From: Mycolicibacterium lutetiense | GTDB taxonomy: Bacteria > Actinomycetota > Actinomycetes > Mycobacteriales > Mycobacteriaceae | DNA length: 64,000 nucleotides | Reading direction: 5' to 3' | Assembly (NCBI RefSeq): GCF_017876775.1 | Contig: NZ_JAGIOP010000002.1 | Coordinates: 1,426,001-1,490,000 of the forward strand | Part shown: piece by piece, positions 1 to 64,000 of the stretch | Position numbering within the stretch: position 1 is the first letter of the stretch | Layout of the letters: each line of letters starts with the position of its first letter | Program-made: the position numbers and the translations under genes | Notes under the pieces: generated by a model | The model's database searches: none | The model's input: only the letters and a program-made list of their open reading frames with translations | Told to the model about the DNA's origin: nothing

Positions 1-362
1 TCGAGCACGAGCACGAAGTCGGACCCGGAGCTCCGCGCGACATGGCAGCGCGGCGTGGCAATAGGCGCATCCGGCGCGATGTGCCGGTAGAAGTACAGCT
101 CGCGTTGGTAGCCCCCGAGCATCTCCATCCCGCCCCGAGCCAGCGAGTCGGCGGGCAGTTTGACGATCAAAGTCTCTGGAACATCATCGGATCCGCTCAG
201 CTCGATCCGATACAGCGCCGCGGAGAATCCGGTGTCCAGCGCGATCCGCTCGGCTCGTACCGCCGTCACCGGCGCTCCCAGCGCCTCCGTCAACCAGGGC
301 GCGGTGACCTCGTCGATGCCCGTGGGTACCGGTCCAGAAAATGGCGCTGCGACTGTTGTCAT
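1..362 (-). CDS. phosphotransferase-family (APH/ecdysteroid-kinase-like) protein, N-terminal part
   Basis: The visible part is the first 120 residues of a protein reading leftward and cut by the window edge. It contains a nucleotide-binding-lobe pattern typical of aminoglycoside phosphotransferase-like kinases: a beta-strand segment ending LIVKLPADS (the Lys being the expected ATP-contact residue), then ELYFYRHIAP, then a hinge-like DFVLVLE at the edge. The start ATG at 362 is preceded by GGAGG at a normal distance. It is divergent from the TetR gene at 431 and separated from it by a palindrome, so that regulator probably controls it. The substrate cannot be told; family members phosphorylate small hydroxylated molecules. 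The catalytic HxD loop lies outside the window. Confidence 0.7.
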   Translation of the reverse strand, partial: MTTVAAPFSGPVPTGIDEVTAPWLTEALGAPVTAVRAERIALDTGFSAALYRIELSGSDDVPETLIVKLPADSLARGGMEMLGGYQRELYFYRHIAPDAPIATPRCHVARSSGSDFVLVL

Positions 363-393
363 CCTCGACCTCCGCACAGAAATTTGACGCAGA

Positions 394-410
394 ACAACTA
401 AGTTAGTTGT
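394..410. promoter_or_regulatory. palindromic operator between kinase-like gene and TetR
   Basis: ACAACTAA-g-TTAGTTGT is a perfect inverted repeat with 8-base arms and a one-base centre. It sits in the 68-base gap between two divergent genes, one a TetR-family regulator. This is the usual place and form of a TetR operator, so autoregulation plus control of the kinase-like gene is inferred. Confidence 0.65.
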
Positions 411-430
411 CGGCGATCTAATATGCAAGG

Positions 431-1039
431 GTGCCTTCCCCAGCCCAGGGCCTCACCCAGCCGGAGCGCGTCGAGCAGTCCTCGCGCCGGCTGCTGCAGG
501 CTGCCGCTGAGTTGATCGTCGAAAAGGGCTGGGAAGCAACGACCGCCGCTGAGATCGGCCGGCGAGCCGGGTACAGCCGGGCCATGGTGCACGCCCGCTA
601 CGGCAGCAAGGACGCCATCCTCGACGCCTTCCAGGACATGTACGTGGCGCGACTGAACCCCGACCCCGAACCGGGCGCCACCGGACTGCAGCAGGTACTG
701 GCACATTTCGACCGCGTGCAGGAGATTCACGCCGAGGACGCCGCGGTGACCAGAGCCATGTTCGTGTCCGCATTCGAGGCGGTGAAGACCACCTCGCCAC
801 TGCGCGACGGGGTGCGCGCCCAATTGGCCGGGGCGGCCTTCAAGGTCGAAGCCGGGCTACATGCCGGTATCGCCGACGGTTCACTGCTCCCCGATATCGA
901 TGTCGACATGGCGGTGCGAGACATCACCGGATCCATCTTCGGTATCGCTTTCCAGTGGGTGGTCCTCCCCGAGGACCACGATCTCGACCACGAGATCGAC
1001 TGTGTACGGGCCCGGATCACGTCAATCTACGGTCGTTAA
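431..1039 (+). CDS. TetR/AcrR family transcriptional regulator
   Basis: This 202-residue protein has an N-terminal TetR helix-turn-helix at about residues 12-58 (AAAELIVEKGWEATTAAEIG, then the recognition helix around YSRAMVHARYGSKDAIL), followed by a helical ligand-binding domain with no recognisable signature. The start is a GTG at 431. The TAC-like turn residues 'HARYGSKDAIL' are typical of the family. It is divergent from the kinase-like gene and the spacer holds a perfect palindrome, so it most likely represses both genes in response to a small hydrophobic ligand. Its end overlaps the convergent hydrolase by 18 bases. Confidence 0.85.
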   Translation: MPSPAQGLTQPERVEQSSRRLLQAAAELIVEKGWEATTAAEIGRRAGYSRAMVHARYGSKDAILDAFQDMYVARLNPDPEPGATGLQQVLAHFDRVQEIHAEDAAVTRAMFVSAFEAVKTTSPLRDGVRAQLAGAAFKVEAGLHAGIADGSLLPDIDVDMAVRDITGSIFGIAFQWVVLPEDHDLDHEIDCVRARITSIYGR

Positions 1040-2107
1040 GAACCGCTCGGTCACATCCTGCACCGCACCGGAGAACAGATGCCCGACATGGCTGCCGTCG
1101 TGCCAGTAGAGCTCCCCGCCCCATTGCTCGTGCATGGCCGAGGCCGAACTGCGCATCGCCATCTGGTCGTGCCAGGCACCGACGATGAGCCGCCGGTCGG
1201 CATGCGGCCGGGTATGCAGCGGGTCGATCACCGAGGTCATCGCCGCCACGGTGGCCGACTGTAGATCTCGCGCGGATTGCTGACCCGCCGATCCCCAGCG
1301 TCCCAGGTGCATGCCGATCATCGTGTTGAGGCCGAGGATTGGGGTGTACAGCGCGACCGCGTCGACCCGCGCGTCCAGATGCGACACCAGCGCCGCCACC
1401 GCGCTGCCCAGCGACAGACCGGCGACCGCGATCGAGGAGGCCTGTGGTTCCAGCCAGCCGATCAATGCCCGCACTTCCGACACCGCCCGCATCATGCCGG
1501 CCACGTTGGCCAGCGGATCGCGGGCGGGATACTCGGGCCAGGAACTGCGCCGCGGCCCGTGTCCGGGCTGCACCGGTAGTGCCACGTTGAACCCGAGGTC
1601 CCGCAACTGCCGCACCCGGGCCACCAGAAGATCCATCGAATCGCCCTGGCCGGCGCCGTGCACCCAGATCAGCCACGGCCGTGTGTCGTCTCCGCAGCGA
1701 TACAGCCGCACCCGGGCGGTGGCCCCACCAGCGTGACCGTCGGCCACGACCGAGGCCGGCAGCGTGGGCTCGTGGTCGAACGTCAATTCTTCGAAGGTCA
1801 GCGCACCGAACCGGCGCGGCCGGATGTGCTTGATCTGCAGGGGATCCGGGCTGTGGTGCGCACCGTCGATACCGAGTCCGCCAAGTTCGCCGGCGGCCCG
1901 CTCATAGTCGCTCAGCGGTCGCGGCAACTGCGGCGGTGGTCCGGTCAGCGTCATCCCGGTGACGACCAGTTCATCGAGGGCCACCTCGCCCAGCTGGCGC
2001 AGACCATCGATCGACAAGGGGTTCCAGTCCCCCGACCCGGTCAGCGCGCCGACCGAACGGGGCAGGACGCCGCCGAGCTCCCAGACGATCTGGACCGCTC
2101 TATGCAA
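1022..2107 (-). CDS. alpha/beta hydrolase
   Basis: About 361 residues. The fold is shown by the oxyanion segment IWVHGAGQGD near residue 148, the nucleophile elbow GLSLG near residue 231, a likely acid in the segment VGAWHDQMA, and a late His in DGSHVGHLF. The first ~110 residues are an extra N-terminal region. No ATG or GTG lies near the expected start; a TTG at 2107 overlapping the end of the upstream monooxygenase gene by eight bases is chosen for coupling, and a start further inside is possible. In the operon it follows a Baeyer-Villiger monooxygenase, so hydrolysis of the ester or lactone made by that enzyme is a reasonable inference. Confidence 0.75.
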   Translation of the reverse strand: MHRAVQIVWELGGVLPRSVGALTGSGDWNPLSIDGLRQLGEVALDELVVTGMTLTGPPPQLPRPLSDYERAAGELGGLGIDGAHHSPDPLQIKHIRPRRFGALTFEELTFDHEPTLPASVVADGHAGGATARVRLYRCGDDTRPWLIWVHGAGQGDSMDLLVARVRQLRDLGFNVALPVQPGHGPRRSSWPEYPARDPLANVAGMMRAVSEVRALIGWLEPQASSIAVAGLSLGSAVAALVSHLDARVDAVALYTPILGLNTMIGMHLGRWGSAGQQSARDLQSATVAAMTSVIDPLHTRPHADRRLIVGAWHDQMAMRSSASAMHEQWGGELYWHDGSHVGHLFSGAVQDVTERFLTTVD

Positions 2108-3716
2108 CGGTGAATCCGGTGTAGCCGTCGGTAGCGATCTCGTCACAACGGCGACGGTACTCGGGGATCCCTGCGGTGTACCCCAGGTACATCCGCTTCT
2201 TGCCGGGCACATTGCCGCCGTTGTACCAGGAGTTGCAGCTCGGGTGCACCAGCACGGTGGGCGCCACCAGGGCAGTCGTGTGCTCGACCCATTCGGTCTG
2301 TGCCTGCGACGTCGCCTCGATACTGCAATACCCGCCGCCCCTCAGGTATGCGATGCAGTCCGCGATCCAGTCCACGTGCTGCTCCAGGGCGGCCACGAAA
2401 TTGGATGCCGCCGAGGGACTTCCCGGGCCTTGGATGGTGAACAGGTTCGGGAAGCCGGCCACCGCCAGCCCCAGGTAGGACAGTGCGCCCTCCTTGGCCC
2501 AGTACTCTCCCAGCATCAGGCCGTCCCGGCCACGCACGTCGATCCGACTCAACGCGCCGGTCATGGCATCGAAGCCGGTGGCATACACGATCACGTCGAG
2601 ATCGAAATCGCCTTGTTCCGTGGAAATCCCGGTCTCCGTCACCGCACGGATCGCACCCTTGCGCAGATCGACGAGGGCGACGTTGTCGCGGTTGTACGTC
2701 TCGTAATAGCCCTGATCGATGATCGGCCGCTTGCACGCGAACGGGTGGCTGGGGGTCAAAGAGGCCGCCGTCACCGGGTCGCTGACGATGCGGGCCACGG
2801 CCTGTCCGTACAACTCGGTGGCCATCCGGTTGGCGTCGATGTCGAAGAAGATGTCACCCCAGTTGAGCGCACCCATCACGCCGTGTTCCTCCACCGCGCG
2901 CCGCTTGTCTTCGGGCGTAGCCGATTTCACCGGCGGCCGCACCAACATCTCCAGCAGCACCGAGAACGCACTGAGCCGGGCCGCCCCGACCGGATGTTCG
3001 CGCTGTGCGGCGCGGATCTGCGCGTAGTCGGCCTTGAGCGTGTCCAGTTCACCCGGTTCGAAGGCACGAACCTGCCAGGGCAGCGTGAACGCCGGAGAAC
3101 GTTGGAAGACCGTCAGCTGTTCGGCCTCGGCGGCCACCACCGGGATCAGTTGCACGCCGGTGGAACCGGTGCCGATCACGCCGACGCGCTTGCCCGTGAG
3201 ATCGACACCCTCGCGCGGCCACCGACTGGTGAACAGCGACGTGCCGGTGAAGCAGCTCATCCCGGCGATATCGGGTTCCAATGGCACCGAAAGGATTCCG
3301 GTGGCCGCCACCACGAAGGGTGTACGCAGCGTCTGTCCGTCGGCGGTGTCGATCGCCCACTCCGCGGTGTCCTCGTCGAAGGTCATCGCTACGACCTCGG
3401 TTCCGAACTCGATGTCGCGACGCAGATCGAGCCGGTCGGCGACGAAGTTCAGATACGCCTCGATCTCCGGCTGAGCCGGCATCGTCTCCGTCCAGACCCA
3501 CTCCTGCTGAATCTCATCGCTGAAGCTGTAGGAGTATTCGATGCTCTCGATGTCACAGCGCGCACCCGGATACCGGTTGACCAGCCAGGTACCGCCGACG
3601 GCATCGGCCTTCTCCAGAACCCGCACCCGCAGGCCCTGCTCCCGGAGTCGATGCAGTGCGTACAGGCCGGAGAATCCGGCGCCGACGACGATCACGTCAA
3701 AGTCTGCGGCACTCAC
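2100..3716 (-). CDS. Baeyer-Villiger-type flavin monooxygenase with altered fingerprint
   Basis: A 538-residue FAD/NADPH monooxygenase of the cyclohexanone-monooxygenase type. An FAD-binding GAGFSG lies near residue 12, GGTWLVNRYPGARCD (the conserved GGTW/YPG region) near residue 41, a second dinucleotide site IGTGSTG near residue 181, and late YATGFDAMTG. The family fingerprint FxGxxxHxxxWP reads FTGTSLFTSRWP at about residues 156-167, so the usual His is Phe162 (codon at 3231-3233). Known members insert oxygen beside a ketone to give an ester or lactone. The GTG start at 3716 overlaps the stop of the upstream epimerase gene as GTGA; a longer reading from 3806 is less likely. The following hydrolase could open the product. 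Confidence 0.85.
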   Translation of the reverse strand: MSAADFDVIVVGAGFSGLYALHRLREQGLRVRVLEKADAVGGTWLVNRYPGARCDIESIEYSYSFSDEIQQEWVWTETMPAQPEIEAYLNFVADRLDLRRDIEFGTEVVAMTFDEDTAEWAIDTADGQTLRTPFVVAATGILSVPLEPDIAGMSCFTGTSLFTSRWPREGVDLTGKRVGVIGTGSTGVQLIPVVAAEAEQLTVFQRSPAFTLPWQVRAFEPGELDTLKADYAQIRAAQREHPVGAARLSAFSVLLEMLVRPPVKSATPEDKRRAVEEHGVMGALNWGDIFFDIDANRMATELYGQAVARIVSDPVTAASLTPSHPFACKRPIIDQGYYETYNRDNVALVDLRKGAIRAVTETGISTEQGDFDLDVIVYATGFDAMTGALSRIDVRGRDGLMLGEYWAKEGALSYLGLAVAGFPNLFTIQGPGSPSAASNFVAALEQHVDWIADCIAYLRGGGYCSIEATSQAQTEWVEHTTALVAPTVLVHPSCNSWYNGGNVPGKKRMYLGYTAGIPEYRRRCDEIATDGYTGFTVA

Positions 3717-4732
3717 AGGTCGATGACCTTCTCGTCGCGGCTTCTGCGCTCGACGTAGAACTGCGCGGCCCGGCCGATCGATTCGGCGGTCGGCGCTGGT
3801 TTCCACCCCAGGTCACGGGTCGCCTTACTGTGGTCGGCCGGCGACGTCAGCCACATCAGCCGCGCCGTGGTGAGGTTCATCGGAAAGTCGGTGCCGAACA
3901 ACCGATTCGACATGCCGGCGAACCACCCGAAGGCGTACAGGGGGGCCATGGGGATACCAAATCTCGGCGGTCGCTCCCCCACTGCCTCCGCAGCCGTGGT
4001 GAACATCTCCCGCTGAGACATGTAGCGTTCCGACACGATGTAGCGCTCGCCGATCCGGCCATGCTCGGCAGCCCGAATCAGCGCATCGGCGGCGTCGTCG
4101 ATCCCCACCACCTCCGAACCGACACCACGCACATAGACGGGTACCTTGCCGAACGCAGCCATCGCCACGAGGGCACCCTGTCTCGGTTGCCAGTCGGGCG
4201 GGCCGTACGGGTTGGACACACACATCGCCACGGCAGGCAGGCCACGCTCCCTGGCGTAAGACAGCACCAGGCCTTCGGCCTGACGCCGGGATTCGATGTA
4301 CGGCCCGCCTTTTCCAGCCCAGTTGAACGGGGTGTCCTCGTCGACGGTTGCGCCATCGTCGCCGACCGCGATCGTTCCGATGGTGGACAGGAAGACAAAG
4401 CGCTGCAGGTCGGCGTTCACGGCCACGTCGAGCACATTGCGCAGGCCCTCGACATTGGTGGAGAACAGCGGTGCCGGATCGGCCAGGTGGGCGCGGGTGT
4501 CGACGACGCAGTAGAACACCACGTCCCGGTCGACCATCGCGGCCGTCACCGCCTCGGTATCGAAGACGTCGCCGTAGCAGCGTTCGACCTCGAGACCATC
4601 GATGCCCTTGGTCGTACTGCTGCGACGCAGCAGTACCCGCACCTCGTCGCCCCGCTCGACGAGTTGGCGGGTGACACAGGCGCCCACGTTTCCACTGGCG
4701 CCCATCACGAGTACTTTTCGTCGGCGATCCAT
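3713..4732 (-). CDS. NAD(P)-dependent epimerase/dehydratase family (extended SDR)
   Basis: A 339-residue extended SDR. The Rossmann motif is MGASGNVG at about residues 10-17; VFLSTIGT marks the catalytic Ser/Thr strand. The expected YxxxK appears as YIESR at residues 145-149, so Arg replaces the general Lys (codon 4286-4288). The C-terminal half resembles 3-beta-hydroxysteroid-dehydrogenase-like proteins (YIVSERYMSQREM, DLGWKP). The ATG at 4732 has GGAGCAGGG upstream and is preferred to an earlier reading at 4759. It is first gene of the epimerase / monooxygenase / hydrolase operon. A palindromic site at 4771-4787 lies between it and the divergent F420-type oxidoreductase. Substrate unknown; oxidation of a cyclic alcohol to the ketone used by the monooxygenase is inferred. 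Confidence 0.8.
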   Translation of the reverse strand: MDRRRKVLVMGASGNVGACVTRQLVERGDEVRVLLRRSSTTKGIDGLEVERCYGDVFDTEAVTAAMVDRDVVFYCVVDTRAHLADPAPLFSTNVEGLRNVLDVAVNADLQRFVFLSTIGTIAVGDDGATVDEDTPFNWAGKGGPYIESRRQAEGLVLSYARERGLPAVAMCVSNPYGPPDWQPRQGALVAMAAFGKVPVYVRGVGSEVVGIDDAADALIRAAEHGRIGERYIVSERYMSQREMFTTAAEAVGERPPRFGIPMAPLYAFGWFAGMSNRLFGTDFPMNLTTARLMWLTSPADHSKATRDLGWKPAPTAESIGRAAQFYVERRSRDEKVIDL

Positions 4733-4770
4733 CCCTGCTCCATCCCGTCTGACGACCAACGATGGATGTT

Positions 4771-4787
4771 ACGGTAATGCTTTCAGT
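4771..4787. promoter_or_regulatory. copy of the ACTGTAA-N3-TTACAGT operator
   Basis: ACGGTAA-TGC-TTTCAGT matches the repeated palindrome of this region at 6/7 and 6/7 half-site positions. It lies in the 90-base gap between the divergent epimerase and luciferase-like genes and could control both. Confidence 0.6.
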
Positions 4788-4822
4788 AGCACTCTGGAAA
4801 CGGGTCAGAAACCGGGAGATCG

Positions 4823-5734
4823 ATGAAGTACACTCTGGAATATCCCAGCGAACTGCCCACCGCACCTGAGGATTTCCTGCAGCCCGAGGCCATCCGCGCG
4901 GTCGCGACCCAGGCCGAGGCCGCAGACTTCTCGGCGATCGCATTGAGCGAGCACCCGGCCCCGTCGGCCAAGTGGCGCCACAACGGCGGCCACAACACCC
5001 TGGACCCGATCTCCGCGCTGAGCTTCATGGCGGCAGCCACCACGCACATCCGGTTGATGACCAATCTGTACGTGCTCCCGTTCCGCAATCCGTACCTGTC
5101 GGCCAAGGCGCTGGGCAGTCTGGATCTGGTTTCCGGTGGCCGACTGATCGCCGGCGTCGGGGCGGGCTATCTGCGATCGGAGTTCGCGGCGGTGGGCGTC
5201 GACATCGACCGTCGGGCGGAACTGCTCGACGAGGCGTTGGCCGCGCTTCGCTCCATCTGGGCGGATCCGGAAAGACCGTTTGTCGGTATGGATTTCGGAG
5301 CGATTGGTGAGCTCTGGCTGCAACGCCCGGCGCAGCAACCCCATCCGCCGATCTGGATCGGCGGGAACGGCGCCGCCGCGATCCGGCGCGTGGTCGAGCA
5401 CGGCAACGGGTGGATGCCGATCATCGCTGCGGTGGGCATGGCCTCGACGATGCGCACCGCGGCCATCGAAGATGCCGACCAGTTCGGCGCCGCCGTCCAG
5501 CGCCTGCGCGACCGCCTCGCCGATGCCGGCCGTGACCCGCACTCGGTCGATGTCCAAGTGGTGTGCCCGCCTACCGACCTGGATGACGAAGCGTCCCTCC
5601 GGCACGCACGTGACGTGTTGGCCGAACTCGCCGGCCATGGTGCCACCTGGGCAGTTGTGCATGCGGACGGCAGCAGCCCAGCGGCCGCACTCGACTACAT
5701 CAAGGCCTTCGGCGAGATGGTGATCATGCACTGA
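4823..5734 (+). CDS. LLM-class (luciferase-like) F420-type oxidoreductase
   Basis: A 303-residue TIM-barrel protein of the luciferase-like family. Typical features are ALSEHPAPS near residue 40, LDPISALSFMAAATTHIRL near 60-80, the strand LVSGGRLIAGVGAGYLRSEF near 105-125, and HPPIWIGGNG near 175. Mycobacterial proteins of this kind usually use coenzyme F420, though FMN use cannot be excluded from sequence. ATG at 4823 follows GGGAGA. It is monocistronic, with a stem-loop just after its stop and one copy of the shared operator upstream, so it probably belongs to the 4.8-31 kb regulon. The substrate is unknown. Confidence 0.85.
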   Translation: MKYTLEYPSELPTAPEDFLQPEAIRAVATQAEAADFSAIALSEHPAPSAKWRHNGGHNTLDPISALSFMAAATTHIRLMTNLYVLPFRNPYLSAKALGSLDLVSGGRLIAGVGAGYLRSEFAAVGVDIDRRAELLDEALAALRSIWADPERPFVGMDFGAIGELWLQRPAQQPHPPIWIGGNGAAAIRRVVEHGNGWMPIIAAVGMASTMRTAAIEDADQFGAAVQRLRDRLADAGRDPHSVDVQVVCPPTDLDDEASLRHARDVLAELAGHGATWAVVHADGSSPAAALDYIKAFGEMVIMH

Positions 5735-5787
5735 CTCTGCGTTCGGGGCGCGATCGCGCGAGAAGGCTGAACCCTCAGCGCAGAGTC
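5733..5787. terminator. hairpin between convergent genes
   Basis: GACTCTGCG (5733-5741) and CGCAGAGTC (5779-5787) form a perfect 9-base stem around a GC-rich 37-base loop that has further pairing potential. It fills the gap between two convergent genes and has no U-tract, as is common for mycobacterial terminators. It could serve both strands. Confidence 0.5.
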
Positions 5788-5799
5788 AATGGCAGGCCG

Positions 5800-6234
5800 C
5801 TAGGCGGTCTTGAATTTGAGCAGGGTTCGGGTCAGGTGCAGACTGGTGATCTGCCATGTGCCGTCACGCTTTTCGTAGGTCTCGTGGTAGTGACCCGCGC
5901 CGTGCAGCTCACCGCCGTCGGGGAAGAACAACATGTCCTCCATGGCCCAGATGCCGGTCGCGGTCGTGTCGGAGGTCAGCGCGATCTCGGGCGTGTGGCA
6001 GTGGTGCACCGTCGCTGCGTGCTCGACACCGCCCCAGACCACCGGGAAGAACTCATCGAAGCTCTTCAGCGGCGGAGCGGTCTGCGGGTCGGCACCGCCG
6101 GTCGAGACGGCCATGTCGAGTGTCACCACCACATCTTCGACGAAGAGCGCTCGCCAGGCATCGATGTCCTTGGTGTCCAGGAACCGGCAGTAACGGGCCT
6201 TGAGCTGCTTGATCGCCTCGACGTCGTCGGACAA
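5800..6234 (-). CDS. SnoaL/NTF2-like protein
   Basis: A 144-residue protein of the NTF2-like cone fold (SnoaL_4 type): an N-terminal helix AIKQLKARYCRFLDTKDIDA followed by WRALFVEDVVV, then beta strands including GIWAMEDMLFF and HYHETYEKRDGTWQI. The family holds dehydratases, isomerases, small-subunit-like proteins and binding proteins, often in ring-degradation clusters. Residues such as His79/His80 (VHHCH) and Tyr/His in GHYHETY could be catalytic. It starts at ATG 6234 and is divergent from the Rieske oxygenase gene; the spacer contains two possible operator copies. Exact function is not known. Confidence 0.75.
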   Translation of the reverse strand: MSDDVEAIKQLKARYCRFLDTKDIDAWRALFVEDVVVTLDMAVSTGGADPQTAPPLKSFDEFFPVVWGGVEHAATVHHCHTPEIALTSDTTATGIWAMEDMLFFPDGGELHGAGHYHETYEKRDGTWQITSLHLTRTLLKFKTA

Positions 6235-6267
6235 CGGGTCACCTCCTGATCGACTGCGGCGAACTAT

Positions 6268-6284
6268 ACGGTAAGCACCTCAGT
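6268..6284. promoter_or_regulatory. partial copy of the ACTGTAA-N3-TTACAGT operator
   Basis: ACGGTAA-GCA-CCTCAGT matches at 6/7 and 4/7 positions. It lies 34 bases upstream of the SnoaL-like gene start and on the divergent side from the Rieske gene. Confidence 0.4.
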
Positions 6285-6332
6285 TGGGACCCCAACCGCC
6301 GCGCACCGCAACCTTCCTATGCAGTAAACGCT

Positions 6333-6349
6333 ACTGTAATGTCTTCCGT
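6333..6349. promoter_or_regulatory. copy of the ACTGTAA-N3-TTACAGT operator (one perfect half)
   Basis: ACTGTAA-TGT-CTTCCGT has one perfect half-site and a 4/7 second half, about 40 bases before the Rieske oxygenase start. The overlapping CAGTA/TACTG pair just upstream adds symmetry. Confidence 0.45.
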
Positions 6350-6389
6350 AACTATTGCGCGCGCAGCGAAACAGGAGGGCAGCGGGACC

Positions 6390-7412
6390 ATGAAAGTGCC
6401 GTTCACCTGGAAGGTCACCGGCTGGTTCATGATCGGCTGGTCGGCAGAATACGAGGTCGGCGACGTGAAGGCGCTGAAGTACTTCGGTGAAGACCTCGCC
6501 GCCTACCGCGACGAGTCCGGCGAGATGCATGTGCTGGAAGCACATTGCAAGCACCTGGGTGCCCACATCGGACACGGCGGCACGGTTGTCGGGGACTGTG
6601 TCGAGTGCCCGTTCCACGGCTGGCGCTGGGGCCCCGAAGGGAACAACACCTATATCCCTTACCAGCCCGACAAGCCGAACCGCGGCCTGCGGCTACGGTC
6701 CTACCCGGTCAAGGAGCAGTACGGCTGCATCTTCATGTGGTACCAGCCCGACGGGAAGGAACCGCAGTGGGAACTGCCCGACATCTTCCACAAGTTCCCA
6801 CAGTTCGAGACCGATCCGGACGCGTACTACCGGCCCTATCCCGAGTTCTCCAGCCGGGCCGATGCCATCCCGGTCCATCCGCAGATCGTGGCCGAGAACG
6901 CCCCCGACAGTTCCCATTTCCGCTACGTGCACGGCGCGACGGTGACACCGGTCTGTCTGTATTGGGAGGGCGTCGACCAAGAGTGGCGGTTCCTCACCGG
7001 TTGGCCCGATACCCGCAGCGACGATCCGGACAAGATGGCCCTGCGTATCCACAGCCACTACTCCGGGCTCGGATTCGCCATGAGCGTCTTCGAAGGTTCC
7101 TCGAATCACCGACTGATCTTCGCCTGCACCCCAGTCGACGATGAGGTGTCGGACATGTTCTATTCGATCTGGTGGCCTAAAGAATCAGGCACAGCTGCCG
7201 GGTCCGACATCCCGCCCCAGCACGTACGCGAGAAGGTGGAGAAGCAGTTCCTCAAAACGGTATGGGAGGACTGCGACATCTGGCGCTATCAGAAGTACGT
7301 CGAGCATCCACCGCTGGCAAAGGTCGACGCCAAACATTATATGGCCCTGCGTAAGTGGGCCACCCGATTCTACGAAGTGCCCGCCGAAACCGACACCGTC
7401 GCGCACGCATGA
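6390..7412 (+). CDS. KshA-like Rieske non-heme iron oxygenase, oxygenase subunit
   Basis: A 340-residue oxygenase. The Rieske [2Fe-2S] ligands are C-K-H and C-P-F-H, about residues 53-76 (CKHLGAHIGHGG then CPFHGWRW). The mononuclear iron site is visible as ENAPDSSHFRYVHGA, giving the two His of the 2-His-1-carboxylate set. The layout and the stretch after the Rieske motif resemble the 3-ketosteroid 9-alpha-hydroxylase oxygenase KshA. ATG at 6390 follows AGGAGG; an upstream in-frame ATG at 6339 would lie within the operator region. It would hydroxylate a ring or side chain, needing a reductase that is not encoded in this window. It overlaps the next gene by ATGA. Confidence 0.88.
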   Translation: MKVPFTWKVTGWFMIGWSAEYEVGDVKALKYFGEDLAAYRDESGEMHVLEAHCKHLGAHIGHGGTVVGDCVECPFHGWRWGPEGNNTYIPYQPDKPNRGLRLRSYPVKEQYGCIFMWYQPDGKEPQWELPDIFHKFPQFETDPDAYYRPYPEFSSRADAIPVHPQIVAENAPDSSHFRYVHGATVTPVCLYWEGVDQEWRFLTGWPDTRSDDPDKMALRIHSHYSGLGFAMSVFEGSSNHRLIFACTPVDDEVSDMFYSIWWPKESGTAAGSDIPPQHVREKVEKQFLKTVWEDCDIWRYQKYVEHPPLAKVDAKHYMALRKWATRFYEVPAETDTVAHA

Positions 7413-8026
7413 GGCCCGACCTGAAAGACCTTGTCGCGCCCGGCCACACCGCGATCATCACCCAGGAGTGTCAGGGCGCGGTGGTCGGTCCCGACGCCGG
7501 GCTGGCCGCACTGGCCGACGAGGCCCGCCGCGAGGCCCTACCCAACATCGCCCGACTGCTACCGGCGGCCCGAGCCGTCTCGGCCCGGGTCGTGCACTGT
7601 CTCGTGCAGCGGCGCCCGGATGGCCTGGGCTCCAACCACAATGCCAAGATCTTCGCGATCGGACGCAGCGACGTCGGCATCCTGCCCGGAAGTCCCGGCG
7701 CCACCCTGCTTCCCGAATTCGGCCCGGAGCCCGACGATCTCGTACTGTCCCGCTGGCACGGACTGGGGCCGATGGGCGGCACCGACCTGGACCCGATCCT
7801 GCGCAACCTCGGCGTGAGCACGATCGTGGCCGTGGGCGTCTCGGTGAACATCGCGATCACCAACCTGGTGATGGACGCGGTCAACGCCGGGTACCGGGTG
7901 GTCCTGCCGCGGGATGCGGTGGCAGGGATCCCGACGGCCTATGCCGACGCGGTCATCGACAATACGTTGTCTCTGCTGGCCACCGTCACCACGACCAACG
8001 ACCTGCTGCACGCCTGGCAGCACTGA
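7409..8026 (+). CDS. isochorismatase-fold protein lacking the catalytic triad
   Basis: A 205-residue protein of the isochorismatase/nicotinamidase fold, recognised by the N-terminal strand HTAIITQECQG, the GGTDLDPIL segment and the helix after AVGVSVNIAITN. The family's Asp, Lys and Cys align with Glu20, Arg115 and Ala149 here (GVxTxxCVxxT reads GVSVNIAIT). So the usual nucleophile is absent, which argues against amide hydrolysis by the standard mechanism; PhzD-like members act without the Cys but keep the Asp. Start ATG at 7409 overlaps the Rieske stop (ATGA), implying joint translation and a shared pathway. Role unknown. Confidence 0.8.
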   Translation: MRPDLKDLVAPGHTAIITQECQGAVVGPDAGLAALADEARREALPNIARLLPAARAVSARVVHCLVQRRPDGLGSNHNAKIFAIGRSDVGILPGSPGATLLPEFGPEPDDLVLSRWHGLGPMGGTDLDPILRNLGVSTIVAVGVSVNIAITNLVMDAVNAGYRVVLPRDAVAGIPTAYADAVIDNTLSLLATVTTTNDLLHAWQH

Positions 8027-8062
8027 CCCGCCCCCCTGCCCTCAACCAAAGAGGAGAAGCCC

Positions 8063-9718
8063 GTGCAGTTCACCGTTCCCGTCGTAGCCGAAGCAGTCGC
8101 AGCCGCCATCGGCGACCGCCCGCTGATCGTCCAGGGCGACCGTCGGTTCACCTACCGCCAGATCATGGACCGGTCGAATCAGCTGGCGGCGTATCTGCAT
8201 TCGCGCGGGCTGGGAGCCCAGACCGAACGTGGCGACCTGGCCGGCCACGAGGTAGGTCAGGACCTGCTGGGCATCTACGCCTACAACGGGCCGGAATTCG
8301 TCGAGTCCCTGCTCGGCTCTTTCCGGGCCCGGGTCGCACCGTTCAACGTCAACTATCGCTACGTCAAGAACGAACTGCAGTACCTGCTCGCCGACTCCGG
8401 CGCGTCCGCGCTGGTCTATCACGCGGCCTTCGCACCGCGGGTGGCCGAGGTCCTCCCCGACCTGCCCGCCCTCCGGGTGCTGATCCAGATCGCCGACGAC
8501 TCCGGCAACGAACTGCTCGACGGCGCAGTGGATTACGAGACGATCGTCGGTGATGCCACGGCAGCAGCGCCTCCTGTCCAACCCAACCCCGACGACCTGT
8601 ACGTGCTCTACACCGGCGGCACGACCGGCATGCCCAAGGGCGTGCTGTGGCGCCAGCACGACATATTCATGACCGCGTTCGGTGGGCGCAACATGGTGAC
8701 CGGCGAGAAAGCGCGGTCCGTCGAGGAGATCGTCGGGCGTGCGGTCGACAATCCGGGTACCAAGCTGATGATCCTGCCGCCGCTGATCCACGGCGCGGCA
8801 CAGTGGGCCGCGATGACGGCGATCAGCACCGGCCAAACCCTGGTATTTCCCTCCGTAGTCGACCGTTTCGATGCCGATGACGTGGTCCGCACCATCGAAC
8901 GCGAACAGGTGCTGGTGGCCACGGTGGTGGGTGACGCCATGGCACGCCCGCTCCTGGATGCGATCAAGGCAGGAACTGCGGACGTCTCCTCGCTGTCGGT
9001 CGTCGCCAACGGGGGCGCGCAGCTGACCCCCTACGTCAAACAGCAACTCATCGATGCGAAGGCCAATCTGATCGTCGTCGACGGGGTGGGGTCATCGGAG
9101 ACCGGCGCCCAGATGAGCCACATGTCGGCCCCCGGCGCGGTGTCGACCGGAACCTTCAACGCTGGCCCCGATACCTGTGTGGTCACCGAGGATTTCACCG
9201 CTGTCCTGCCTGCCGGCCACGAGGGGCTGGGTTGGCTGGCGCAGCGGGGGTTCGTGCCGCTGGGCTACAAGGGTGATGCCGCCAAGACCGCGGCGACGTT
9301 CCCGGTGATCGACGGTGTGCGCTACGCGACGCCGGGTGACCGGGCCTGCCACCTGGACAGCGGAGCCGTCGAACTCCTCGGCCGGGATTCGGTCACCATC
9401 AACTCCGGCGGCGAGAAGATCTTCGCCGAGGAGGTCGAATCCGCGATCGCGTCGCATCCGGCGGTGCGGGACGTGGTGGTCACCGGCCGCCCCAGTGAAC
9501 GCTGGGGACAGGAGGTGGTGGCTGTCGTCTGTTTGGCCGAGGAGGCGTTGGCGGACGGCCCCGTAGAGGCCGACGACCTCATCCGGCACGCCGAAACATC
9601 GATCGCCCGCTACAAGCTGCCCAAGGCCGTGGTGTTCCGCCCCGCCATCGAGCGCAGCCCGGCAGGCAAGGCCGATTACCGGTGGGCCCGCGAGCAGGCG
9701 GTCAGCGAAACTTCCTGA
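8063..9718 (+). CDS. acyl-CoA synthetase (FadD-like, AMP-forming)
   Basis: A 551-residue ANL-superfamily ligase. The P-loop YTGGTTGMPKG lies near residues 183-193 followed by VLWRQ, as in the mycobacterial FadD17/FadD19 group acting on sterol side-chain acids. The motif GVGSSETG gives the A5 region, DRACHLDSGAVELLGRDSVTINSGGEKI the hinge A7/A8 region, and SPAGKADYRW the C-terminal catalytic Lys. It follows the isochorismatase-fold gene after 36 bases with a GAGGAG site. It would load an acid intermediate with CoA. The 24487 ligase is a paralogue. Its end overlaps the convergent aldehyde dehydrogenase by 17 bases. Confidence 0.9.
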   Translation: MQFTVPVVAEAVAAAIGDRPLIVQGDRRFTYRQIMDRSNQLAAYLHSRGLGAQTERGDLAGHEVGQDLLGIYAYNGPEFVESLLGSFRARVAPFNVNYRYVKNELQYLLADSGASALVYHAAFAPRVAEVLPDLPALRVLIQIADDSGNELLDGAVDYETIVGDATAAAPPVQPNPDDLYVLYTGGTTGMPKGVLWRQHDIFMTAFGGRNMVTGEKARSVEEIVGRAVDNPGTKLMILPPLIHGAAQWAAMTAISTGQTLVFPSVVDRFDADDVVRTIEREQVLVATVVGDAMARPLLDAIKAGTADVSSLSVVANGGAQLTPYVKQQLIDAKANLIVVDGVGSSETGAQMSHMSAPGAVSTGTFNAGPDTCVVTEDFTAVLPAGHEGLGWLAQRGFVPLGYKGDAAKTAATFPVIDGVRYATPGDRACHLDSGAVELLGRDSVTINSGGEKIFAEEVESAIASHPAVRDVVVTGRPSERWGQEVVAVVCLAEEALADGPVEADDLIRHAETSIARYKLPKAVVFRPAIERSPAGKADYRWAREQAVSETS

Positions 9719-11189
9719 GCCTCGCTGCGGTTCGGCTGCGGGCCCGTCGCAGACTGAGGTCGGCGCTGACCCGCATGGACGCACTGAACGGTCGGGCGGC
9801 CTGGCCCGTGACACTGAATGGCAGGTCGCTGCCGACCACGGTGCGGTAGTGGCTGAACGCATCGAAACCCGCCTTGCCGTGGTAGGCGCCGGTCCCGCTG
9901 CGGCCGACGCCGCCGAACGGGGCATCAGACGGAATCATGTGCGCGGCAAAATCATTGCGGGCCACCCCACCGCTGCGGGTATGGCTGACGAAGTGCCGGA
10001 AGTCGGCGTTGTCGGGGCCGAACCAGTACGCCACCAACGGTGACGGGTTGGCGTTGATGTGGTCGACCGCCTCGGTGAGCCTGGAGTAGCCGCGAACCAT
10101 CAGCACCGGCCCGAACACTTCCTCGCTCGCGATCCGCATCCGGTCGTCCACGTCACGCACGATGGTCGGAGCGATCTTGCGGGAGACCGGATCGGGCAGG
10201 ATCTCCCCCGCCGGCACCACGGAGTCGATTCGGGCTCCGTGCGCGCGGGCGTCGGCGATCAAGCCGACCACCCGGTCGAAATTGGCCTGGTTCACCGAGG
10301 AGCAGTAGTCGGCGTTGTCGATGATGCTGGGAAACATGGCGCTCAGGGCCTTTCGCGCCACCGCGACGAACCGGTCGACCTCAGCATCGGGAACAAAGAC
10401 GTAGTCCGGGCATACACACACCTGACCGCCATTGACCATGCGCGCCTGGGCGATTCGGTTCGCTGCCCGTTCGATGTCGGCGCCGGGTGCCACCACCACG
10501 GGGTTTTTGCCACCCAACTCCAACGTCACCGGCACCAGGTTGTCCGATGCCGCCCGTGCCACCAGAGCCCCGATCGATGGTGAGCCGGTGAAGAAGATGT
10601 GGTCGAACGGTAGGCCCGCGAACTCGGCGGCCACCTCCGGCCCCCCGGTCACCACCTGCAGTTCGGCCGGGTCGAAATACTTCGGCGCGGTCGCCGCCAT
10701 CAGTTCGGCGGTGCGGGGGGTGACCTCCGACATCTTGATCATCACCCGGTTGCCCGCGGCGAATGCCGCTGCGGCCGGCAGCACTGTCAACTGGATCGGG
10801 AAATTCCACGGACCGATCACCCCCACCACACCGAGCGGGCTCGGGACCACTTCGGCGCGCAATCCCGCGAAGCGAGCCGCCCGCATCAGCTTCGTCGCGC
10901 GCATCCATTGCGGCACATGCGCCCTGGTGTGCTCGATGACCGAGAGCATGCCCAGGATCTCGGCGAAGAAGGCCGCCGACCGCGACCGCGATCCGTAGTC
11001 GGCCGCGGTGGCGGCGACGAAATCCTCGGAGTTGTCCAACACCATCGCCAGTAGTCGGTCGATGCGGTTGCGGCGCAAAGCGATATCGGCCGGACCGTCG
11101 GCGATGAACGACCGGCGCTGGACGGCCAGCAGCTCGTCCAGGCCCCCGCGCTGCGGTTGCACCGTTGCCCGCTCCTCGATCGCGCTCAT
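9702..11189 (-). CDS. aldehyde dehydrogenase (coniferyl-aldehyde-dehydrogenase-like)
   Basis: A 495-residue ALDH. LELGGKNP near residues 221-228 carries the general-base Glu, and NGGQVCVCPDY places the nucleophile at Cys258. The short length and the sequence GVGRSGTGAYHGKAGFDAFSH near the C terminus fit class 3-like ALDHs, which oxidise aromatic or long-chain aldehydes with NAD(P). ATG at 11189 is preceded by GAGGGG; an upstream in-frame start at 11330 would run through the promoter region. It is divergent from the SDR gene at 11349. It probably converts an alcohol-derived aldehyde to the acid used by the adjacent ligase. Confidence 0.88.
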   Translation of the reverse strand: MSAIEERATVQPQRGGLDELLAVQRRSFIADGPADIALRRNRIDRLLAMVLDNSEDFVAATAADYGSRSRSAAFFAEILGMLSVIEHTRAHVPQWMRATKLMRAARFAGLRAEVVPSPLGVVGVIGPWNFPIQLTVLPAAAAFAAGNRVMIKMSEVTPRTAELMAATAPKYFDPAELQVVTGGPEVAAEFAGLPFDHIFFTGSPSIGALVARAASDNLVPVTLELGGKNPVVVAPGADIERAANRIAQARMVNGGQVCVCPDYVFVPDAEVDRFVAVARKALSAMFPSIIDNADYCSSVNQANFDRVVGLIADARAHGARIDSVVPAGEILPDPVSRKIAPTIVRDVDDRMRIASEEVFGPVLMVRGYSRLTEAVDHINANPSPLVAYWFGPDNADFRHFVSHTRSGGVARNDFAAHMIPSDAPFGGVGRSGTGAYHGKAGFDAFSHYRTVVGSDLPFSVTGQAARPFSASMRVSADLSLRRARSRTAARLRKFR

Positions 11190-11238
11190 CGATTCCGTCC
11201 CCTCGTCAGGCACGCGCCAGATACTTCCGAAGGTCCCT

Positions 11239-11255
11239 CCGGTAAGGCTCACGGT
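11239..11255. promoter_or_regulatory. weak copy of the ACTGTAA-N3-TTACAGT operator
   Basis: CCGGTAA-GGC-TCACGGT matches at 5/7 and 5/7 positions, 50 bases upstream of the aldehyde dehydrogenase start. Position supports it more than the sequence does. Confidence 0.35.
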
Positions 11256-11318
11256 AGCACCATCACGGAGACGTGAAGTTGATTGTCCGACCGGCCGGAA
11301 TTGTTTACAGTCATCCTT

Positions 11319-11335
11319 ACTGTCGTTCATTCAGT
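11319..11335. promoter_or_regulatory. copy of the ACTGTAA-N3-TTACAGT operator
   Basis: ACTGTCG-TTC-ATTCAGT keeps ACTGT at one end and TCAGT at the other with the correct 7-base spacing, 13 bases before the SDR start. An extra half-site TTTACAGT ends at 11311. Confidence 0.45.
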
Positions 11336-11348
11336 GAGAGGTTGGGGC

Positions 11349-12134
11349 ATGTCGGAAGCCGCACGCAGAATCGTCGTCGTCGGAGCCGGATCCGGAATCG
11401 GGGCGGCCACCGCGGCGCACTTCTTCGAGCGGGGCGACCACGTACTCGCGGTCGACCTGCGCCCAGGCGACACCCCGGCATCGGAGCACGCCACCTGCGA
11501 CCTTCGGGATGCCACCGACATCGCCCGACTGCTCAGTGAGATCGGTGACGGCTGGGACCTTCTCGCGCATGTCGCAGGCGTTCCGGGGACTGCGCCAGCC
11601 GCCGACGTCCTCAACGTCAACTATCTCGGCATGCGATTGATGGCCGAAGGCATGCTGCCCCTGCTGCGCCACGGCGGGTCGATCGTCACGGTGGCCTCGA
11701 CCGCGGCCCTGGGCTGGCAGCAGCGCATCGACACCCTCGACGGCCTCCTCGAACTGACTGACGGTGACGCGGTGGCGCAGTGGCAGACCGGGCAGGATCC
11801 GAATTTCCCGGTCTACACCACGTCCAAGCAGGCCGCGATCCTGTTCGTCAAACGCGTGGCGGGCCCGGCCTGGGCGAAGTACGGGGTGCGGGTCAACACC
11901 GTCAGCCCGGGCCCGGTGGAGACGCCGATCCTGACTGATTTCGAACAGACCATGGGCAAGGACGTGCTGGACCTGGTGCGCGCCACAGTCGGCCGGCACG
12001 CCACCGTCGACGACGTGGTTCCGCTGATCGCCTTCCTGGCCTCACCCGAGGCGCGTTGGATCAATGGTCAGGACATCCACGTCGACGCCGGTTTCATCGC
12101 GTCGATGAGCAACGGGGCGCCCATCCCGCTCTGA
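11349..12134 (+). CDS. short-chain dehydrogenase/reductase
   Basis: A 261-residue classical SDR. The cofactor motif VVGAGSGIG lies at residues 9-17, the Asp in AVDLRPGD suggests NAD preference, VASTAAL carries the catalytic Ser and YTTSK (Tyr156, Lys160) the catalytic pair. NTVSPGPVETPI and NGQDIHVDAGF are family landmarks. A ~30-residue insertion between the Ser and the Tyr (around LGWQQRIDTLDGLLELTDGD) resembles 3-alpha-hydroxysteroid dehydrogenase-type SDRs. ATG at 11349 is chosen because the reading from 11283 runs through the operator. It would oxidise a ring or side-chain alcohol. Confidence 0.85.
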   Translation: MSEAARRIVVVGAGSGIGAATAAHFFERGDHVLAVDLRPGDTPASEHATCDLRDATDIARLLSEIGDGWDLLAHVAGVPGTAPAADVLNVNYLGMRLMAEGMLPLLRHGGSIVTVASTAALGWQQRIDTLDGLLELTDGDAVAQWQTGQDPNFPVYTTSKQAAILFVKRVAGPAWAKYGVRVNTVSPGPVETPILTDFEQTMGKDVLDLVRATVGRHATVDDVVPLIAFLASPEARWINGQDIHVDAGFIASMSNGAPIPL

Positions 12135-12158
12135 CCGTTCGGTCCTGCATAGATTCCG

Positions 12159-12179
12159 TTACTGTAATATTTACAGTAA
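12159..12179. promoter_or_regulatory. best copy of the ACTGTAA-N3-TTACAGT operator
   Basis: TTACTGTAA-TAT-TTACAGTAA is a perfect palindrome with 9-base arms. It lies 45 bases upstream of the P450 start. It defines the consensus used for the other sites. Confidence 0.75.
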
Positions 12180-12223
12180 TATGCATCAGTGTGATCGGTC
12201 CGTTCCGAGTGGTGGGGTGAGCT

Positions 12224-13444
12224 GTGGATAGTCAAGTGCAGGATGTCGCTTCTGACGAGTCCGTCGTCGACACCGCCACCCTGCTACGCGATCCGTACCC
12301 GACGTTCGCCCGGCACCGCGCCCAGCACGGGGTGTTCCGCGGCTCGGTGATGGACTGGTCCAAAACACCGAAATCGATGCTGCCCGAACATCAATTCGCG
12401 GCGGTGTCCTTCGATGCGGTCAACACCGTGTTCCGGGACAGCAAGTCGTTCAACTCGAAGATCTACGACAGCACCATCGGCCTGTTCATCGGCCCCACCA
12501 TGCTGGCCATGGAGGGCAAGACCCACCGCGACCATCGCAACCTGGTGTCCGCTGCCTTCAAGTCACGTTCGCTGCAGCGCTGGGAGCCCGAGGTCGTCCG
12601 CCCGATCTGCGAGGCACTCGTCGACGAGTTCATCGAGGCCGGCAGCGCTGATCTGGTGCGCGACTTCACCTTCGAGTTTCCCACCCGGGTGATCTCCAAG
12701 CTGCTCGGCCTGCCCGAAGAAGACCTGCCATGGTTCCGTCAACGCGCCGTGGAACTGATCAGCTACACAGTGAAGTACAAGCGTGCCTTCGAAGCCTCAG
12801 CGGCATTGAAAGACTATTTCCTCGGCCAGATCGAGTTACGCCGGTCCAAACCCACCGAGGACATCATCGGTGACCTGGTCACCGCCGAGATCGACGGCGA
12901 GAAGCTGACCGACGAAGCCATCTACTCGTTCCTGCGGTTGCTCCTGCCGGCCGGACTGGAGACCACCTACCGGTCCTCGGGCAATCTGATCTATCTGCTG
13001 CTCACCCATCCTGAACAGTTCGCCGCGGTGCAGGCCGACCATGAGCTGATCGGCCAGGCCATCGAGGAGGGGTTGCGCTACGAAACCCCGCTGACCACCG
13101 TGCAACGGTCCACCACGCAGGACACCGAACTGGACGGGGTGGCGCTGCCCGCTGGAGCGGTGATCGACGTCTGCATGGGATCGGCCAACCGCGACGAGAA
13201 CCGCTGGGAGCGCCCGGAGGAGTTCGACATCTTCCGGAAGCGATTGCCACACATCACGTTTGCTGCCGGTGAGCACACCTGCATGGGGTTGCACCTGGCC
13301 CGGATGGAGACCCGGGTGGCGATGGAGAGCCTGCTGTCCCGGGTGCAGAACCTCGAGCTGGTCACCGACGACGACCCACACATCTTCGGTCAGCCATTCC
13401 GCTCCCCCACCGCGATACCCGTCACATTCGAGCCGATCAGCTAG
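12224..13444 (+). CDS. cytochrome P450
   Basis: A 406-residue soluble bacterial P450. The heme-binding loop FAAGEHTCMG places the axial ligand at Cys353; the I-helix motif is LPAGLETTYR near residue 242, and the K-helix ExxR is EGLRYE. A late ALL-type C terminus follows. It needs a ferredoxin and reductase not present in the window. The GTG start at 12224 gives a normal-length protein. The gene is followed after 14 bases by a TetR gene on the same strand and is preceded by the strongest operator copy. It probably hydroxylates the regulon's substrate; the exact compound cannot be told. Confidence 0.93.
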   Translation: MDSQVQDVASDESVVDTATLLRDPYPTFARHRAQHGVFRGSVMDWSKTPKSMLPEHQFAAVSFDAVNTVFRDSKSFNSKIYDSTIGLFIGPTMLAMEGKTHRDHRNLVSAAFKSRSLQRWEPEVVRPICEALVDEFIEAGSADLVRDFTFEFPTRVISKLLGLPEEDLPWFRQRAVELISYTVKYKRAFEASAALKDYFLGQIELRRSKPTEDIIGDLVTAEIDGEKLTDEAIYSFLRLLLPAGLETTYRSSGNLIYLLLTHPEQFAAVQADHELIGQAIEEGLRYETPLTTVQRSTTQDTELDGVALPAGAVIDVCMGSANRDENRWERPEEFDIFRKRLPHITFAAGEHTCMGLHLARMETRVAMESLLSRVQNLELVTDDDPHIFGQPFRSPTAIPVTFEPIS

Positions 13445-13458
13445 AGGGACACGCCGAC

Positions 13459-14157
13459 ATGGTCAGACCCGCAAGCACCCGTGGTCGTCAACGCCGCGAG
13501 CGCGGATCGATCAGTGTCGACGAGATCCTGCGCGGCGCTTTCGAAATCGCCGCTGAGGTGTCGATCGACAACCTCAGCATGCCGCAGCTGGCCCGCCACC
13601 TCGATGTCGGCGTGACCAGCATCTACTGGTATTTCCGCCGCAAGGACGAGTTGCTCGACGCGATGACCGAGCGCGTGCTCCGCGATCACGACCTCAGCGT
13701 GCTGTCCATCGAGGCCGGCACCTGGCGAGAATCCCTGCACGCCCACGCCCACCGGATGCGGGATATGTTCACGGGCAATCCGATTGCGTGCGATCTCATC
13801 CTGATCCGCGGCACCCGAGGCCTTCCGGCGGCGCGCACCGCGCTGGAGAAGATCGAACAGCCCGTGGCCGCCCTGGTGGCTGCCGGCCTCACCGCCAAGC
13901 AGGCATTCGACACCTACACGGCCATCTCGGTACTGGTGCGCAGTTCGTCGGTGCTGCAGCGGCTGCAGAACCGCACCGCCGCGGCACAGTTCCCGCGGGA
14001 GTATTGGGAGCAGGTGATCGACGCCGAGGCAATGCCGTTGATCGCCTCGATTCCCGGGCGTGGCTATCGCATCGGCATGGCCGATGACGGGAACTTCGAC
14101 CACATCCTCGACAGCATTCTCGACCGCGCCGCGTCCCTCTGCCGAGCAGACACTTAG
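13459..14157 (+). CDS. TetR family regulator, paralogue A
   Basis: A 232-residue TetR protein with a basic start (RRERGSISVDEILRGAFEIA), then the helix-turn-helix with DNLSMPQLARHLDVGVTSIY and the sequence YWYFRRKDELLDAM. The C-terminal half has NPIACDLILIRGTRG and ends near RGYRIGMADDGNFDHILDSI. It is clearly related along its whole length to the protein at 31163 (shared RRERGSI, VSIDNLSMP, VGVTSIYWYFR, CDLILIR). It lies directly behind the P450 and probably shares its transcript. Either paralogue may bind the repeated palindrome ACTGTAA-N3-TTACAGT. Confidence 0.88.
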   Translation: MVRPASTRGRQRRERGSISVDEILRGAFEIAAEVSIDNLSMPQLARHLDVGVTSIYWYFRRKDELLDAMTERVLRDHDLSVLSIEAGTWRESLHAHAHRMRDMFTGNPIACDLILIRGTRGLPAARTALEKIEQPVAALVAAGLTAKQAFDTYTAISVLVRSSSVLQRLQNRTAAAQFPREYWEQVIDAEAMPLIASIPGRGYRIGMADDGNFDHILDSILDRAASLCRADT

Positions 14158-15689
14158 CGCCGGGGCAGGCGCCAGCCAATCGTCTTGGTCTCGGTGTACT
14201 GCGCGAACCCCTCTATGCCGCACTGTCTTCCGACGCCGCTGTTCTTGTATCCGCCGAACGGGGCGTCCGCGCCGTAGTACATGCCGCCATTAACGCCAAT
14301 TGCGCCGGTCCTTATCCGCCGGGCGATCCCCATCGCCCGCTCGGATGACGCCGACATCACCGCCCCGGCCAGGCCGAATGCGCTGTCGTTGGCGATGCGC
14401 ACCGCCTCTTCGTCGTCGTCGAACGGGATCATCACCAGTACCGGACCGAACACCTCGTCCTGGGCGATGGCCGATCCTGGGTCCGCCCCGACGATGACGG
14501 TGGGTGCGACGAAGTGTCCGCCGACCAGATACTCAGGCAGCCCGGCGGGCGCCCCACCGCCGACCACGATGTCGGCGCCGTCGCGACGGGCACCGTCGAT
14601 GGCGTCGAGCACCCGCTGCTTCTGCGCCGCACTGATCAGCGGCCCGACCAGCGTGGTCGGCAATGCCGGGTCGCCGACGGGGACCGCTCCGAACGCCATC
14701 GTCACATTCGCGACAGCCTCGTCGAACAGGCTGCGGTGCACCAACATCCGGGTATTGGCCGCGCAGGCCTGCCCTGCGTGCACGCATGCCCCGATCGCGC
14801 CGGGGATGATGTGGCCGGGCTTGGAGTCGTCGAGGACGATCATTGCCGACTTGCCACCGAGTTCGAGGAAGGTGCGTTTCATGGTGTCAGCCCCGACCCG
14901 CATCAGATGCCTGCCGACAGCCGTCGATCCAGTGAACGACACCATGTCGACCCGCGGATCGGTGCCCAACTGTCCGGCCACCTCGTTGGACGGCGTCGGC
15001 ACCACGTTGACGACGCCGGGCGGCATGTCGGTGCGCTCGGCGATCAACCGGCCCAGCCGGGTGGCGTTCCACGGCGTGTTCGGATCGGGTTTGAGCACCA
15101 CGGAGTTGCCTGCGGCCAGCGCCGGGCCGAGCTTGTTGAGGATGACCTCGATCGGGAAGTTCGACGGGGTGATCGCGGCGACCACCCCGACCGCCTCCTT
15201 GACCACGGTGCGGGCGTTGCGCTCACCGAACAGCCCGCCGCCGTCGAGCGTGCGCTCCCAGTCGAATTCGTCGATCAGTCGGGTCGGGTACCGCAGCGCA
15301 TCGGCCAGCGGCCAGTCCAGCTGGGCATTCTCCGTCGTCATCGACGGGCAGCCCACCTCGGCGATCAATTCCTCACGCAGGTGGTCCTTTTCGGACTCGA
15401 TGGCGTCTTGCAGCTGGGCCAGTACACGCTTGCGCAAGCCACGATTGGTGCTCCAGTCGGATTCGTCGAACGCCCGCCGGGCCGCTCCGATCGCAGCGTC
15501 CATGTCCTCCGGACCGGCGGCCGCGGCCGTCCCCAGCGCCAGACCCGTGGCCGGGCTGAGGTTGTCGAATTCGGCACCGGACGCCGCGGCTACCAAATCG
15601 CCATCGATCAGCATGCGCTTCTCGGCGCGGCCGGCGGCACGCCGACCGATGTCCACACTGCTGACGGCCTCGTCCACGACTTCGCTCAC
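14154..15689 (-). CDS. aldehyde dehydrogenase family protein
   Basis: A 511-residue ALDH distinct from the one at 9702. FLELGGKSAMIV near residue 275 holds the Glu and HAGQACAANTRM places the nucleophile at Cys309; PFGGYKNSGVGRQCGIEG is the C-terminal family segment. The start is GTG at 15689 with no good ribosome site, only eight bases downstream of an operator copy, so translation from a leaderless or near-leaderless transcript is possible. Its tail overlaps the convergent TetR gene by four bases. It should oxidise an aldehyde to an acid with NAD(P). Confidence 0.88.
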   Translation of the reverse strand: MSEVVDEAVSSVDIGRRAAGRAEKRMLIDGDLVAAASGAEFDNLSPATGLALGTAAAAGPEDMDAAIGAARRAFDESDWSTNRGLRKRVLAQLQDAIESEKDHLREELIAEVGCPSMTTENAQLDWPLADALRYPTRLIDEFDWERTLDGGGLFGERNARTVVKEAVGVVAAITPSNFPIEVILNKLGPALAAGNSVVLKPDPNTPWNATRLGRLIAERTDMPPGVVNVVPTPSNEVAGQLGTDPRVDMVSFTGSTAVGRHLMRVGADTMKRTFLELGGKSAMIVLDDSKPGHIIPGAIGACVHAGQACAANTRMLVHRSLFDEAVANVTMAFGAVPVGDPALPTTLVGPLISAAQKQRVLDAIDGARRDGADIVVGGGAPAGLPEYLVGGHFVAPTVIVGADPGSAIAQDEVFGPVLVMIPFDDDEEAVRIANDSAFGLAGAVMSASSERAMGIARRIRTGAIGVNGGMYYGADAPFGGYKNSGVGRQCGIEGFAQYTETKTIGWRLPRR

Positions 15690-15696
15690 GCAGGCA

Positions 15697-15713
15697 ACTG
15701 TAACATTTACAGT
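15697..15713. promoter_or_regulatory. perfect copy of the ACTGTAA-N3-TTACAGT operator
   Basis: ACTGTAA-CAT-TTACAGT has two perfect 7-base halves. It fills the 31-base gap between the molybdopterin oxidoreductase stop and the aldehyde dehydrogenase start, so the latter seems to have its own regulated promoter. Confidence 0.72.
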
Positions 15714-15720
15714 AATACCA

Positions 15721-17898
15721 TCAGCCGGCTGGCTCGACCTCGACCGGTATCCCGGTCAACCAGGCCATTCCCGCCAGAGCCTCCACGTCTGCCGGGTCGC
15801 TGGACATCAACTGATTGACGTTGACGCCCCCGGCCCGGTTGGCGATCCGCCAGCCGCCGGTGCCCCGATGCCCCCAACCGTGCGGCACCGCAATGGTTCC
15901 CGGCATGATGTCGTGCGTCAGCGACACCGGGATGGCAACCTTTCCGTACGGTGAGCGCACGACCACCTGCGTGCCAGCTTCGATCGCACGGACTGCGGCG
16001 TCGTCGACGTGCATGACCGCGGACTGAATCCGGTCCCCGCGCATCAGCAGTGGCGCATTGTGCATCCAGGAATTCTCCGAGCGTGGCTCACGCATTCCGA
16101 TCATCCGCATCGGGAATCCCTCGGCACCACCCCGTCGCGCCAGCGTACCGATCTCGTCGACGATGTCCTTGTGGGCCAATTGAACCCGCGCACCCCGATA
16201 GGTCACCACCTCGTCGAGCACACCGGTCCTGATGTTCGGCGCAACCACCGTTCCATGTGGATGCTCGCGGCTGAGCCGCCGGAAGTTCAACCCGCCGCGG
16301 CGCAACCCGAACCGGTCGCCGCCGTCGGCCATCCGGATCATCATGTCGACCATAGGGCGCGCGGACAACCGTCGCCCCAGGCCCTTTCGCAACCGCCTCA
16401 GCACCAGGAACACCGGCGTACGCACCTTCATGCGCTCGATCAGGTCGGTGATGATGTCCCATTCGGTGCGGGCCTGACCGACCGGATCCACCACTGCCTC
16501 GGTGACTTGCCGGAACGGGGTCGCCTGAAACTGCTGGAACGTGATCGCGAAATCGTCGCGCTCATACATGCTCGTTACCGGGAGCACATAATCACAGTGC
16601 GCGTTGGTCTCGTTGACATACAGGTCCAGGCCCACCATGAGTTCCAACGATTCGGCCGCATCTTCCAGTTCAGCACCGTTGGGTACCGACAGCACCGGGT
16701 TACCAGCCCCGACGAACAACGCCTTGATCTGCCGATTCCCAGAGGTGGCAATCTCCTTGGCCATCAGCGCCGCCGGCTCGGCACCGATCACCAACGGCAG
16801 GCCACCCACCCGGGTCCGCTTCTTCCGGTAGCTGCGCCGCAGCGACGCCCCCATCAGCCGCGAGCCCCACTTCTGGCCGGGGATACCCAACGTGCTGAAC
16901 ACGCTGCCGCCGGGCACGTCGAGGTTGCCCGCGACGAGGTTGACCGCATCGATCAGATAGGCCACCAGGGTGCCGTTGCGGCCAACGCAGGTGCCGAGTC
17001 TGCCGTAGACCGCGGCGCGCGGAGTGTCCGCGAGGTCACGGGCCAACGCGCGCACGGCTTCCGGCGCAATCCCGGTGTGCGGCTGTGTCACTTCAGGCGG
17101 GAACTGGGCGCACTGCCGACGCAACCACTCCAAACCGTCGGCCTGAGACTGGGCCCGTCGGTCGATGAGCCCCTCCGAGAACAGCACCTGGAGTACCGAG
17201 AGCAGAAGGTACGCGTCGGCGTCCGGAGCGATACCCAGCCATTCGAACTGGGCGGCGGTCTCGCTGCGACGGGGGTCTAGCACCACGACCCGCCCGCCGC
17301 GCTTGACGATGTCGTGCATCCGGTCCTTGATCCGCGGCGCCGTCAGGAAACTGCCGTGGGAGACCACCGGGTTCGCACCCATCATCACCAGCAGGTCGGT
17401 GCGGATCAGGTCGGGAATCGGGACCGCCATCGGTGAGCCGTAGAGGAATTGGCTGGCCAACAGCCGACTGCTGGTGTCCTGACTCGAGGAGCTGAAGAAG
17501 TGACTGTCACCGCCGATCCCCTTGGCGAACGACATCGCCGCGAACAGGTGTGAATAGCTGAAGGCGGCCGGGTTGCCCATGTACCAGCCGAACGCGCCCG
17601 AGCCGTGGCGACGATGGATCTCGGTGGCGCGGGTGGCGATATCGTCGAGCGCCTCATCCCAACTCACCGCTTCGAACCCGTTGTCGGTGCGCTTCAGCGG
17701 AGTGGTCACCCGATCGGGGTCGTTGACCACCTCGGCGAACGCGATGCCCTTCTGGCAGGCGAAGCCTGCTGACAGCGGATGATCCTTGTCCGGCCGCAGT
17801 GCGGTGAGGCGGCCATCCTCAACGGTCGCGATCATCCCGCAGAGCGGTTCGCAGATGCGGCAGAAGGTCGGTTTCTGCTCGACGGCGTGCGGTGACAT
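15721..17898 (-). CDS. molybdopterin-dependent oxidoreductase (DMSO-reductase family)
   Basis: A 725-residue protein of the molybdopterin-bis-guanine-dinucleotide family. An N-terminal [4Fe-4S] site is given by Cys13, Cys16, Cys20 and Cys48 (CRICEPLC ... FACQKG). Downstream are GWYMGNPAAFSYSH, MMGANPVVSHG, VVLDPRRSETA and the C-terminal MopB-binding domain with PHGWGHRG. No Tat signal is seen, so it is likely cytoplasmic. The Mo ligand may be one of the Ser in HFFSSSSQDTS; a Cys or Sec is not evident there. It starts at ATG 17898 with GGAGGTATCG upstream, divergent from the DUF35/thiolase operon. Mycobacteria carry related proteins of unknown substrate (for example Rv0197). It may hydroxylate or dehydrogenate a pathway intermediate. 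Confidence 0.85.
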   Translation of the reverse strand: MSPHAVEQKPTFCRICEPLCGMIATVEDGRLTALRPDKDHPLSAGFACQKGIAFAEVVNDPDRVTTPLKRTDNGFEAVSWDEALDDIATRATEIHRRHGSGAFGWYMGNPAAFSYSHLFAAMSFAKGIGGDSHFFSSSSQDTSSRLLASQFLYGSPMAVPIPDLIRTDLLVMMGANPVVSHGSFLTAPRIKDRMHDIVKRGGRVVVLDPRRSETAAQFEWLGIAPDADAYLLLSVLQVLFSEGLIDRRAQSQADGLEWLRRQCAQFPPEVTQPHTGIAPEAVRALARDLADTPRAAVYGRLGTCVGRNGTLVAYLIDAVNLVAGNLDVPGGSVFSTLGIPGQKWGSRLMGASLRRSYRKKRTRVGGLPLVIGAEPAALMAKEIATSGNRQIKALFVGAGNPVLSVPNGAELEDAAESLELMVGLDLYVNETNAHCDYVLPVTSMYERDDFAITFQQFQATPFRQVTEAVVDPVGQARTEWDIITDLIERMKVRTPVFLVLRRLRKGLGRRLSARPMVDMMIRMADGGDRFGLRRGGLNFRRLSREHPHGTVVAPNIRTGVLDEVVTYRGARVQLAHKDIVDEIGTLARRGGAEGFPMRMIGMREPRSENSWMHNAPLLMRGDRIQSAVMHVDDAAVRAIEAGTQVVVRSPYGKVAIPVSLTHDIMPGTIAVPHGWGHRGTGGWRIANRAGGVNVNQLMSSDPADVEALAGMAWLTGIPVEVEPAG

Positions 17899-17941
17899 CG
17901 ATACCTCCGAACAGGGGCTGGAACGCTGCCCGATATACGCT

Positions 17942-17958
17942 ACTGTAAGAATTACAGT
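17942..17958. promoter_or_regulatory. perfect copy of the ACTGTAA-N3-TTACAGT operator (divergent)
   Basis: ACTGTAA-GAA-TTACAGT lies midway between two divergent genes, 44 bases before the molybdopterin enzyme start and 36 bases before the DUF35 start, so it can control both directions. Confidence 0.75.
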
Positions 17959-17993
17959 TGGTGTGCGTAGTTCGGCGATAAGAGGAGCTCACA

Positions 17994-18431
17994 ATGCAGA
18001 AAGCGCTGGCCCCCGAGATTTCCACGTGGCCCGACGCCGAACCCCAGCTGATCGGCAGCCGCTGCACCGACTGCACGGCCACCACCTTCCCCGCCCAGCC
18101 CCGCTGCCCGCGGTGCAGCAGTGGCAACACCGAACAGGTGAACCTGCCCCGGCGCGGCACCGTCATCGCCTGGACCACCCAGGGCTTCCCACCCGGCGCC
18201 CCCTACAAGGGACCCACCGGAAAAGCCTTCGTCCCCTTCGGCGTCGCCCTGGTCGAACTGGCCGACGACACCGGACCTGTCCTGCGCGTCGAAGGCCGCC
18301 TCACCGAAAACGACCCCGCCAAACTGCAATTCGGCATGGACGTCGAACTCACCATGATCCCGTTTGCGAAGGACGAAGAGGACCCAGACAACCCGGTGGA
18401 GATTGTCACCTTCGCTTTCCAGCCGGCCTAG
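17994..18431 (+). CDS. DUF35 zinc-ribbon/OB-fold protein
   Basis: A 145-residue protein with a rubredoxin-like zinc ribbon (Cys24, Cys27, Cys38, Cys41) followed by an OB-fold acyl-CoA-binding domain (RRGTVIAWTTQ, PFGVALVEL). It is placed 12 bases before a thiolase-like gene. In steroid catabolism such DUF35 proteins pair with Ltp2-type thiolase-like proteins to form aldolases, or with ChsH proteins to form hydratases; a complex with the downstream protein is inferred. ATG at 17994 follows AGAGGAG. Confidence 0.85.
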   Translation: MQKALAPEISTWPDAEPQLIGSRCTDCTATTFPAQPRCPRCSSGNTEQVNLPRRGTVIAWTTQGFPPGAPYKGPTGKAFVPFGVALVELADDTGPVLRVEGRLTENDPAKLQFGMDVELTMIPFAKDEEDPDNPVEIVTFAFQPA

Positions 18432-18443
18432 AGAGGCAACAAC

Positions 18444-19592
18444 GTGACCAATGACGTAGCCATCATCGGCGTCGGCATCCACCCGTTCGGCCGCTTCGAG
18501 GGCAAGTCCGCGATGGCGATGGGTGTGGACGCCATCTTCGCCGCCGTCGCCGACGCCGGAGTCGAATGGAAGGACATCGGCGCGGCCACCGGTGGCAGCT
18601 GGACGGTCGCCAACCCGGACGCGATCGTCGGAATGGTGGGGCTGTCCGGCATCCCGTTCACCAACGTGTTCAACGCATGCGCCACCGCGGCCAGTGCCAC
18701 CAAGGTCTGCGCCGACGGGATCCGGCTCGGCGACTACGACATCGGCATCGCCGTCGGTCTGGACAAGCACCCCCGCGGCGCGTTCACCGAGGACCCGTCT
18801 TTGGTCGGGATGCCCAGCTGGTACGCCGAAAACGGCCAGTACCTCACCACACAGTTCTTCGGCATGAAGGCCAACCGCTACCTGCACGAGCACAACATCT
18901 CGGCGCGCACGTTGGCCAAGGTCGCCAACAAGAACCTGCGCAACGGCGCACTGAACCCGAATGCCTTCCGGCGCAAGCCGATCACCGAGGACGACATCCT
19001 CAACTCGACGATGCTCAACTACCCGTTGACCCAGTACATGTTCTGCGCGCCCGACGAAGGCGCGGCCGCAGTGGTGATGTGCCGTGCTGACATCGCGCAC
19101 CGCTACACCGACAAACCGGTGTATCTCAAAGCCGTCGAAGTCCGGACCCGTAAGTACGGGGCCTACGAGGTCAACACCACCTGCGCCCCGGTCGAAGAAG
19201 ACGTCGCCCCGACGGTGTACGCCGCGCGCGCCGCATTCGAAAAGGCCGGGGTGGCTCCCGAAGATGTCGACGTCGTGCAACTGCAGGACACCGACGCCGG
19301 TGCCGAGATCATCCACATGGCGGAGTGCGGGTTCTGCGCCGACGGCGATCAGGAGAAGCTGCTGGCCGACGGCGCCACCGAGATCGGTGGATCACTGCCG
19401 GTCAACACCGACGGCGGCCTGATCGCCAACGGTGAGCCGATCGGCGCGTCGGGCCTGCGCCAGATCCACGAACTGGTGCGCCAGCTGCGCGGCGAGGCGG
19501 GCGACCGGCAGGTGCCCGGCAACCCCCGCGTCGGCTTCGCCCAGCTGTACGGAGCGCCCGGCACCGCCGGCGCCACCATCCTGACGCGCTGA
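18444..19592 (+). CDS. thiolase-like (lipid-transfer/Ltp2-type) protein
   Basis: A 382-residue thiolase-superfamily protein of the non-decarboxylating lipid-transfer type. The nucleophile region reads NACATAASA (Cys79). The usual GHPxG motif is GEPIGASG near the C terminus, so the active-site His is missing, as in Ltp2-like aldolases. VVQLQDTDAGAEI replaces the canonical NEAF segment. Length is normal. GTG at 18444 follows AGAGAGGC. With the DUF35 partner it probably forms a heteromeric aldolase or acyl-transfer complex that removes a short acyl unit from a CoA ester. Confidence 0.82.
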   Translation: MTNDVAIIGVGIHPFGRFEGKSAMAMGVDAIFAAVADAGVEWKDIGAATGGSWTVANPDAIVGMVGLSGIPFTNVFNACATAASATKVCADGIRLGDYDIGIAVGLDKHPRGAFTEDPSLVGMPSWYAENGQYLTTQFFGMKANRYLHEHNISARTLAKVANKNLRNGALNPNAFRRKPITEDDILNSTMLNYPLTQYMFCAPDEGAAAVVMCRADIAHRYTDKPVYLKAVEVRTRKYGAYEVNTTCAPVEEDVAPTVYAARAAFEKAGVAPEDVDVVQLQDTDAGAEIIHMAECGFCADGDQEKLLADGATEIGGSLPVNTDGGLIANGEPIGASGLRQIHELVRQLRGEAGDRQVPGNPRVGFAQLYGAPGTAGATILTR

Positions 19593-19601
19593 GGAAAGAT
19601 C

Positions 19602-20834
19602 ATGACTGAACAATTCAGGGACGCACCGATTTTCGATGCCGACCAACACATGTACGAGACCGGCGATGCGCTGACGAAGTTCCTGCCCGAGAAGTACAGC
19701 CGTGCCGTGCAGTACGCCCAGTTCGGCCGGCAGACCCGGGTGGTGATCAACAACCGGGTCACCGACTTCATCCCCAACCCGACCTTCGAACGCGTCGCTG
19801 CCCCCGGCGCCCACGAGAAGTTCTTCGCCGGCGAAAACACCGACGGCCTGACCCTGCGCGAAATGCAGGGCAAGGCTATCGACGCACCTGCGGCCACCCG
19901 CAACCCCGAGGACCGGGTCGCCGAGCTCGACCGGCAAGGCGTGGTCGAGGCCCTCAACTATCCCACCCTCGGCAGCCTGGTCGAGCATTCCAGCGCCGAC
20001 GATCCGGCACTCACCGTGGCAATCGTCCACGCCCTCAACGAGTGGATCCACGAACACTGGGGCTTCAACTACGCCGACCGGGTGTTCTCCACACCCATCA
20101 TCAATCTCTCCGAAGTCGATGCGGCACAACGCGAGCTGGAGTGGATTCTCGATCACGGCGCCAAGGTCGCGTTGATCAAACCCGGCCCGGTCAACGGTCT
20201 GCACGGTTGGCGCTCCCCTGCGCTGCCGGAGTTCGACCCGTTCTGGCGCGACGTCGAGGCCGCCGGCCTGCCCATCGTGTTGCACGCCAGCTACCCACCA
20301 CTCGACGAGTACGTCAACAAGTGGGAGCCACCGTACACCCAGAATTTCATGGCACAGAGTGCATTCCGCTGGATGGTGCTCGGGCACCGCGAGATCGCCG
20401 ACATGCTGACCGCCCTGATCTGCCACGGCACCCTGACCCGGTTCCCCAAGCTGCGCATCGCCAGTGTCGAGAACGGCAGCAGCTGGATCTTCCCGCTGTT
20501 CCACGATTTCGCCGACCTGTGCAAGAAGATGCCGCAGAACTTCCCCGAGCATCCGCACGACGTGTTCCGCCGCAACATCTGGGTAAGTCCGTTCTGGGAG
20601 GGTTGTGTCTCCGACGTGGTGGACACCGTCGGTTGGGACAAGGTCCTGTTCGGATCCGACTATCCGCATCCCGAAGGCCTGGCCGAACCCAACGGGTTCT
20701 GGAAATACGCCGAAGGCATGGACATCCGGCGCACCTATGACTTCATGGGCGACAACGCCCGACGGTTCATGGGCCTGCCCCTTGCCAATCCGGATCCGGA
20801 GGCGGTCAAGCCGCCGGTACTGGCCGGCGCCTAG
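19602..20834 (+). CDS. amidohydrolase-2 family metal-dependent hydrolase, copy 1
   Basis: A 410-residue TIM-barrel protein of the amidohydrolase-2 (ACMS-decarboxylase-like) family. The N-terminal DADQH at residues 12-16 is the first metal motif, VLHASYPP near residue 227 gives a metal His and FGSDYPHPEG near residue 350 the catalytic Asp. Family members hydrolyse or decarboxylate cyclic substrates. It is a clear paralogue of the protein at 26117 (shared FIPNPTF, DRVAELDRQ/DARLTVLDRQ, FGSDxPHxEG). It follows the thiolase-like gene after nine bases. It may cleave a ring ketone or a lactone, but this is inference. Confidence 0.83.
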   Translation: MTEQFRDAPIFDADQHMYETGDALTKFLPEKYSRAVQYAQFGRQTRVVINNRVTDFIPNPTFERVAAPGAHEKFFAGENTDGLTLREMQGKAIDAPAATRNPEDRVAELDRQGVVEALNYPTLGSLVEHSSADDPALTVAIVHALNEWIHEHWGFNYADRVFSTPIINLSEVDAAQRELEWILDHGAKVALIKPGPVNGLHGWRSPALPEFDPFWRDVEAAGLPIVLHASYPPLDEYVNKWEPPYTQNFMAQSAFRWMVLGHREIADMLTALICHGTLTRFPKLRIASVENGSSWIFPLFHDFADLCKKMPQNFPEHPHDVFRRNIWVSPFWEGCVSDVVDTVGWDKVLFGSDYPHPEGLAEPNGFWKYAEGMDIRRTYDFMGDNARRFMGLPLANPDPEAVKPPVLAGA

Positions 20835-20862
20835 CGCCACGTCTTCGACGAGAGTGCCGACC

Positions 20863-21288
20863 ATGACGAGCAGCGACGCCCGCCATACCGTGGAGGCCTT
20901 CCTGACGGCGTGCCGGCACGAGGACTTCGCCGCTATCCCGACTTTCCTGGCCGAGGATGTCGTCTACCACAACGTGGGCATGCCGCTCATCCACGGCCGC
21001 AAGGCTGCCGTGCGATTTCTCCGCATGCTCTTCGGTAGACCCGGCACCCACTTCGACGTGTTCGTGCACCGCATCGCGGTCGACGGAGACACGGTGCTCA
21101 CCGAGCGCACCGATGCCAGCATCGTCGGGCCGTTCCGGTTCCAGTTCTGGGTATGTGGCGTTTTCGAGGTCACCGAGGGTGAAATCACCTTGTGGCGCGA
21201 CTATTTCGACGTGTACGACATCGTGAAGGCATCCGCCCGGGCCGTGATCGGGGCACTGATCCCCCGATTCCGGCCGACGCTACCCTGA
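20863..21288 (+). CDS. limonene-epoxide-hydrolase-like protein
   Basis: A 141-residue NTF2-fold protein with the residue pattern of limonene-1,2-epoxide hydrolase: Tyr35 and Asn37 (VYHNVG), Arg82 and Asp84 (LTERTD), and Asp113 (LWRDYFD), matching the Asp-Arg-Asp triad and the water-holding Tyr/Asn pair of that family. M. tuberculosis EphG belongs here. ATG at 20863 is chosen over an upstream in-frame ATG at 20605 that lies inside the amidohydrolase gene. The reaction would be addition of water to an epoxide, giving a diol. Last gene of the DUF35 operon, followed by a hairpin. Confidence 0.8.
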   Translation: MTSSDARHTVEAFLTACRHEDFAAIPTFLAEDVVYHNVGMPLIHGRKAAVRFLRMLFGRPGTHFDVFVHRIAVDGDTVLTERTDASIVGPFRFQFWVCGVFEVTEGEITLWRDYFDVYDIVKASARAVIGALIPRFRPTLP

Positions 21289-21321
21289 CCTACTCCGTGC
21301 GGTCGACAGCCTGATCCTCGA

Positions 21322-21379
21322 CGAGCAGACGTGAAAGTACCCCGGAACGCGCTTTCCCGGGTACCTCCGCGTCTGCTCG
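21322..21379. terminator. nested hairpin between convergent genes
   Basis: CGAGCAGACG (21322-21331) pairs with CGTCTGCTCG (21370-21379), and inside it GTACCC pairs with GGGTAC around a GC-rich loop. It sits between two convergent operons and could stop transcription from either side. Confidence 0.6.
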
Positions 21380-21397
21380 CGCAATGAAGGTGAGCAG

Positions 21398-22579
21398 CTA
21401 CGAGGCTTTCGCGGCTGCCTTGGGGGCTGAATAGTTCGGCTTGCCCAGGCCCAGTACGTGCTGGGCGATCATGTTGCGGAACACCTCGAGAGTGCCGCCG
21501 TAGATACCGACCAGCGGCGCGAAGCGGTACACGTACTCACTGCGGTCGTCGGCTCCCCCGTCGGCCCCGACCGGCAGTGCGGCCACAGATCCCGCGATGT
21601 CCATCAGATCCGGGGCGATGTCACGCATGGTCTGCGCCAGCGCGACCCGGCCGAAAATGCTCGGCGCGGACAGTGACGCCTCCATGCGTGCCACGCTCCG
21701 GCCCAAGCGATATGCCACTGATCCATCGTCGATGGCGCCGGAGGTGCCCACCAGTGCGGCCACGTTGTCGGCGGCCTCGGCCATGAATCCGGCCTGATGC
21801 ATCATGATCGCGACATCGGCCAGACCGTCGTCGGCGGCCGCGACCGCCCCGTGCTCGGCATCGAGCGGCTCACGCACCACCGTCCAGCCGCCGTTGACAT
21901 CCCCGAGCCGGTACTTGTCGTCGACCCGCACGTCGGAGTAGTACACGATGTTGGTGCGGTCACCGTCGACGGTCCGGATGCCCTGGATCTCGATTCCGGG
22001 CAGATCCAGCGGCACCAGGAACATGGTGAGGCTCTTGTGTTTCGGCGCCTCCGGATCGGTGTTGGTGATCAGGAAGACGTACTGGCAGTTGTGGGCGCCG
22101 GTGGTGAACATCTTGGAGCCATTAATCACCCACTGATCGCCGTCGCGTACCGCACGGGTCTTGCAGGTCGCGACGTCGGAGCCGCCCTCGGGTTCGGTGT
22201 AGCCCAGGCACATCCGCACCGTGCCGTCGAACACCCCGCGCAGCACGTCGTCACGGATCTCCGGGGCCGCGAACTTCACTACGGAACGAGCAATCATGAT
22301 CGTCGTTCCCCAGGTCACCCACGGCACCTCAGCCCGGCGCTTCTCCAGCTGCCAGATCCGCGACTGCACCCGGGTGAACCCACCATCGGCCTCGGACTTG
22401 AACTCCTTCTCCAGGTACCCGGCCGCACCGAGCGCCAGATGAACGCCCTCGTCGAAGTTGTCGCCGGTCTCGCGGTCGCGGCGGATGACGTCCTCGGTCA
22501 CGACACTCGTAAGGAACTCGCGTACCTCGGTGCGGAATGCCTGGTCCTCAGCGGACAGTTCAACTGTTGAGAAATCCAC
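21398..22579 (-). CDS. acyl-CoA dehydrogenase, large subunit-like
   Basis: A 393-residue flavin dehydrogenase. LGYTEPEGGSDVATCKTRAV and GSKMFTTGAHNCQYVF mark the FAD region and IYGGTLEVFRNMIAQHVLGL the C-terminal domain with the likely catalytic Glu. GTG at 22579 with AGGAG upstream is preferred. It lies 10 bases after a second, shorter dehydrogenase gene, as in the heteromeric FadE pairs of mycobacterial steroid catabolism; the pair probably makes one alpha2beta2 enzyme that introduces a double bond into a bulky acyl-CoA. Confidence 0.87.
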   Translation of the reverse strand: MDFSTVELSAEDQAFRTEVREFLTSVVTEDVIRRDRETGDNFDEGVHLALGAAGYLEKEFKSEADGGFTRVQSRIWQLEKRRAEVPWVTWGTTIMIARSVVKFAAPEIRDDVLRGVFDGTVRMCLGYTEPEGGSDVATCKTRAVRDGDQWVINGSKMFTTGAHNCQYVFLITNTDPEAPKHKSLTMFLVPLDLPGIEIQGIRTVDGDRTNIVYYSDVRVDDKYRLGDVNGGWTVVREPLDAEHGAVAAADDGLADVAIMMHQAGFMAEAADNVAALVGTSGAIDDGSVAYRLGRSVARMEASLSAPSIFGRVALAQTMRDIAPDLMDIAGSVAALPVGADGGADDRSEYVYRFAPLVGIYGGTLEVFRNMIAQHVLGLGKPNYSAPKAAAKAS

Positions 22580-22589
22580 GCCTGTTCTC

Positions 22590-23645
22590 CTAAACCTTTG
22601 TGACTTCCCGGCTCTCCCGAGCCGCGACGATCTGTCCGATACGAACCGCAGCGGCACCCGGATCACCGCCGGCCAGCGCCCAACCCCGGGCCCGTACCAG
22701 GTACGCGGTGGCGGCCGCCTCCGCGGACACTCCGAGCCCACCCTGAACGTGTACCGCCATGGTGGCGGCCTTGGCGGCCTCCTCGGCCATGAACACGAAC
22801 GCCGACGGTGCGAGTTCCGGCCGCTCGTCAGGTTCGTTGTCGAGGAACCACGCCGCCCGACGCGCCAGGCCACGCCCGCTCTGGACGGTGATCGCGATAT
22901 TGGCCAGCGGATGTGAAATACCCTGCAGCGTCCCGATCGGCACACCGAGCGTGTACCGGGACTTGGCGAACTCCGCGGCGATCGTCATGGTCTCCTCGAC
23001 CAGGCCGACCAGTGCCGATGCGGTCAGCAGACGCCACTCGTCCAATGCCCGTTGATATTCCGCCAAGGCTTCGGCACCGCTGGCCAGCACCACTCGAGTG
23101 TCCGCGGCAGCTGGGTCCACCCACGCCATAGGCAGCTTGCCGATGTTGTCGACCCGGGCCGGGCGCGTGGAGAATTCCAGCTTCACGACGTCTCGTCCGT
23201 CGCGGACGACGATGTGGTCCGCGATCGACCCGGTCGGGATGAGCCGGGCGCCGGTCGGCGCGACCTGCTGCGGATCGAGCCCGACGATCTGGGTGCCCTG
23301 GACGATCTCAGGAGAATCCAACGCCCCCAATCGCGCCAGCAGCCGCGCCGCCACCACATGGTCGATCCACGGCACCGAGGCCAGTGAGCGGCCGATCTCC
23401 TCGGCGACCAGGGTGAGATCCACCAACGTTGCCCCATCACCGCCCGCGGATTCCGGCAGGGCCATCGTGGTGGCTCCCATGGCGCACAACCGTTCCCACA
23501 GGCTCTTGTCGAATCCCGAAGGTTCGGCCGCACGCACGGCCTCGATGTCCGAGTGCGTCTTGAAGAACTGCCGGTACGCGGTCTGCAGGTCGACGTGGTC
23601 CTCGGTGAGGCTGTAGTCCAGCCTGCGAAGTTCGTGGCGGTCCAT
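22590..23645 (-). CDS. acyl-CoA dehydrogenase, partner subunit
   Basis: A 351-residue, shortened acyl-CoA dehydrogenase: N-terminal helical part (LWERLCAMGATTMALPESAG), middle beta domain with altered FAD contacts, and C-terminal HVQGGLGVSAEAAATAYLVR in place of the usual GGxGY region. It lacks the canonical catalytic Glu segment, which fits the non-catalytic partner of a heteromeric FadE. Start at ATG 23645, one of two adjacent ATGs after AAGGGG; the first (23648) overlaps the stop of the upstream amidohydrolase. Confidence 0.83.
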   Translation of the reverse strand: MDRHELRRLDYSLTEDHVDLQTAYRQFFKTHSDIEAVRAAEPSGFDKSLWERLCAMGATTMALPESAGGDGATLVDLTLVAEEIGRSLASVPWIDHVVAARLLARLGALDSPEIVQGTQIVGLDPQQVAPTGARLIPTGSIADHIVVRDGRDVVKLEFSTRPARVDNIGKLPMAWVDPAAADTRVVLASGAEALAEYQRALDEWRLLTASALVGLVEETMTIAAEFAKSRYTLGVPIGTLQGISHPLANIAITVQSGRGLARRAAWFLDNEPDERPELAPSAFVFMAEEAAKAATMAVHVQGGLGVSAEAAATAYLVRARGWALAGGDPGAAAVRIGQIVAARESREVTKV

Positions 23646-24490
23646 CATTTCCCCTTTTCGTCCAGGTTCTCGGCGAAGAAGAACTCCGCGGCATTGTTGT
23701 AGAGGTAGTTGTCCAGCACATCGGCCGGCAGGTCCAGCGCGAGCGCCTCGGGCACCACGCGTTGCATACGCAACACGGGGAAATCCGAGGCGAAGATGAC
23801 CTTGCCCTTCCCCCGGGTGCGCATGAAGTGCAGCAGCGATTCCGGTAGCCGCTTGGGCGACCAGGCCGACGTCATGATCCGCAGGTTCTGATACTTGATC
23901 AGCATGCGGATCGCGATGTCCCACCACGGATCTGCCCCGTGGATCATGCAGAGCTTCAACTCCGGGAACCGGACACACACCCGATCGAGGTGGATGGGGT
24001 TCTGCACCTCACCCGGAATCGGCGGGCCGGGGAGACCGGTGTTGACGCACAACGGCAATTCCAGCTCAGCGCATTTGGTGTAGAGCGGGTAGTACACCGC
24101 GTCGCTCGGTGGGTACTGCCCGTCTCCCCAGAAGCTTGGTCCGACAACGGTATAGGCGACCGGAAGGTCGGCCACGACGGCTGCGAGTTCACGCAACGAC
24201 GGGATGGGACGCAACAGGTTGACCCCGCCCATCGCCAGCGCGAAGCGCTCGGGATGCGCCTCGACGAACTTTCGCGCCGTCACCGACGGCTTGACCAGGG
24301 AATCCATCAGGATGGCCTTCTGCACCCCATGGGTGTCCATCTCGTCGAGCATCTCCGACAGGTCGATGGGGTCGTACATCGACGTCGGGCCCTTGAAGTA
24401 ATCGTCGCGCACCTTCTTCATGAAGGTGGGCTGGTTCTCGGTCTCGCCGAAGTGCACATTGGCCAGACAATCAATCACCTTGTGGGTCAT
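23645..24490 (-). CDS. amidohydrolase-2 family protein, shorter
   Basis: A 281-residue amidohydrolase-2 protein. The usual N-terminal DxHxH is changed to DCLANVH, while MIHGADPWW and FASDFPVLRM keep a His and an Asp typical of the family. The loss of the first metal motif leaves the activity uncertain; some family members are decarboxylases with a single metal. Its ATG overlaps the stop of the upstream ligase as ATGA, and its stop overlaps the dehydrogenase start, so it is tightly coupled in this operon. Confidence 0.75.
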   Translation of the reverse strand: MTHKVIDCLANVHFGETENQPTFMKKVRDDYFKGPTSMYDPIDLSEMLDEMDTHGVQKAILMDSLVKPSVTARKFVEAHPERFALAMGGVNLLRPIPSLRELAAVVADLPVAYTVVGPSFWGDGQYPPSDAVYYPLYTKCAELELPLCVNTGLPGPPIPGEVQNPIHLDRVCVRFPELKLCMIHGADPWWDIAIRMLIKYQNLRIMTSAWSPKRLPESLLHFMRTRGKGKVIFASDFPVLRMQRVVPEALALDLPADVLDNYLYNNAAEFFFAENLDEKGK

Positions 24491-26109
24491 GCCTTGATCT
24501 CCGCTTGTTCCGAGGCCAGGCCCTTGGCCCAGCGGTAGTCAGCTTTGCCGTTGCCGAGCCGACGAATCTCCTCGACGAACAGCACATCCTTGGGGAGTTT
24601 GAACCGGGCCAGCCGGGTGGCGCAATGCTCCCGAAGTGCAGCCGCGTCGACCGCGTCCCGCACAGCCACCAGCGCCACGAGCTCTTCGCCCCACCGCTCA
24701 CTCGGGCGACCCACCGCCAGCGCATCCACCACATGAGGATGCGCACGCAGCACTTCTTCGATCTCCTCGACGAACACCTTCTCGCCACCGGTATTGACCA
24801 CCAACGAATCCCGGCCGAACAAGCGCAAGGTGCCGTCGGCCTCCAGCGAGGCGCGGTCACCCGAGACCACCACCCGCTCGCCGGCTACCTCGGGGAAGGT
24901 CTTCACCGTGGCCGCCTCGTCGTTGAAATAGCCGAGTGGGATGCGGCCGTTGCGTGCAGCCCAGCCGACCTCGGTGTCGCCGGCGTCCAGGAACCGTGAG
25001 TAGTCGTCAGCCAGGACCAGGCCGCCGGCCCGCAGCTGGAAGGTCTCGGCAGTCGGGGTTTCCCGCTGGGTGTGGCCGAACCCCATGTTGCCGGTTTCCG
25101 ACGAACCGAATCCGTTGATGACGGTGATCTGCGGGATGTGTTCCAGCAGTGCGCGTTGGTGTTTCGGGTTGGTGGCGGCACCACCGGTACCGATGGCGAA
25201 CATCGAGGACAGGTCGTACGACCGTCGGCCCAACTCCTCGACGATCGGCGCGGCGTAGGCATCGCCCACCATCGTCATCAGGCCGATCTTCTCCCGCTGC
25301 GCGGTTTCGAGCACCGTACGCGGGTCGAACCGCGGCTTGGTGTCGTGCAGCACCACGGTCTGCCCGGACAGCAGTCCGGAGAACGCCGTCCACATCCCGG
25401 CGGCGTGCATCAACGGCGACACCGCGAACCACGGCGGGCCGGCGTGAGCCACCTTGTCGTGAATCTCGCTCACCTGGTCATGGTCGGCACCGTTCATCGA
25501 CGACACGTAGATGTCGCCCTGGCGCCACATCACCCCTTTGGGTCGGCCGGTCGTGCCGCCCGTGCAGACCATCAGTAGATCATCGGGTGACGGGGTGACG
25601 CCTTGGTCGGTATCCCCTTGAGCCAGAGCCTCTTCCAATGTCACCGAGCCCGGTAGCTCGGTACCGTCGCCGTCGTCGATGGAGATCAACACCTCGGCCT
25701 GCAGCGCTTCATCCCCCAATACAGAAGCGAACTTCGCCCCCAGGGAACGGTGGTAGATCACCGCACGGGGCTTCAGGTAGGCCAGCAGGTCGGCCACCTC
25801 ACCCGGTGCGTAGTAGTAGTTCACGTTCACCGGAACCGTGCGCGCCTTGAGGCAGCCGATCACCATCTCGGGGTACAGATCGTTGTGCATGACGAGCGCG
25901 ACGACGTCCTGACCGCATTCCCAACGGTTGAGTTCGCGACGTTCCCGATGCACGCCCAATCCGCGCGAGGCCAGGAAGTTCGCCAACCGGCGGGTCAGGT
26001 CGGATCCTTGCGCGAAGGTGGTGCGACGGTCGCCGCACACCGTCATCTCCCGGTCGGGTACCGCTTCGGCGATCGCGTCGATGACGGCGCCGATGGTCCA
26101 TTCGCCCAT
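24487..26109 (-). CDS. acyl-CoA synthetase (FadD-like)
   Basis: A 540-residue ANL ligase related to the one at 8063. The P-loop TGGTTGRPKGVMWRQ, NGFGSSETGNM, GDRASLEADGTLRLFGRDSL and GNGKADYRW (catalytic Lys) are all present. ATG at 26109 is favoured because the reading from 26277 overlaps the upstream amidohydrolase. It activates a carboxylate to its CoA ester, probably a different intermediate from that of the 8063 enzyme. Overlaps the next gene by four bases. Confidence 0.88.
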   Translation of the reverse strand: MGEWTIGAVIDAIAEAVPDREMTVCGDRRTTFAQGSDLTRRLANFLASRGLGVHRERRELNRWECGQDVVALVMHNDLYPEMVIGCLKARTVPVNVNYYYAPGEVADLLAYLKPRAVIYHRSLGAKFASVLGDEALQAEVLISIDDGDGTELPGSVTLEEALAQGDTDQGVTPSPDDLLMVCTGGTTGRPKGVMWRQGDIYVSSMNGADHDQVSEIHDKVAHAGPPWFAVSPLMHAAGMWTAFSGLLSGQTVVLHDTKPRFDPRTVLETAQREKIGLMTMVGDAYAAPIVEELGRRSYDLSSMFAIGTGGAATNPKHQRALLEHIPQITVINGFGSSETGNMGFGHTQRETPTAETFQLRAGGLVLADDYSRFLDAGDTEVGWAARNGRIPLGYFNDEAATVKTFPEVAGERVVVSGDRASLEADGTLRLFGRDSLVVNTGGEKVFVEEIEEVLRAHPHVVDALAVGRPSERWGEELVALVAVRDAVDAAALREHCATRLARFKLPKDVLFVEEIRRLGNGKADYRWAKGLASEQAEIKA

Positions 26110-26116
26110 GGGGCGA

Positions 26117-27364
26117 CTACGCCGATACCAGATGCGTGACGCCGGGCGCAGTCCGAGTGGCATCGCCGAGCAACTCGAGAGCGTTGTCCCGCATGACTTT
26201 CCGGGTGTCTTCGAGACTGAACTCGGGGAACTGCGGAATATCCGCAGTGAACGTGGTCGGGTCGGCCAGACCCTCACCGTGCGGCCAATCCGAGCCGAAC
26301 AGGATCTTGTCGACGCCGATGGTGTCGGCGAGCAGCTTCACGTCGTCCTCGTAGTACGGCGCGATCCAGACGTTGCTGCGCAGCTGCTCCACCGGATCCT
26401 CCTTGAAGTGGTACGGCGCATTGTTGGCCGCCTTCTTCAGCCGCTTGATCAACCGGTAGACGAAGTACGAGCCGTTCTCGATGCTGACGACCTTGAGCTT
26501 GGGGTGCCGGGTGAACACCTGGTGCACGATCATCGAGGCCATGGTGTCGTGGATCGCCCGGTCATCCATGATCACCATGTCGAGCGGATCGCGCTTGCCG
26601 AATCCCTTGAATACGCCGCTGCCACCCCACAGCGCCGGGACCGCCATGTACCCGGAGTCCGACAGGTGGAACACCACGGCGACACCGGCTTCGGCCAGCC
26701 GGGCCCACACCGGATCGTGAAGCGGATCTCCGAGCGAGCGCGGCCTGACCGCACCCGGTACCGGCGCCGGACGCACACACACCAGCTTGGCGCCGCGGCC
26801 GATCACGAACTCGACTTCCTCGACCGCCTTTTCGGGATCGGCCAGCGAGATGATCGGTGCGGACACGAAGCGGCCGTCGGGCCGGTCGAAGCCCCAGTCC
26901 TCGTCGAGCCACAGGTTGAAGGCGTGCACCGAGGCCATGGTGGCGTCGATATCGTGCTTGAGCCCCTCCTCCACGCCGCACGCGAAAGTCGGGAGCATGA
27001 AAACGGTTTCGAGTCGTTGGCGGTCGAGCACCGTGAGCCGCGCGTCGCGGTCCTGATACTCGGGGTGCTCGGCCAGGCGGTCGACCTTCATCAGGGAAGC
27101 CGGATCCACCCCTTCGGGGATCTCACCACGGAACAACAGATCCAGGCAGCCCGGTTCGATGATCGGATCGAAGGTGGGGTTGGGGATGAAATGATTGACG
27201 GTACCGCCCATCATCGCCAGGGTCCGTTTACCGTCCTGCACCATCTGGACACCGCGGCTCTTGAATTCCTTGGGCAGGTGCCGGGTGAACGCGTCCACCG
27301 GTTCGTAGTAATGGTTGTCGACATCGACGGCCAGGTACGGAAGCCGTTCGGGAGCTTCGGTCAT
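26117..27364 (-). CDS. amidohydrolase-2 family metal-dependent hydrolase, copy 2
   Basis: A 415-residue paralogue of the protein at 19602. It carries DVDNH near residue 14, FHLSDSGY near residue 233 and FGSDWPHGEG near residue 355. The two copies diverge mainly in the middle, suggesting different ring substrates in one pathway. It follows the crotonase gene after four bases. Confidence 0.83.
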   Translation of the reverse strand: MTEAPERLPYLAVDVDNHYYEPVDAFTRHLPKEFKSRGVQMVQDGKRTLAMMGGTVNHFIPNPTFDPIIEPGCLDLLFRGEIPEGVDPASLMKVDRLAEHPEYQDRDARLTVLDRQRLETVFMLPTFACGVEEGLKHDIDATMASVHAFNLWLDEDWGFDRPDGRFVSAPIISLADPEKAVEEVEFVIGRGAKLVCVRPAPVPGAVRPRSLGDPLHDPVWARLAEAGVAVVFHLSDSGYMAVPALWGGSGVFKGFGKRDPLDMVIMDDRAIHDTMASMIVHQVFTRHPKLKVVSIENGSYFVYRLIKRLKKAANNAPYHFKEDPVEQLRSNVWIAPYYEDDVKLLADTIGVDKILFGSDWPHGEGLADPTTFTADIPQFPEFSLEDTRKVMRDNALELLGDATRTAPGVTHLVSA

Positions 27365-27368
27365 GTCA

Positions 27369-28190
27369 TCAACCTTCTTTCAGGTGCGGGAAGTTCGGGG
27401 GCCGTTTTTCGAAGAATGCGGTGATGCCCTCGACGAGGTCGGGCCGCACCATCGACTCGTGCATCAGGGTCTCGGCGCGGGCGCTGACGTCACGCACATC
27501 GTCGTGAGCATCGCCGTACAGCTGGCGCTTGATCACCGCCATTGAGGCGGGTGAGCAGTTACGGGCCAGATCTTCGGCGTACTCCAGCGCCCGGGGAAGC
27601 AGATCCTCCGGTGCGACAACCTCTTTCACCAATCCGAGCTGAAGAGCTTCCTCGGCGAAGAAGGTCCGGCCGGACAGCAGCAGGTCCGCCGACGCGCCCC
27701 AGCCGGCCAGTCGCGGCAGGATCCAGGTGATTCCGTATTCGCCGATCAACCCTCGACGAGGAAAGGCGGTGGCGAATTTCGCTCCGGCCGCAGCGAACCG
27801 GACGTCGCACATCAATGCGTGGGTCAGGCCGATGCCGACACACGCCCCGTTGATGGCGGCGATGACCGGCTTACGCAGTTCGGTCAAGAAGTGCGGGTGA
27901 CGCTCGCCGACGATCTTGCTGACATCGGTGTCCTCGTTGATGCTCGCGCCCAGATCCTGCATCGCGCCCATGTAGGCGCCGGCGCAGAATCCCCGTCCGC
28001 TACCGGTCAGCACGATCACCCGGACCGCCGGATCGGCTTCAGCGCGATCGAAACCCGCGTAGACGCCGGCGGAGATGTCCGCACCCCAGGAGTTCAGGCG
28101 ATCGGGACGGTTGAGGGTGATCACCGCAACCCCGCCGTCGGTCACCTCGTAGAGGACCGCCTCAGTTCCCACACTGTCAGCGACCGTCAC
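27369..28190 (-). CDS. enoyl-CoA hydratase/isomerase family protein
   Basis: A 273-residue crotonase. GRGFCAGAYM and NGACVGIGLTHALMCD form the oxyanion hole, and RRGLIGEYGITWILPRLAG keeps the second catalytic Glu while the first is replaced. Such single-Glu members act as isomerases, hydrolases or C-C lyases as well as hydratases. ATG at 28190. An operator copy lies 46 bases upstream, so this starts the downstream 28190-to-21398 transcript. Confidence 0.85.
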   Translation of the reverse strand: MTVADSVGTEAVLYEVTDGGVAVITLNRPDRLNSWGADISAGVYAGFDRAEADPAVRVIVLTGSGRGFCAGAYMGAMQDLGASINEDTDVSKIVGERHPHFLTELRKPVIAAINGACVGIGLTHALMCDVRFAAAGAKFATAFPRRGLIGEYGITWILPRLAGWGASADLLLSGRTFFAEEALQLGLVKEVVAPEDLLPRALEYAEDLARNCSPASMAVIKRQLYGDAHDDVRDVSARAETLMHESMVRPDLVEGITAFFEKRPPNFPHLKEG

Positions 28191-28235
28191 GCGCAGATAC
28201 CTCCCGATGCCACAACCAGACGTTCAGACATACAT

Positions 28236-28252
28236 ACTGTATACCTATCGGT
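28236..28252. promoter_or_regulatory. copy of the ACTGTAA-N3-TTACAGT operator
   Basis: ACTGTAT-ACC-TATCGGT matches at 6/7 and 4/7 positions, upstream of the crotonase that opens a seven-gene minus-strand run. Confidence 0.45.
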
Positions 28253-28302
28253 AGTGCATTCCGCAACCCCGGCGTTGGCCCCACGACCTGCGCAAAGAAG
28301 GG

Positions 28303-29310
28303 TCAAGCGTCGATCAAACCGAGCTTTCGATAGGCCGTCTCTATCTGGGTCTTCGCCGCCGCAGGCAGCATTGCCTGGGGCGGACGGGAATGCGGGTAGT
28401 CACCGACGGGCAATCCCAGCACCGAGGCCGCGTATTTGAACGCATCGGCCCAGTGGGTGAAATAGTCGGCGCGGCCTGGGTAGCAGGTGAACCAGGACCC
28501 CATGTCCAGGCTGAACTGGTCCAAACCGGAGTCCCGCGCGAAGTCCATCGCCTCGATGAGCCGGTCGGCGTACACCAGGTCCCAGTACTCGGTGAAAATG
28601 CGGCGTTGCGGGGTTTCATAGAGGTATCCGGCGGTACCCAGTTGGGCCGCGCAGACGATGCCGTCACGCAGCCAGCCGGCCCGGTACACCGTGGTGTCGC
28701 ATTCCCATACCGCCAAATACGGCGCCAGGTCATGCAGCCGACGGCTCGCCGCAGGCCGGAACGCGCCTTCCTTGGTGGCGCACACCGCCGGGATCGCCTC
28801 GGCGATCCGGGCGCTTTCGTCGGGAGTCAGCACGTAGCCCGAGGACGGGGAATTGAACATTCCCAGGGCGATATCCGTGCGATCGGCGATATAGCGATAG
28901 AACCGCAATACCCCTTCGCCCCCGTGCGCCTCCATCATCGGTGTCTGGATGTAGACGATGTCGGCGCCGGCCTGCTGCGCATGCAGCGTGAGTTCCAGGC
29001 AGTCTTTCGCTGACGTCGCCGCGGTGCAGGCCTGGACCACGACGTCGGGGTTCGCCCGGCGCCCCTCCTCGATCGCCACTTCGAGAAGTTGCTTGCGTTC
29101 GGCGAGGGTCAGTGCCCAGAACTCAGCCAAACCGCTGGTACACCACAGCATCTGGTGGCCGAGATCACCGACGCAGTAGCGCACGAGGTAACGGTAGGCA
29201 TCCCAGTCGATGTCGTCACCGTCGGTTCCACAGAACGGGGTGTAGAGCGAGTCGCCGATTCCGCGCAGCGCTCCTCGCGCCCAGTCCCGCGCCTCGGATG
29301 CCGTTGCCAT
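28303..29310 (-). CDS. DapA/NAL family lyase or hydratase-aldolase
   Basis: A 335-residue class I aldolase-type TIM barrel of the dihydrodipicolinate synthase / N-acetylneuraminate lyase superfamily. The Schiff-base Lys is Lys180 (VCATKEGAF). The family's catalytic Tyr of the YNxP motif is Phe152 (MFNSPSSGY), a notable change. The usual GTTGE segment is altered to CTSGLAEFW. The superfamily includes hydratase-aldolases that cut side chains from aromatic rings in polycyclic degradation. ATG at 29310. The gene shares an operon with an SDR and a crotonase. Substrate unknown. Confidence 0.78.
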   Translation of the reverse strand: MATASEARDWARGALRGIGDSLYTPFCGTDGDDIDWDAYRYLVRYCVGDLGHQMLWCTSGLAEFWALTLAERKQLLEVAIEEGRRANPDVVVQACTAATSAKDCLELTLHAQQAGADIVYIQTPMMEAHGGEGVLRFYRYIADRTDIALGMFNSPSSGYVLTPDESARIAEAIPAVCATKEGAFRPAASRRLHDLAPYLAVWECDTTVYRAGWLRDGIVCAAQLGTAGYLYETPQRRIFTEYWDLVYADRLIEAMDFARDSGLDQFSLDMGSWFTCYPGRADYFTHWADAFKYAASVLGLPVGDYPHSRPPQAMLPAAAKTQIETAYRKLGLIDA

Positions 29311-29319
29311 ATCGCCCCT

Positions 29320-30114
29320 TTAGATGAAGTCCGATCCGCCGTCCACGTTGACGTTGGCCCCGGTCATGTAGGAGTTGCGCTTCGATGCGAGAAAAGCTGC
29401 AACAGGCCCGATTTCGCTGGGGAGTCCGGCGCGCGGCACGTGTGCGGGATGCCCGAAATGCTCGTCGATGGCCGCCATCAAGGCGTACGGATCGTTGCCG
29501 TCGACACCCACCGTGTCGGCCCAGCCTCGTAGCGCCTCCGACGAGATGCTGCCCGGGGAAACCACATTGACCATGATCTCGTCCTTGGCCAACAACAGCG
29601 ACAGGTTCTTGGACACACTGTTCACGGCGGCCTTGGCAGCCGTGTAGGCCGGCAGCCGGGTGCTCTGCCGCTGGGTGGAGTGGGCCGAGAAGTTGACAAT
29701 GCGCGCCCATTCGGCCTTTCGCAGCAACGGCAGCGCCGTACGCACACACCGCACCATGCCCATCAGGCCCGTGTCGAACGCTTCCTGCCACTGGTCGTCG
29801 GCCAGTTCTTCGAAGTTGCCCGCAGCCCCGGGGCCGACCGTGTTGATCAATACGTTGAGCTCGCCCCAACGCTCGCCCACCTCGGCGAAGGCCCGCTCGA
29901 CCTGAGAGCCGTCCGAGGTATCGGCCACGATCGCCACCGCCTCCGGCGATCCCAGGCGGGCCAACTCCGTCGCGGCAGCGTCCAGTACGTCGCGGGACCG
30001 CCCGACGATCGCGATTCGTGCGCCGTCCTCAGCCAGGCACTGGGCCGTCGCGAATCCCATTCCGCGGCCACCGCCCACGACGACGGTGGCCGCACCGGCG
30101 AACCCGAGATCCAT
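29320..30114 (-). CDS. short-chain dehydrogenase/reductase
   Basis: A 264-residue SDR with VVVGGGRGMG at the cofactor site, NTVGPG in place of the NNAG motif, FSAHS for the catalytic Ser, YTAAK for Tyr/Lys and NVDGGSDFI at the end. ATG at 30114 rather than 30147, which lies in the upstream gene. It probably oxidises a hydroxyacyl-CoA or ring alcohol. Confidence 0.85.
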   Translation of the reverse strand: MDLGFAGAATVVVGGGRGMGFATAQCLAEDGARIAIVGRSRDVLDAAATELARLGSPEAVAIVADTSDGSQVERAFAEVGERWGELNVLINTVGPGAAGNFEELADDQWQEAFDTGLMGMVRCVRTALPLLRKAEWARIVNFSAHSTQRQSTRLPAYTAAKAAVNSVSKNLSLLLAKDEIMVNVVSPGSISSEALRGWADTVGVDGNDPYALMAAIDEHFGHPAHVPRAGLPSEIGPVAAFLASKRNSYMTGANVNVDGGSDFI

Positions 30115-30121
30115 GGGACCG

Positions 30122-30883
30122 TCAGGAACCCGTCCAATTGGGAGCACGCTTCTCGGCGAACGCCGTGGCCCCCTCGATGGCGTCCTTGGACGTGAAGACC
30201 GGAGTGATCAACTCGCTCTGGTTCTTCCACATGTCCGCTTCGGACCACTCGGCGGACTTGACGATGATTTCCTTGGTCACCGCGACCGCCAGCGGACCGT
30301 TGGCGGTGATCCGCTCGGCCAACTCGATGGCGCCGTCCAGAGCCTCACCGGGTTCGGTCAGCTTGTTGACGAAGCCCCATGCGGAGGCTTCCTCGGCGGT
30401 GAAATTGTCACCGGTGAGCGCCAACTCGAGAGCCTTCTGATACGGAATGCGCTTGGGTAGCCGCAGCAGACCGCCACCGGCGGCCACCAGTCCACGCTTG
30501 ACCTCGGGGATACCGAACTTCGCGGCCCGTGAGGCCACGATCAGATCGGTGGCCAGGACGATCTCAGTGCCACCGGCCAGTGCGTAGCCTTCGACTGCCG
30601 CGATGAGCGGCTTCCGGGGCGGCTGTTCGGTGAAACCGATCCCCCGCCCGGGAACGTGGGGCAGCTCGCCGGTCGCGAATGCCTTGAGATCCATGCCGGC
30701 ACAGAAGTTGCCCCCGGCGCCGGTGATGATGCCCACCGACAATTCGGGAGTGCCGTCCAACTCGTCCACGGCGTCGGCGAGCCCTTGGGCCACCGCAAGG
30801 TTGAACGCATTGCGCGCTTCCGGACGATTGATCGTGATGATGAGCGTGCGACCCCGACGCTCCCGCAGAACTACTTCCGACAC
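30122..30883 (-). CDS. enoyl-CoA hydratase/isomerase family protein
   Basis: A ~253-residue crotonase with INRPEARNAF, GNFCAGMDLKAF and EGYALAGGTEIVLATD for the oxyanion hole, and FGIPEVKRGLVAAGGGL, which keeps the first catalytic Glu but not the second. GTG at 30883 has AAGGGG at a proper distance; a TTG one codon earlier is the alternative. First gene of the operon with the SDR and the DapA-like lyase, with an operator copy 45 bases upstream. Confidence 0.86.
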   Translation of the reverse strand: MSEVVLRERRGRTLIITINRPEARNAFNLAVAQGLADAVDELDGTPELSVGIITGAGGNFCAGMDLKAFATGELPHVPGRGIGFTEQPPRKPLIAAVEGYALAGGTEIVLATDLIVASRAAKFGIPEVKRGLVAAGGGLLRLPKRIPYQKALELALTGDNFTAEEASAWGFVNKLTEPGEALDGAIELAERITANGPLAVAVTKEIIVKSAEWSEADMWKNQSELITPVFTSKDAIEGATAFAEKRAPNWTGS

Positions 30884-30927
30884 CAACTGCCCCTTCGCTC
30901 ACGAAGCCCAATAACCCGGAAAAGCCT

Positions 30928-30944
30928 ACTATAGGGTTTACAGT
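30928..30944. promoter_or_regulatory. copy of the ACTGTAA-N3-TTACAGT operator
   Basis: ACTATAG-GGT-TTACAGT matches at 5/7 and 7/7 positions, upstream of the crotonase operon and divergent from the second TetR gene. The other ~200 bases of this gap show no further structure I can support. Confidence 0.55.
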
Positions 30945-31162
30945 ACAAAGCTGAAACCCCGTCCACCGCCCCCGAGCGACGCCTCGCCGCCGATGGCGGA
31001 CAGCAGCAACGGAGAGGCTACCCGTAAGGTTGACGGCGACAAGACCCCGCGACACGCGCACATAGGCGCAGTTCAGATGGCGGCCGGCGGTAAATTCACC
31101 TGCGATTGACCCGCGGCGCAGGGACGGCTTGAGCAGAATCGATTTCGATGGAGGTGCCCGCA

Positions 31163-31888
31163 GTGGCAAAGCAACCGACCGCTGAGAAACGTCAACGGCG
31201 CGAACGCGGGTCCATCAACCCCGACGACATCATCAAGGGCGCATTCGAACTCGCCGAGCAGGTGTCGATCGACAATCTCAGCATGCCACTCCTGGGCAAA
31301 CACCTCGGCGTCGGCGTCACGAGCATCTACTGGTACTTCCGCAAGAAGGACGACCTGCTCAACGCGATGACCGACCGCGCACTCCGCGAGTTCGTGGTCG
31401 CGACCCCTTACGTCGAAGCCAAGGATTGGCGCGAGTCGTTGGCCAACCATGCCAGGACCATGCGAAAAGCCTTCATGGGTAATCCGATTCTGTGTGATCT
31501 CATTCTCATTCGCTCGGCCCTGAGCGCGCGCGCCGCGCGCCTGGGCGTGCAGGAGATGGAGACCGCCATCTCCGGTCTGGTGGAGGCCGGACTACCGGTC
31601 GACGACGCCTTCGATACATATTCGGCCGTGTCGGTGCACGTCCGCGGATCGGTGGTGTTGCACCGCCTCTACGAGAAGAACCGGGCCAATGACAACGCGC
31701 CCGGCGATTACGAAGAGACCATGGTCATCGATCCGGAAGTCACGCCGCTGCTGGCTCAGGTCACCAACGAGGGGCATCGCATCGGCGCAGCCGACGAGAA
31801 GAACTTCGAGTACGGCCTGGAGTGCATCCTCGACCACGCGGCCGCACGGATCGCACAACCGCCGGCGACCAAGACAAAGCGCAAATAA
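31163..31888 (+). CDS. TetR family regulator, paralogue B
   Basis: A 241-residue TetR protein closely related to the one at 13459, with the same basic lead (RRERGSINPDDIIKGAFELA), VSIDNLSMPLLGKHLGVGVT, YWYFRKKDDLLNAM and NPILCDLILIRS. GTG at 31163 is chosen because GGAGG lies eight bases before it; an in-frame ATG at 31148 is the alternative. It borders the regulon on its right side. The presence of two such regulators, one at each end of the operator-bearing region, suggests that at least one of them reads the repeated palindrome. Confidence 0.88.
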   Translation: MAKQPTAEKRQRRERGSINPDDIIKGAFELAEQVSIDNLSMPLLGKHLGVGVTSIYWYFRKKDDLLNAMTDRALREFVVATPYVEAKDWRESLANHARTMRKAFMGNPILCDLILIRSALSARAARLGVQEMETAISGLVEAGLPVDDAFDTYSAVSVHVRGSVVLHRLYEKNRANDNAPGDYEETMVIDPEVTPLLAQVTNEGHRIGAADEKNFEYGLECILDHAAARIAQPPATKTKRK

Positions 31889-32004
31889 GCGCACGCCTGC
31901 GACGGCGCACCAACCCGGATTCCCGTTCGCGGCCGGGCGATTTCGCGTACCCCACACCGGCTGAGCGTCGTTCAGCCGGCGTGATCCATTGCGCCATCCT
32001 CGAT

Positions 32005-32026
32005 TGTTACATTGACAAATGTAACA
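32005..32026. promoter_or_regulatory. palindromic operator upstream of lipase operon
   Basis: TGTTACATT-gaca-AATGTAACA is a perfect inverted repeat with 9-base arms, 22 bases before the lipase start. It differs from the ACTGTAA-type sites and so marks a separate regulon, perhaps under the TetR at 31163 or a distant regulator. Confidence 0.65.
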
Positions 32027-32047
32027 GTCTGTGGTGACGTACAACCC

Positions 32048-33040
32048 GTGACCGCAGTTGCCTCGCCCGACCTGCCGGCTGTGCCCACCGAGCGCTCTCT
32101 GAGGGCCGTCGTCGCGGCCGCCACCACCCGGTGGACGTTGGGCTGCCTCACCGGCGCCGTCCCGATGAATCGACCCGGAGTGTGGCTTTCCCGCAGGCTG
32201 ATAGCCACGATCATGGAGACGTTGGGCTCGATGCCCGACGGCACCAGGGTCGTCCCGGTCCGCCGACCCGGAGTCCGCGGCGAATGGGTGCTCGGACCGG
32301 GCGTGGAGTTCGGTGCGCGCGCCGGGTATTACATCCACGGCAGCGCCTACGTGATCTGCTCGGCGCGGACGCACCGCAAGCTGGTGGCGCGCCTGTCCGA
32401 AGCCACCGGCATACCGTTCTTCTCGGTCGACTACCGCTTGGCGCCCGAACACAAATTCCCGACAGCGGCCGAAGACGTGGAGGCCGGCTACCGTTGGCTA
32501 CGTTCCGAGGGCTACGAGCCGTCGCGCACCGTGATCGCCGCGGATTCCGCAGGTGGTCATTTGACCTGTGACATGTTGCTCGCCAACATCGACGAACCGA
32601 ATTTCCAGCCGGCTGCGGTGGTGCTCTTCTCGCCGCTCATCGATCTCACGCTGGGTCTTGCCGAACAGCAAGAGGCGGTCCGCCGCGATCCGGCGATATC
32701 GGCAACTGCCGCGCGGCACCTGGTCGGGCTGTACACCACGGCCCAAGACCCTGACCAGCCGCGCCTACGCCTCGATTTCGAGAAGGCGGATCGTCTGCCG
32801 CCCATGCTGGTTCAGGTGGGTGAGTTCGAGATGCTCAGCGCGGATGCCCGCTATCTGGACGCAGAGGTCAACCGGGCCGGAGGGGCGAGCACGCTCGAGG
32901 TCTGGCCCGCCATGGTGCACGTCTTCCAGGCCCTGCCCCGGCTGGCGCCCGAAGCGGCAATCGCATTGCGGCGGGCAGCGGGGTTCATTTCCTCCGCGCT
33001 GGCCGCCGGCGCGTCCGACTCTCACGTGGAGGTGTGCTGA
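32048..33040 (+). CDS. alpha/beta hydrolase, HSL/LipR-like
   Basis: A 330-residue hydrolase of the hormone-sensitive lipase family. The oxyanion motif is YYIHGSAYV in place of HGGG, the nucleophile elbow AADSAGGHL holds the Ser, FSVDYRLAPEHKFP is the family signature, and PAMVHVFQ gives the catalytic His. GTG at 32048 avoids the operator, which a start at 32012 would overlap. Gene order with an SDR and a flavin monooxygenase resembles lipR/sadH/mymA of M. tuberculosis. It would hydrolyse short esters. Confidence 0.85.
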   Translation: MTAVASPDLPAVPTERSLRAVVAAATTRWTLGCLTGAVPMNRPGVWLSRRLIATIMETLGSMPDGTRVVPVRRPGVRGEWVLGPGVEFGARAGYYIHGSAYVICSARTHRKLVARLSEATGIPFFSVDYRLAPEHKFPTAAEDVEAGYRWLRSEGYEPSRTVIAADSAGGHLTCDMLLANIDEPNFQPAAVVLFSPLIDLTLGLAEQQEAVRRDPAISATAARHLVGLYTTAQDPDQPRLRLDFEKADRLPPMLVQVGEFEMLSADARYLDAEVNRAGGASTLEVWPAMVHVFQALPRLAPEAAIALRRAAGFISSALAAGASDSHVEVC

Positions 33041-33897
33041 TGTTCGGAATCGACTCGCTGCTCAATGCTTTTCGCGGTAACCGGCGCTGTACCGACGCGA
33101 AGGCGGTGGTGACCGGTGCCGGAAGCGGCATCGGGCGGTCGTTCGCCCTTGAGCTCGCCCGCAGAGGTGGCGAGGTCATGTGTGCCGATATCGATGCGGC
33201 CCGGGCCGACGAGACGGTGGAACTGATCGACGCACTCCCCACCGGGAGGGGCCACGCCGTGGTCTGCGACGTGTCCGATCGCAGCGCGGTCGAGCAGTTG
33301 GCCAAGCAGGCCAACGACATCTTCGGCGGCCCACCGACTCTGGTGATCAACAACGCCGGTGTAGGCGTCGGCGGCAAACCCGTCGGCGCCATCGGATTCG
33401 ACGACTGGGACTGGGCCCTCGGGATCAACCTGTGGGGTGTCGTGTACGGGTGTGAGGTCTTCACACCGATCCTGCGCGAGGCCGGCCGAGGCGGGATCAT
33501 CAACGTGGCCTCCGCCGCGGGATTCGCTGCCGCACCGTCGATGGCCCCGTACAACGTCTCCAAGGCGGGCGTGATGTCGCTGTCGGAGACGCTCGCCGCT
33601 GAGCTCGCCGGCGCAGGCGTCGCGGTGACCGTGCTGTGTCCCACCTTCGTGAAAACCAACGTCTTCCAGGACGGGCGCATCACCCCCGGCTCGATGAACC
33701 TCAGCCAGCAGCTGGCCCGATGGACCGGGCTGTCTCCGGACAACGTCGCGGCGCGCACCTTGGACGCGCACGACGGCGGCCGGCTGTACGTGGTGCCCCA
33801 GATCGACGCCACCGTCATCTGGCACCTCAAGCGACACTTCCCCGGTCTCTATGTCCGGGGCGCCGGACTGCTCGGCCGAGTTCTCCCCAAAGACTGA
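33040..33897 (+). CDS. short-chain dehydrogenase, SadH-like
   Basis: A 285-residue SDR: VVTGAGSGIG, INNAGVGVGG, NVASAAGF with the Ser, YNVSK for Tyr/Lys, then a longer C terminus with LKRHFPGLYVRGAG characteristic of the SadH group. ATG at 33040 overlaps the lipase stop by one base and follows GGAGG. It probably oxidises the alcohol released by the lipase. Confidence 0.86.
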   Translation: MFGIDSLLNAFRGNRRCTDAKAVVTGAGSGIGRSFALELARRGGEVMCADIDAARADETVELIDALPTGRGHAVVCDVSDRSAVEQLAKQANDIFGGPPTLVINNAGVGVGGKPVGAIGFDDWDWALGINLWGVVYGCEVFTPILREAGRGGIINVASAAGFAAAPSMAPYNVSKAGVMSLSETLAAELAGAGVAVTVLCPTFVKTNVFQDGRITPGSMNLSQQLARWTGLSPDNVAARTLDAHDGGRLYVVPQIDATVIWHLKRHFPGLYVRGAGLLGRVLPKD

Positions 33898-33934
33898 AGC
33901 CTTCCCGACAACTGCTCTCCCGAAAGGACGCATC

Positions 33935-34855
33935 ATGGCGATGGATCTCGACAACATGCTGCAGATGATCAAAGACCGGCAGTGGGCCCTGATCGACATC
34001 GACTGGGACGCACCGGGAGCCGAGCTGATCGACCCCGAACTCCACGCCAAGCTCAAACCGTTCATGACCGACCTGATGTGGATCGAGAACGTCGGAGCCC
34101 GGGGTTTTGCCGCGCTGGCGAAGAAGGCACCGAATCCGACCCTCAAGAGCATCTACGAGCATTTCCACGCCGAAGAACAGAAGCACGCCAATGCCGAGCT
34201 CGCACTGATGCGCCGATGGGGCATGCTCGAAGACGACGAGATCCCGCCGCCGACCGTCAACGTCCAGCTGGTCATCAACTGGCTCGACAAGCATTCCGAC
34301 GGGATGGGTCTCACCTTCCTGGGCACCGTGATCCCCATGCTCGAAGTGGCGCTGGACGGGGCGCTGATCAAGTTCATCACCGATGAGGTCAAAGACCCGG
34401 TGGCACAAGAGGTTTTCAAGAGAATCAACTCCGACGAGTCCCGCCACCTGGCCGTCGACTTCGAGGTGATGGACCTCCTGGGGCACGCCGACATGCGCAA
34501 ACTGCTGATCGAGCTGGTGGGAGGCTGGATCAAGCCCAGTTTCCTGGTGGGTGTGCTGAGCTACTTCCCGCTGCTGAACAAGATGCGCGACAACATCGTC
34601 GAGATGGGTGTCAGCGAAGACCGGCTCTACCAGGCGATGCGTAGGTTCCAAACCGTGGGTGAGCGAAGCGAATTCGCCCGCCGGTTGCCGATGTACCGGC
34701 TCATCTCGTGGCAGAGCCGCAAGGTGATCGACCGGACCTCCAAATACCACTGGCTGGCCGATTCGCTGGTCAAGATCACCGCTGTGATTCCGATGTCATT
34801 GGTCGAGAACACCCCGACCTGGTCGCAGGAACTGACCTACGAACCCGTCGCCTGA
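33935..34855 (+). CDS. ferritin-like diiron protein
   Basis: A 306-residue all-helical protein with two ExxH pairs, EQKH (Glu81, His84) and ESRH (Glu168, His171), plus Glu51, a pattern expected for a carboxylate-bridged diiron site. I recognise the fold type but not a named enzyme; oxygenase or N-oxygenase activities occur in this superfamily. ATG at 33935 follows AAAGGAC; an earlier reading from 33851 overlaps the SDR. It is between SadH-like and monooxygenase genes and so likely acts on the same compound. Confidence 0.72.
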   Translation: MAMDLDNMLQMIKDRQWALIDIDWDAPGAELIDPELHAKLKPFMTDLMWIENVGARGFAALAKKAPNPTLKSIYEHFHAEEQKHANAELALMRRWGMLEDDEIPPPTVNVQLVINWLDKHSDGMGLTFLGTVIPMLEVALDGALIKFITDEVKDPVAQEVFKRINSDESRHLAVDFEVMDLLGHADMRKLLIELVGGWIKPSFLVGVLSYFPLLNKMRDNIVEMGVSEDRLYQAMRRFQTVGERSEFARRLPMYRLISWQSRKVIDRTSKYHWLADSLVKITAVIPMSLVENTPTWSQELTYEPVA

Positions 34856-34868
34856 AGGAACCCCTGAC

Positions 34869-36434
34869 ATGACTTCTTCTTCCACGTCAGTTGCCATCAT
34901 CGGTGCCGGATTCGCCGGCATCGGCGCAGCCATCCGACTCAAGGCCGAGGGCGTCACCGACTTCGTGATATTCGAGCGCGATTCACGGGTCGGCGGCACC
35001 TGGCGTGACAATACGTATCCCGGTGCGGCCTGCGATATTCCGTCCCGGCTGTACTCCTACAGTTTTGCGGCCAACCCGGACTGGTCCCACACCTATTCGG
35101 GCAGCGCCGAGATCCTCGGGTACATCGACGGCATGGTCGAGTCGTCCGGTATCGCCCCGGCAATCCGGTTCGGTCACAACGTCGTCGGCGTCTCCTACGA
35201 CGCGGAGGCCGGCGAGTGGACCGTGGCCCTCGAAGGCCGCGAACCGGTACGGGCCCGGACGGTGATCGTCGCCGCAGGTCCGCTGTCCAACGCCAGCTTC
35301 CCCGACATCCCCGGGATCGACACCTATGAGGGCCACAAGATCCACAGCGCCCGATGGGACCACGACTACGATTTCGCCGACAAACGGGTCGCGGTCATCG
35401 GGACCGGAGCCAGTGGGGTGCAGATCGTGCCGGAACTGGTGAAGACGGCGAAGTCGGTCAAGGTCTTCCAGCGCACCCCAGGGTGGGTGCTTCCGCGGAT
35501 CAACACCCCGACCAGTGGCTGGCTCAAGCGCCTGTACCGCAACCTCCCGCTGTCCCAGAGCATCATGAGAAATGCGTGGTTCTGGGGACACGAGTCGGTC
35601 GCCCTCGGGGTGGTCTGGGATACCCCGTTCACCCGGCTCGTCGAGGCGGTCAGCAGCGCCAATCTCCGTCTACAGGTGAAGGATCCGTGGTTGCGGCGCC
35701 AGCTGACGCCGGATTTCTCCGCCGGATGTAAGCGGCTCCTGATGACCAGCGAGTACTACCCCGCCCTTCAGGCGGACAACTGCAAGCTGGTGACCTGGCC
35801 CATCGCACGGCTGTCTCCCAACGGGATTCGCACCGTCGAAGGTATCGAGCACCAATTCGACTGCATCGTGTTCGCCACCGGGTTCGATGTCTGCAAGACC
35901 GGCACCCCGTTCCCCGTCACCGGCATCGAAGACCGGGAACTGGCCGCCGAATGGAGTCGCGGCGCCTACGCGTACCGCAGTGTGGCGGTATCGGGTTATC
36001 CCAACCTGTACTTCACCTTCGGCCCGAACTCCGGGCCCGGGCACAGTTCGGCCTTGGTCTACATGGAGGCGCAGATCGACTACATCGTCGAGGCGATCTC
36101 CACGCTCCTGCAGTACGACTGGAAGTCGCTGGACGTCCGCCCCGAGGCCCAGAACCGGTACAACGAGGACATCCAACGGCGCCTGGGCTCCACCACCTGG
36201 AACTCCGGCTGCCAGAGCTGGTACCTGACCGAGGACGGTTTCAACGCGACCATGTATCCGGGATTCGCCACCCAGTACGTCAATCAGCTCAAGACCCTCG
36301 ACCTGCAGGACTACAAGATCACCGCGGCGGGCCGCGACAACATCACCGCGGCGGGCCGCGACAACGAGACCGCGGGTCGCGACCATGAGATCGGCCTGGC
36401 GCAGGTCAGCGGCGGTCCCCTGGCCACCGGATAG
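34869..36434 (+). CDS. flavin monooxygenase, Baeyer-Villiger type (MymA-like)
   Basis: A 521-residue class B monooxygenase with an FAD site IIGAGFAGIG at residues 10-19, GGTWRDNTYPGAACD, an intact fingerprint YEGHKIHSARWD near residues 158-169, a second site VIGTGASGVQ and FATGFDV. In contrast to the enzyme at 2100 the fingerprint His is kept. The tail after about residue 480 is repetitive. ATG at 34869 follows GAAGGA. The neighbours suggest ester formation followed by hydrolysis. Confidence 0.88.
   Translation: MTSSSTSVAIIGAGFAGIGAAIRLKAEGVTDFVIFERDSRVGGTWRDNTYPGAACDIPSRLYSYSFAANPDWSHTYSGSAEILGYIDGMVESSGIAPAIRFGHNVVGVSYDAEAGEWTVALEGREPVRARTVIVAAGPLSNASFPDIPGIDTYEGHKIHSARWDHDYDFADKRVAVIGTGASGVQIVPELVKTAKSVKVFQRTPGWVLPRINTPTSGWLKRLYRNLPLSQSIMRNAWFWGHESVALGVVWDTPFTRLVEAVSSANLRLQVKDPWLRRQLTPDFSAGCKRLLMTSEYYPALQADNCKLVTWPIARLSPNGIRTVEGIEHQFDCIVFATGFDVCKTGTPFPVTGIEDRELAAEWSRGAYAYRSVAVSGYPNLYFTFGPNSGPGHSSALVYMEAQIDYIVEAISTLLQYDWKSLDVRPEAQNRYNEDIQRRLGSTTWNSGCQSWYLTEDGFNATMYPGFATQYVNQLKTLDLQDYKITAAGRDNITAAGRDNETAGRDHEIGLAQVSGGPLATG
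36318..36386 (+). repeat. in-frame 24-base tandem repeat in monooxygenase tail
   Basis: Two exact 24-base units (36318-36341 and 36342-36365) encode ITAAGRDN twice, followed by a degenerate 21-base unit encoding ETAGRDH. It adds a polar tail beyond the fold and is likely length-variable between strains. Confidence 0.85.
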
Positions 36435-36440
36435 GATTCC

Positions 36441-37283
36441 GTGGTGACCGAGTACCGGATCGACGACCTGGCCAGGGAGGCGGGGACAACAACCCGGAAC
36501 GTACGCGTCTACCAGGACAGCGGGCTCCTGCCGCGGCCCCAGCGTCGGGGCCGGGTGGCGATCTACACCGATCGGCACCTGCGCCAACTGCGCGCCATCA
36601 CCCGGTTGCTCGGTGAGGGCTTCACGCTCAAGCACATCATGAAATTCCTGACCGGGTTACAGCCCGGGCAGAACCTCGTCGATGTGCTGGATCTGTCCGA
36701 CCTCGAGGAACTGGTCACCGCACCGTGGTCCCGCCCGGAGCCACGCACCATGTCGCTCACGGAACTTCAAGGACGGCTCGGCGACCTGGACATATCGATG
36801 CTGCGCCGGCTGACCACCCATGGCCTGATCGAGCCAACTGCCGACGAGAAGGTCTACTCGGTCGGCGATGTACGACTCATCGATGACTTCGCCTCGCTCG
36901 TCGCCCGCGGAATGCCGCTCGAGACACTCCTGAAGACGAGTACCGCGGTCGACGAGTTGCTCGACGCCGCCGCGCGTGAGCTGACCCGCGGCGGGCATGC
37001 CGAAGTGGTCCGTCAGCGGGGGCCGGGATGGCTGCCCACCAATGACGCCGAACTCGCTTGGGCCGCCGACCTCGTGGACACCATGCGCCGGGCGGCGCGA
37101 CGGCGCGCGCACGCCAGCCTGGACCGCGCATTCGACGAAGCTGTGCGTGCCGAGTTGCACGAGTATCAGGCAGCGGGCAAGGCCGAGGCCGACCCGGAGG
37201 CCACCGTCGAACGTGAGCCCGAGGGGAAGACCATCACCGATGGTCCCCGTCGGGCTCACGTCAAACGCGCTAGACCTCGATGA
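36441..37283 (+). CDS. MerR family transcriptional regulator
   Basis: A 280-residue regulator. The winged helix-turn-helix is at the N terminus (RIDDLAREAGTTTRNVRVYQ, then YTDRHLRQLRAITRLLGEGF), followed by a long effector/dimer region and a charged C-terminal tail. No metal-binding Cys cluster is visible, so it senses something other than a metal. Start GTG 36441 with GTG also at 36444. It ends the lipase operon and may regulate it; the convergent thiolase overlaps its end by 14 bases. Confidence 0.85.
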   Translation: MVTEYRIDDLAREAGTTTRNVRVYQDSGLLPRPQRRGRVAIYTDRHLRQLRAITRLLGEGFTLKHIMKFLTGLQPGQNLVDVLDLSDLEELVTAPWSRPEPRTMSLTELQGRLGDLDISMLRRLTTHGLIEPTADEKVYSVGDVRLIDDFASLVARGMPLETLLKTSTAVDELLDAAARELTRGGHAEVVRQRGPGWLPTNDAELAWAADLVDTMRRAARRRAHASLDRAFDEAVRAELHEYQAAGKAEADPEATVEREPEGKTITDGPRRAHVKRARPR

Positions 37284-38451
37284 TGACCGCGCCGCCCTGG
37301 CCGCCGCCGGCGCACATCGCGGCGACGCCGATGCCGCCACCACGGCGCTGCAGTTCGTAGACCAGCGTGGTGACCATGCGGGCACCGGACGCGGCGATCG
37401 GATGTCCGAGGCTGCAACCGCTGCCGGAGAAGTTCACCAACTCCTCGTCGAGGCCGTATTTGCGGACCGCAGCGATGGGCACCGAGGCGAACGCCTCGTT
37501 GATCTCCCAGAGCGCCACATCGGACGGCTTCAGGCCGGCCCGGCCGAGAACCTTGCCGATCACCTCGACACCACCAAGGCCGGTGTCCTTGGCGGGGACG
37601 CCGATCGCGCCCCAGGCCCTGACTTTGGCCAGCACATTGAGGTTCTCCGCGGCCGCATAGTCGTCGCCGACCAGCGCGACAGCAGCGGCAGCGTCGTTGG
37701 TACCGCTGCTGTTGCCCGCGGTGATGGAGAATCCTTCGATCTCCGGGTGCAGGACCTTGAGTTCGGCGAGCTTCTCGGCTGTGGTGCCGCGGCGCGGATG
37801 CTCGTCGACGCTGAACTCGATGACCGAGCCGTCTGGCTGGGACACCTTCAACGGCACGATCTCGTCGAGGAACTTGCCCGCGTCGATGGCGGCGATGGCG
37901 CGCTGGTGCGACCGTGCCGCCCAGGCATCCATGTCCTCACGGGAGATCCCGGCGGCCTGCGCGGTGTTCCAACCGACCGTGATCGACATGTCGCGCATCG
38001 GCGCTTCCGGCGTCTCGACATGCGTCGGGGTCATCCACGGCTCGATGAACTCGATCTCCGGCCCGAACCCGGGCACCCGCCACTTCATCAGCGGCGAGGA
38101 GGACAGCGACTGCACACCGCCGGCCACCAGGACCCGTTCCATACCGGAACCGATCTGCGCGGACGCGTTACCGATCGCGGTCAGCGACCCGGCACAGTGC
38201 CGGTTGACGGCCTGCCCGGGCACCGACTCCCAGCCCAGCGCGTCGGCGGCGTAGCGCGCGATATCGCCGCCACCGTAATTGGATTCGGCGAAGATCAGAT
38301 CGTCGATCGCCTCCGGGGCGATCCCGGCGCGGCGCACGACCTCGGGCAGGACGGTGGTGATCAGGGTCTCGGGGGTGGTGTTGACCAGCGTCCCCTTGAA
38401 GGAGCGGCCGATCGCTGTGCGGGCAGCGCCCACGATTACGGGTTGTGGCAT
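37270..38451 (-). CDS. acetyl-CoA acetyltransferase (thiolase)
   Basis: A 393-residue thiolase with all three catalytic landmarks: AVNRHCAGSL (nucleophile Cys near residue 88), GCSLGHPIAASG (His) and AAMCAGGGQG (second Cys), plus INEAFASVP. It cleaves 3-ketoacyl-CoA to a shortened acyl-CoA and acetyl- or propionyl-CoA. ATG at 38451. It stands after a crotonase and a FadR-type regulator on the same strand. Confidence 0.92.
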   Translation of the reverse strand: MPQPVIVGAARTAIGRSFKGTLVNTTPETLITTVLPEVVRRAGIAPEAIDDLIFAESNYGGGDIARYAADALGWESVPGQAVNRHCAGSLTAIGNASAQIGSGMERVLVAGGVQSLSSSPLMKWRVPGFGPEIEFIEPWMTPTHVETPEAPMRDMSITVGWNTAQAAGISREDMDAWAARSHQRAIAAIDAGKFLDEIVPLKVSQPDGSVIEFSVDEHPRRGTTAEKLAELKVLHPEIEGFSITAGNSSGTNDAAAAVALVGDDYAAAENLNVLAKVRAWGAIGVPAKDTGLGGVEVIGKVLGRAGLKPSDVALWEINEAFASVPIAAVRKYGLDEELVNFSGSGCSLGHPIAASGARMVTTLVYELQRRGGGIGVAAMCAGGGQGGAVIIEV

Positions 38452-38478
38452 GGTTTCACCTTTACGCTATATCGTTTT

Positions 38479-38495
38479 TCTGTAACGGTATCAGG
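38479..38495. promoter_or_regulatory. weak ACTGTAA-like palindrome
   Basis: TCTGTAA-CGG-TATCAGG matches the region-2 operator at 6/7 and 4/7 positions and lies between the crotonase stop and the thiolase start. It may be chance. Confidence 0.25.
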
Positions 38496-38503
38496 ACGGG
38501 TTT

Positions 38504-39370
38504 CTACTGCGGTTCCGGGACGTGGAAATGCTCGTCGCGCAGCCGGAACGCCTCCTTGGTGCCATGTTGGGCCCGGGTCTTGACGAAGTTGAACTCCCCC
38601 GGCGAGAACTGCAGGTTGGTGCCGTAGGCGTGGAACAGATAGCTGGCGACCTCTTCACCCTGATAGGCCTGGCTCTGCTCGACGAGCCGGAACGCCTCCT
38701 TGGCGATCACCACCCCGTCGGCCGGCATCTTCGCGGCCTTGGCCGCCCAGTACTGCGCCCGCGCCGTCACCTGGTCGGCCTCACAGGTGTCGGTGAAGAT
38801 GCCGAGGTGCTCGACGGAGCCAGCCTCGATGATGTCCCCGGTGAGCAGCATCCGCCGGGCCAGCACCGGGCCGAGCCGGTGGAAGAACATGTGCAGGCTG
38901 CCCAACGCCGGGCCGAGGAACCTGGCGGCCGGCATCCCGATCTTGGCATCGCGGGCGATCACCGAGATATCGGTCATCAACGCCATCTCGAACCCACCCC
39001 CGAGCGCGTAGCCGCTGATCTCACCCACGGTGACCTTCGGGAACCCCATGAAATTGTGGTAGAAGCCAAACGACTTGCGGTCCACCGTGAGTCGACGACG
39101 CTGACTGGGACGTGATTTCGTCGGTTGCTTTTCCTTGTCGCCATACCAGCCGTAGGCATTGTTCATATCCGCGCCGGTGCTGAACACCCCCTCGGCCCCG
39201 CGCAGCAGCACCACGGTCAGATCATCGTCGTCGGCCACGACATCGAGGTAGCGCGCGACCTCGTCGCGCATCGCCGCGTCATAGGAGTTGCGCTGCTTGG
39301 GATTGTTCAGCGTGATGGTGGCGATGCGGTGGTCGCCATCGACCTCGAAAAGCACCCGGTCATCTGTCAT
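38504..39370 (-). CDS. enoyl-CoA hydratase/isomerase family protein without catalytic Glu
   Basis: A 288-residue crotonase-fold protein. VFSTGADMNNAYG and SGYALGGGFEMALMTD form the oxyanion hole, but the region IGMPAARFLGPALGSLHMFF has neither of the usual Glu residues. It is thus unlikely to be a simple hydratase; a thioesterase, isomerase or C-C hydrolase role is possible. An insert with KSRPSQRRRL near residue 85 is unusual. Its start overlaps the regulator gene by 11 bases. Confidence 0.8.
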   Translation of the reverse strand: MTDDRVLFEVDGDHRIATITLNNPKQRNSYDAAMRDEVARYLDVVADDDDLTVVLLRGAEGVFSTGADMNNAYGWYGDKEKQPTKSRPSQRRRLTVDRKSFGFYHNFMGFPKVTVGEISGYALGGGFEMALMTDISVIARDAKIGMPAARFLGPALGSLHMFFHRLGPVLARRMLLTGDIIEAGSVEHLGIFTDTCEADQVTARAQYWAAKAAKMPADGVVIAKEAFRLVEQSQAYQGEEVASYLFHAYGTNLQFSPGEFNFVKTRAQHGTKEAFRLRDEHFHVPEPQ

Positions 39371-40127
39371 GCGAAATCAACCTCGCTTCAATCGTTTTGT
39401 CGTTACCGGCGGCCAGCGTCGTGCTCCGCGCGGCGGTGAGATGGTCGGCCGCGAGCTTGGTCGCCCTGGCCGAGTTGCCGTCGGCGATCGCCTCCAGCAG
39501 TCGCTGGTGATCGCGTAGCGCCGCCCGCATGGTCTTCGCCGACATTCCGGCACCGTCTTCCCCGGTCCATACCGACGACTCGTGCGTCGACCAGATCAGC
39601 TCCAGCGAGCCGATCAGCAGGATCATCGGCTCGTTGCCGCACCGAGAGACCAGCGCCTCGTGGAATCTTCGGGCGTTCGGCACATACTGCGGCGTGTCCT
39701 CGAACTGTGCTGCCTGAAGGTCGATCTCGGCCTGCAGGTAGGGCACCACCTCGGTGGCGCGGTCGGTGCGGTCCGCGCACATGCCCGCGCAGATCGGTTC
39801 CAGGCGCAGCAGGGCCTCGCTCACATCGGCCGGCGTGGCAGCGCGGGTCTGCAACACCATGCCGATCATGTGGGCGGTGCGGTCTGCCGAGGGCATCTGC
39901 ACCACGGCACCGCCGACGTTTCCGCGACGCACCGAGATCAACCCGTCGGTCTCCAGCAGATGGATGGCCTCACGCAACGCGGGCGGGCTGACCCCGTACT
40001 CCTGAAACAGGCTTTCCTGCGTGGGCAGGATGTCGCCCTCACGCAGGCGCCCGGACAGGATGTCGTCACGCAGCTTGGACGCCACGATCTCGGCCACCCG
40101 GGGTTGGCGTATGCGATGAGCCGGCAC
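39360..40127 (-). CDS. GntR/FadR family regulator
   Basis: About 255 residues: winged helix-turn-helix (RDDILSGRLREGDILPTQES, EYGVSPPALREAIHLLE) followed by an FCD-type helical effector domain with likely metal ligands in RFHEALVSRCGN and LRDHQRLLEAI. GTG at 40127 after GGAGGG is chosen; GTG 40139 is an alternative. It faces the crotonase/ligase operon at 40236, so it likely regulates both directions in response to an acyl-CoA or acid. Confidence 0.85.
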   Translation of the reverse strand: MPAHRIRQPRVAEIVASKLRDDILSGRLREGDILPTQESLFQEYGVSPPALREAIHLLETDGLISVRRGNVGGAVVQMPSADRTAHMIGMVLQTRAATPADVSEALLRLEPICAGMCADRTDRATEVVPYLQAEIDLQAAQFEDTPQYVPNARRFHEALVSRCGNEPMILLIGSLELIWSTHESSVWTGEDGAGMSAKTMRAALRDHQRLLEAIADGNSARATKLAADHLTAARSTTLAAGNDKTIEARLISHDR

Positions 40128-40195
40128 CTGTCCCTCCACTGTTCCGCCGACGGTCTTTCCTTGCTAACTTGTACAGGATAGTAATCGCATCGTCT

Positions 40196-40216
40196 ACTGT
40201 ATGGGCAACTGTATGG
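40196..40216. promoter_or_regulatory. direct repeat in divergent promoter region
   Basis: ACTGTATGG occurs twice (40196-40204, 40208-40216) with a 12-base period, in the gap between the FadR-type regulator and the crotonase operon. It may be a binding site; the first copy also resembles an ACTGTAA half-site. Confidence 0.4.
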
Positions 40217-40235
40217 CCGGGAAGGCGGGTACAAC

Positions 40236-41030
40236 GTGAGCGACGAGGCCGTATCGACCGCGCGCGACGGCGCGGTCCTGCGCATTACGTTGGACCGACC
40301 GTCACGGCGTAACTCATTGAGCCACAGCATGATCGATAGCTTGGTCGCCAGCCTCTCGGAAGCGGCCTACGACGATTCGCTGCGCGCCGTCGCCATCACC
40401 GGCGGCGGGGAGGACTTCTGCGCCGGAGCCGACTGGGTCGCCACCAACAGCACCGGACAGCGCCCCCGTACCGGTGACCTGGTCCGGCGGATCCCGCACA
40501 CCGCGCACCGCATCATCGAGCTGGTGGCCACCATCCAGCTGCCGGTGGTGTGCGCGGTGCGCGGCTGGGCGGTGGGGTTGGGCTGCAACCTGGCACTGGC
40601 CGCCGACTTCACCATCGCCGATACCGGTGCGACGTTCTGGGAACCGTTCATGAACCGCGGATTCACCCCCGATTCCGGCGCGACCTGGCTGCTGCCGCGA
40701 CTGGCCGGGGTGGCCCGGGCCAAACGGATGCTGCTGCTCGGCGAGAAGGTCAGCGGGTCGCAGGCGGCCGACTGGGGACTGATCCACAGTGCAGTCCCCG
40801 CAGACGAATTGGCCTCCGCTGCGGACGAACTACTGGCACGTTTGGCCGCCGGACCGACCGTCGCGATCGGCCTGGCCAAACAGGCCATCGCCTACGGCCA
40901 GCACGCGACCCTGACCCAGTCGATGAATCAAGAATTGTCCAACCTGGAACTCTCGTGCCGCACAGGTGATTTCAAAGAAGGCCTGGCCGCGTTCCGGGAA
41001 CACCGCGATCCGGACTTCACCGGGCGATAA
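40236..41030 (+). CDS. enoyl-CoA hydratase/isomerase family protein 1
   Basis: A 264-residue crotonase: LDRPSRRNSLSHSM, GEDFCAGADWVA and RGWAVGLGCNLALAAD. The catalytic region FMNRGFTPDSGATWLLPRLAG has Asp in place of the second Glu. GTG at 40236. First of three crotonases in a row. Confidence 0.87.
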   Translation: MSDEAVSTARDGAVLRITLDRPSRRNSLSHSMIDSLVASLSEAAYDDSLRAVAITGGGEDFCAGADWVATNSTGQRPRTGDLVRRIPHTAHRIIELVATIQLPVVCAVRGWAVGLGCNLALAADFTIADTGATFWEPFMNRGFTPDSGATWLLPRLAGVARAKRMLLLGEKVSGSQAADWGLIHSAVPADELASAADELLARLAAGPTVAIGLAKQAIAYGQHATLTQSMNQELSNLELSCRTGDFKEGLAAFREHRDPDFTGR

Positions 41031-41039
41031 GAGGAATCG

Positions 41040-41846
41040 ATGACCGATTACGAGACCATCAAATACGAGGTGGACGGCCACAAGGCCACCATCACCCTGA
41101 ATCGACCCGACGCGCTCAATGCGCTGTCCCCCCACATGATCACCGAACTGCGGGCCGCCTACGACCAAGCCGAGAACGACGACAACGTCTGGCTGATGAT
41201 CGTCACCGCCGCCGGCCGGGCCTTCTGCACCGGCGCCGACGTCAAGGAGATCCCCGGCGACGGCAAGGTCATCAACGAGCGGCCCTACCTGTCCACCTAC
41301 GAGCAGTGGGAGGCACCGCAGGAGGGCACCCCGCCGTTTCGCACCATGGCCAAGCCGGTCGTGGTGGCGATCAACGGAATCTGTTGCGGCGCCGGGCTGG
41401 ACTGGGTCACCACCGGCGACATCGTGATCGCCTCGGACAAAGCGACATTCTTCGACCCTCATGTGAGCATCGGTCTGGTTGCTGCCCGAGAAATGGTGCG
41501 CCTGGCCCGCGCACTCCCCCGATCGGTGGCGTTGCGGATGGCGCTGATGGGCAAGCACGAGCGCATGACCGTCGAGCGCGCGTACGAACTCGGGTTGATC
41601 ACCGAGATAGTCGAACACGACAAGCTACTCGAGCGCGCACACGAGATCGCCGACACCGTGTGTCTCAATGCCCCGCTGGCGGTTCGCGGTACCCGGTTGG
41701 CCATTCACAAGACGCTGGATCTGCCGCTGCACGAGGGTGAGATCCTGGCCGAGACGTTCCGCGAGCGCGTGGTGCGCACCGAGGATGCCCTGGAAGGACC
41801 GCGGGCGTTCGTCGAGAAGCGCAAGCCCAACTGGCAGGCTCGCTGA
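41040..41846 (+). CDS. enoyl-CoA hydratase/isomerase family protein 2
   Basis: A 268-residue crotonase: LNRPDALNALSPHM, GRAFCTGADVKEI and NGICCGAGLDWVTTGD. The region FFDPHVSIGLVAAREMVRL lacks the standard Glu pair. It is closest to the next gene, which shares FFDxHVSxGLV and RMALMGxxER. ATG at 41040 follows AGAGGA. Overlaps the next start by one base. Confidence 0.87.
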   Translation: MTDYETIKYEVDGHKATITLNRPDALNALSPHMITELRAAYDQAENDDNVWLMIVTAAGRAFCTGADVKEIPGDGKVINERPYLSTYEQWEAPQEGTPPFRTMAKPVVVAINGICCGAGLDWVTTGDIVIASDKATFFDPHVSIGLVAAREMVRLARALPRSVALRMALMGKHERMTVERAYELGLITEIVEHDKLLERAHEIADTVCLNAPLAVRGTRLAIHKTLDLPLHEGEILAETFRERVVRTEDALEGPRAFVEKRKPNWQAR

Positions 41847-42619
41847 TGGACACGTTGCTCCTCGACTTCGACTACGAGTCCAGGGTCGCCACGGTCACGC
41901 TGAACCGCCCCGACGCGCTGAACTCGTTCAACCGCGCCATGTGTCACGAGATGCGCGATGCCTGGCACACCATCAAGGCCGACGAGGGCATCAACGCGGT
42001 GGTGCTGCGGGCCGCAGGCGACCGTGCGTTCAGCGCCGGACTCGACGTGAAATCCAACTATGGACAACCCGAGATCGTTTGGAACCACGAGGATCCCGGC
42101 GAACTACTGAGCCCCAAGTGGCAGAAGATGTGGAAGCCGGTGGTCTGTGCGGTGCAGGGTATGTGCACCGCCGGGGCGCTGTATTTCGTCAACGAAGCCG
42201 ACGTGGTGATCTGCTCGCCGGAGGCCACGTTCTTCGATTCCCACGTCAGCGCCGGGCTGGTCTCGGCGCTCGAGCCGATCGGCCTGATGCGCCGGGTCGG
42301 GCTCGGTGACACACTGCGGATGGCATTGATGGGCAACGACGAACGTGTAGGCGCCGAAACTGCGTTGCGCATCGGGCTGGTCACCGAAGTGGTGGCCAGG
42401 GATCAGCTGTGGGACCGCGCGCACGAGATCGCCGCCACGATCGCCGCGAAGCCGCCGACCGCCACGCAGGGCACGGTGAAGGCCATCTGGGAGTCCCTGG
42501 ACAAGCCCTACCGTGCCGCGATGGACCAGGGCCTGATCTATACGCGACTGGGCAACCCGATCGCCAAGGCCGAGCTGGCCGAGCGTCCCCTGCCCAAGAC
42601 AACACCTCGGATCCGCTGA
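41846..42619 (+). CDS. enoyl-CoA hydratase/isomerase family protein 3
   Basis: A 257-residue crotonase: LNRPDALNSFNRAM, DRAFSAGLDVKSNY and QGMCTAGALYFVNEAD. The region FFDSHVSAGLVSALEPIGL again lacks the usual first Glu. Probably arose with the preceding gene by duplication. TGATG links on both sides imply coupled translation. Confidence 0.87.
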   Translation: MDTLLLDFDYESRVATVTLNRPDALNSFNRAMCHEMRDAWHTIKADEGINAVVLRAAGDRAFSAGLDVKSNYGQPEIVWNHEDPGELLSPKWQKMWKPVVCAVQGMCTAGALYFVNEADVVICSPEATFFDSHVSAGLVSALEPIGLMRRVGLGDTLRMALMGNDERVGAETALRIGLVTEVVARDQLWDRAHEIAATIAAKPPTATQGTVKAIWESLDKPYRAAMDQGLIYTRLGNPIAKAELAERPLPKTTPRIR

Positions 42620-44064
42620 TGGCGCATCCGCTTTCACGGCGCATCGACGAGGTTCTCGATCTGGACCCGGCCGCACCGGCCATCCAGTATGACGGCCAGT
42701 GGTTCACCTGGGGCCGGGTCGCGACGCTCGCGCGGCGCATCGGTGCGTTGTCGGCCGGCACGCGGGTCGGAATCATGCTGCGGAACCAGCCCGCCCACGT
42801 GGCGGCCCTCCTCGGTGTGCTGGGTGCCGGCGGCACCGTCGTGGTGATCAACCCGTCCCGCGGCGACGAGCGCACCCGCGCCGACATCGAGGCGTTGGGC
42901 CTACCGGTGTTGATCGGCCTGCCCGAGGACATCGCCACGCTGGCGACGCCCTCCCCCACGACCACGACGGTGACCATCCGCGATCTCGACACCGCGCCCG
43001 AGGTCTCGCCGGCCGAGAGCCCGACCGTGGACGCAGGGCGCCCGGGCGTCGCGGTGTGGATGTTGACCAGCGGCACCACCGGCCCACCGAAACGGGTGGA
43101 CCTCACCTACGACATGCTGGCCCGCAGCGTCATGGGCGGCGATCCGGAGAACGCCCCGGCACCAACCGAACTGCGACGCGGGGTGGCCATCGTCAACTCC
43201 CCGCTGGTTCACGTCGGCGGAGTCTTCCGGGTGCTGTTGTGCATCGCCGAGGCCCGGGCGTTCGTGCTGCTGCCCAAGTTCGAGCTCCACCGCTGGGCCG
43301 AGGCCGTGCGTGAGCATCAGCCGCGGGCGGTGTCGCTGGTACCGGCGGCTCTGCGCATGGTGCTGCACTCCGAACTCACCCGCGACGACCTCGCCGGCAT
43401 CCGCGCGGTCACCTCCGGCACCGCGCCGCTGTCGGCCGATGACGCCGACGCCTTCACCGAAAAGTTCGGCATCCCGGTGCTGACCTCCTATGCCGCTACG
43501 GAGTTCGGTGGCGGAGTGGCCGGCTGGACCCTGACCGACCACCAGAAATACTGGAAAGACAAGCGCGGCAGTGTGGGCCGGGCCAATCCCGGTGCGCGAC
43601 TGCGCGTCGTCGACGAGGACGGCCAACCGCTCCCACCGGATCAGAAGGGCCTGCTGGAGGTCAAACCCGCACAGTTCGATGCCGACGCGGACTGGTTGCG
43701 TACCACCGATCTGGCCCGCATCGATACCGACGGATTCGTCTGGATACTCGGACGTGCCGATCAGGCCATCATCCGCGGCGGATTCAAGGTGATGCCCGAT
43801 GATGTCCGCACCGCGCTGGAGAGCCATCCCGCGGTGCGCGGCGCGGCGGTGATCGGCGTACCGGACGAGCGATTGGGTGAGACACCAGTGGCGATGGTCG
43901 AGTTGCGCGCGCCTGCCCCTTCGGCCGAGCTCACGGACTATCTGCAGGGCCGGCTGGCCCGGTATGAGATCCCCACCAGGATCGAGATCGTCGACACCAT
44001 CCCGCGTACGCCGTCGGGCAAGGCTGACCTGGGTGCCGTCCGTGAGCACTTCGCCGCCGGCTGA
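42619..44064 (+). CDS. AMP-forming acyl-CoA ligase with PPKR P-loop
   Basis: A 481-residue ANL ligase. The P-loop is LTSGTTGPPKRVD, with Arg where Gly is usual, as in the ligase at 56966. TSYAATEFGGG, LRTTDLARIDTDGFVWILGR and TPSGKADL with the catalytic Lys follow. ATG at 42619 overlaps the upstream stop (the open frame continues back to 42409 without support). Activates an acid for the three crotonases. Confidence 0.87.
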   Translation: MAHPLSRRIDEVLDLDPAAPAIQYDGQWFTWGRVATLARRIGALSAGTRVGIMLRNQPAHVAALLGVLGAGGTVVVINPSRGDERTRADIEALGLPVLIGLPEDIATLATPSPTTTTVTIRDLDTAPEVSPAESPTVDAGRPGVAVWMLTSGTTGPPKRVDLTYDMLARSVMGGDPENAPAPTELRRGVAIVNSPLVHVGGVFRVLLCIAEARAFVLLPKFELHRWAEAVREHQPRAVSLVPAALRMVLHSELTRDDLAGIRAVTSGTAPLSADDADAFTEKFGIPVLTSYAATEFGGGVAGWTLTDHQKYWKDKRGSVGRANPGARLRVVDEDGQPLPPDQKGLLEVKPAQFDADADWLRTTDLARIDTDGFVWILGRADQAIIRGGFKVMPDDVRTALESHPAVRGAAVIGVPDERLGETPVAMVELRAPAPSAELTDYLQGRLARYEIPTRIEIVDTIPRTPSGKADLGAVREHFAAG

Positions 44065-45502
44065 CACGCTGGCCGCTCTGCTCACCGGCCTGCGCGACCG
44101 GGGCGACCATTCCCTGCTGATCTGCGACGACGAGCGGATCAGCTACGCCGAGGCCGACATTCGCTCCGCCTCCGTCGCGCGTGGCCTGATCCGGCTGGGC
44201 GCAGGCAAGGGCACACATGTCGGGGTGCTCTATCCCAACGGCGTCGACTTCGTGGTGGCCATGCTGGCCGCGGCAAGAATCGGTGCGGTCGTGGTGCCTT
44301 ACTCGACCTTCCTCACCGCAGCCGAGCTCGAGACCCAGCTGCGTGACAGCGATACCGCGATCCTGCTGTCGGCACGCTCCTACCGCAATCACGACTACGC
44401 CCAACATCTTTCCGGGATCGACACCCCGTGCCTGCGGCACGTGTTGTTCGATCTGCCCCACGCCGACGTCCCGACGCTGGACGAATTCGAAGACGATGTC
44501 GACGGCTGTGACCCACTGGCCATCGTCTACACCTCAGGCTCAACCGGCCCGGCGAAAGGGGCGGTGCACACCCACGCATCGCTGATCGGCCATCAACGCA
44601 ACCTCAACACGATCCGCGGGCTGACAAGCCCTGATCGGCTCTTCTGCAATTCGCCGTTCTTCTGGATCGGCGGTTTCGCGTTCGGTCTGCTGGCCACCGT
44701 AGCCGCCGGTGCCACACTGATCTGCTCGAACGCGACCGACCCGGCCGTCACCCTCGACCTCATCGAAGCCGAGAAGCCGACTATCACCAATGGTTTCGTC
44801 GCCGGGATCGCACATCTCACGCGGCACCCGAACTACCCCGGCCGGCAGTTCACGGCCCGCCGCGGCAACCTGTACCCGATCATGGCGCCTGACGTTCGGC
44901 CCAACGATCCCGAGCTTCGCCACAACATGCTCGGAATGACCGAAGCCGGCAGCGTGGTGTTGATCGACAGCGACGAGACCGATCAACCCGAGCGCCGGCG
45001 CGGCTCCTACGGCCGACCGGCGACCGGGTTCGAGACCAAGCAGCTCGACACCGGCGAACTGTGTATCCGCGGCCCTCATGTGATGCAGGGCTACCACGGA
45101 CGCAGCAGGGAGGACTGCTTCGACGCCGACGGGTGGTTCCACACCGGGGACCTGGTGCGCGTGGACGAGGAGGGGTACTTCTACTTTCTGGGGCGCGCAG
45201 GCTCGATGATCAAAACCTCGGGTGCCAACGTGACACCTGGAGAGGTGGAAAAAGCCCTCGCGACACTGGGGTTCACCGCGCATGTGCTCGGTCTGCCCGA
45301 CGCGGTGCGCGGCCAGCTCGTCGCCGCCGTCATCGTCACCGATGATCCGGTCGACTTCGATGCGATACGTCAGGCGCTGCGAGCCAAGTTGTCGGCGTAC
45401 AAGATTCCGCGGATATTCGCGGTGTGCCCGCCCGCCAAGGTGCCGACGCTGTCCAGCGGCAAGGTCGACATGCCGGCATTGGTGGGGCTGTTCAGTGCCT
45501 GA
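44042..45502 (+). CDS. AMP-forming acyl-CoA ligase
   Basis: A 486-residue ANL ligase with P-loop YTSGSTGPAKGAVHTH, NMLGMTEAGSV, WFHTGDLVRVDEEGYFYFLG and SSGKVDMPAL (catalytic Lys). GTG at 44042 overlaps the previous gene by 23 bases. Closest to the following ligase (shared FFWIGGF and GRSRED/CRRSRED segments). Confidence 0.86.
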   Translation: MSTSPPADTLAALLTGLRDRGDHSLLICDDERISYAEADIRSASVARGLIRLGAGKGTHVGVLYPNGVDFVVAMLAAARIGAVVVPYSTFLTAAELETQLRDSDTAILLSARSYRNHDYAQHLSGIDTPCLRHVLFDLPHADVPTLDEFEDDVDGCDPLAIVYTSGSTGPAKGAVHTHASLIGHQRNLNTIRGLTSPDRLFCNSPFFWIGGFAFGLLATVAAGATLICSNATDPAVTLDLIEAEKPTITNGFVAGIAHLTRHPNYPGRQFTARRGNLYPIMAPDVRPNDPELRHNMLGMTEAGSVVLIDSDETDQPERRRGSYGRPATGFETKQLDTGELCIRGPHVMQGYHGRSREDCFDADGWFHTGDLVRVDEEGYFYFLGRAGSMIKTSGANVTPGEVEKALATLGFTAHVLGLPDAVRGQLVAAVIVTDDPVDFDAIRQALRAKLSAYKIPRIFAVCPPAKVPTLSSGKVDMPALVGLFSA

Positions 45503-46973
45503 TTCCACGCCTGACACCATCGACGCACTGCTGCGTCACCATGCGGCGTCCACCAAACCGATGGTGATCGATCCCGATACCCGCATCAGTTACGCCGAAC
45601 TCGACGCCGACACCCGCGGCCTGGCCGCCGGACTCATTCGAGCCGGTATCGCCAAGGGGTCTCGGGTCGGCCTGATCATGCCCAACTCCGCAGACTGGGT
45701 ACGGATTGCCCTGGCAATCACCAGAATAGGGGCGATCCTTGTCCCGCTGAGCACGCTGTTGACCGGCCGGGAACTCACCGCACAGCTGCGGACCGCCTCC
45801 GTGCAGTATCTGATCGCCGTCGAACAATTCCGCGGCCGCCGCTACCCGCACGGTCCGGTGCCCTCGCTGCGAGGGACCTGGACCCCCGCTGACGTCCTCG
45901 GATTCACCGGCCGTGCACCCCTGCCGCCGGTGCGGCCCAGCGACCCACTGGTCATCATGTTCACCTCGGGCAGCAGTGGCGCGCCGAAAGGCGTCGTCCA
46001 CTCCCACGGAAACGCCTTGGGTGCGGTGCGTTCCGGTCTCCATGCCCGGTGCATCACCGCCGAGACCCGGCTGTACCTGCCGATGCCGTTCTTCTGGATC
46101 GGCGGTTTCGGGGCAGGCATCCTGTCGGCCCTGGTGGCCGGGGCCACCCTGGTGACCGAGCCTGTTCCGCACCCCGAATCCACCCTGGAACTCCTTCAGC
46201 GTGAGCAGGTTACGTTGTTCCGTGGATGGCCCGAGCAGGCCGAAGCGCTCGCCCGCCATCCCGCGAGCGTCGACCTGTCCATGCTGCAACCGGGAAGCCT
46301 GGAGGCCCTGCTCCCGGCGCACCTCCGTTCGGAGCCCAGCGCGCGGGCATCGCTGTTCGGCATGACCGAATCGTTCGGGCCCTACTGCGGCTATCCGGCG
46401 GATGTCGACATGCCCCGTTCCGCGTGGGGAAGCTGCGGCAAACCTTTCCCGGGAATGGACGTTCGCATCGTCGACTCCGCAACCGGTATGCCACTGCACG
46501 AGGGGGCGGTCGGCGAGATCCAGATCCGCGGTCGGCATGTCATGCGCGGGATCTGCCGTCGCAGTCGCGAAGACGTCTTCACTCCGGACGGCTACTACGC
46601 GACCGGAGATCTGGGCTACCTCGATGCCGACGGGTTCATGTTCCACCGCGGAAGATCCGACGACATGTTCAAAGTCCGCGGCGCGACCGTGTACCCGAGT
46701 GAGGTGCAGCGGGCGCTTCGGTCCCTACCCGGTGTCCGGGTAGCTCACGTCGTGAACGTCCCTGACGGTCAGGCCAATCGGGTGGGCGCCGCGCTCGTCG
46801 GCGACGGACTCTCGGAAGCGGCGCTGCGGACCGCCACACAGGCCGTCATCAGCTCGTTCAAAGTGCCCACGCTCTGGCTGTTGCTCGACCGGGAAGAGGC
46901 CGTTCCGCGCGGCGCCACCGGGAAGGTCGACACCACCGCGCTGCGCGCCATGCTGAGGGAAGGTGTGCTCTAG
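45495..46973 (+). CDS. AMP-forming acyl-CoA ligase
   Basis: A 492-residue ANL ligase with P-loop FTSGSSGAPKGVVHSH, SLFGMTESFGPY, YYATGDLGYLDADGFMFHRG and ATGKVDTTAL. GTG at 45495 overlaps the previous stop by eight bases. Its similarity to the preceding ligase suggests tandem duplication. Tail overlaps the convergent TetR gene. Confidence 0.86.
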   Translation: MPDSTPDTIDALLRHHAASTKPMVIDPDTRISYAELDADTRGLAAGLIRAGIAKGSRVGLIMPNSADWVRIALAITRIGAILVPLSTLLTGRELTAQLRTASVQYLIAVEQFRGRRYPHGPVPSLRGTWTPADVLGFTGRAPLPPVRPSDPLVIMFTSGSSGAPKGVVHSHGNALGAVRSGLHARCITAETRLYLPMPFFWIGGFGAGILSALVAGATLVTEPVPHPESTLELLQREQVTLFRGWPEQAEALARHPASVDLSMLQPGSLEALLPAHLRSEPSARASLFGMTESFGPYCGYPADVDMPRSAWGSCGKPFPGMDVRIVDSATGMPLHEGAVGEIQIRGRHVMRGICRRSREDVFTPDGYYATGDLGYLDADGFMFHRGRSDDMFKVRGATVYPSEVQRALRSLPGVRVAHVVNVPDGQANRVGAALVGDGLSEAALRTATQAVISSFKVPTLWLLLDREEAVPRGATGKVDTTALRAMLREGVL

Positions 46974-47566
46974 CGCTTCCCTGAATTCCAGGGCGCCAGT
47001 AGCAGTTCACAGGCATACCGCACATCCGCGACCGCGCTCTGCGCATCGAGTTGACCCGCCGTGGCCCAGGTCAGGATCCCGTACATACATTGCTCGACCA
47101 TCCGGGCCAGCCGATGATCCTCATCGGTGGGTTCGAGGACCCCTGCAACCGCCAGGATCCGCTCCCGCGTCGACAGGTCCGCCGGCGCGTCGGCCGACGA
47201 CCGAATCGCGTTGATCGAAACCAACATCGCCCGGGCCAGTAGCGGCTGCGCCAGCAGCCAATTGGCGGCTTCGCCCAGGAAATCGCGCACAGCCGCGACG
47301 GGATCGTCCGGGATACCTGCCGGTTCGGGCATCGCTCGGACCGACGCGACGAGCGCCGCGGCGAACAGATGATGCTTGGACGGGTAGTAGCGGTAGAGCG
47401 TGCCGAGCGCAACGCCTGCCTCAGCGGCGACGTCTGACATCTGGACCCGCTCCAGCCCGTGCAACGCCCCCAGCCGGACCGCCGTGCGCAAGATCGCGGC
47501 ATTGCGTTCCAGTTGGCGGGGCGTCGAGGCGTGCCCCGGTTCCCGTGGTGTTCCGATGCGCGGCAT
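46970..47566 (-). CDS. TetR family regulator
   Basis: A 198-residue TetR protein: RTAVRLGALHGLERVQMSDV, then AGVALGTLYRYYPSKHHLFA as the helix-turn-helix, and a ligand domain containing AQPLLARAMLVSINAI. It resembles KstR-like regulators in general form. ATG at 47566. A perfect palindrome lies 22 bases upstream, in the divergent gap with the SDR gene. Confidence 0.87.
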   Translation of the reverse strand: MPRIGTPREPGHASTPRQLERNAAILRTAVRLGALHGLERVQMSDVAAEAGVALGTLYRYYPSKHHLFAAALVASVRAMPEPAGIPDDPVAAVRDFLGEAANWLLAQPLLARAMLVSINAIRSSADAPADLSTRERILAVAGVLEPTDEDHRLARMVEQCMYGILTWATAGQLDAQSAVADVRYACELLLAPWNSGKR

Positions 47567-47587
47567 CGAGACGAACTCCTCACAAAA

Positions 47588-47603
47588 CTAGAATTGATTC
47601 TAG
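47588..47603. promoter_or_regulatory. palindromic operator CTAGAAT-tg-ATTCTAG
   Basis: A perfect inverted repeat with 7-base arms between the divergent TetR and SDR genes, with an extra TAGAAATT to one side. Likely operator of the adjacent TetR protein. Confidence 0.68.
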
Positions 47604-47635
47604 AAATTTGGACAAGGCGATGCTACAACAGACTG

Positions 47636-48478
47636 GTGACCGAAGAAGGTGCCCAGCACGGCGTGACGGCGTTCGACGCCCGCAAGTACGGCCCGTGGGC
47701 CGTGATCACCGGCGGTTCGGAAGGCGTCGGCAGATCCTTCGCACTCCAGCTCGCCGCGGCCGGCATCCATCTGCTTCTGCTTGCCCGCAGGTCAGGCCCG
47801 CTGGAAGAGACGGCCGATCGCTGTCGCGCACTCGGGGTCGAGGTCCGCACCCTGAGTGTCGACCTCTCGGAGCCGTCCTCGGTCGATGCCGTCGCCGAGG
47901 CGGTCGCGGACGTCGAGGTGGGCCTGCTGGTGCACAACGCCGGCGCCAACACCCACAGCGCGGAGTTCCTCGACGGCGACCTCGCCGCGTTTCAACGGGT
48001 CATCGACCTGAACATCACCACTCCGCTGGCGTTGGTTCATCACTTCGGGGCCGCGATGCGCAGCCGCCGCCGTGGCGGCATCCTGCTGGTCGGATCGATG
48101 GCCGGGTACCTCGGGTCGAACCGGCACACGGTGTACGGCGGCGTCAAGGCATTCGGCAGGATCTTCGCCGAAAGCCTGTGGCTGGAATTACGGGACGACA
48201 ACGTCGACGTGCTCGAACTCGTCCTCGGGGTAACCCGCACCCCGGCGATGCAACGGGTTGGACTGAACTTCGATATCCCCGGAATGCTGGTGTCCGAACC
48301 TGACGATGTCGCCGCCGAAGGTCTCGCCGCGCTCGGCGACGGCCCCGTGCACGTCATCTCGCAGCATGCGAAAGTCGCTCTTGCCCATAATAATCCGGAC
48401 CGGGCCGCAACGATCCTGCGCTCCGACAAGATGATGCGTCGGCTGATCGGTGCCGAAGATCCGGACGACGCGCGGTGA
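47636..48478 (+). CDS. short-chain dehydrogenase/reductase
   Basis: A 280-residue SDR: VITGGSEGVG, VHNAGANTH, VGSMAGYLG with the Ser and YGGVK for Tyr/Lys. GTG at 47636 is chosen; the frame is open further back through the operator and TetR gene. It overlaps the next gene by GTGA. Confidence 0.84.
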   Translation: MTEEGAQHGVTAFDARKYGPWAVITGGSEGVGRSFALQLAAAGIHLLLLARRSGPLEETADRCRALGVEVRTLSVDLSEPSSVDAVAEAVADVEVGLLVHNAGANTHSAEFLDGDLAAFQRVIDLNITTPLALVHHFGAAMRSRRRGGILLVGSMAGYLGSNRHTVYGGVKAFGRIFAESLWLELRDDNVDVLELVLGVTRTPAMQRVGLNFDIPGMLVSEPDDVAAEGLAALGDGPVHVISQHAKVALAHNNPDRAATILRSDKMMRRLIGAEDPDDAR

Positions 48479-49302
48479 AACTCGGTCTGGCCACCCCCGT
48501 CGTGATCCAGCAGCCCGGTGTCGCTTCACCTTGGGAAGCAACTGCCGGACCCGACGAACTAGCGCTGATCGCCGAAGCCGCCGACGGCCTGGGCTACGAC
48601 CATCTCACGTGTTCGGAGCACATCGGAGTGCCGGCGCCGGCCGCCACGGTGCGGGGTGCGACGTACTGGGATCCACTGGCCACCTTGTCATTCCTGGCCG
48701 CACGAACCCGACGCATCCGGTTGGCCACCTCCGTACTGGTCCTCGGCTACCACCATCCACTTCATCTGGCCAAGAGCTACGGAACGCTGGACCGCCTCAG
48801 TCAGGGTCGGGTGGTTCTCGGGGTCGGCGTCGGTTCCCTGAAGGAGGAATTCGACCTGCTCGGCGCCGAGTGGACCGATCGCGGTGCCGCGGCCGACCAG
48901 GCCATCGAGCAGCTCCGGGCCGCGTGGGGTCAACGCGAGGTGGACGGATTGATCATCGAACCGCACGCGCTCGCCACCGATCCCCCCATCTGGGTGGGTG
49001 GCCGGACACAACGCTCGTTGCGCCGGGCCGTCCAGCTCGGAACCGGGTGGGTACCGTTCGGCCTTCGCCCAGAGGCGATCTCGGAGCTTCTCACCAAGTT
49101 CACGCTGCCCGACGATTTCGAGGTCGTGCTGTCGCCGGGCCCGGTGTTGGACCCGATCGGAGCGGCCGCCTCGGCGGCGCGCGAACTCGAACGGCTCCGC
49201 GACGTCGGCGCCACCATCGTCACCTGCCGCCTGCAGGCGACCGACGCCGGCCACTACTGCGACCAACTGGCGGCCCTGCAATCGATAGCGACACCACTGT
49301 GA
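48475..49302 (+). CDS. LLM-class F420-type oxidoreductase
   Basis: A 275-residue luciferase-like protein with YDHLTCSEHIGVP, WDPLATLSFLAARTRRIRL, LSQGRVVLGVGVGSLKEEF and DPPIWVGGRT. GTG 48475 overlaps the SDR stop. Distinct from the one at 4823. Confidence 0.85.
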   Translation: MKLGLATPVVIQQPGVASPWEATAGPDELALIAEAADGLGYDHLTCSEHIGVPAPAATVRGATYWDPLATLSFLAARTRRIRLATSVLVLGYHHPLHLAKSYGTLDRLSQGRVVLGVGVGSLKEEFDLLGAEWTDRGAAADQAIEQLRAAWGQREVDGLIIEPHALATDPPIWVGGRTQRSLRRAVQLGTGWVPFGLRPEAISELLTKFTLPDDFEVVLSPGPVLDPIGAAASAARELERLRDVGATIVTCRLQATDAGHYCDQLAALQSIATPL

Positions 49303-49781
49303 CATCACATCAAGGAGATCCCATCGAATCCCGGCTTCGTGACCTCGAACAGCGTCTCCAGGCACTCAGCGACCAGGTCGAGGTGACGCAGCTGATCGCC
49401 TCCTACGGCCCGCTCGTCGACGCCGGTGCCGCCGGTGAAGTCGCGGCGTTGTGGAGCGAGGACGGCAGTTACGACGTCGAAGGCTGGCAGATGCGCAGCC
49501 GCGCCGATGTCGAGGCCATGGTGAACTCGGATGCGCATCAGACCCTCATTGCCCGGGGCGCCTGCCATTTTCTCGGGCCCGCCCGGGTCACGGTCGACGG
49601 CGATACCGCGGCGGCAGTGTGTGAATCACTGCTGGTGGTGCACCGCGACGGGAAGTGGATCGTGGCACGCGCCGGCGCCAACCATTTCACCCTGAACCGC
49701 ATCGACGGCCGCTGGCAGATCGTCCTCCGCACCACCCGGGCACTGACCGGGAGTCTTGAGGCGCGGGCGCTACTCCGTTAG
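49299..49781 (+). CDS. NTF2/SnoaL-like protein
   Basis: A 160-residue protein with an N-terminal coiled segment (LRDLEQRLQALSDQVEVTQL) and an NTF2-like fold (ALWSEDGSYDVEGW, GWQMRSRADVEAM, RIDGRWQIVLRTTRAL). GTG 49299 overlaps the previous stop as GTGA. Probable small enzyme or binding subunit of the SDR/luciferase-like pathway. Confidence 0.78.
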   Translation: MTSHQGDPIESRLRDLEQRLQALSDQVEVTQLIASYGPLVDAGAAGEVAALWSEDGSYDVEGWQMRSRADVEAMVNSDAHQTLIARGACHFLGPARVTVDGDTAAAVCESLLVVHRDGKWIVARAGANHFTLNRIDGRWQIVLRTTRALTGSLEARALLR

Positions 49782-50965
49782 ACGATCGCGTTTGCCCGTA
49801 GATCCGTGATCTGCGTTGTGTCGTACCCGATCTCACCCAGTACCTCGTCGGTGTGCTCGCCCAGCAGCGGAGCCCGTCGCCGGATCGTCCCGGGCGTCGC
49901 CGACATCCGGAACGGCGTTTCGATGATCGGCACATCCCGCGACGCCCCGGGAAACGGCACCCGCTGGAGGTAGCCCATGGCCTGCACATGCGGGTCATCG
50001 AGGACTTCTTGCGTGGAATACAGCGGCGCGGCAGGCATCTTCGCCTTTTCCAGGAGTTCGAGCACGTGCGCCTTGGTCTTGTCGGCACACCAGTCGGCCA
50101 TGATGTCGTTGAGGATGTCGCCGTTGGCCCAACGGATGTCATCGTTCGCGAAACGGGGATCGTCGAACAGTTCTTCCCGGCCCATCAGGCGGCACCACCG
50201 CTTGAACATGGGCTGTCCGGCCACCTGCAGCAGGACCCATTGATCGTCGGCGGTGCGGTAGAGATCGCACGGCGCGACCGATGCACCCTTGTTGCCCATC
50301 CGGGGCTTGTCGACCTGCAGCAGTTCCCGCTCGATCAGAAAGGCGTTCGACAGCATCAACGCCGTCGGCAGCAGGGCACCCTCGACGTGCTGGCCCTCCC
50401 CCGTCTTGTCCCGGTGATAGAGCGCCATCATCACCCCGATCGACAATGTGAGCGCCGTCCCGAAATCCGCATAGGGCACCACCGTTCGGATCGGCTGATC
50501 CGGCAGGCCCTGCCGGTAGACCGCTCCGGACATCACCTGGCCGGCCCCGTCGAAGCCGATCTTTTCGCTGTAGGGACCGCCCTCGCCGTAGGCGGTGGCA
50601 CTGGCCAGGATGATGTCGGGTTTGACCGCCTTGAGTGTCTGGTAATCCAGTCCGCTGGCGCGCATCCCGGCCGCGGGCATGTTGGCGATCACGATGTCGG
50701 CCTGCGCCACCAGTCGTCGGGTGATCTCGGCGCCCTCTGCCGTGGTGGAATCCAGCGTCAACGAACGCTTGTTGCGGTTGCACTGAAGGAAAGTGCCCCC
50801 TTCGCCACTCTCGGTGACGGCCTGCACCCAGCGATCCTCACCGCCTTCACGCTTCTCCACGCGCAGGACGTCGGCACCCATATCGGCCAGGATCGCGCTG
50901 CACCAGGGTGCGGCGATGAACCGCCCGTAGTCGAGTACCCGTATTCCGTCGAGAACCCCTGGCAT
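49778..50965 (-). CDS. CaiB/BaiF family (class III) CoA-transferase
   Basis: A 395-residue class III CoA-transferase: GIRVLDYGRFIAAPWCSAIL, LADMGADVLRVEKREGGEDR, CNRNKRSLTLDSTTAEG and VVPYADFGTAL carrying a likely catalytic Asp. It would move CoA between an acyl donor and an acid. ATG at 50965 is chosen; the longer reading enters the upstream regulator gene. Confidence 0.87.
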   Translation of the reverse strand: MPGVLDGIRVLDYGRFIAAPWCSAILADMGADVLRVEKREGGEDRWVQAVTESGEGGTFLQCNRNKRSLTLDSTTAEGAEITRRLVAQADIVIANMPAAGMRASGLDYQTLKAVKPDIILASATAYGEGGPYSEKIGFDGAGQVMSGAVYRQGLPDQPIRTVVPYADFGTALTLSIGVMMALYHRDKTGEGQHVEGALLPTALMLSNAFLIERELLQVDKPRMGNKGASVAPCDLYRTADDQWVLLQVAGQPMFKRWCRLMGREELFDDPRFANDDIRWANGDILNDIMADWCADKTKAHVLELLEKAKMPAAPLYSTQEVLDDPHVQAMGYLQRVPFPGASRDVPIIETPFRMSATPGTIRRRAPLLGEHTDEVLGEIGYDTTQITDLRANAIV

Positions 50966-50999
50966 TGCCGCCCCACCTTTTCTCTCGGATCCAAATTTG

Positions 51000-51668
51000 C
51001 TACTCCAGCACGCCGAGGCGCTCGAGGTGATCGGTGAGCGGCTTGGAGGCCGCGCACAGGTGCTCGGCCATGGCGTCGCGGGCCGACTCCGCGTCCCGCT
51101 GCCTGAGGGCGTCGAGTATCCGGCGGTGGTCATGGGTGGCCTGCTGGGGCCAGCCTTCGACCATCGGATACACCGATTCCAGTGCGTACCGGGTGATCTG
51201 GGACATCAGCTGAGCCAGTTTCGGCGACTCGGCCGATCGGTTGACCAATCGATGGAACGCATGGTTGAACCTGACCGCTCCGTCGTGGTCGCCCTGCGCG
51301 TATGCGTCCTCCAGTTGCTCCTGAATGTGCTCGAGCTCAGTGAGTTGATCGTCGGCGATCTGGCAGGCCGCGCGGGCCGCCAGCTGTCCGCCGATGTGCG
51401 CCTGCACACCGGCCACGTCGTCGATGTCCCGCCGGGTGACCGGCAGCACCAGGAACCCGCGCCGCGGCTGCTGGGTCAGCAGTCCCTCGGTGCGCAGGCC
51501 GAACAACGCCTCCCGCACCGGCGTCACGCTGATCCCCAGCTCGGCCGCAAGCTGTTCGAGCCTGATGTACTTCCCCGCCGGATACGTGCCGTCGAAGATC
51601 CGCCGTCGGATCAGCCGGGCGACATCCTCGGCCAGCTGTGGCCGCGCAGCGAAATCGGGTATGGACAC
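51000..51668 (-). CDS. GntR family regulator with FCD domain
   Basis: A 222-residue regulator: winged helix-turn-helix (RRRIFDGTYPAGKYIRLEQL, LGISVTPVREALFGL), then FCD domain with FNHAFHRLVN and HDHRRILDAL as metal-binding His segments. It lies between the acyl-CoA dehydrogenase and the CoA-transferase on one transcript. Confidence 0.87.
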   Translation of the reverse strand: MSIPDFAARPQLAEDVARLIRRRIFDGTYPAGKYIRLEQLAAELGISVTPVREALFGLRTEGLLTQQPRRGFLVLPVTRRDIDDVAGVQAHIGGQLAARAACQIADDQLTELEHIQEQLEDAYAQGDHDGAVRFNHAFHRLVNRSAESPKLAQLMSQITRYALESVYPMVEGWPQQATHDHRRILDALRQRDAESARDAMAEHLCAASKPLTDHLERLGVLE

Positions 51669-51671
51669 GGT

Positions 51672-52865
51672 TCAGACCCGGTAGTCGGACAGCAGCCGCT
51701 TGCTGATGATGTTCTTCTGGATTTCGCTGGTGCCCTCACCGATCAGCAGGAACGGTGCGTCGCGCATCAGCCGCTCGATCTCGTACTCCTTGGAGTAGCC
51801 GTACCCGCCGTGGATCCGGAAACTCTGCTGGGTGACCTCCGAGCAGAACTCGCTGGCCAGGTATTTGGCCATGCCGGCGGCCACATCGTTGCGTTCGCCG
51901 GAATCCTTGAGCCGGGCGGCATTGACCATCATCAGATGGGCCGCCTCGACTTTCGTTGCCATCTCGGCCAATTGGAATGCCACCGCCTGATGCTCGGCAA
52001 TCGGCTTGCCGAACGTCTCCCGCTGCTGCGCGTAACGCACAGCGAGTTCAAAGGCACGGATCCCGACGCCGCAGGCCCGGGCCGAGACGTTGACGCGGCC
52101 GACCTCGACCCCGTCCATCATCTGGAAGAAGCCCTGCCCGGTCGCGCCACCGAGAACGTCGTCGGCACTGGCGCGGTAGCCGTCGAAGATCAGCTCGGTG
52201 GTGTCGATGCCCTTGTAGCCGAGCTTGTCGAGCTTGCCCGGAATCGTCAGCCCCGGGACGACTTCACCGAAGCCGGTGGGCTTTTCGACCAGGAAGGCCG
52301 TCAAGTTGCGATGCGGCTTTTCGGCGCCTTCGTCGGTGCGCACCAGCGCGGCGACCAGGGTCGAACTGCCGCCGTTGGTCAGCCACATCTTCTGGCCGTT
52401 GATGAGGTAATCACCGTCAGCCTGTCTGGCCGCCCGGGTGCGGATGGCCGCCACATCCGATCCGAGCTCGGGTTCGGACATCGAGAATGCCCCGCGGGTC
52501 TCACCAATAGCCATGCGCGGCAGGAACTTCTGCTTCTGGGCGTCAGTGCCGTGCTGGCGGATCATGTAGGCCACGATGAAGTGGGTGTTGATCACCCCGG
52601 ACACGCTCATCCAACCGCGGGCCAGTTCCTCCACACACAGCGCGTAGGTGAGCAGAGACTCTCCGAGCCCGCCGTATTCTTCGGGGATCATGAGGCCGAA
52701 CAGGCCCATGTCCTTCATCTGGTCGACGATGGCCTGCGGATAGGTGTCGGAGTGCTCCAGCTCCTGGGCGGCCGGAATAACTTCCTTGTCGACGAATTGC
52801 CTTACCGTCGACACGATCTCGGTCTGGAACTCGCTGAGTCCCAGGGTCTGGGCGAGTTTGGTCAC
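51672..52865 (-). CDS. acyl-CoA dehydrogenase
   Basis: A 397-residue dehydrogenase: FSMSEPELGSDVAAIRTRA, GQKMWLTNGG, IHGGYGYSKEYEIERLMRD and GEGTSEIQKNII, in which the Glu is the catalytic base. GTG 52865 overlaps the thiolase stop (GTGA) and follows AAAGGG. Begins a beta-oxidation step of an acyl-CoA. Confidence 0.92.
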   Translation of the reverse strand: MTKLAQTLGLSEFQTEIVSTVRQFVDKEVIPAAQELEHSDTYPQAIVDQMKDMGLFGLMIPEEYGGLGESLLTYALCVEELARGWMSVSGVINTHFIVAYMIRQHGTDAQKQKFLPRMAIGETRGAFSMSEPELGSDVAAIRTRAARQADGDYLINGQKMWLTNGGSSTLVAALVRTDEGAEKPHRNLTAFLVEKPTGFGEVVPGLTIPGKLDKLGYKGIDTTELIFDGYRASADDVLGGATGQGFFQMMDGVEVGRVNVSARACGVGIRAFELAVRYAQQRETFGKPIAEHQAVAFQLAEMATKVEAAHLMMVNAARLKDSGERNDVAAGMAKYLASEFCSEVTQQSFRIHGGYGYSKEYEIERLMRDAPFLLIGEGTSEIQKNIISKRLLSDYRV

Positions 52866-54082
52866 GATGCCACCCTTTCGAACACAGCGGCCAGGCCCTG
52901 CCCGCCACCGATACACATGGTCTCCAGCCCGTAGCGGGCCTGACGCCGATCCAATTCCCGGGCCAGCGTGGCGAGCATCCGCCCACCGGTCGCCCCGACC
53001 GGATGTCCCAGCGAGATCCCGGATCCCCGCACGTTGGTGCGCTCAAAGTCGGCCTCGCCGAACTTCCACTCCTTCATCACGGCCAGCGCCTGGGCGGCGA
53101 ACGCCTCATTGAGCTCAATCAGATCGATATCGCTCAGCTGCAGATCGGCCTTGGCCAGCGCGACCTCGGTGGCCGGTACGGGCCCGATACCCATGATGCC
53201 GGGGGCGACGCCCGCCGAGCCCCACGACACCATCCGCACCAGCGGCCGCAGTCCCAGCGCGGCAGCCTTCTCCGGAGTGGTGACGATGCACATGGATGCG
53301 GCGTCGTTCTGGCCGCTGGAGTTGCCGGCGGTCACGGTGGACTCCGGATCCTGCTTGAGCAGAACGGGTTTGAGCTTGGCCAGGGTTTCGATGGTGGTGT
53401 CGGCGCGCGGGTGCTCGTCGGTGTCGATGACCGCGTCGCCTTTGCGAGAGCGGACCGTCACCGGAATGATCTCCTCGGCCAACACCCCGGACTGCTGGGC
53501 AGCCACGGCGCTGCGATGCGAGCGCACCGCGAGCTCGTCCTGCTCGGCGCGGGTGATGCCGTATTCGCGGCGCAGATTCTCGGCGGTCTCCATCATTCCG
53601 CCGGGTACCGGATAGAACTGCCCACCGGCGGTGGTGCGTCCCCGCGCCAGCCCGTCGTGCATCCGCACGCCACTTCGCGCCCCGCCCCACCGCATGTCGG
53701 TCGAGTAGAACGCGACGTTGCTCATGCTCTCGGCGCCGCCGGCAACCACAAGGTCGTTGTCACCGCTGCGAACCTGCAGACAAGCCTGGATCACGGCCTG
53801 CAGCCCGGAACCGCAGCGCCGGTCGACCTGCATGCCGGGGACCGTCACCGGCAGCCCGGCATCGAGCGCCACCACCCGGCCGATGGCCGGGGCCTCACTG
53901 TTGGGATAGCAGTGGCCGAGAATCACGTCCTGCACCTGCTCGGGTGCCACCCCGGTGCGCTCCAACAGACCCTTCAGCGCGGCGACCCCGAGTTCGACGG
54001 CCGACAGGGACGCGAACATGCCGCCGTAGCGGCCGATCGGGGTGCGGACCGGTTCACAGATGACCGCCTCGCGGGTACTCAT
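52862..54082 (-). CDS. acetyl-CoA acetyltransferase (thiolase)
   Basis: A 406-residue thiolase with VDRRCGSGL (nucleophile), [12 protein letters not shown] (His) and TMCIGGGQG (second Cys), and [11 protein letters not shown] 54082 overlaps the SDR stop. Part of an SDR / thiolase / dehydrogenase operon. Confidence 0.93.
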
Positions 54083-54819
54083 ACGTGCCGGCCACCGGTT
54101 ACCTCGAGCACGGTGCCGGTCATGTACGACGACAGGTCGCTGGCCAGGAACAGCGCGACCTTGGCCACCTCGTCGGGCTCACCGGCCCGGGCCATCGGGA
54201 TCTCGGCCAGCTTCTGATCCCAAATCCGTTGCGGCATAGCCTCTGTCATCGCCGACCGGATCAGGCCCGGCTGGATGGCGTTGACCCGCACCCCGAGGTG
54301 GGCGAGTTCCTTGGCCGATGCCTTGGTCATGCCGACGATGCCGGCCTTGGCCGCCGAATAGTTGGTCTGGCCGACCAAACCGACCTTGCCCGAGATCGAG
54401 GACATGTTCACGATCGCGCCGCGCTTGTTCTCCCGCATGATCGCCGCGGCCGATTTGGTGCCGTTCCAGGTGCCCTTCAGGTGCACCGCGATGACCTGAT
54501 CGAACTGATCCTCGGTCATCTTCCGCAGCGTCGCATCGCGGGTGATGCCGGCGTTGTTGACCATGATGTCCAGCCCGCCGAACCGCTCGACGGCGGCCTG
54601 CACGAGTGCCTCTACCTCAGCCGACGACGTCACGTCGCACCGCACCGCGGTCGCGACCTCGGGCCCACCCAATTCCAGGGCGGCCGCCTCGGTGGCCTCC
54701 AGGTTGACGTCACCGAGTACCACCCGGGCGCCTTCGTCGATGAAACGCTTCGCGATGGCCAGGCCCAGACCCTGGGCACCGCCTGTCACCACTGCAGTCT
54801 GACCGGTCAGCAACGACAC
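54079..54819 (-). CDS. FabG-like 3-oxoacyl reductase / SDR
   Basis: A 246-residue [29 protein letters not shown] with Ser, YSAAK for Tyr/Lys and EVTGGRHV at the end. The pattern is that of FabG-type 3-hydroxyacyl dehydrogenases. GTG 54819 is chosen over an open frame to 54867. It sits opposite the acyl-CoA dehydrogenase at 54935; the AT-rich spacer (around 54870-54890) probably holds both promoters. Confidence 0.88.
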
Positions 54820-54934
54820 CTGATCACCTAACTTTCGGTCGTGGGGGCTCCGTCTGAGCCAGATCATATTTCATATACGATATTGGAGATTCATCAGCCC
54901 CGCGAATCGCGGCGCGACGAAATGGAGCTTCCCT

Positions 54935-56116
54935 GTGACCACCACCGCGGCCCCCGCCGAAGTCAGCGACGAGGATTTTCGGGAGATCCTGGCGCAGACC
55001 CGCAGCTTCATCCGCACCGCCGTGGTACCCCGCGAGAACGAGATCCTGGCCACCGACCAGGTGCCCGACGATCTCCGCGACCAGGCCAAGAACATGGGAT
55101 TGTTCGGCTACGCAATTCCGCAGGAGTGGGGCGGCCTCGGGCTCAACCTGGCCCAAGATGTCGAGCTGGCAATGGAATTCGGCTATACCTCGCTGGCACT
55201 GCGGTCGATGTTCGGTACCAACAACGGCATCGCCGGGCAGGTGCTGGTGGGGTTCGGCACCGACGAGCAGAAGACCCGGTGGCTGGAGGGCATTGCCTCC
55301 GGCGCCGTCGTCGCGTCGTTCGCACTGACCGAGCCCGGCGCCGGATCCAACCCAGCGGGCCTACGCACCAAGGCCGTTCGCGACGGCGACGACTGGGTGA
55401 TCAACGGCCAGAAGCGGTTCATCACGAATGCCCCCACCGCGAATCTGTTCGTCGTATTCGCCCGCACCCGGCCCGCCGACGACGCCGGCCCGGGGATCGC
55501 CGTCTTTCTCGTGCCGGCCGAGGAAGCCGGTGTCGAAGTGGGCGCCAAGGACGCCAAGATGGGCCAGGAAGGTGCCTGGACCGCCGACGTCAATTTCACC
55601 GACGTACGGGTGCCGAACAGCGCACTCGTCGGCGGCAGTGAGGATGTCGGCTACCGGGCCGCGATGACCTCCCTGGCCCGCGGCCGGGTCCACATCGCCG
55701 CGTTGGCAGTGGGATCGGCCCAGCGCGCGCTCGACGAGTCGGTGACCTACGCCGCCGCGGCCACCCAGGGTGGCCAACCGATCGGCAGCTTCCAACTGGT
55801 GCAGGCGATGATCGCCGACCAGCAGACCGGGGTGATGGCCGGACGTGCGTTGGTCCGCGACGCCGCGGCCAAGTGGGTGTCCGGCGAGGACCGCCGCATC
55901 GCGCCCTCGGCGGCCAAGCTGTTCTGCACCGAAATGGCAGGCAATGTCGCCGATCTCGCGGTGCAGATCCACGGCGGTAGCGGTTACATGCGTGAGGTCC
56001 CGGTCGAGCGGATCTACCGGGAAGTCCGGCTACTGCGTCTCTACGAGGGCACCAGTGAGATCCAGCGACTCATCATCGGCGGCGGGTTGGTCAAGGCCGC
56101 CCAGCGCCAACTCTGA
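54935..56116 (+). CDS. acyl-CoA dehydrogenase
   Basis: A 393-residue dehydrogenase: FALTEPGAGSNPAGLRTKAV, GQKRFITNAPTANLFVVF, IHGGSGYMREVPVERIYRE and YEGTSEIQRLII with catalytic Glu. GTG 54935 follows GGAG. Related to but distinct from the enzyme at 51672. Confidence 0.92.
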   Translation: MTTTAAPAEVSDEDFREILAQTRSFIRTAVVPRENEILATDQVPDDLRDQAKNMGLFGYAIPQEWGGLGLNLAQDVELAMEFGYTSLALRSMFGTNNGIAGQVLVGFGTDEQKTRWLEGIASGAVVASFALTEPGAGSNPAGLRTKAVRDGDDWVINGQKRFITNAPTANLFVVFARTRPADDAGPGIAVFLVPAEEAGVEVGAKDAKMGQEGAWTADVNFTDVRVPNSALVGGSEDVGYRAAMTSLARGRVHIAALAVGSAQRALDESVTYAAAATQGGQPIGSFQLVQAMIADQQTGVMAGRALVRDAAAKWVSGEDRRIAPSAAKLFCTEMAGNVADLAVQIHGGSGYMREVPVERIYREVRLLRLYEGTSEIQRLIIGGGLVKAAQRQL

Positions 56117-56141
56117 AATACCTATCCACTAAGGAGAATCC

Positions 56142-56963
56142 ATGACCGAGCGGCTCGCCGGAAAAGTTGCTTTCATCACCGGAGCTGCCCGCGGCCAGGG
56201 ACGCGCGCATGCGGTCCGGATGGCCAAAGAGGGCGCCGACATCATCGCGGTCGATATCGCCGCGCCACTGCCTCCGAGCGTGCCCTACGACTCGGCTACT
56301 CCCGAGGATCTGGCCGAGACCGTGCGCCTGGTCGAGGCCACCGGCAAGCGGATCCTGGCGGTCGCCGCCGACACCCGTGATCTCGACGCCCTGCGGGCGG
56401 TGGTGGACAAGGGTGTCGCCGAGTTCGGCCGACTCGACATCATCATCGCCAACGCCGGCATCACCGTGCCCGAGGCCTGGAACGAGACAACCTCCGAGTC
56501 GTTCCGCGATGTCATCGACATCAACCTCACCGGGACCTGGAACACCGTGATGGCCGGCACCCAACACATCATCGACGGCGGCCGCGGTGGCTCGATCATC
56601 CTGATCAGCTCGGCCGCCGGCATCAAGATGCAGCCGTTCATGGTGCACTACACGGCCAGCAAGCACGGCGTCACCGGCATGGCCCGCGCCTTCGCTGCCG
56701 AGTTGGGCAAGCACCGGATCCGGGTCAACAGCCTGCATCCCGGCGCGGTCAACACCCCGATGGGTACCGGCGACATGATGACCGCGCTCAACCGGGCCAA
56801 CGAGACCAACCCCGGCCTGATGCAGATGGTGACCCCGTTCCTGCCGGATTGGATCGCCGAACCCGAGGACATCGCCGACGCCGCATGCTGGCTGGCCAGT
56901 GACGAATCTCGGTTCGTCACCGCCAGCAAGGTAGCCGTGGACCTGGGCTCGACCCAGTTCTAG
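56142..56963 (+). CDS. mycofactocin-type short-chain dehydrogenase
   Basis: A 273-residue SDR with the lead ITGAARGQGRAHAVRMAKEG and AVDIAAP plus an insertion before DLAETVRLVEATGK, the pattern of mycofactocin-associated SDRs such as carveol-dehydrogenase-like proteins, which bind NAD tightly and pass electrons to mycofactocin. ISSAAGIK and YTASK give the catalytic residues. ATG 56142 follows AAGGAG. Probably oxidises a secondary alcohol. Confidence 0.87.
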   Translation: MTERLAGKVAFITGAARGQGRAHAVRMAKEGADIIAVDIAAPLPPSVPYDSATPEDLAETVRLVEATGKRILAVAADTRDLDALRAVVDKGVAEFGRLDIIIANAGITVPEAWNETTSESFRDVIDINLTGTWNTVMAGTQHIIDGGRGGSIILISSAAGIKMQPFMVHYTASKHGVTGMARAFAAELGKHRIRVNSLHPGAVNTPMGTGDMMTALNRANETNPGLMQMVTPFLPDWIAEPEDIADAACWLASDESRFVTASKVAVDLGSTQF

Positions 56964-56965
56964 GC

Positions 56966-58483
56966 ATGCCCAGCCCCTTGAGCACGGACTTCGCGGATGC
57001 CCTGGCGGCCGGGCTCGAGGCGTACGGCGACCGGCCGTTCATCGAGGTCGCCCGAAAATGGTATTCGGGCAACGAGATAACGCAGTTCATCGGGCGGATC
57101 TCGGCCACGTTGGACCATGCCGGGGTGCTGTCGGGTGAACCGGTCGGCGTCGTGGTGCGTAACCGGGTGGCCCACGCCGCGACGATCCTCGGGTTCATCG
57201 CCGCGCGACGCCCGGTGGTGATGATCTACTCGTACCAGTCCGCCACCGCGATCGCCCGAGATGTCGAGAAACTGTCGCTGCCGGCGATTGTCGCCGATGT
57301 CGACGACTGGACACCGGAGCTGCATGGAGCGGTGACCGCGGCCGGGTCGGCCGGTCTCTCACTGTCGGGCGATCCGCTCCGGGTCGGCACGACCGCGACG
57401 CGGCAACCGGGCAGGCGGCACGACCCGGCGCTGGAACAGTCCGGCCTGCACATCCTCACCAGCGGCACCACGGGACCGCCCAAGCGAATCCCGGTCGCCA
57501 CCAACGTGCTTGAGCACACCGTGCTGAGCATGACGATCGGTGCGGGCACCGAGGTCGTCGGCCCCGACACCCCGCCCGCGCTGGTGTACTGGCCGTTCGG
57601 CAGCATCGGTGTCTGCCAACTACTGGCCGCGCCGTGCGCAGGCAAGCGCATGGTGTTGCTCGAGAAGTTCAGCGTCACCGAATGGGTTCGGGCGATCAAG
57701 ACCTACCGGATCACCCGCGCCGGGGTGCAGCCCGCGATCCTCCGGATGCTGCTGCAGGCCGACGTGCCGCCCGAGGATCTGTCCTCGCTGGAGGGGTTGT
57801 CCGGGGGCTCGGGTCCGTTGGAGCCGGAACTGCGGGCGGAATTCGAGGGTCGCTACGGGATCCCGCTGTTGTGGGCCTACGGTGCAACGGAATTCGCCGG
57901 ATCGGTATGCAGCTGGACCCCCGAGCTGTACCAACGGTACGGCGCGGACAAACCTGACAGCGTCGGACGACCCCTGCCCGGCGTGCGGGTCCGCATCGTC
58001 GACCCCGACACCGCCGCTGAAGTGCCCGCCGGCACCATCGGAGTACTCGAGGCCGCCGTCACCGTCATCGGGCCGGACTGGGTGCGCACCACCGACCTCG
58101 CTTCCATCGATGACGACGGCTTCGTCACCCTGCACGGGCGCGGAGACGGCGCGATCAACCGTGGCGGCTTCAAGGTCCTCCCGGAAGCGGTACGGCGGGT
58201 GCTGATCTCACATCCCAGCGTGCTCGATGCCTGCGTCGTGGGGGTCCCGGATTCCCGCCTGGGCGCGGTTCCGTTCGCCGCGGTCGAGCTACGACGGGAC
58301 GCCGTAGCACCCACCGACGCCGAACTGAAGAACCTGGTGCGCGAGGCGCTGCCGAGCCATCACGTGCCGGTGGCCGTGGCGGTCGTCGACGCACTCCCCG
58401 CAATGCCGCGCTCAAGGTACGGCCGGGAGACGTTGCGGCGCTGTACCGCAGCTAGCCATTCCCCGCGGACTAGGTCAGGCTGA
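56966..58483 (+). CDS. AMP-forming acyl-CoA ligase with apparent C-terminal frameshift
   Basis: As read, 505 residues. It has P-loop LTSGTTGPPKRIP, WAYGATEFAGSV and RTTDLASIDDDGFVTLHGRG. The end PAMPRSRYGRETLRR lacks the catalytic Lys. In the frame reached by adding one C to the run at 58396-58399, the sequence becomes LPRNAALKVRPGDVAALYRS and stops at 58455, a normal ligase end with its Lys. So a one-base deletion, real or a sequencing error, is likely. As read the tail overlaps the convergent hydrolase; the repaired version would not. Confidence 0.83.
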   Translation: MPSPLSTDFADALAAGLEAYGDRPFIEVARKWYSGNEITQFIGRISATLDHAGVLSGEPVGVVVRNRVAHAATILGFIAARRPVVMIYSYQSATAIARDVEKLSLPAIVADVDDWTPELHGAVTAAGSAGLSLSGDPLRVGTTATRQPGRRHDPALEQSGLHILTSGTTGPPKRIPVATNVLEHTVLSMTIGAGTEVVGPDTPPALVYWPFGSIGVCQLLAAPCAGKRMVLLEKFSVTEWVRAIKTYRITRAGVQPAILRMLLQADVPPEDLSSLEGLSGGSGPLEPELRAEFEGRYGIPLLWAYGATEFAGSVCSWTPELYQRYGADKPDSVGRPLPGVRVRIVDPDTAAEVPAGTIGVLEAAVTVIGPDWVRTTDLASIDDDGFVTLHGRGDGAINRGGFKVLPEAVRRVLISHPSVLDACVVGVPDSRLGAVPFAAVELRRDAVAPTDAELKNLVREALPSHHVPVAVAVVDALPAMPRSRYGRETLRRCTAASHSPRTRSG

Positions 58484-59383
58484 ACCCAATGTCCGGGCGA
58501 GGAACTTCACCTGGTCGTCGGCAGCCGTGTCGAACCAGTCGTGGCCCGGCCACACATCGAAGTGGTCGCACGGGTAGTGATGGACCTGAGCCCTGGCCTG
58601 CACGGCCGTTTTCATCACCGAGTTGGCCGGCACGAACCGGTCGAAGTCGGCAACCTGGATCAGCACAGGACATTTCAGGGCCTTGGCCGCGGCACCGGTG
58701 CGAATCTGCACCAGCTCCATGCCGATGGCCGAATCGACTTCGTTGCGCCACGTCGGCCCGGCGATCGCGCTGTAGCTGTCAAAGGCCCCGTCGAGGGCCA
58801 GCGCGCCGGCCTCCCCCGGCTTGGCCGCCAACGGCATCAGCGTCGGCGCCCGGCCCGCCGCCACCGCCACGCGGCTCTTCACACCCGCCAGTGTCCAGCG
58901 CAGCGCCGATGCGACATCGCGGTGTGCCACCGCAGCGCGACTCGCGGCCAGCCCGCTCGTCAACGGAGTCATGCCGATCACGGCGGCCACATCGGCGCAC
59001 TGCGCGGCCACCCGAAGGACATGGCTACCGGAGAACGACGATCCCCACAGCACCACCCGGCGGCGATCCACACCCGGCAGTCGTTGCGCTGCCGCGATGG
59101 CCGCACCGTAATCCGCCATCTGGCGCTCGACCGAAACACTCTGCCGCGGTGTTCCGTCCGAGGCCCCGAAGCCCCGATAGTCGAAGGCCACCACGTCGAG
59201 ACCGGCCGCGCTGAAGCGCTCGGCGAAGGGTTGCAGACCGGAGTCCTTGGTGCCGCCGAAACCGTGAGCCATCACCACCACCGGCCGTCCCGCCGGGCCG
59301 GTGAAGTCGTCGCCTGTGGCGGGGAAATGCCATGCGCTGCACCGGTCACCGGCCGAATGGAACGTGAGCTCGCTGTACGTCAC
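58475..59383 (-). CDS. alpha/beta hydrolase
   Basis: A 302-residue hydrolase: VVMAHGFGGTKD at the oxyanion site, LWGSSFSGSH as nucleophile elbow, VADFDRFVP for the acid and CDHFDVW for the His. GTG 59383 overlaps the monooxygenase stop (GTGA). Pairs with the flavin monooxygenase. Confidence 0.84.
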   Translation of the reverse strand: MTYSELTFHSAGDRCSAWHFPATGDDFTGPAGRPVVVMAHGFGGTKDSGLQPFAERFSAAGLDVVAFDYRGFGASDGTPRQSVSVERQMADYGAAIAAAQRLPGVDRRRVVLWGSSFSGSHVLRVAAQCADVAAVIGMTPLTSGLAASRAAVAHRDVASALRWTLAGVKSRVAVAAGRAPTLMPLAAKPGEAGALALDGAFDSYSAIAGPTWRNEVDSAIGMELVQIRTGAAAKALKCPVLIQVADFDRFVPANSVMKTAVQARAQVHHYPCDHFDVWPGHDWFDTAADDQVKFLARTLGSA

Positions 59384-60732
59384 GCCGTCACTCCCACAAT
59401 CAGGCCGGCACCGTCGGCGGCACGCTTGGCTCCCGCGGGTAGCTCGCGCACGCGGAGGTCGTGTTCGTAGATGAAGTAGTCGACCTGTTGGGTGTGCCGC
59501 GGCCGGTCGGTGCAGTGTCCGGCGTGTAGCTGTTGATCGGCATCGATCACCTGCTCCATCTCCGCCACCGGCGGCAGGCCGTACCGCCCCACCGCATAGG
59601 CGGCCAGCAATCGCGACTGACATTCCACGAACGGGAACAGCGTCGGGATCGCCTGGGCGAAACCCATGAGCACCAGATCGTTCATCCCCGGCTTGAACAT
59701 CCGCTTGTAGAGCCGGATGTGGTTGTCGGGGGCGCTGACGACATCTCGGTCGAAGAACGGAAAGGTGATGTTGTAGCCCGTCGCGTACACGATCACGTCG
59801 AACACGCCGCTGGTGCCGTCCTCGAAATGCACCGTGTCACCGTCCAACCGGGACACATTCGGCTTGGGGACGACATCACCGGACCCGAGCCGCAACGGTA
59901 GTTCCACCGACTGTGTCGGGTGCGCTTCGAAGAGCTTGTGATTCGGGGCCGGCAGCCCGTACATCGTCGGATCGGTGCCGAGCACGGGCGCAAGCATCTG
60001 CGCGAACTTGCGCTGCCACGACAACGGCAGATGGGGATTGGTCCGGAAGTATTTGTCACCTGGTTGTCCCGCAATGTATTTCGGCACGATCCAGGCGCTC
60101 GATCGGGTGGACAGCGTCACCTGGTTCTGCAGCGACTTGGATGACAACTCGACGGTGATGTCGGCGGCGCTGTTCCCGATACCCACCACCAGGATCCGCT
60201 TGCCGGTCAGCTCCAGCGGTTCCTGCGGGTCGATGTAGTGGTGCGAGTGGATCTGTTCACCGGTGAACGTCCCGGGGAAGTCCGGCAGTCGCGGATCCCA
60301 GTGGTGGCCGTTCGCGACGACGAGCAGATCGAACTCGCGGCGGGCGCCGGCCTGGTCCTCGATCTCCCAACCGCCCCCGTCGACGCGGGCCGCACGCACC
60401 ACCCCGTTGTTGAACTCGATGTTCTCCAACAGCCCGAAGGCATTCGCGTAGGCATCCAGGTACGCCTTGATATCGGAGTGGTGCGGGAACGACGGGAAGT
60501 GCTCGGGGATCGGAAAATCCTTGAACGACAACCGATGCTTGCTGGTGTCGATGTGCAGTGAGCGGTACGCGCTGCTGTGCCCGTTCGGATTGCCGAAGGC
60601 CCAGTTTCCGCCGATACGGTCCGATGCCTCGAACGTCGTGTACGGAACCCGGTAGTCCTTGAGCATCTTTCCGGCGGTGAGCCCGCTGATGCCCGCGCCG
60701 ATGATCGCGGTCCGCGGCAGTGAACGCTGCAA
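59380..60732 (-). CDS. flavin-containing monooxygenase (FMO-like)
   Basis: A 450-residue class B flavoprotein: IIGAGISGLTAG at residues 10-21, the FMO motif FTGEQIHSHHYIDP, VVGIGNSAADI as NADPH site and YATGYNITFPF. TTG 60732 is used as start, supported by AGAAGGAG seven bases upstream. Two palindromes lie 45-80 bases upstream and may control it. It may oxidise a heteroatom or a ketone. Confidence 0.86.
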   Translation of the reverse strand: MQRSLPRTAIIGAGISGLTAGKMLKDYRVPYTTFEASDRIGGNWAFGNPNGHSSAYRSLHIDTSKHRLSFKDFPIPEHFPSFPHHSDIKAYLDAYANAFGLLENIEFNNGVVRAARVDGGGWEIEDQAGARREFDLLVVANGHHWDPRLPDFPGTFTGEQIHSHHYIDPQEPLELTGKRILVVGIGNSAADITVELSSKSLQNQVTLSTRSSAWIVPKYIAGQPGDKYFRTNPHLPLSWQRKFAQMLAPVLGTDPTMYGLPAPNHKLFEAHPTQSVELPLRLGSGDVVPKPNVSRLDGDTVHFEDGTSGVFDVIVYATGYNITFPFFDRDVVSAPDNHIRLYKRMFKPGMNDLVLMGFAQAIPTLFPFVECQSRLLAAYAVGRYGLPPVAEMEQVIDADQQLHAGHCTDRPRHTQQVDYFIYEHDLRVRELPAGAKRAADGAGLIVGVTA

Positions 60733-60777
60733 AACAGTGCTCCTTCTACATTGTGATGCAGAACACTAGCAGCGGTC

Positions 60778-60814
60778 ATTGACGGGCGTCAATGAATTCT
60801 GACAACTGTCAGAA
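60778..60814. promoter_or_regulatory. two adjacent palindromes upstream of FMO operon
   Basis: ATTGACG-gg-CGTCAAT (60778-60793) and TTCTGACA-ac-TGTCAGAA (60797-60814) are both perfect inverted repeats. They share the element TGAC in both halves. They lie in the promoter gap of the monooxygenase/hydrolase operon and look like regulator sites; no regulator is adjacent. Confidence 0.6.
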
Positions 60815-60843
60815 AAGGGCCGAGGAGACCTGGCGGCAGAGAC

Positions 60844-61296
60844 TCAGCCGATGAAGCGGACGATCGACTCGGCGACCGCAGCGGGCTTGTCCGAGCCCTC
60901 GATCTCGACCGTCACCGTCATGGTGGCCTGCACCGCGCCGTCGAGTTGCGCTACGTCGGCGATCGCCGCACGCGCCCGCACGTTGGCCCCGACCCGCACC
61001 GGCGTGATGAACCGAACCTTGTTGTAGCCGTAGTTGACCGCCAACTTGACGTTGTCGACGCGATACATCTGGTGGGTGAAATGCGGCAACAGCGACAGGG
61101 TCAGCAGACCGTGCGCGATCGTCCCACCGAAGGGTCCACCGGCCGCCTTCTCGGGATCGACGTGAATCCACTGATGGTCATCGGTGGCGTCGGCGAACAG
61201 GTTCACCCGATCCTGGGTGATCTCCATCCACTCGGTCGGGCCCAACTCGCTGCCCTTTGCCGCCACGAACTCGTCAAGACCATTGAAGACTTTCAC
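60844..61296 (-). CDS. htdZ: (R)-specific enoyl-CoA hydratase, HtdZ-like (MaoC fold)
   Basis: A 150-residue hot-dog protein with the hydratase-2 motif FADATDDHQWIHVDPEKA (Asp40, His45) and PFGGTIAHGLLTLSLLPHF. The sequence, including VKLAVNYGYNKVRF and VAESIVRFIG, is very close to what I recall of M. tuberculosis Rv0130 (HtdZ). GTG 61296 with GGAGGAG six bases upstream is chosen over TTG 61302. Hydrates trans-2-enoyl-CoA. Confidence 0.88.
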   Translation of the reverse strand: MKVFNGLDEFVAAKGSELGPTEWMEITQDRVNLFADATDDHQWIHVDPEKAAGGPFGGTIAHGLLTLSLLPHFTHQMYRVDNVKLAVNYGYNKVRFITPVRVGANVRARAAIADVAQLDGAVQATMTVTVEIEGSDKPAAVAESIVRFIG

Positions 61297-61318
61297 GCTC
61301 AACTCCTCCCGACCGTGG

Positions 61319-62209
61319 TCAGAAGACTACGGTCTGATTCCCGAACCGGATTACGCGGTCCTCACAGTGCCACAGCACCGCCCGCGACAACACCAGCCGT
61401 TCGACATCGGCACCCAGACGCCGTAGATCGCCGACTGAGTGCCGGTGGTCCACCCGGACCACGTCCTGCTCGATGATCGGGCCCTCATCGAGATCGCCGG
61501 TCACGTAATGCGCTGTTGCACCGACCAACTTGACGCCGCGTTCCTTGGCCCTGCGGTACGGCGCCGCGCCGATGAACGCCGGCAGGAACGAATGGTGGAT
61601 GTTGATCAGCGGGCAGCCCACGCCATCGAGGAACTCCGGGGTCAGAATCTGCATGTAGCGGGCCAGCACGACCAGATCGACGTTGCCGCGCAACAACTCC
61701 AGTAGTCGCTGCTCGGCTTCGGCCCGGTTGTCCGGCGTCGCGGGAACGTAGAGGAACGGCACACCGAACGCGCGCACCTGATCGGCGAGGTCGGGATGGT
61801 TCGAGACGACCATGACGACGGACATGTCGAGTTCGCCGCGCCGGTTGCGCCACAACAGGTCGAGCAGACAGTGGTCCTCGCGGGAGGCCATCAGCGCCAC
61901 GCGCTTGGGTTTGGAGGCCTCGGTAAGGCGGAAGTCCATCTCGAACGGCTCGGCCACCTGCCGCCTGAAATCGCGCTCGAGTTCGTCGCGCACCGCAGCC
62001 AGGCCCGGCAGATGGAAGATCGTGCGCTGAATGAAGGTGCCGCCGGACTGCTCGGTGGAGTGCTGATCCAACGACACGATGTTGGCACCGGCGCCGGTGA
62101 GGAAGCCGCTGATGGCCGCAACCAGACCGGGGCGGTCTCCACAACGCAACAACAGCCTGCCGACATCCCGGGCCGGCAGGGCAGATGTTTTCGGATATTC
62201 CTCGGTCAT
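61319..62209 (-). CDS. purU: formyltetrahydrofolate deformylase
   Basis: A 296-residue protein: N-terminal ACT domain (LLLRCGDRPGLVAAISGFLT), then a formyltransferase-like domain with NIHHSFLPAF (Asn/His) and HYVTGDLDEGPII (catalytic Asp). It hydrolyses 10-formyl-THF to formate and THF. ATG 62209 is chosen; a GTG two codons earlier (62215) has better spacing to GGGAGGG. The frame is open further upstream but without a ribosome site. Confidence 0.93.
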   Translation of the reverse strand: MTEEYPKTSALPARDVGRLLLRCGDRPGLVAAISGFLTGAGANIVSLDQHSTEQSGGTFIQRTIFHLPGLAAVRDELERDFRRQVAEPFEMDFRLTEASKPKRVALMASREDHCLLDLLWRNRRGELDMSVVMVVSNHPDLADQVRAFGVPFLYVPATPDNRAEAEQRLLELLRGNVDLVVLARYMQILTPEFLDGVGCPLINIHHSFLPAFIGAAPYRRAKERGVKLVGATAHYVTGDLDEGPIIEQDVVRVDHRHSVGDLRRLGADVERLVLSRAVLWHCEDRVIRFGNQTVVF

Positions 62210-62623
62210 CGACACCAGAATCTCATCCCTCCCCCGTCGGCGGGCACACGACCCGCCATTGCGTAGCGGATCCGCAAACCCATGAGGGGCTGGCTGAGAA
62301 CCGTCACAGCAAAATCCTGCGGCGCCGTCGGACGACCGCCCATTCGACATCAACATGAATTCATAATTTTTGCCATGCGCTCGCTCCGCACGCCTATTCG
62401 GCATCAATGGTGATTACCGAATTTGCCAGAATTGCACGGGTCGGTGCGTAAATCGGTGATCCCCCCGCAGAATTCATCCCGCGACCAGACAAGATTTCTC
62501 AGCTCGCTGGAATTCCACTGTGCGGCGGCGCAATACTCGTCACACGTATTCGCAACACCGTGCCACTCACCGAAATCAACCGTCCCTTCGGAAGGTACGG
62601 CTGACCGACGAAATGGATTCCAG
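62210..62623. other. intergenic region, divergent promoters
   Basis: A 414-base gap between purU and the GNAT-like gene. It is less GC-rich than its surroundings, with an AT-rich stretch near 62345-62370 (ATGAATTCATAATTTTTG). A minus-strand open frame (62404 to about 62600) would give a Cys-containing peptide, but no good start was seen. No riboswitch or tRNA could be supported. Presumably it holds promoters for both genes. Confidence 0.5.
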
Positions 62624-63379
62624 ATGACCGCTCCCCAACTCAATGCCGTCGACCGCCACAGCGTGACGTTGGACGAAAGCCCAACCTGGTGGGACCCCGA
62701 CAGTGAGTGCACGATCGTCGTGGCCCGCCCGCCCGCCGAGCGCGAACTGTGGAACGAATATGTCCGCGGAGCCGAGTCGAACTACCGCAAACACGGCGTG
62801 GAAAAGGCATTGGACCCGAAAGCGCTACGGACAGGCGCAGATACGGCGCTGTTCTGCGTCGGAATCAACAACTCCGGCCGGGTTGTCGGCGGCCTGCGCG
62901 CCAAGGGGCCCCACCGAAGCGTCGAAGAAAGCCACGCGATCGTCGAATGGAGCGGACAGCCCGCGCTCGACTCGGTGCGAAAAATGATCGCCGACCGCCT
63001 GCCCTTCGGAGTGGTCGAGATGAAGACCGCCTGGGTGGGTGATGACCCCGAACAGGGTCGCGCACTCACCGATTTGCTGGCCCGTATTCCGTTACATGCC
63101 ATGACGCTGCTGGACATTCAGTTCGCGATGGCCACCGCGGCGGCCTACGTCCTGAAACGTTGGTTGTCTTCGGGCGGCGTACTGGCGGCGAAGATCCCGG
63201 CGACTCCCTATCCGGACGATCGATACCAGACCAAGATGATGTGGTGGGACAGCACAACTTTCGCCAACCACGCCGATCCGGGCCAGCTGTCGCGCTACTT
63301 CGCCGAAGCCCAGCGAATCGGCGTGCATCTCCCCGCCGCCGGTGTTGACACCCTCACCTCCAGCGGAGCGCGACGATGA
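62624..63379 (+). CDS. unrecognised acyltransferase-like (GNAT/FeeM-like) protein
   Basis: A 251-residue protein I cannot name with certainty. ALFCVGINNSGRVVGGLRAK and VVEMKTAWV look like the central strands of a GNAT-type acyltransferase, and the C-terminal YPDDRYQTKMMWWD like the closing strand; N-acyl amino acid synthases (FeeM) are the nearest type I can suggest. No signal peptide or membrane segment. ATG 62624 is preferred over the open frame from 62423. It overlaps the ThiF-like gene by ATGA, so the two are made together. Confidence 0.55.
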   Translation: MTAPQLNAVDRHSVTLDESPTWWDPDSECTIVVARPPAERELWNEYVRGAESNYRKHGVEKALDPKALRTGADTALFCVGINNSGRVVGGLRAKGPHRSVEESHAIVEWSGQPALDSVRKMIADRLPFGVVEMKTAWVGDDPEQGRALTDLLARIPLHAMTLLDIQFAMATAAAYVLKRWLSSGGVLAAKIPATPYPDDRYQTKMMWWDSTTFANHADPGQLSRYFAEAQRIGVHLPAAGVDTLTSSGARR

Positions 63380-64000
63380 TCCCCGACTTGAGCGATCACA
63401 ATGACCCCGACCAATATCGAGCGATATTCGTCGGCCACGAAGGTCATTCGGGTAGCAACCTCGACCAACTGCGCCGGGATGCACGTATCACCGTCATCGA
63501 TGAATGCCGCCAACAGCAGGCTGCACTGCGCACGCTGGTGCCTGCGGTCGATACCGAAATGCTCGATGAGCCGACCCGGTGGGCGTACTACCCGTGGCGC
63601 CGCTGCCTGGTACATATTCTGGGGCCGGCCGCGTTCACTCGGCTACGCCTGGATCGCAACCGCAATCTGATCAGTGCCGACGAGCAGCGCCGCCTCTCGA
63701 GCCTGAAGATCGGGGTCATCGGCCTCAGCGTCGGCCATGCCATCGCCTACAACCTCGCCACCGAGGGACTGTGCGGCGAGATCCGGCTCACCGACTTCGA
63801 CGAACTGGAGTTGGCGAACCTCAACCGGGTCCCGGGCACCGTGTTCGACCTGGGCTTGAACAAGGCTGTGGTGGCCGCACGCCGGATCGCCGAGATCGAT
63901 CCGTATATCAAGGTTCGTATCGATCGCGACGGCGCAGTGGCCGGGTCCATCGATCAGTTCCTGCGTGGCCTCGACGTCGTCGTCGAGGAATGCGACTCGC
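63376..64000 (+). CDS. Rv1355c-like ThiF/E1-family protein, N-terminal part
   Basis: The first 208 residues, running off the window. After a ~105-residue lead with RWAYYPWRRCLVHILGP, a ThiF/MoeB/E1 Rossmann domain begins: KIGVIGLSVGHAIAYNL (GxSxG in place of GxGGxG), then LTDFDELELANLNRVPGT with the nucleotide-binding Asp and Asn-Arg, and NKAVVAARRIAEIDPY. The full-length family (M. tuberculosis Rv1355c, annotated MoeY) carries a nitroreductase-like domain after it, which is not in view. It probably adenylates a carboxylate. Confidence 0.8.
   Translation, partial: MIPDLSDHNDPDQYRAIFVGHEGHSGSNLDQLRRDARITVIDECRQQQAALRTLVPAVDTEMLDEPTRWAYYPWRRCLVHILGPAAFTRLRLDRNRNLISADEQRRLSSLKIGVIGLSVGHAIAYNLATEGLCGEIRLTDFDELELANLNRVPGTVFDLGLNKAVVAARRIAEIDPYIKVRIDRDGAVAGSIDQFLRGLDVVVEECDS

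Follow-up and report, generated by a model that had tools for sequence, protein, structure and literature searches.

The question raised by this locus of Mycolicibacterium lutetiense is whether a palindrome recurring in its gene gaps, ACTGTAA-N3-TTACAGT, acts as the operator of a catabolic regulon and, if so, which protein binds it and how far the regulon extends. The window, that is, the whole stretch of 64,000 nucleotides analyzed here, corresponds to C2:1426001-1490000 of a 6.35 Mb genome. Scanning of the window revealed perfect copies at 12161, 15697 and 17942, precisely where an earlier sequence-only reading had placed them, and seven places with three mismatches or fewer (4771, 6333, 11307, 12161, 15697, 17942, and 30928), while 100 dinucleotide shuffles of the window gave on average 0.15 such places and never more than 2. 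The window has 22 perfect 7-3-7 palindromes, and no arm other than ACTGTAA recurred among them. The sites considered are as follows:

4771..4787, predicted operator with two mismatches, in the gap between the epimerase-like SDR and the LLM oxidoreductase
6333..6349, predicted operator with three mismatches, 5' of the Rieske oxygenase
11307..11335, two weak overlapping sites, 11307 and 11319, in the divergent start region of ALDH1 and SDR1
12161..12177, predicted perfect operator in the SDR1/P450 gap; the P450-TetR1 unit begins 46 bp downstream
15697..15713, predicted perfect operator, 5' of ALDH2 (minus strand)
17942..17958, predicted perfect operator in the divergent gap between the molybdopterin gene and OB-thiolase
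28236..28252, predicted variant operator ACTGTATACCTATCGGT, 5' of ECH1-Amid3-FadD2-Amid2 (minus strand)
30928..30944, predicted variant operator ACTATAG-N3-TTACAGT in the ECH2/TetR2 divergent gap

The genes around these sites are organized in the following order:

2100..4759, minus strand, FMO-like flavoprotein and epimerase-like SDR, behind site 4771
4823..5734, plus strand, F420-type LLM oxidoreductase
6339..7412, plus strand, KshA-like Rieske oxygenase
7355..9718, plus strand, isochorismatase-like hydrolase and acyl-CoA ligase FadD1
9702..12134, ALDH1 (minus strand) and SDR1 (plus strand)
12224..13444, plus strand, cytochrome P450
13459..14157, plus strand, TetR1 (P0001), with TetR_N and TetR_C_1 domains
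14154..17898, minus strand, ALDH2 and molybdopterin oxidoreductase
17994..20834, plus strand, OB (ChsH2-like), lipid-transfer-type thiolase and the PF04909 protein Amid1
21398..28190, minus strand, acyl-CoA dehydrogenase, Amid2, FadD2, Amid3 and ECH1
28303..30886, minus strand, DHDPS-family protein, SDR2 and ECH2
31148..31888, plus strand, TetR2 (P0002), with TetR_N and TetR_C_1 domains
39360-40139, GntR/FCD regulator

Judging from order and strand, the FMO-like flavoprotein and the epimerase-like SDR probably form one unit, and an FMO-like gene directly adjoins a perfect site in L093 and other loci.

The sites were scored with a weight matrix trained on 64 distinct 17-mers from other loci, which is partly circular because these 17-mers had been chosen at two mismatches or fewer from the consensus. 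The perfect sites scored 31.6, 31.5, and 30.2, followed by 30928 (22.9), 4771 (22.2), 6333 (18.0), 6268 and 11319 (10.9 each), 11307 (7.7), and 28236 (6.4). The best score per shuffle ranged from 2.9 to 12.1 in 20 shuffles, and thus the score alone separates only the six top sites from chance; those of 11307, 11319, and 28236 fall within the shuffle range, and unremarkable places reached similar values (9.3 at 11295, 7.4 at 3286, 7.0 at 29191, 6.6 at 11239, and 6.2 at 4759). No score above 4.0 was found in the window outside 3.2-31 kb.

Footprints in relatives were obtained from two sets of loci. In 15 loci of the M. fortuitum group, aligned gap by gap, the sites at 6333, 11300-11335, 12161, and 15697 were returned in all 15 and those at 4771 and 17942 in 14, some of them with one or two changes, while 6268 was returned in 10 and resembled the version of the window in six. 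In nine further TetR2 loci, 28236 was kept in 9/9, near-invariant across 33 bases and followed by 33 variable bases, and 30928 was kept in seven (the other two were not returned), with fixed arms and a variable spacer. The same pattern of constant arms and drifting spacer was observed across the relatives. The 30928 variant, or a near-variant, was present in G004, G013, G018, G043, G066, G082, G085, and G135; a counterpart of the 28236 type, ACTGTATACCTTTCAGT, occurred in G022 and in the Nocardia locus L108; improved copies of the 6333 site were found in L088 and L094; and L094 carried ACTGTCGTCCTTACAGT between ALDH1 and SDR1, matching the 11307..11335 region. The weak match at 38479 was identical in one of the nine further TetR2 loci, altered in seven, not returned in one and better in none, and with a matrix score of 0.2 it was rejected as a site. 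A search with TetR1 fetched 36 loci, 34 of them mycobacterial, one from Nocardia (L108) and one from Microbacterium: all 34 mycobacterial loci had a site with two mismatches or fewer about 1.3 kb before TetR1, i.e., 5' of the P450 gene, while L108 had one site, located elsewhere, and L109 none. The nearest named relatives of TetR1 belong to the M. fortuitum group (M. setense, M. porcinum, M. septicum, M. peregrinum, and M. senegalense).

The sequence-only reading had proposed phylogenetic footprinting as a check and loss of the sites from orthologous gaps as a refutation; instead, they were retained in those gaps. Its partial sites at 4771, 6333, 11319, 28236, and 30928 were borne out by the footprints, whereas 6268 remained marginal and doubtful. 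The weak match it had named at 38479 was unsupported as a site.

The position of sites relative to genes was counted from tblastn hits in 81 sequences (34 TetR1 loci, 20 single TetR2 stretches, nine stretches from close-group TetR2 loci, and 18 others), some of which had been picked for having a site and among which some genomes may be represented twice; a site was counted when it lay 5' of the gene with two mismatches or fewer. A site preceded 50 of 50 P450 hits (46 perfect), 40/40 of ALDH2, 17/17 of OB, 8/8 of LLM, and 35 of the 36 hits of the molybdopterin gene. Values were intermediate for ECH2 (13/19), EpimSDR (16/25), thiolase (26/49, the OB gene sometimes intervening), ALDH1 (14/32), TetR2 (15/39), Rieske (16/46), and SDR1 (7/30). 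No site was found before the operon-internal FadD1 (0/51), the isochorismatase-like gene (0/38), Amid1 (0/34), Amid2 and FadD2 (0/31 each), or TetR1 (0/16). The low counts for Amid3 (1/36) and ECH1 (1/37) are explained by the 28236-type variant, which exceeds two mismatches. An equal density of the motif in coding or unrelated regions had been named as a second refutation; the sites precede the first genes of units and are absent before operon-internal genes, and this placement, together with conservation in orthologous gaps, backs the reading as a catabolic regulon. In many cases the distance from the edge of the operator to an in-frame start codon is about 33-47 bp, but it varies widely, and for TetR2 it is about 200 bp. 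The mechanically assigned ORF starts of Rieske (6339), ALDH1, and ALDH2 probably lie too far upstream.

Genome-wide analyses revealed four perfect copies and eight places with two mismatches or fewer, five of them inside the cluster, while a reversed control pattern gave three places with two mismatches or fewer and no perfect one. The fourth perfect site, C2:3508477 (L009:9478), lies 2.05 Mb away, with a P450 ORF starting 29 bp downstream of it; G020 and G049 have this site too, with an identical spacer. Another P450 ORF starts 18 bp downstream of C1:962570, a site with one mismatch, and in G012 and G014 the orthologue of this ORF also has a site with one mismatch. The distal sites are less constant, since sites preceded only 4/17 and 2/14 hits of the two distal P450 queries, which cross-hit. 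A two-mismatch site at C1:906517, inside a TetR reading frame (L011:9464-10192), was rejected and may be due to chance, as the reversed control also yields three such places. In G424, a molybdopterin gene (67% identical) lies behind a perfect site 2.9 Mb from the cluster, and in the fragmented assembly of G381 such a gene, also 67% identical, lies behind a perfect site on another contig. Among 75 perfect sites with coordinates, 67 were within 40 kb of a TetR gene on the same contig; the remaining eight comprise three of the distal P450 type, one at 43 kb, and four on other contigs. The regulon of about 26 kb proposed earlier thus stands as a regulon, but not its confinement, given the sites at C2:3508477 and C1:962570 before two more P450 genes; in the best explanation, it would take in the cluster and at least two unlinked P450 genes.

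TetR1 and TetR2 are the strongest candidates for the regulator. The TetR_N domain was recognized in both (43.9 and 45.1 bits, respectively, against a cut-off of 24), the fold is the all-helical one of TetR proteins, and the structure model of TetR2 (pLDDT 75.8) is closest to classical TetR. As the sequence-only reading had recognized, the two are paralogous: they are 55% identical and fall into sister clades with support of 0.99 and 0.97, in a tree in which 10 sequences labelled TetR2 by BLAST group with the TetR1 clade and four tips lie outside both. The recognition helix (residues 51-60) was identical in all 123 distinct sequences of the TetR1 and TetR2 types.

The palindrome and the TetR proteins co-occurred, although the gene cluster itself is a confounder of this association and the genomes are not independent. 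Of 148 genomes of the genus, 89 had a perfect site and 117 a TetR homologue (E 1e-40; four of these homologues were only 39-40% identical); all 89 genomes with a site bear the TetR, 28 had the TetR without a perfect site, and 31 had neither. Twelve of the 28 were inspected, and in seven (G010, G023, G026, G029, G064, G074, and G076) the stretches examined had no site with two mismatches or fewer. These seven stretches have TetR2 and, except for G026, other cluster genes too, and they showed no P450 at 70% or above, no ALDH2 and no molybdopterin gene. In a family sample of 301 genomes, the motif was found in 25 and a TetR2-type protein in 50, which included all 25, while the reversed control was found in two. 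Outside the genus, the motif was present in only two of 272 genomes, both with TetR2, and 21 of 23 TetR2-bearing genomes had no perfect site. In 21 TetR2-like loci (20 from other genera and L108), the arms drift towards ACTGTAT/ATACAGT, but 47 sites with three mismatches or fewer were found, against 0 to 2; L219 and L223 had none at this threshold.

The explanation that best fits the directly observed site, conservation, placement, and co-occurrence is that ACTGTAA-N3-TTACAGT is the operator of a TetR-family repressor, with TetR2 as general regulator and TetR1 sharing it, and that it controls a CoA-dependent catabolic regulon of more than 26 kb; we consider this highly likely. TetR2 seems the more general partner of the motif, and TetR1, an old paralogue encoded in the transcription unit of the P450, very probably recognizes this operator too, the present sequence data fitting both proteins alike as binder. 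Its strongest competitor supposes that one TetR alone binds the palindrome, the other having a different operator and being merely a neighbour, as might be expected from the start of TetR1 14 bp behind a P450 gene whose promoter has a perfect site, and from the variant with an ACTATAG arm in the TetR2 gap. The identical recognition helices speak against it, as do the genomes in which only the TetR2 type was found (G004, G013, G018, and G135), which bear perfect sites at the same genes, and this makes it rather unlikely. Binding by the GntR/FCD regulator, or by another regulator of the cluster, is very improbable: the GntR gene lies in the same neighbourhood and partly co-occurs with the motif (51/89 motif genomes compared to 2/59 others), but no homologue was found at E 1e-60 in 38 of the 89 motif genomes, for which it was rejected as the partner, and no match at 1e-20 among the best hits in the 21 TetR2-like loci. 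As a perfect inverted repeat, the palindrome might instead be a repeat element or form an RNA hairpin, with no regulator involved, but this is scarcely credible, since the spacer drifts while the position 5' of orthologous genes stays fixed and the G424 copy precedes a gene far from the cluster.

For the preferred explanation, in which TetR1 and TetR2 share the operator, we infer the identity of the binding protein, repression, the -10 overlap, the ligand, and the substrate. The mycobacterial -10 element follows the pattern TANNNT, and both operator arms contain TACAGT, which fits it. A TetR dimer bound to the palindrome would occlude the core promoter and thereby repress transcription; its release by an intermediate of the pathway, possibly an acyl-CoA, would derepress CoA-dependent catabolism of a hydrophobic, probably cyclic isoprenoid substrate. 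The 30928 variant would serve ECH2 and perhaps TetR2.

The cluster genes likewise probably point to a cyclic isoprenoid substrate. PtmU3 is known to act on a CoA-bound diterpenoid, and Amid1 and Amid3 both contain the PF04909 domain and show sequence similarity to it. Amid3 matched PtmU3 with 60.7 bits and SfbO (8sm6) with 42.6, some of its His, Glu, and Asp residues align with PtmU3, and its likeness to these two proteins and to DitZ is remote; Amid1 matched PtmU3 with 49.8 bits, 8sm6 not being among the matches listed. The best match of both was 4dzi, whose function is unstated. PtmU3 and SfbO are described as amidohydrolase-related dinuclear oxygenases (PMC10811679). FadD1 and FadD2 belong to subfamily PRK07798, and ECH2 to PRK08252, with EchA19 next at 305 bits, under the EchA19 cut-off of 400; among solved structures, KshA is the closest to the Rieske protein, OB has ChsH2-type domains, and the thiolase is nearest to lipid-transfer models. 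No name-based substrate clue was found among the best 120 of 1774 TetR2 relatives or the best 120 of 7012 P450 relatives, a plasmid search gave two remote matches (41 and 32%), and FadD1 had no match in solved structures at 1e-30.

A bolder extension, which we regard as possible and on the whole doubtful, is that the two paralogous repressors, with a shared operator and diverged ligand domains, respond to two signals, e.g., one intermediate formed early and another formed late, and together control a terpenoid- or steroid-like mycobacterial pathway not yet described, in which several P450s, a KshA-like Rieske oxygenase, and amidohydrolase-related dinuclear oxygenases act on CoA-bound substrates. 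The order of induction would then follow from graded operators, which are perfect at P450, ALDH2, and thiolase and are conserved variants at ECH1 and ECH2/TetR2. If two paralogous repressors do share one operator, they would offer a useful system in which to study signal integration. The analysis provides a predicted operator, two candidate regulators, and a gene list for the catabolic regulon, and a reporter behind such a promoter would offer a simple inducer screen for the degraded substrate.

Among known systems, the KstR regulon shares with the one proposed here a TetR-family repressor and a repeated palindromic operator before many lipid-degradation genes, conserved in mycobacteria. The sites printed in PMC1995591 are of the TAGAAC-GTTCTA type, and thus, in a comparison by eye, unlike ACTGTAA-N3-TTACAGT, which was rejected as a KstR site, as the sequence-only reading had also concluded; no chain named KstR was present among 53 sequence matches of TetR1 to solved structures. 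Compared to classical TetR, several dispersed operators precede catabolic genes here, and no efflux pump was found among the 30 neighbour genes scanned. The Lcin1 motif of the bile acid cluster of Nocardioides simplex, TCCCGGT[C/G]ACCGGGA, is likewise a footprint-derived palindrome in a steroid-type cluster, but a different word (PMC7593942). Eleven predicted mycobacterial TetR motifs share with the present one that they are palindromes upstream of TetR genes (PMC4482099), and it may equal one of them, the comparison covering the text of that paper. No paper on ACTGTAA-N3-TTACAGT or a matching regulon was among the matches listed in the open-licence literature, a weak negative, nor was any on the motif among those listed for PtmU3 and DitZ in the same literature. 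The predicted operator and its regulon hold up as real, apparently new in their particulars and familiar in kind.

The operator, the palindrome ACTGTAA-N3-TTACAGT, was also located upstream of two unlinked P450 genes of the M. lutetiense genome, one of which lies close to genes for an AraC-type regulator and a PF04909 protein (second line below).

L010:8302-9587, operator and unlinked P450 gene
L009:9478-13412, operator and unlinked P450 gene
19602-20834, 23645-24490 and 26117-27364, three PF04909 proteins of the same cluster
15721-17898, single molybdopterin oxidoreductase of 725 aa (closest models, formate dehydrogenase alpha)
33851-36434 and 59380-60732, unassigned 334-aa protein and FMO-like flavoproteins, not in the regulon

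Two of the PF04909 proteins, Amid1 and Amid3, are possibly not hydrolases but dinuclear oxygenases. The regulon is otherwise CoA-based and catabolic, yet it includes one molybdopterin oxidoreductase; in genome G424, the corresponding gene is remote from the cluster and is preceded by its own perfect operator. Scanning of the window with the operator weight matrix revealed no match above 4.0 near the 334-aa protein and the FMO-like flavoproteins.

At the variant site 28236-28252, the spacer (ACTGTATACCT) is also unchanged across M. lutetiense, genome G022 and the Nocardia locus L108. A second function for the bases of this site is possible; the perfect sites, in contrast, do not keep their spacer.
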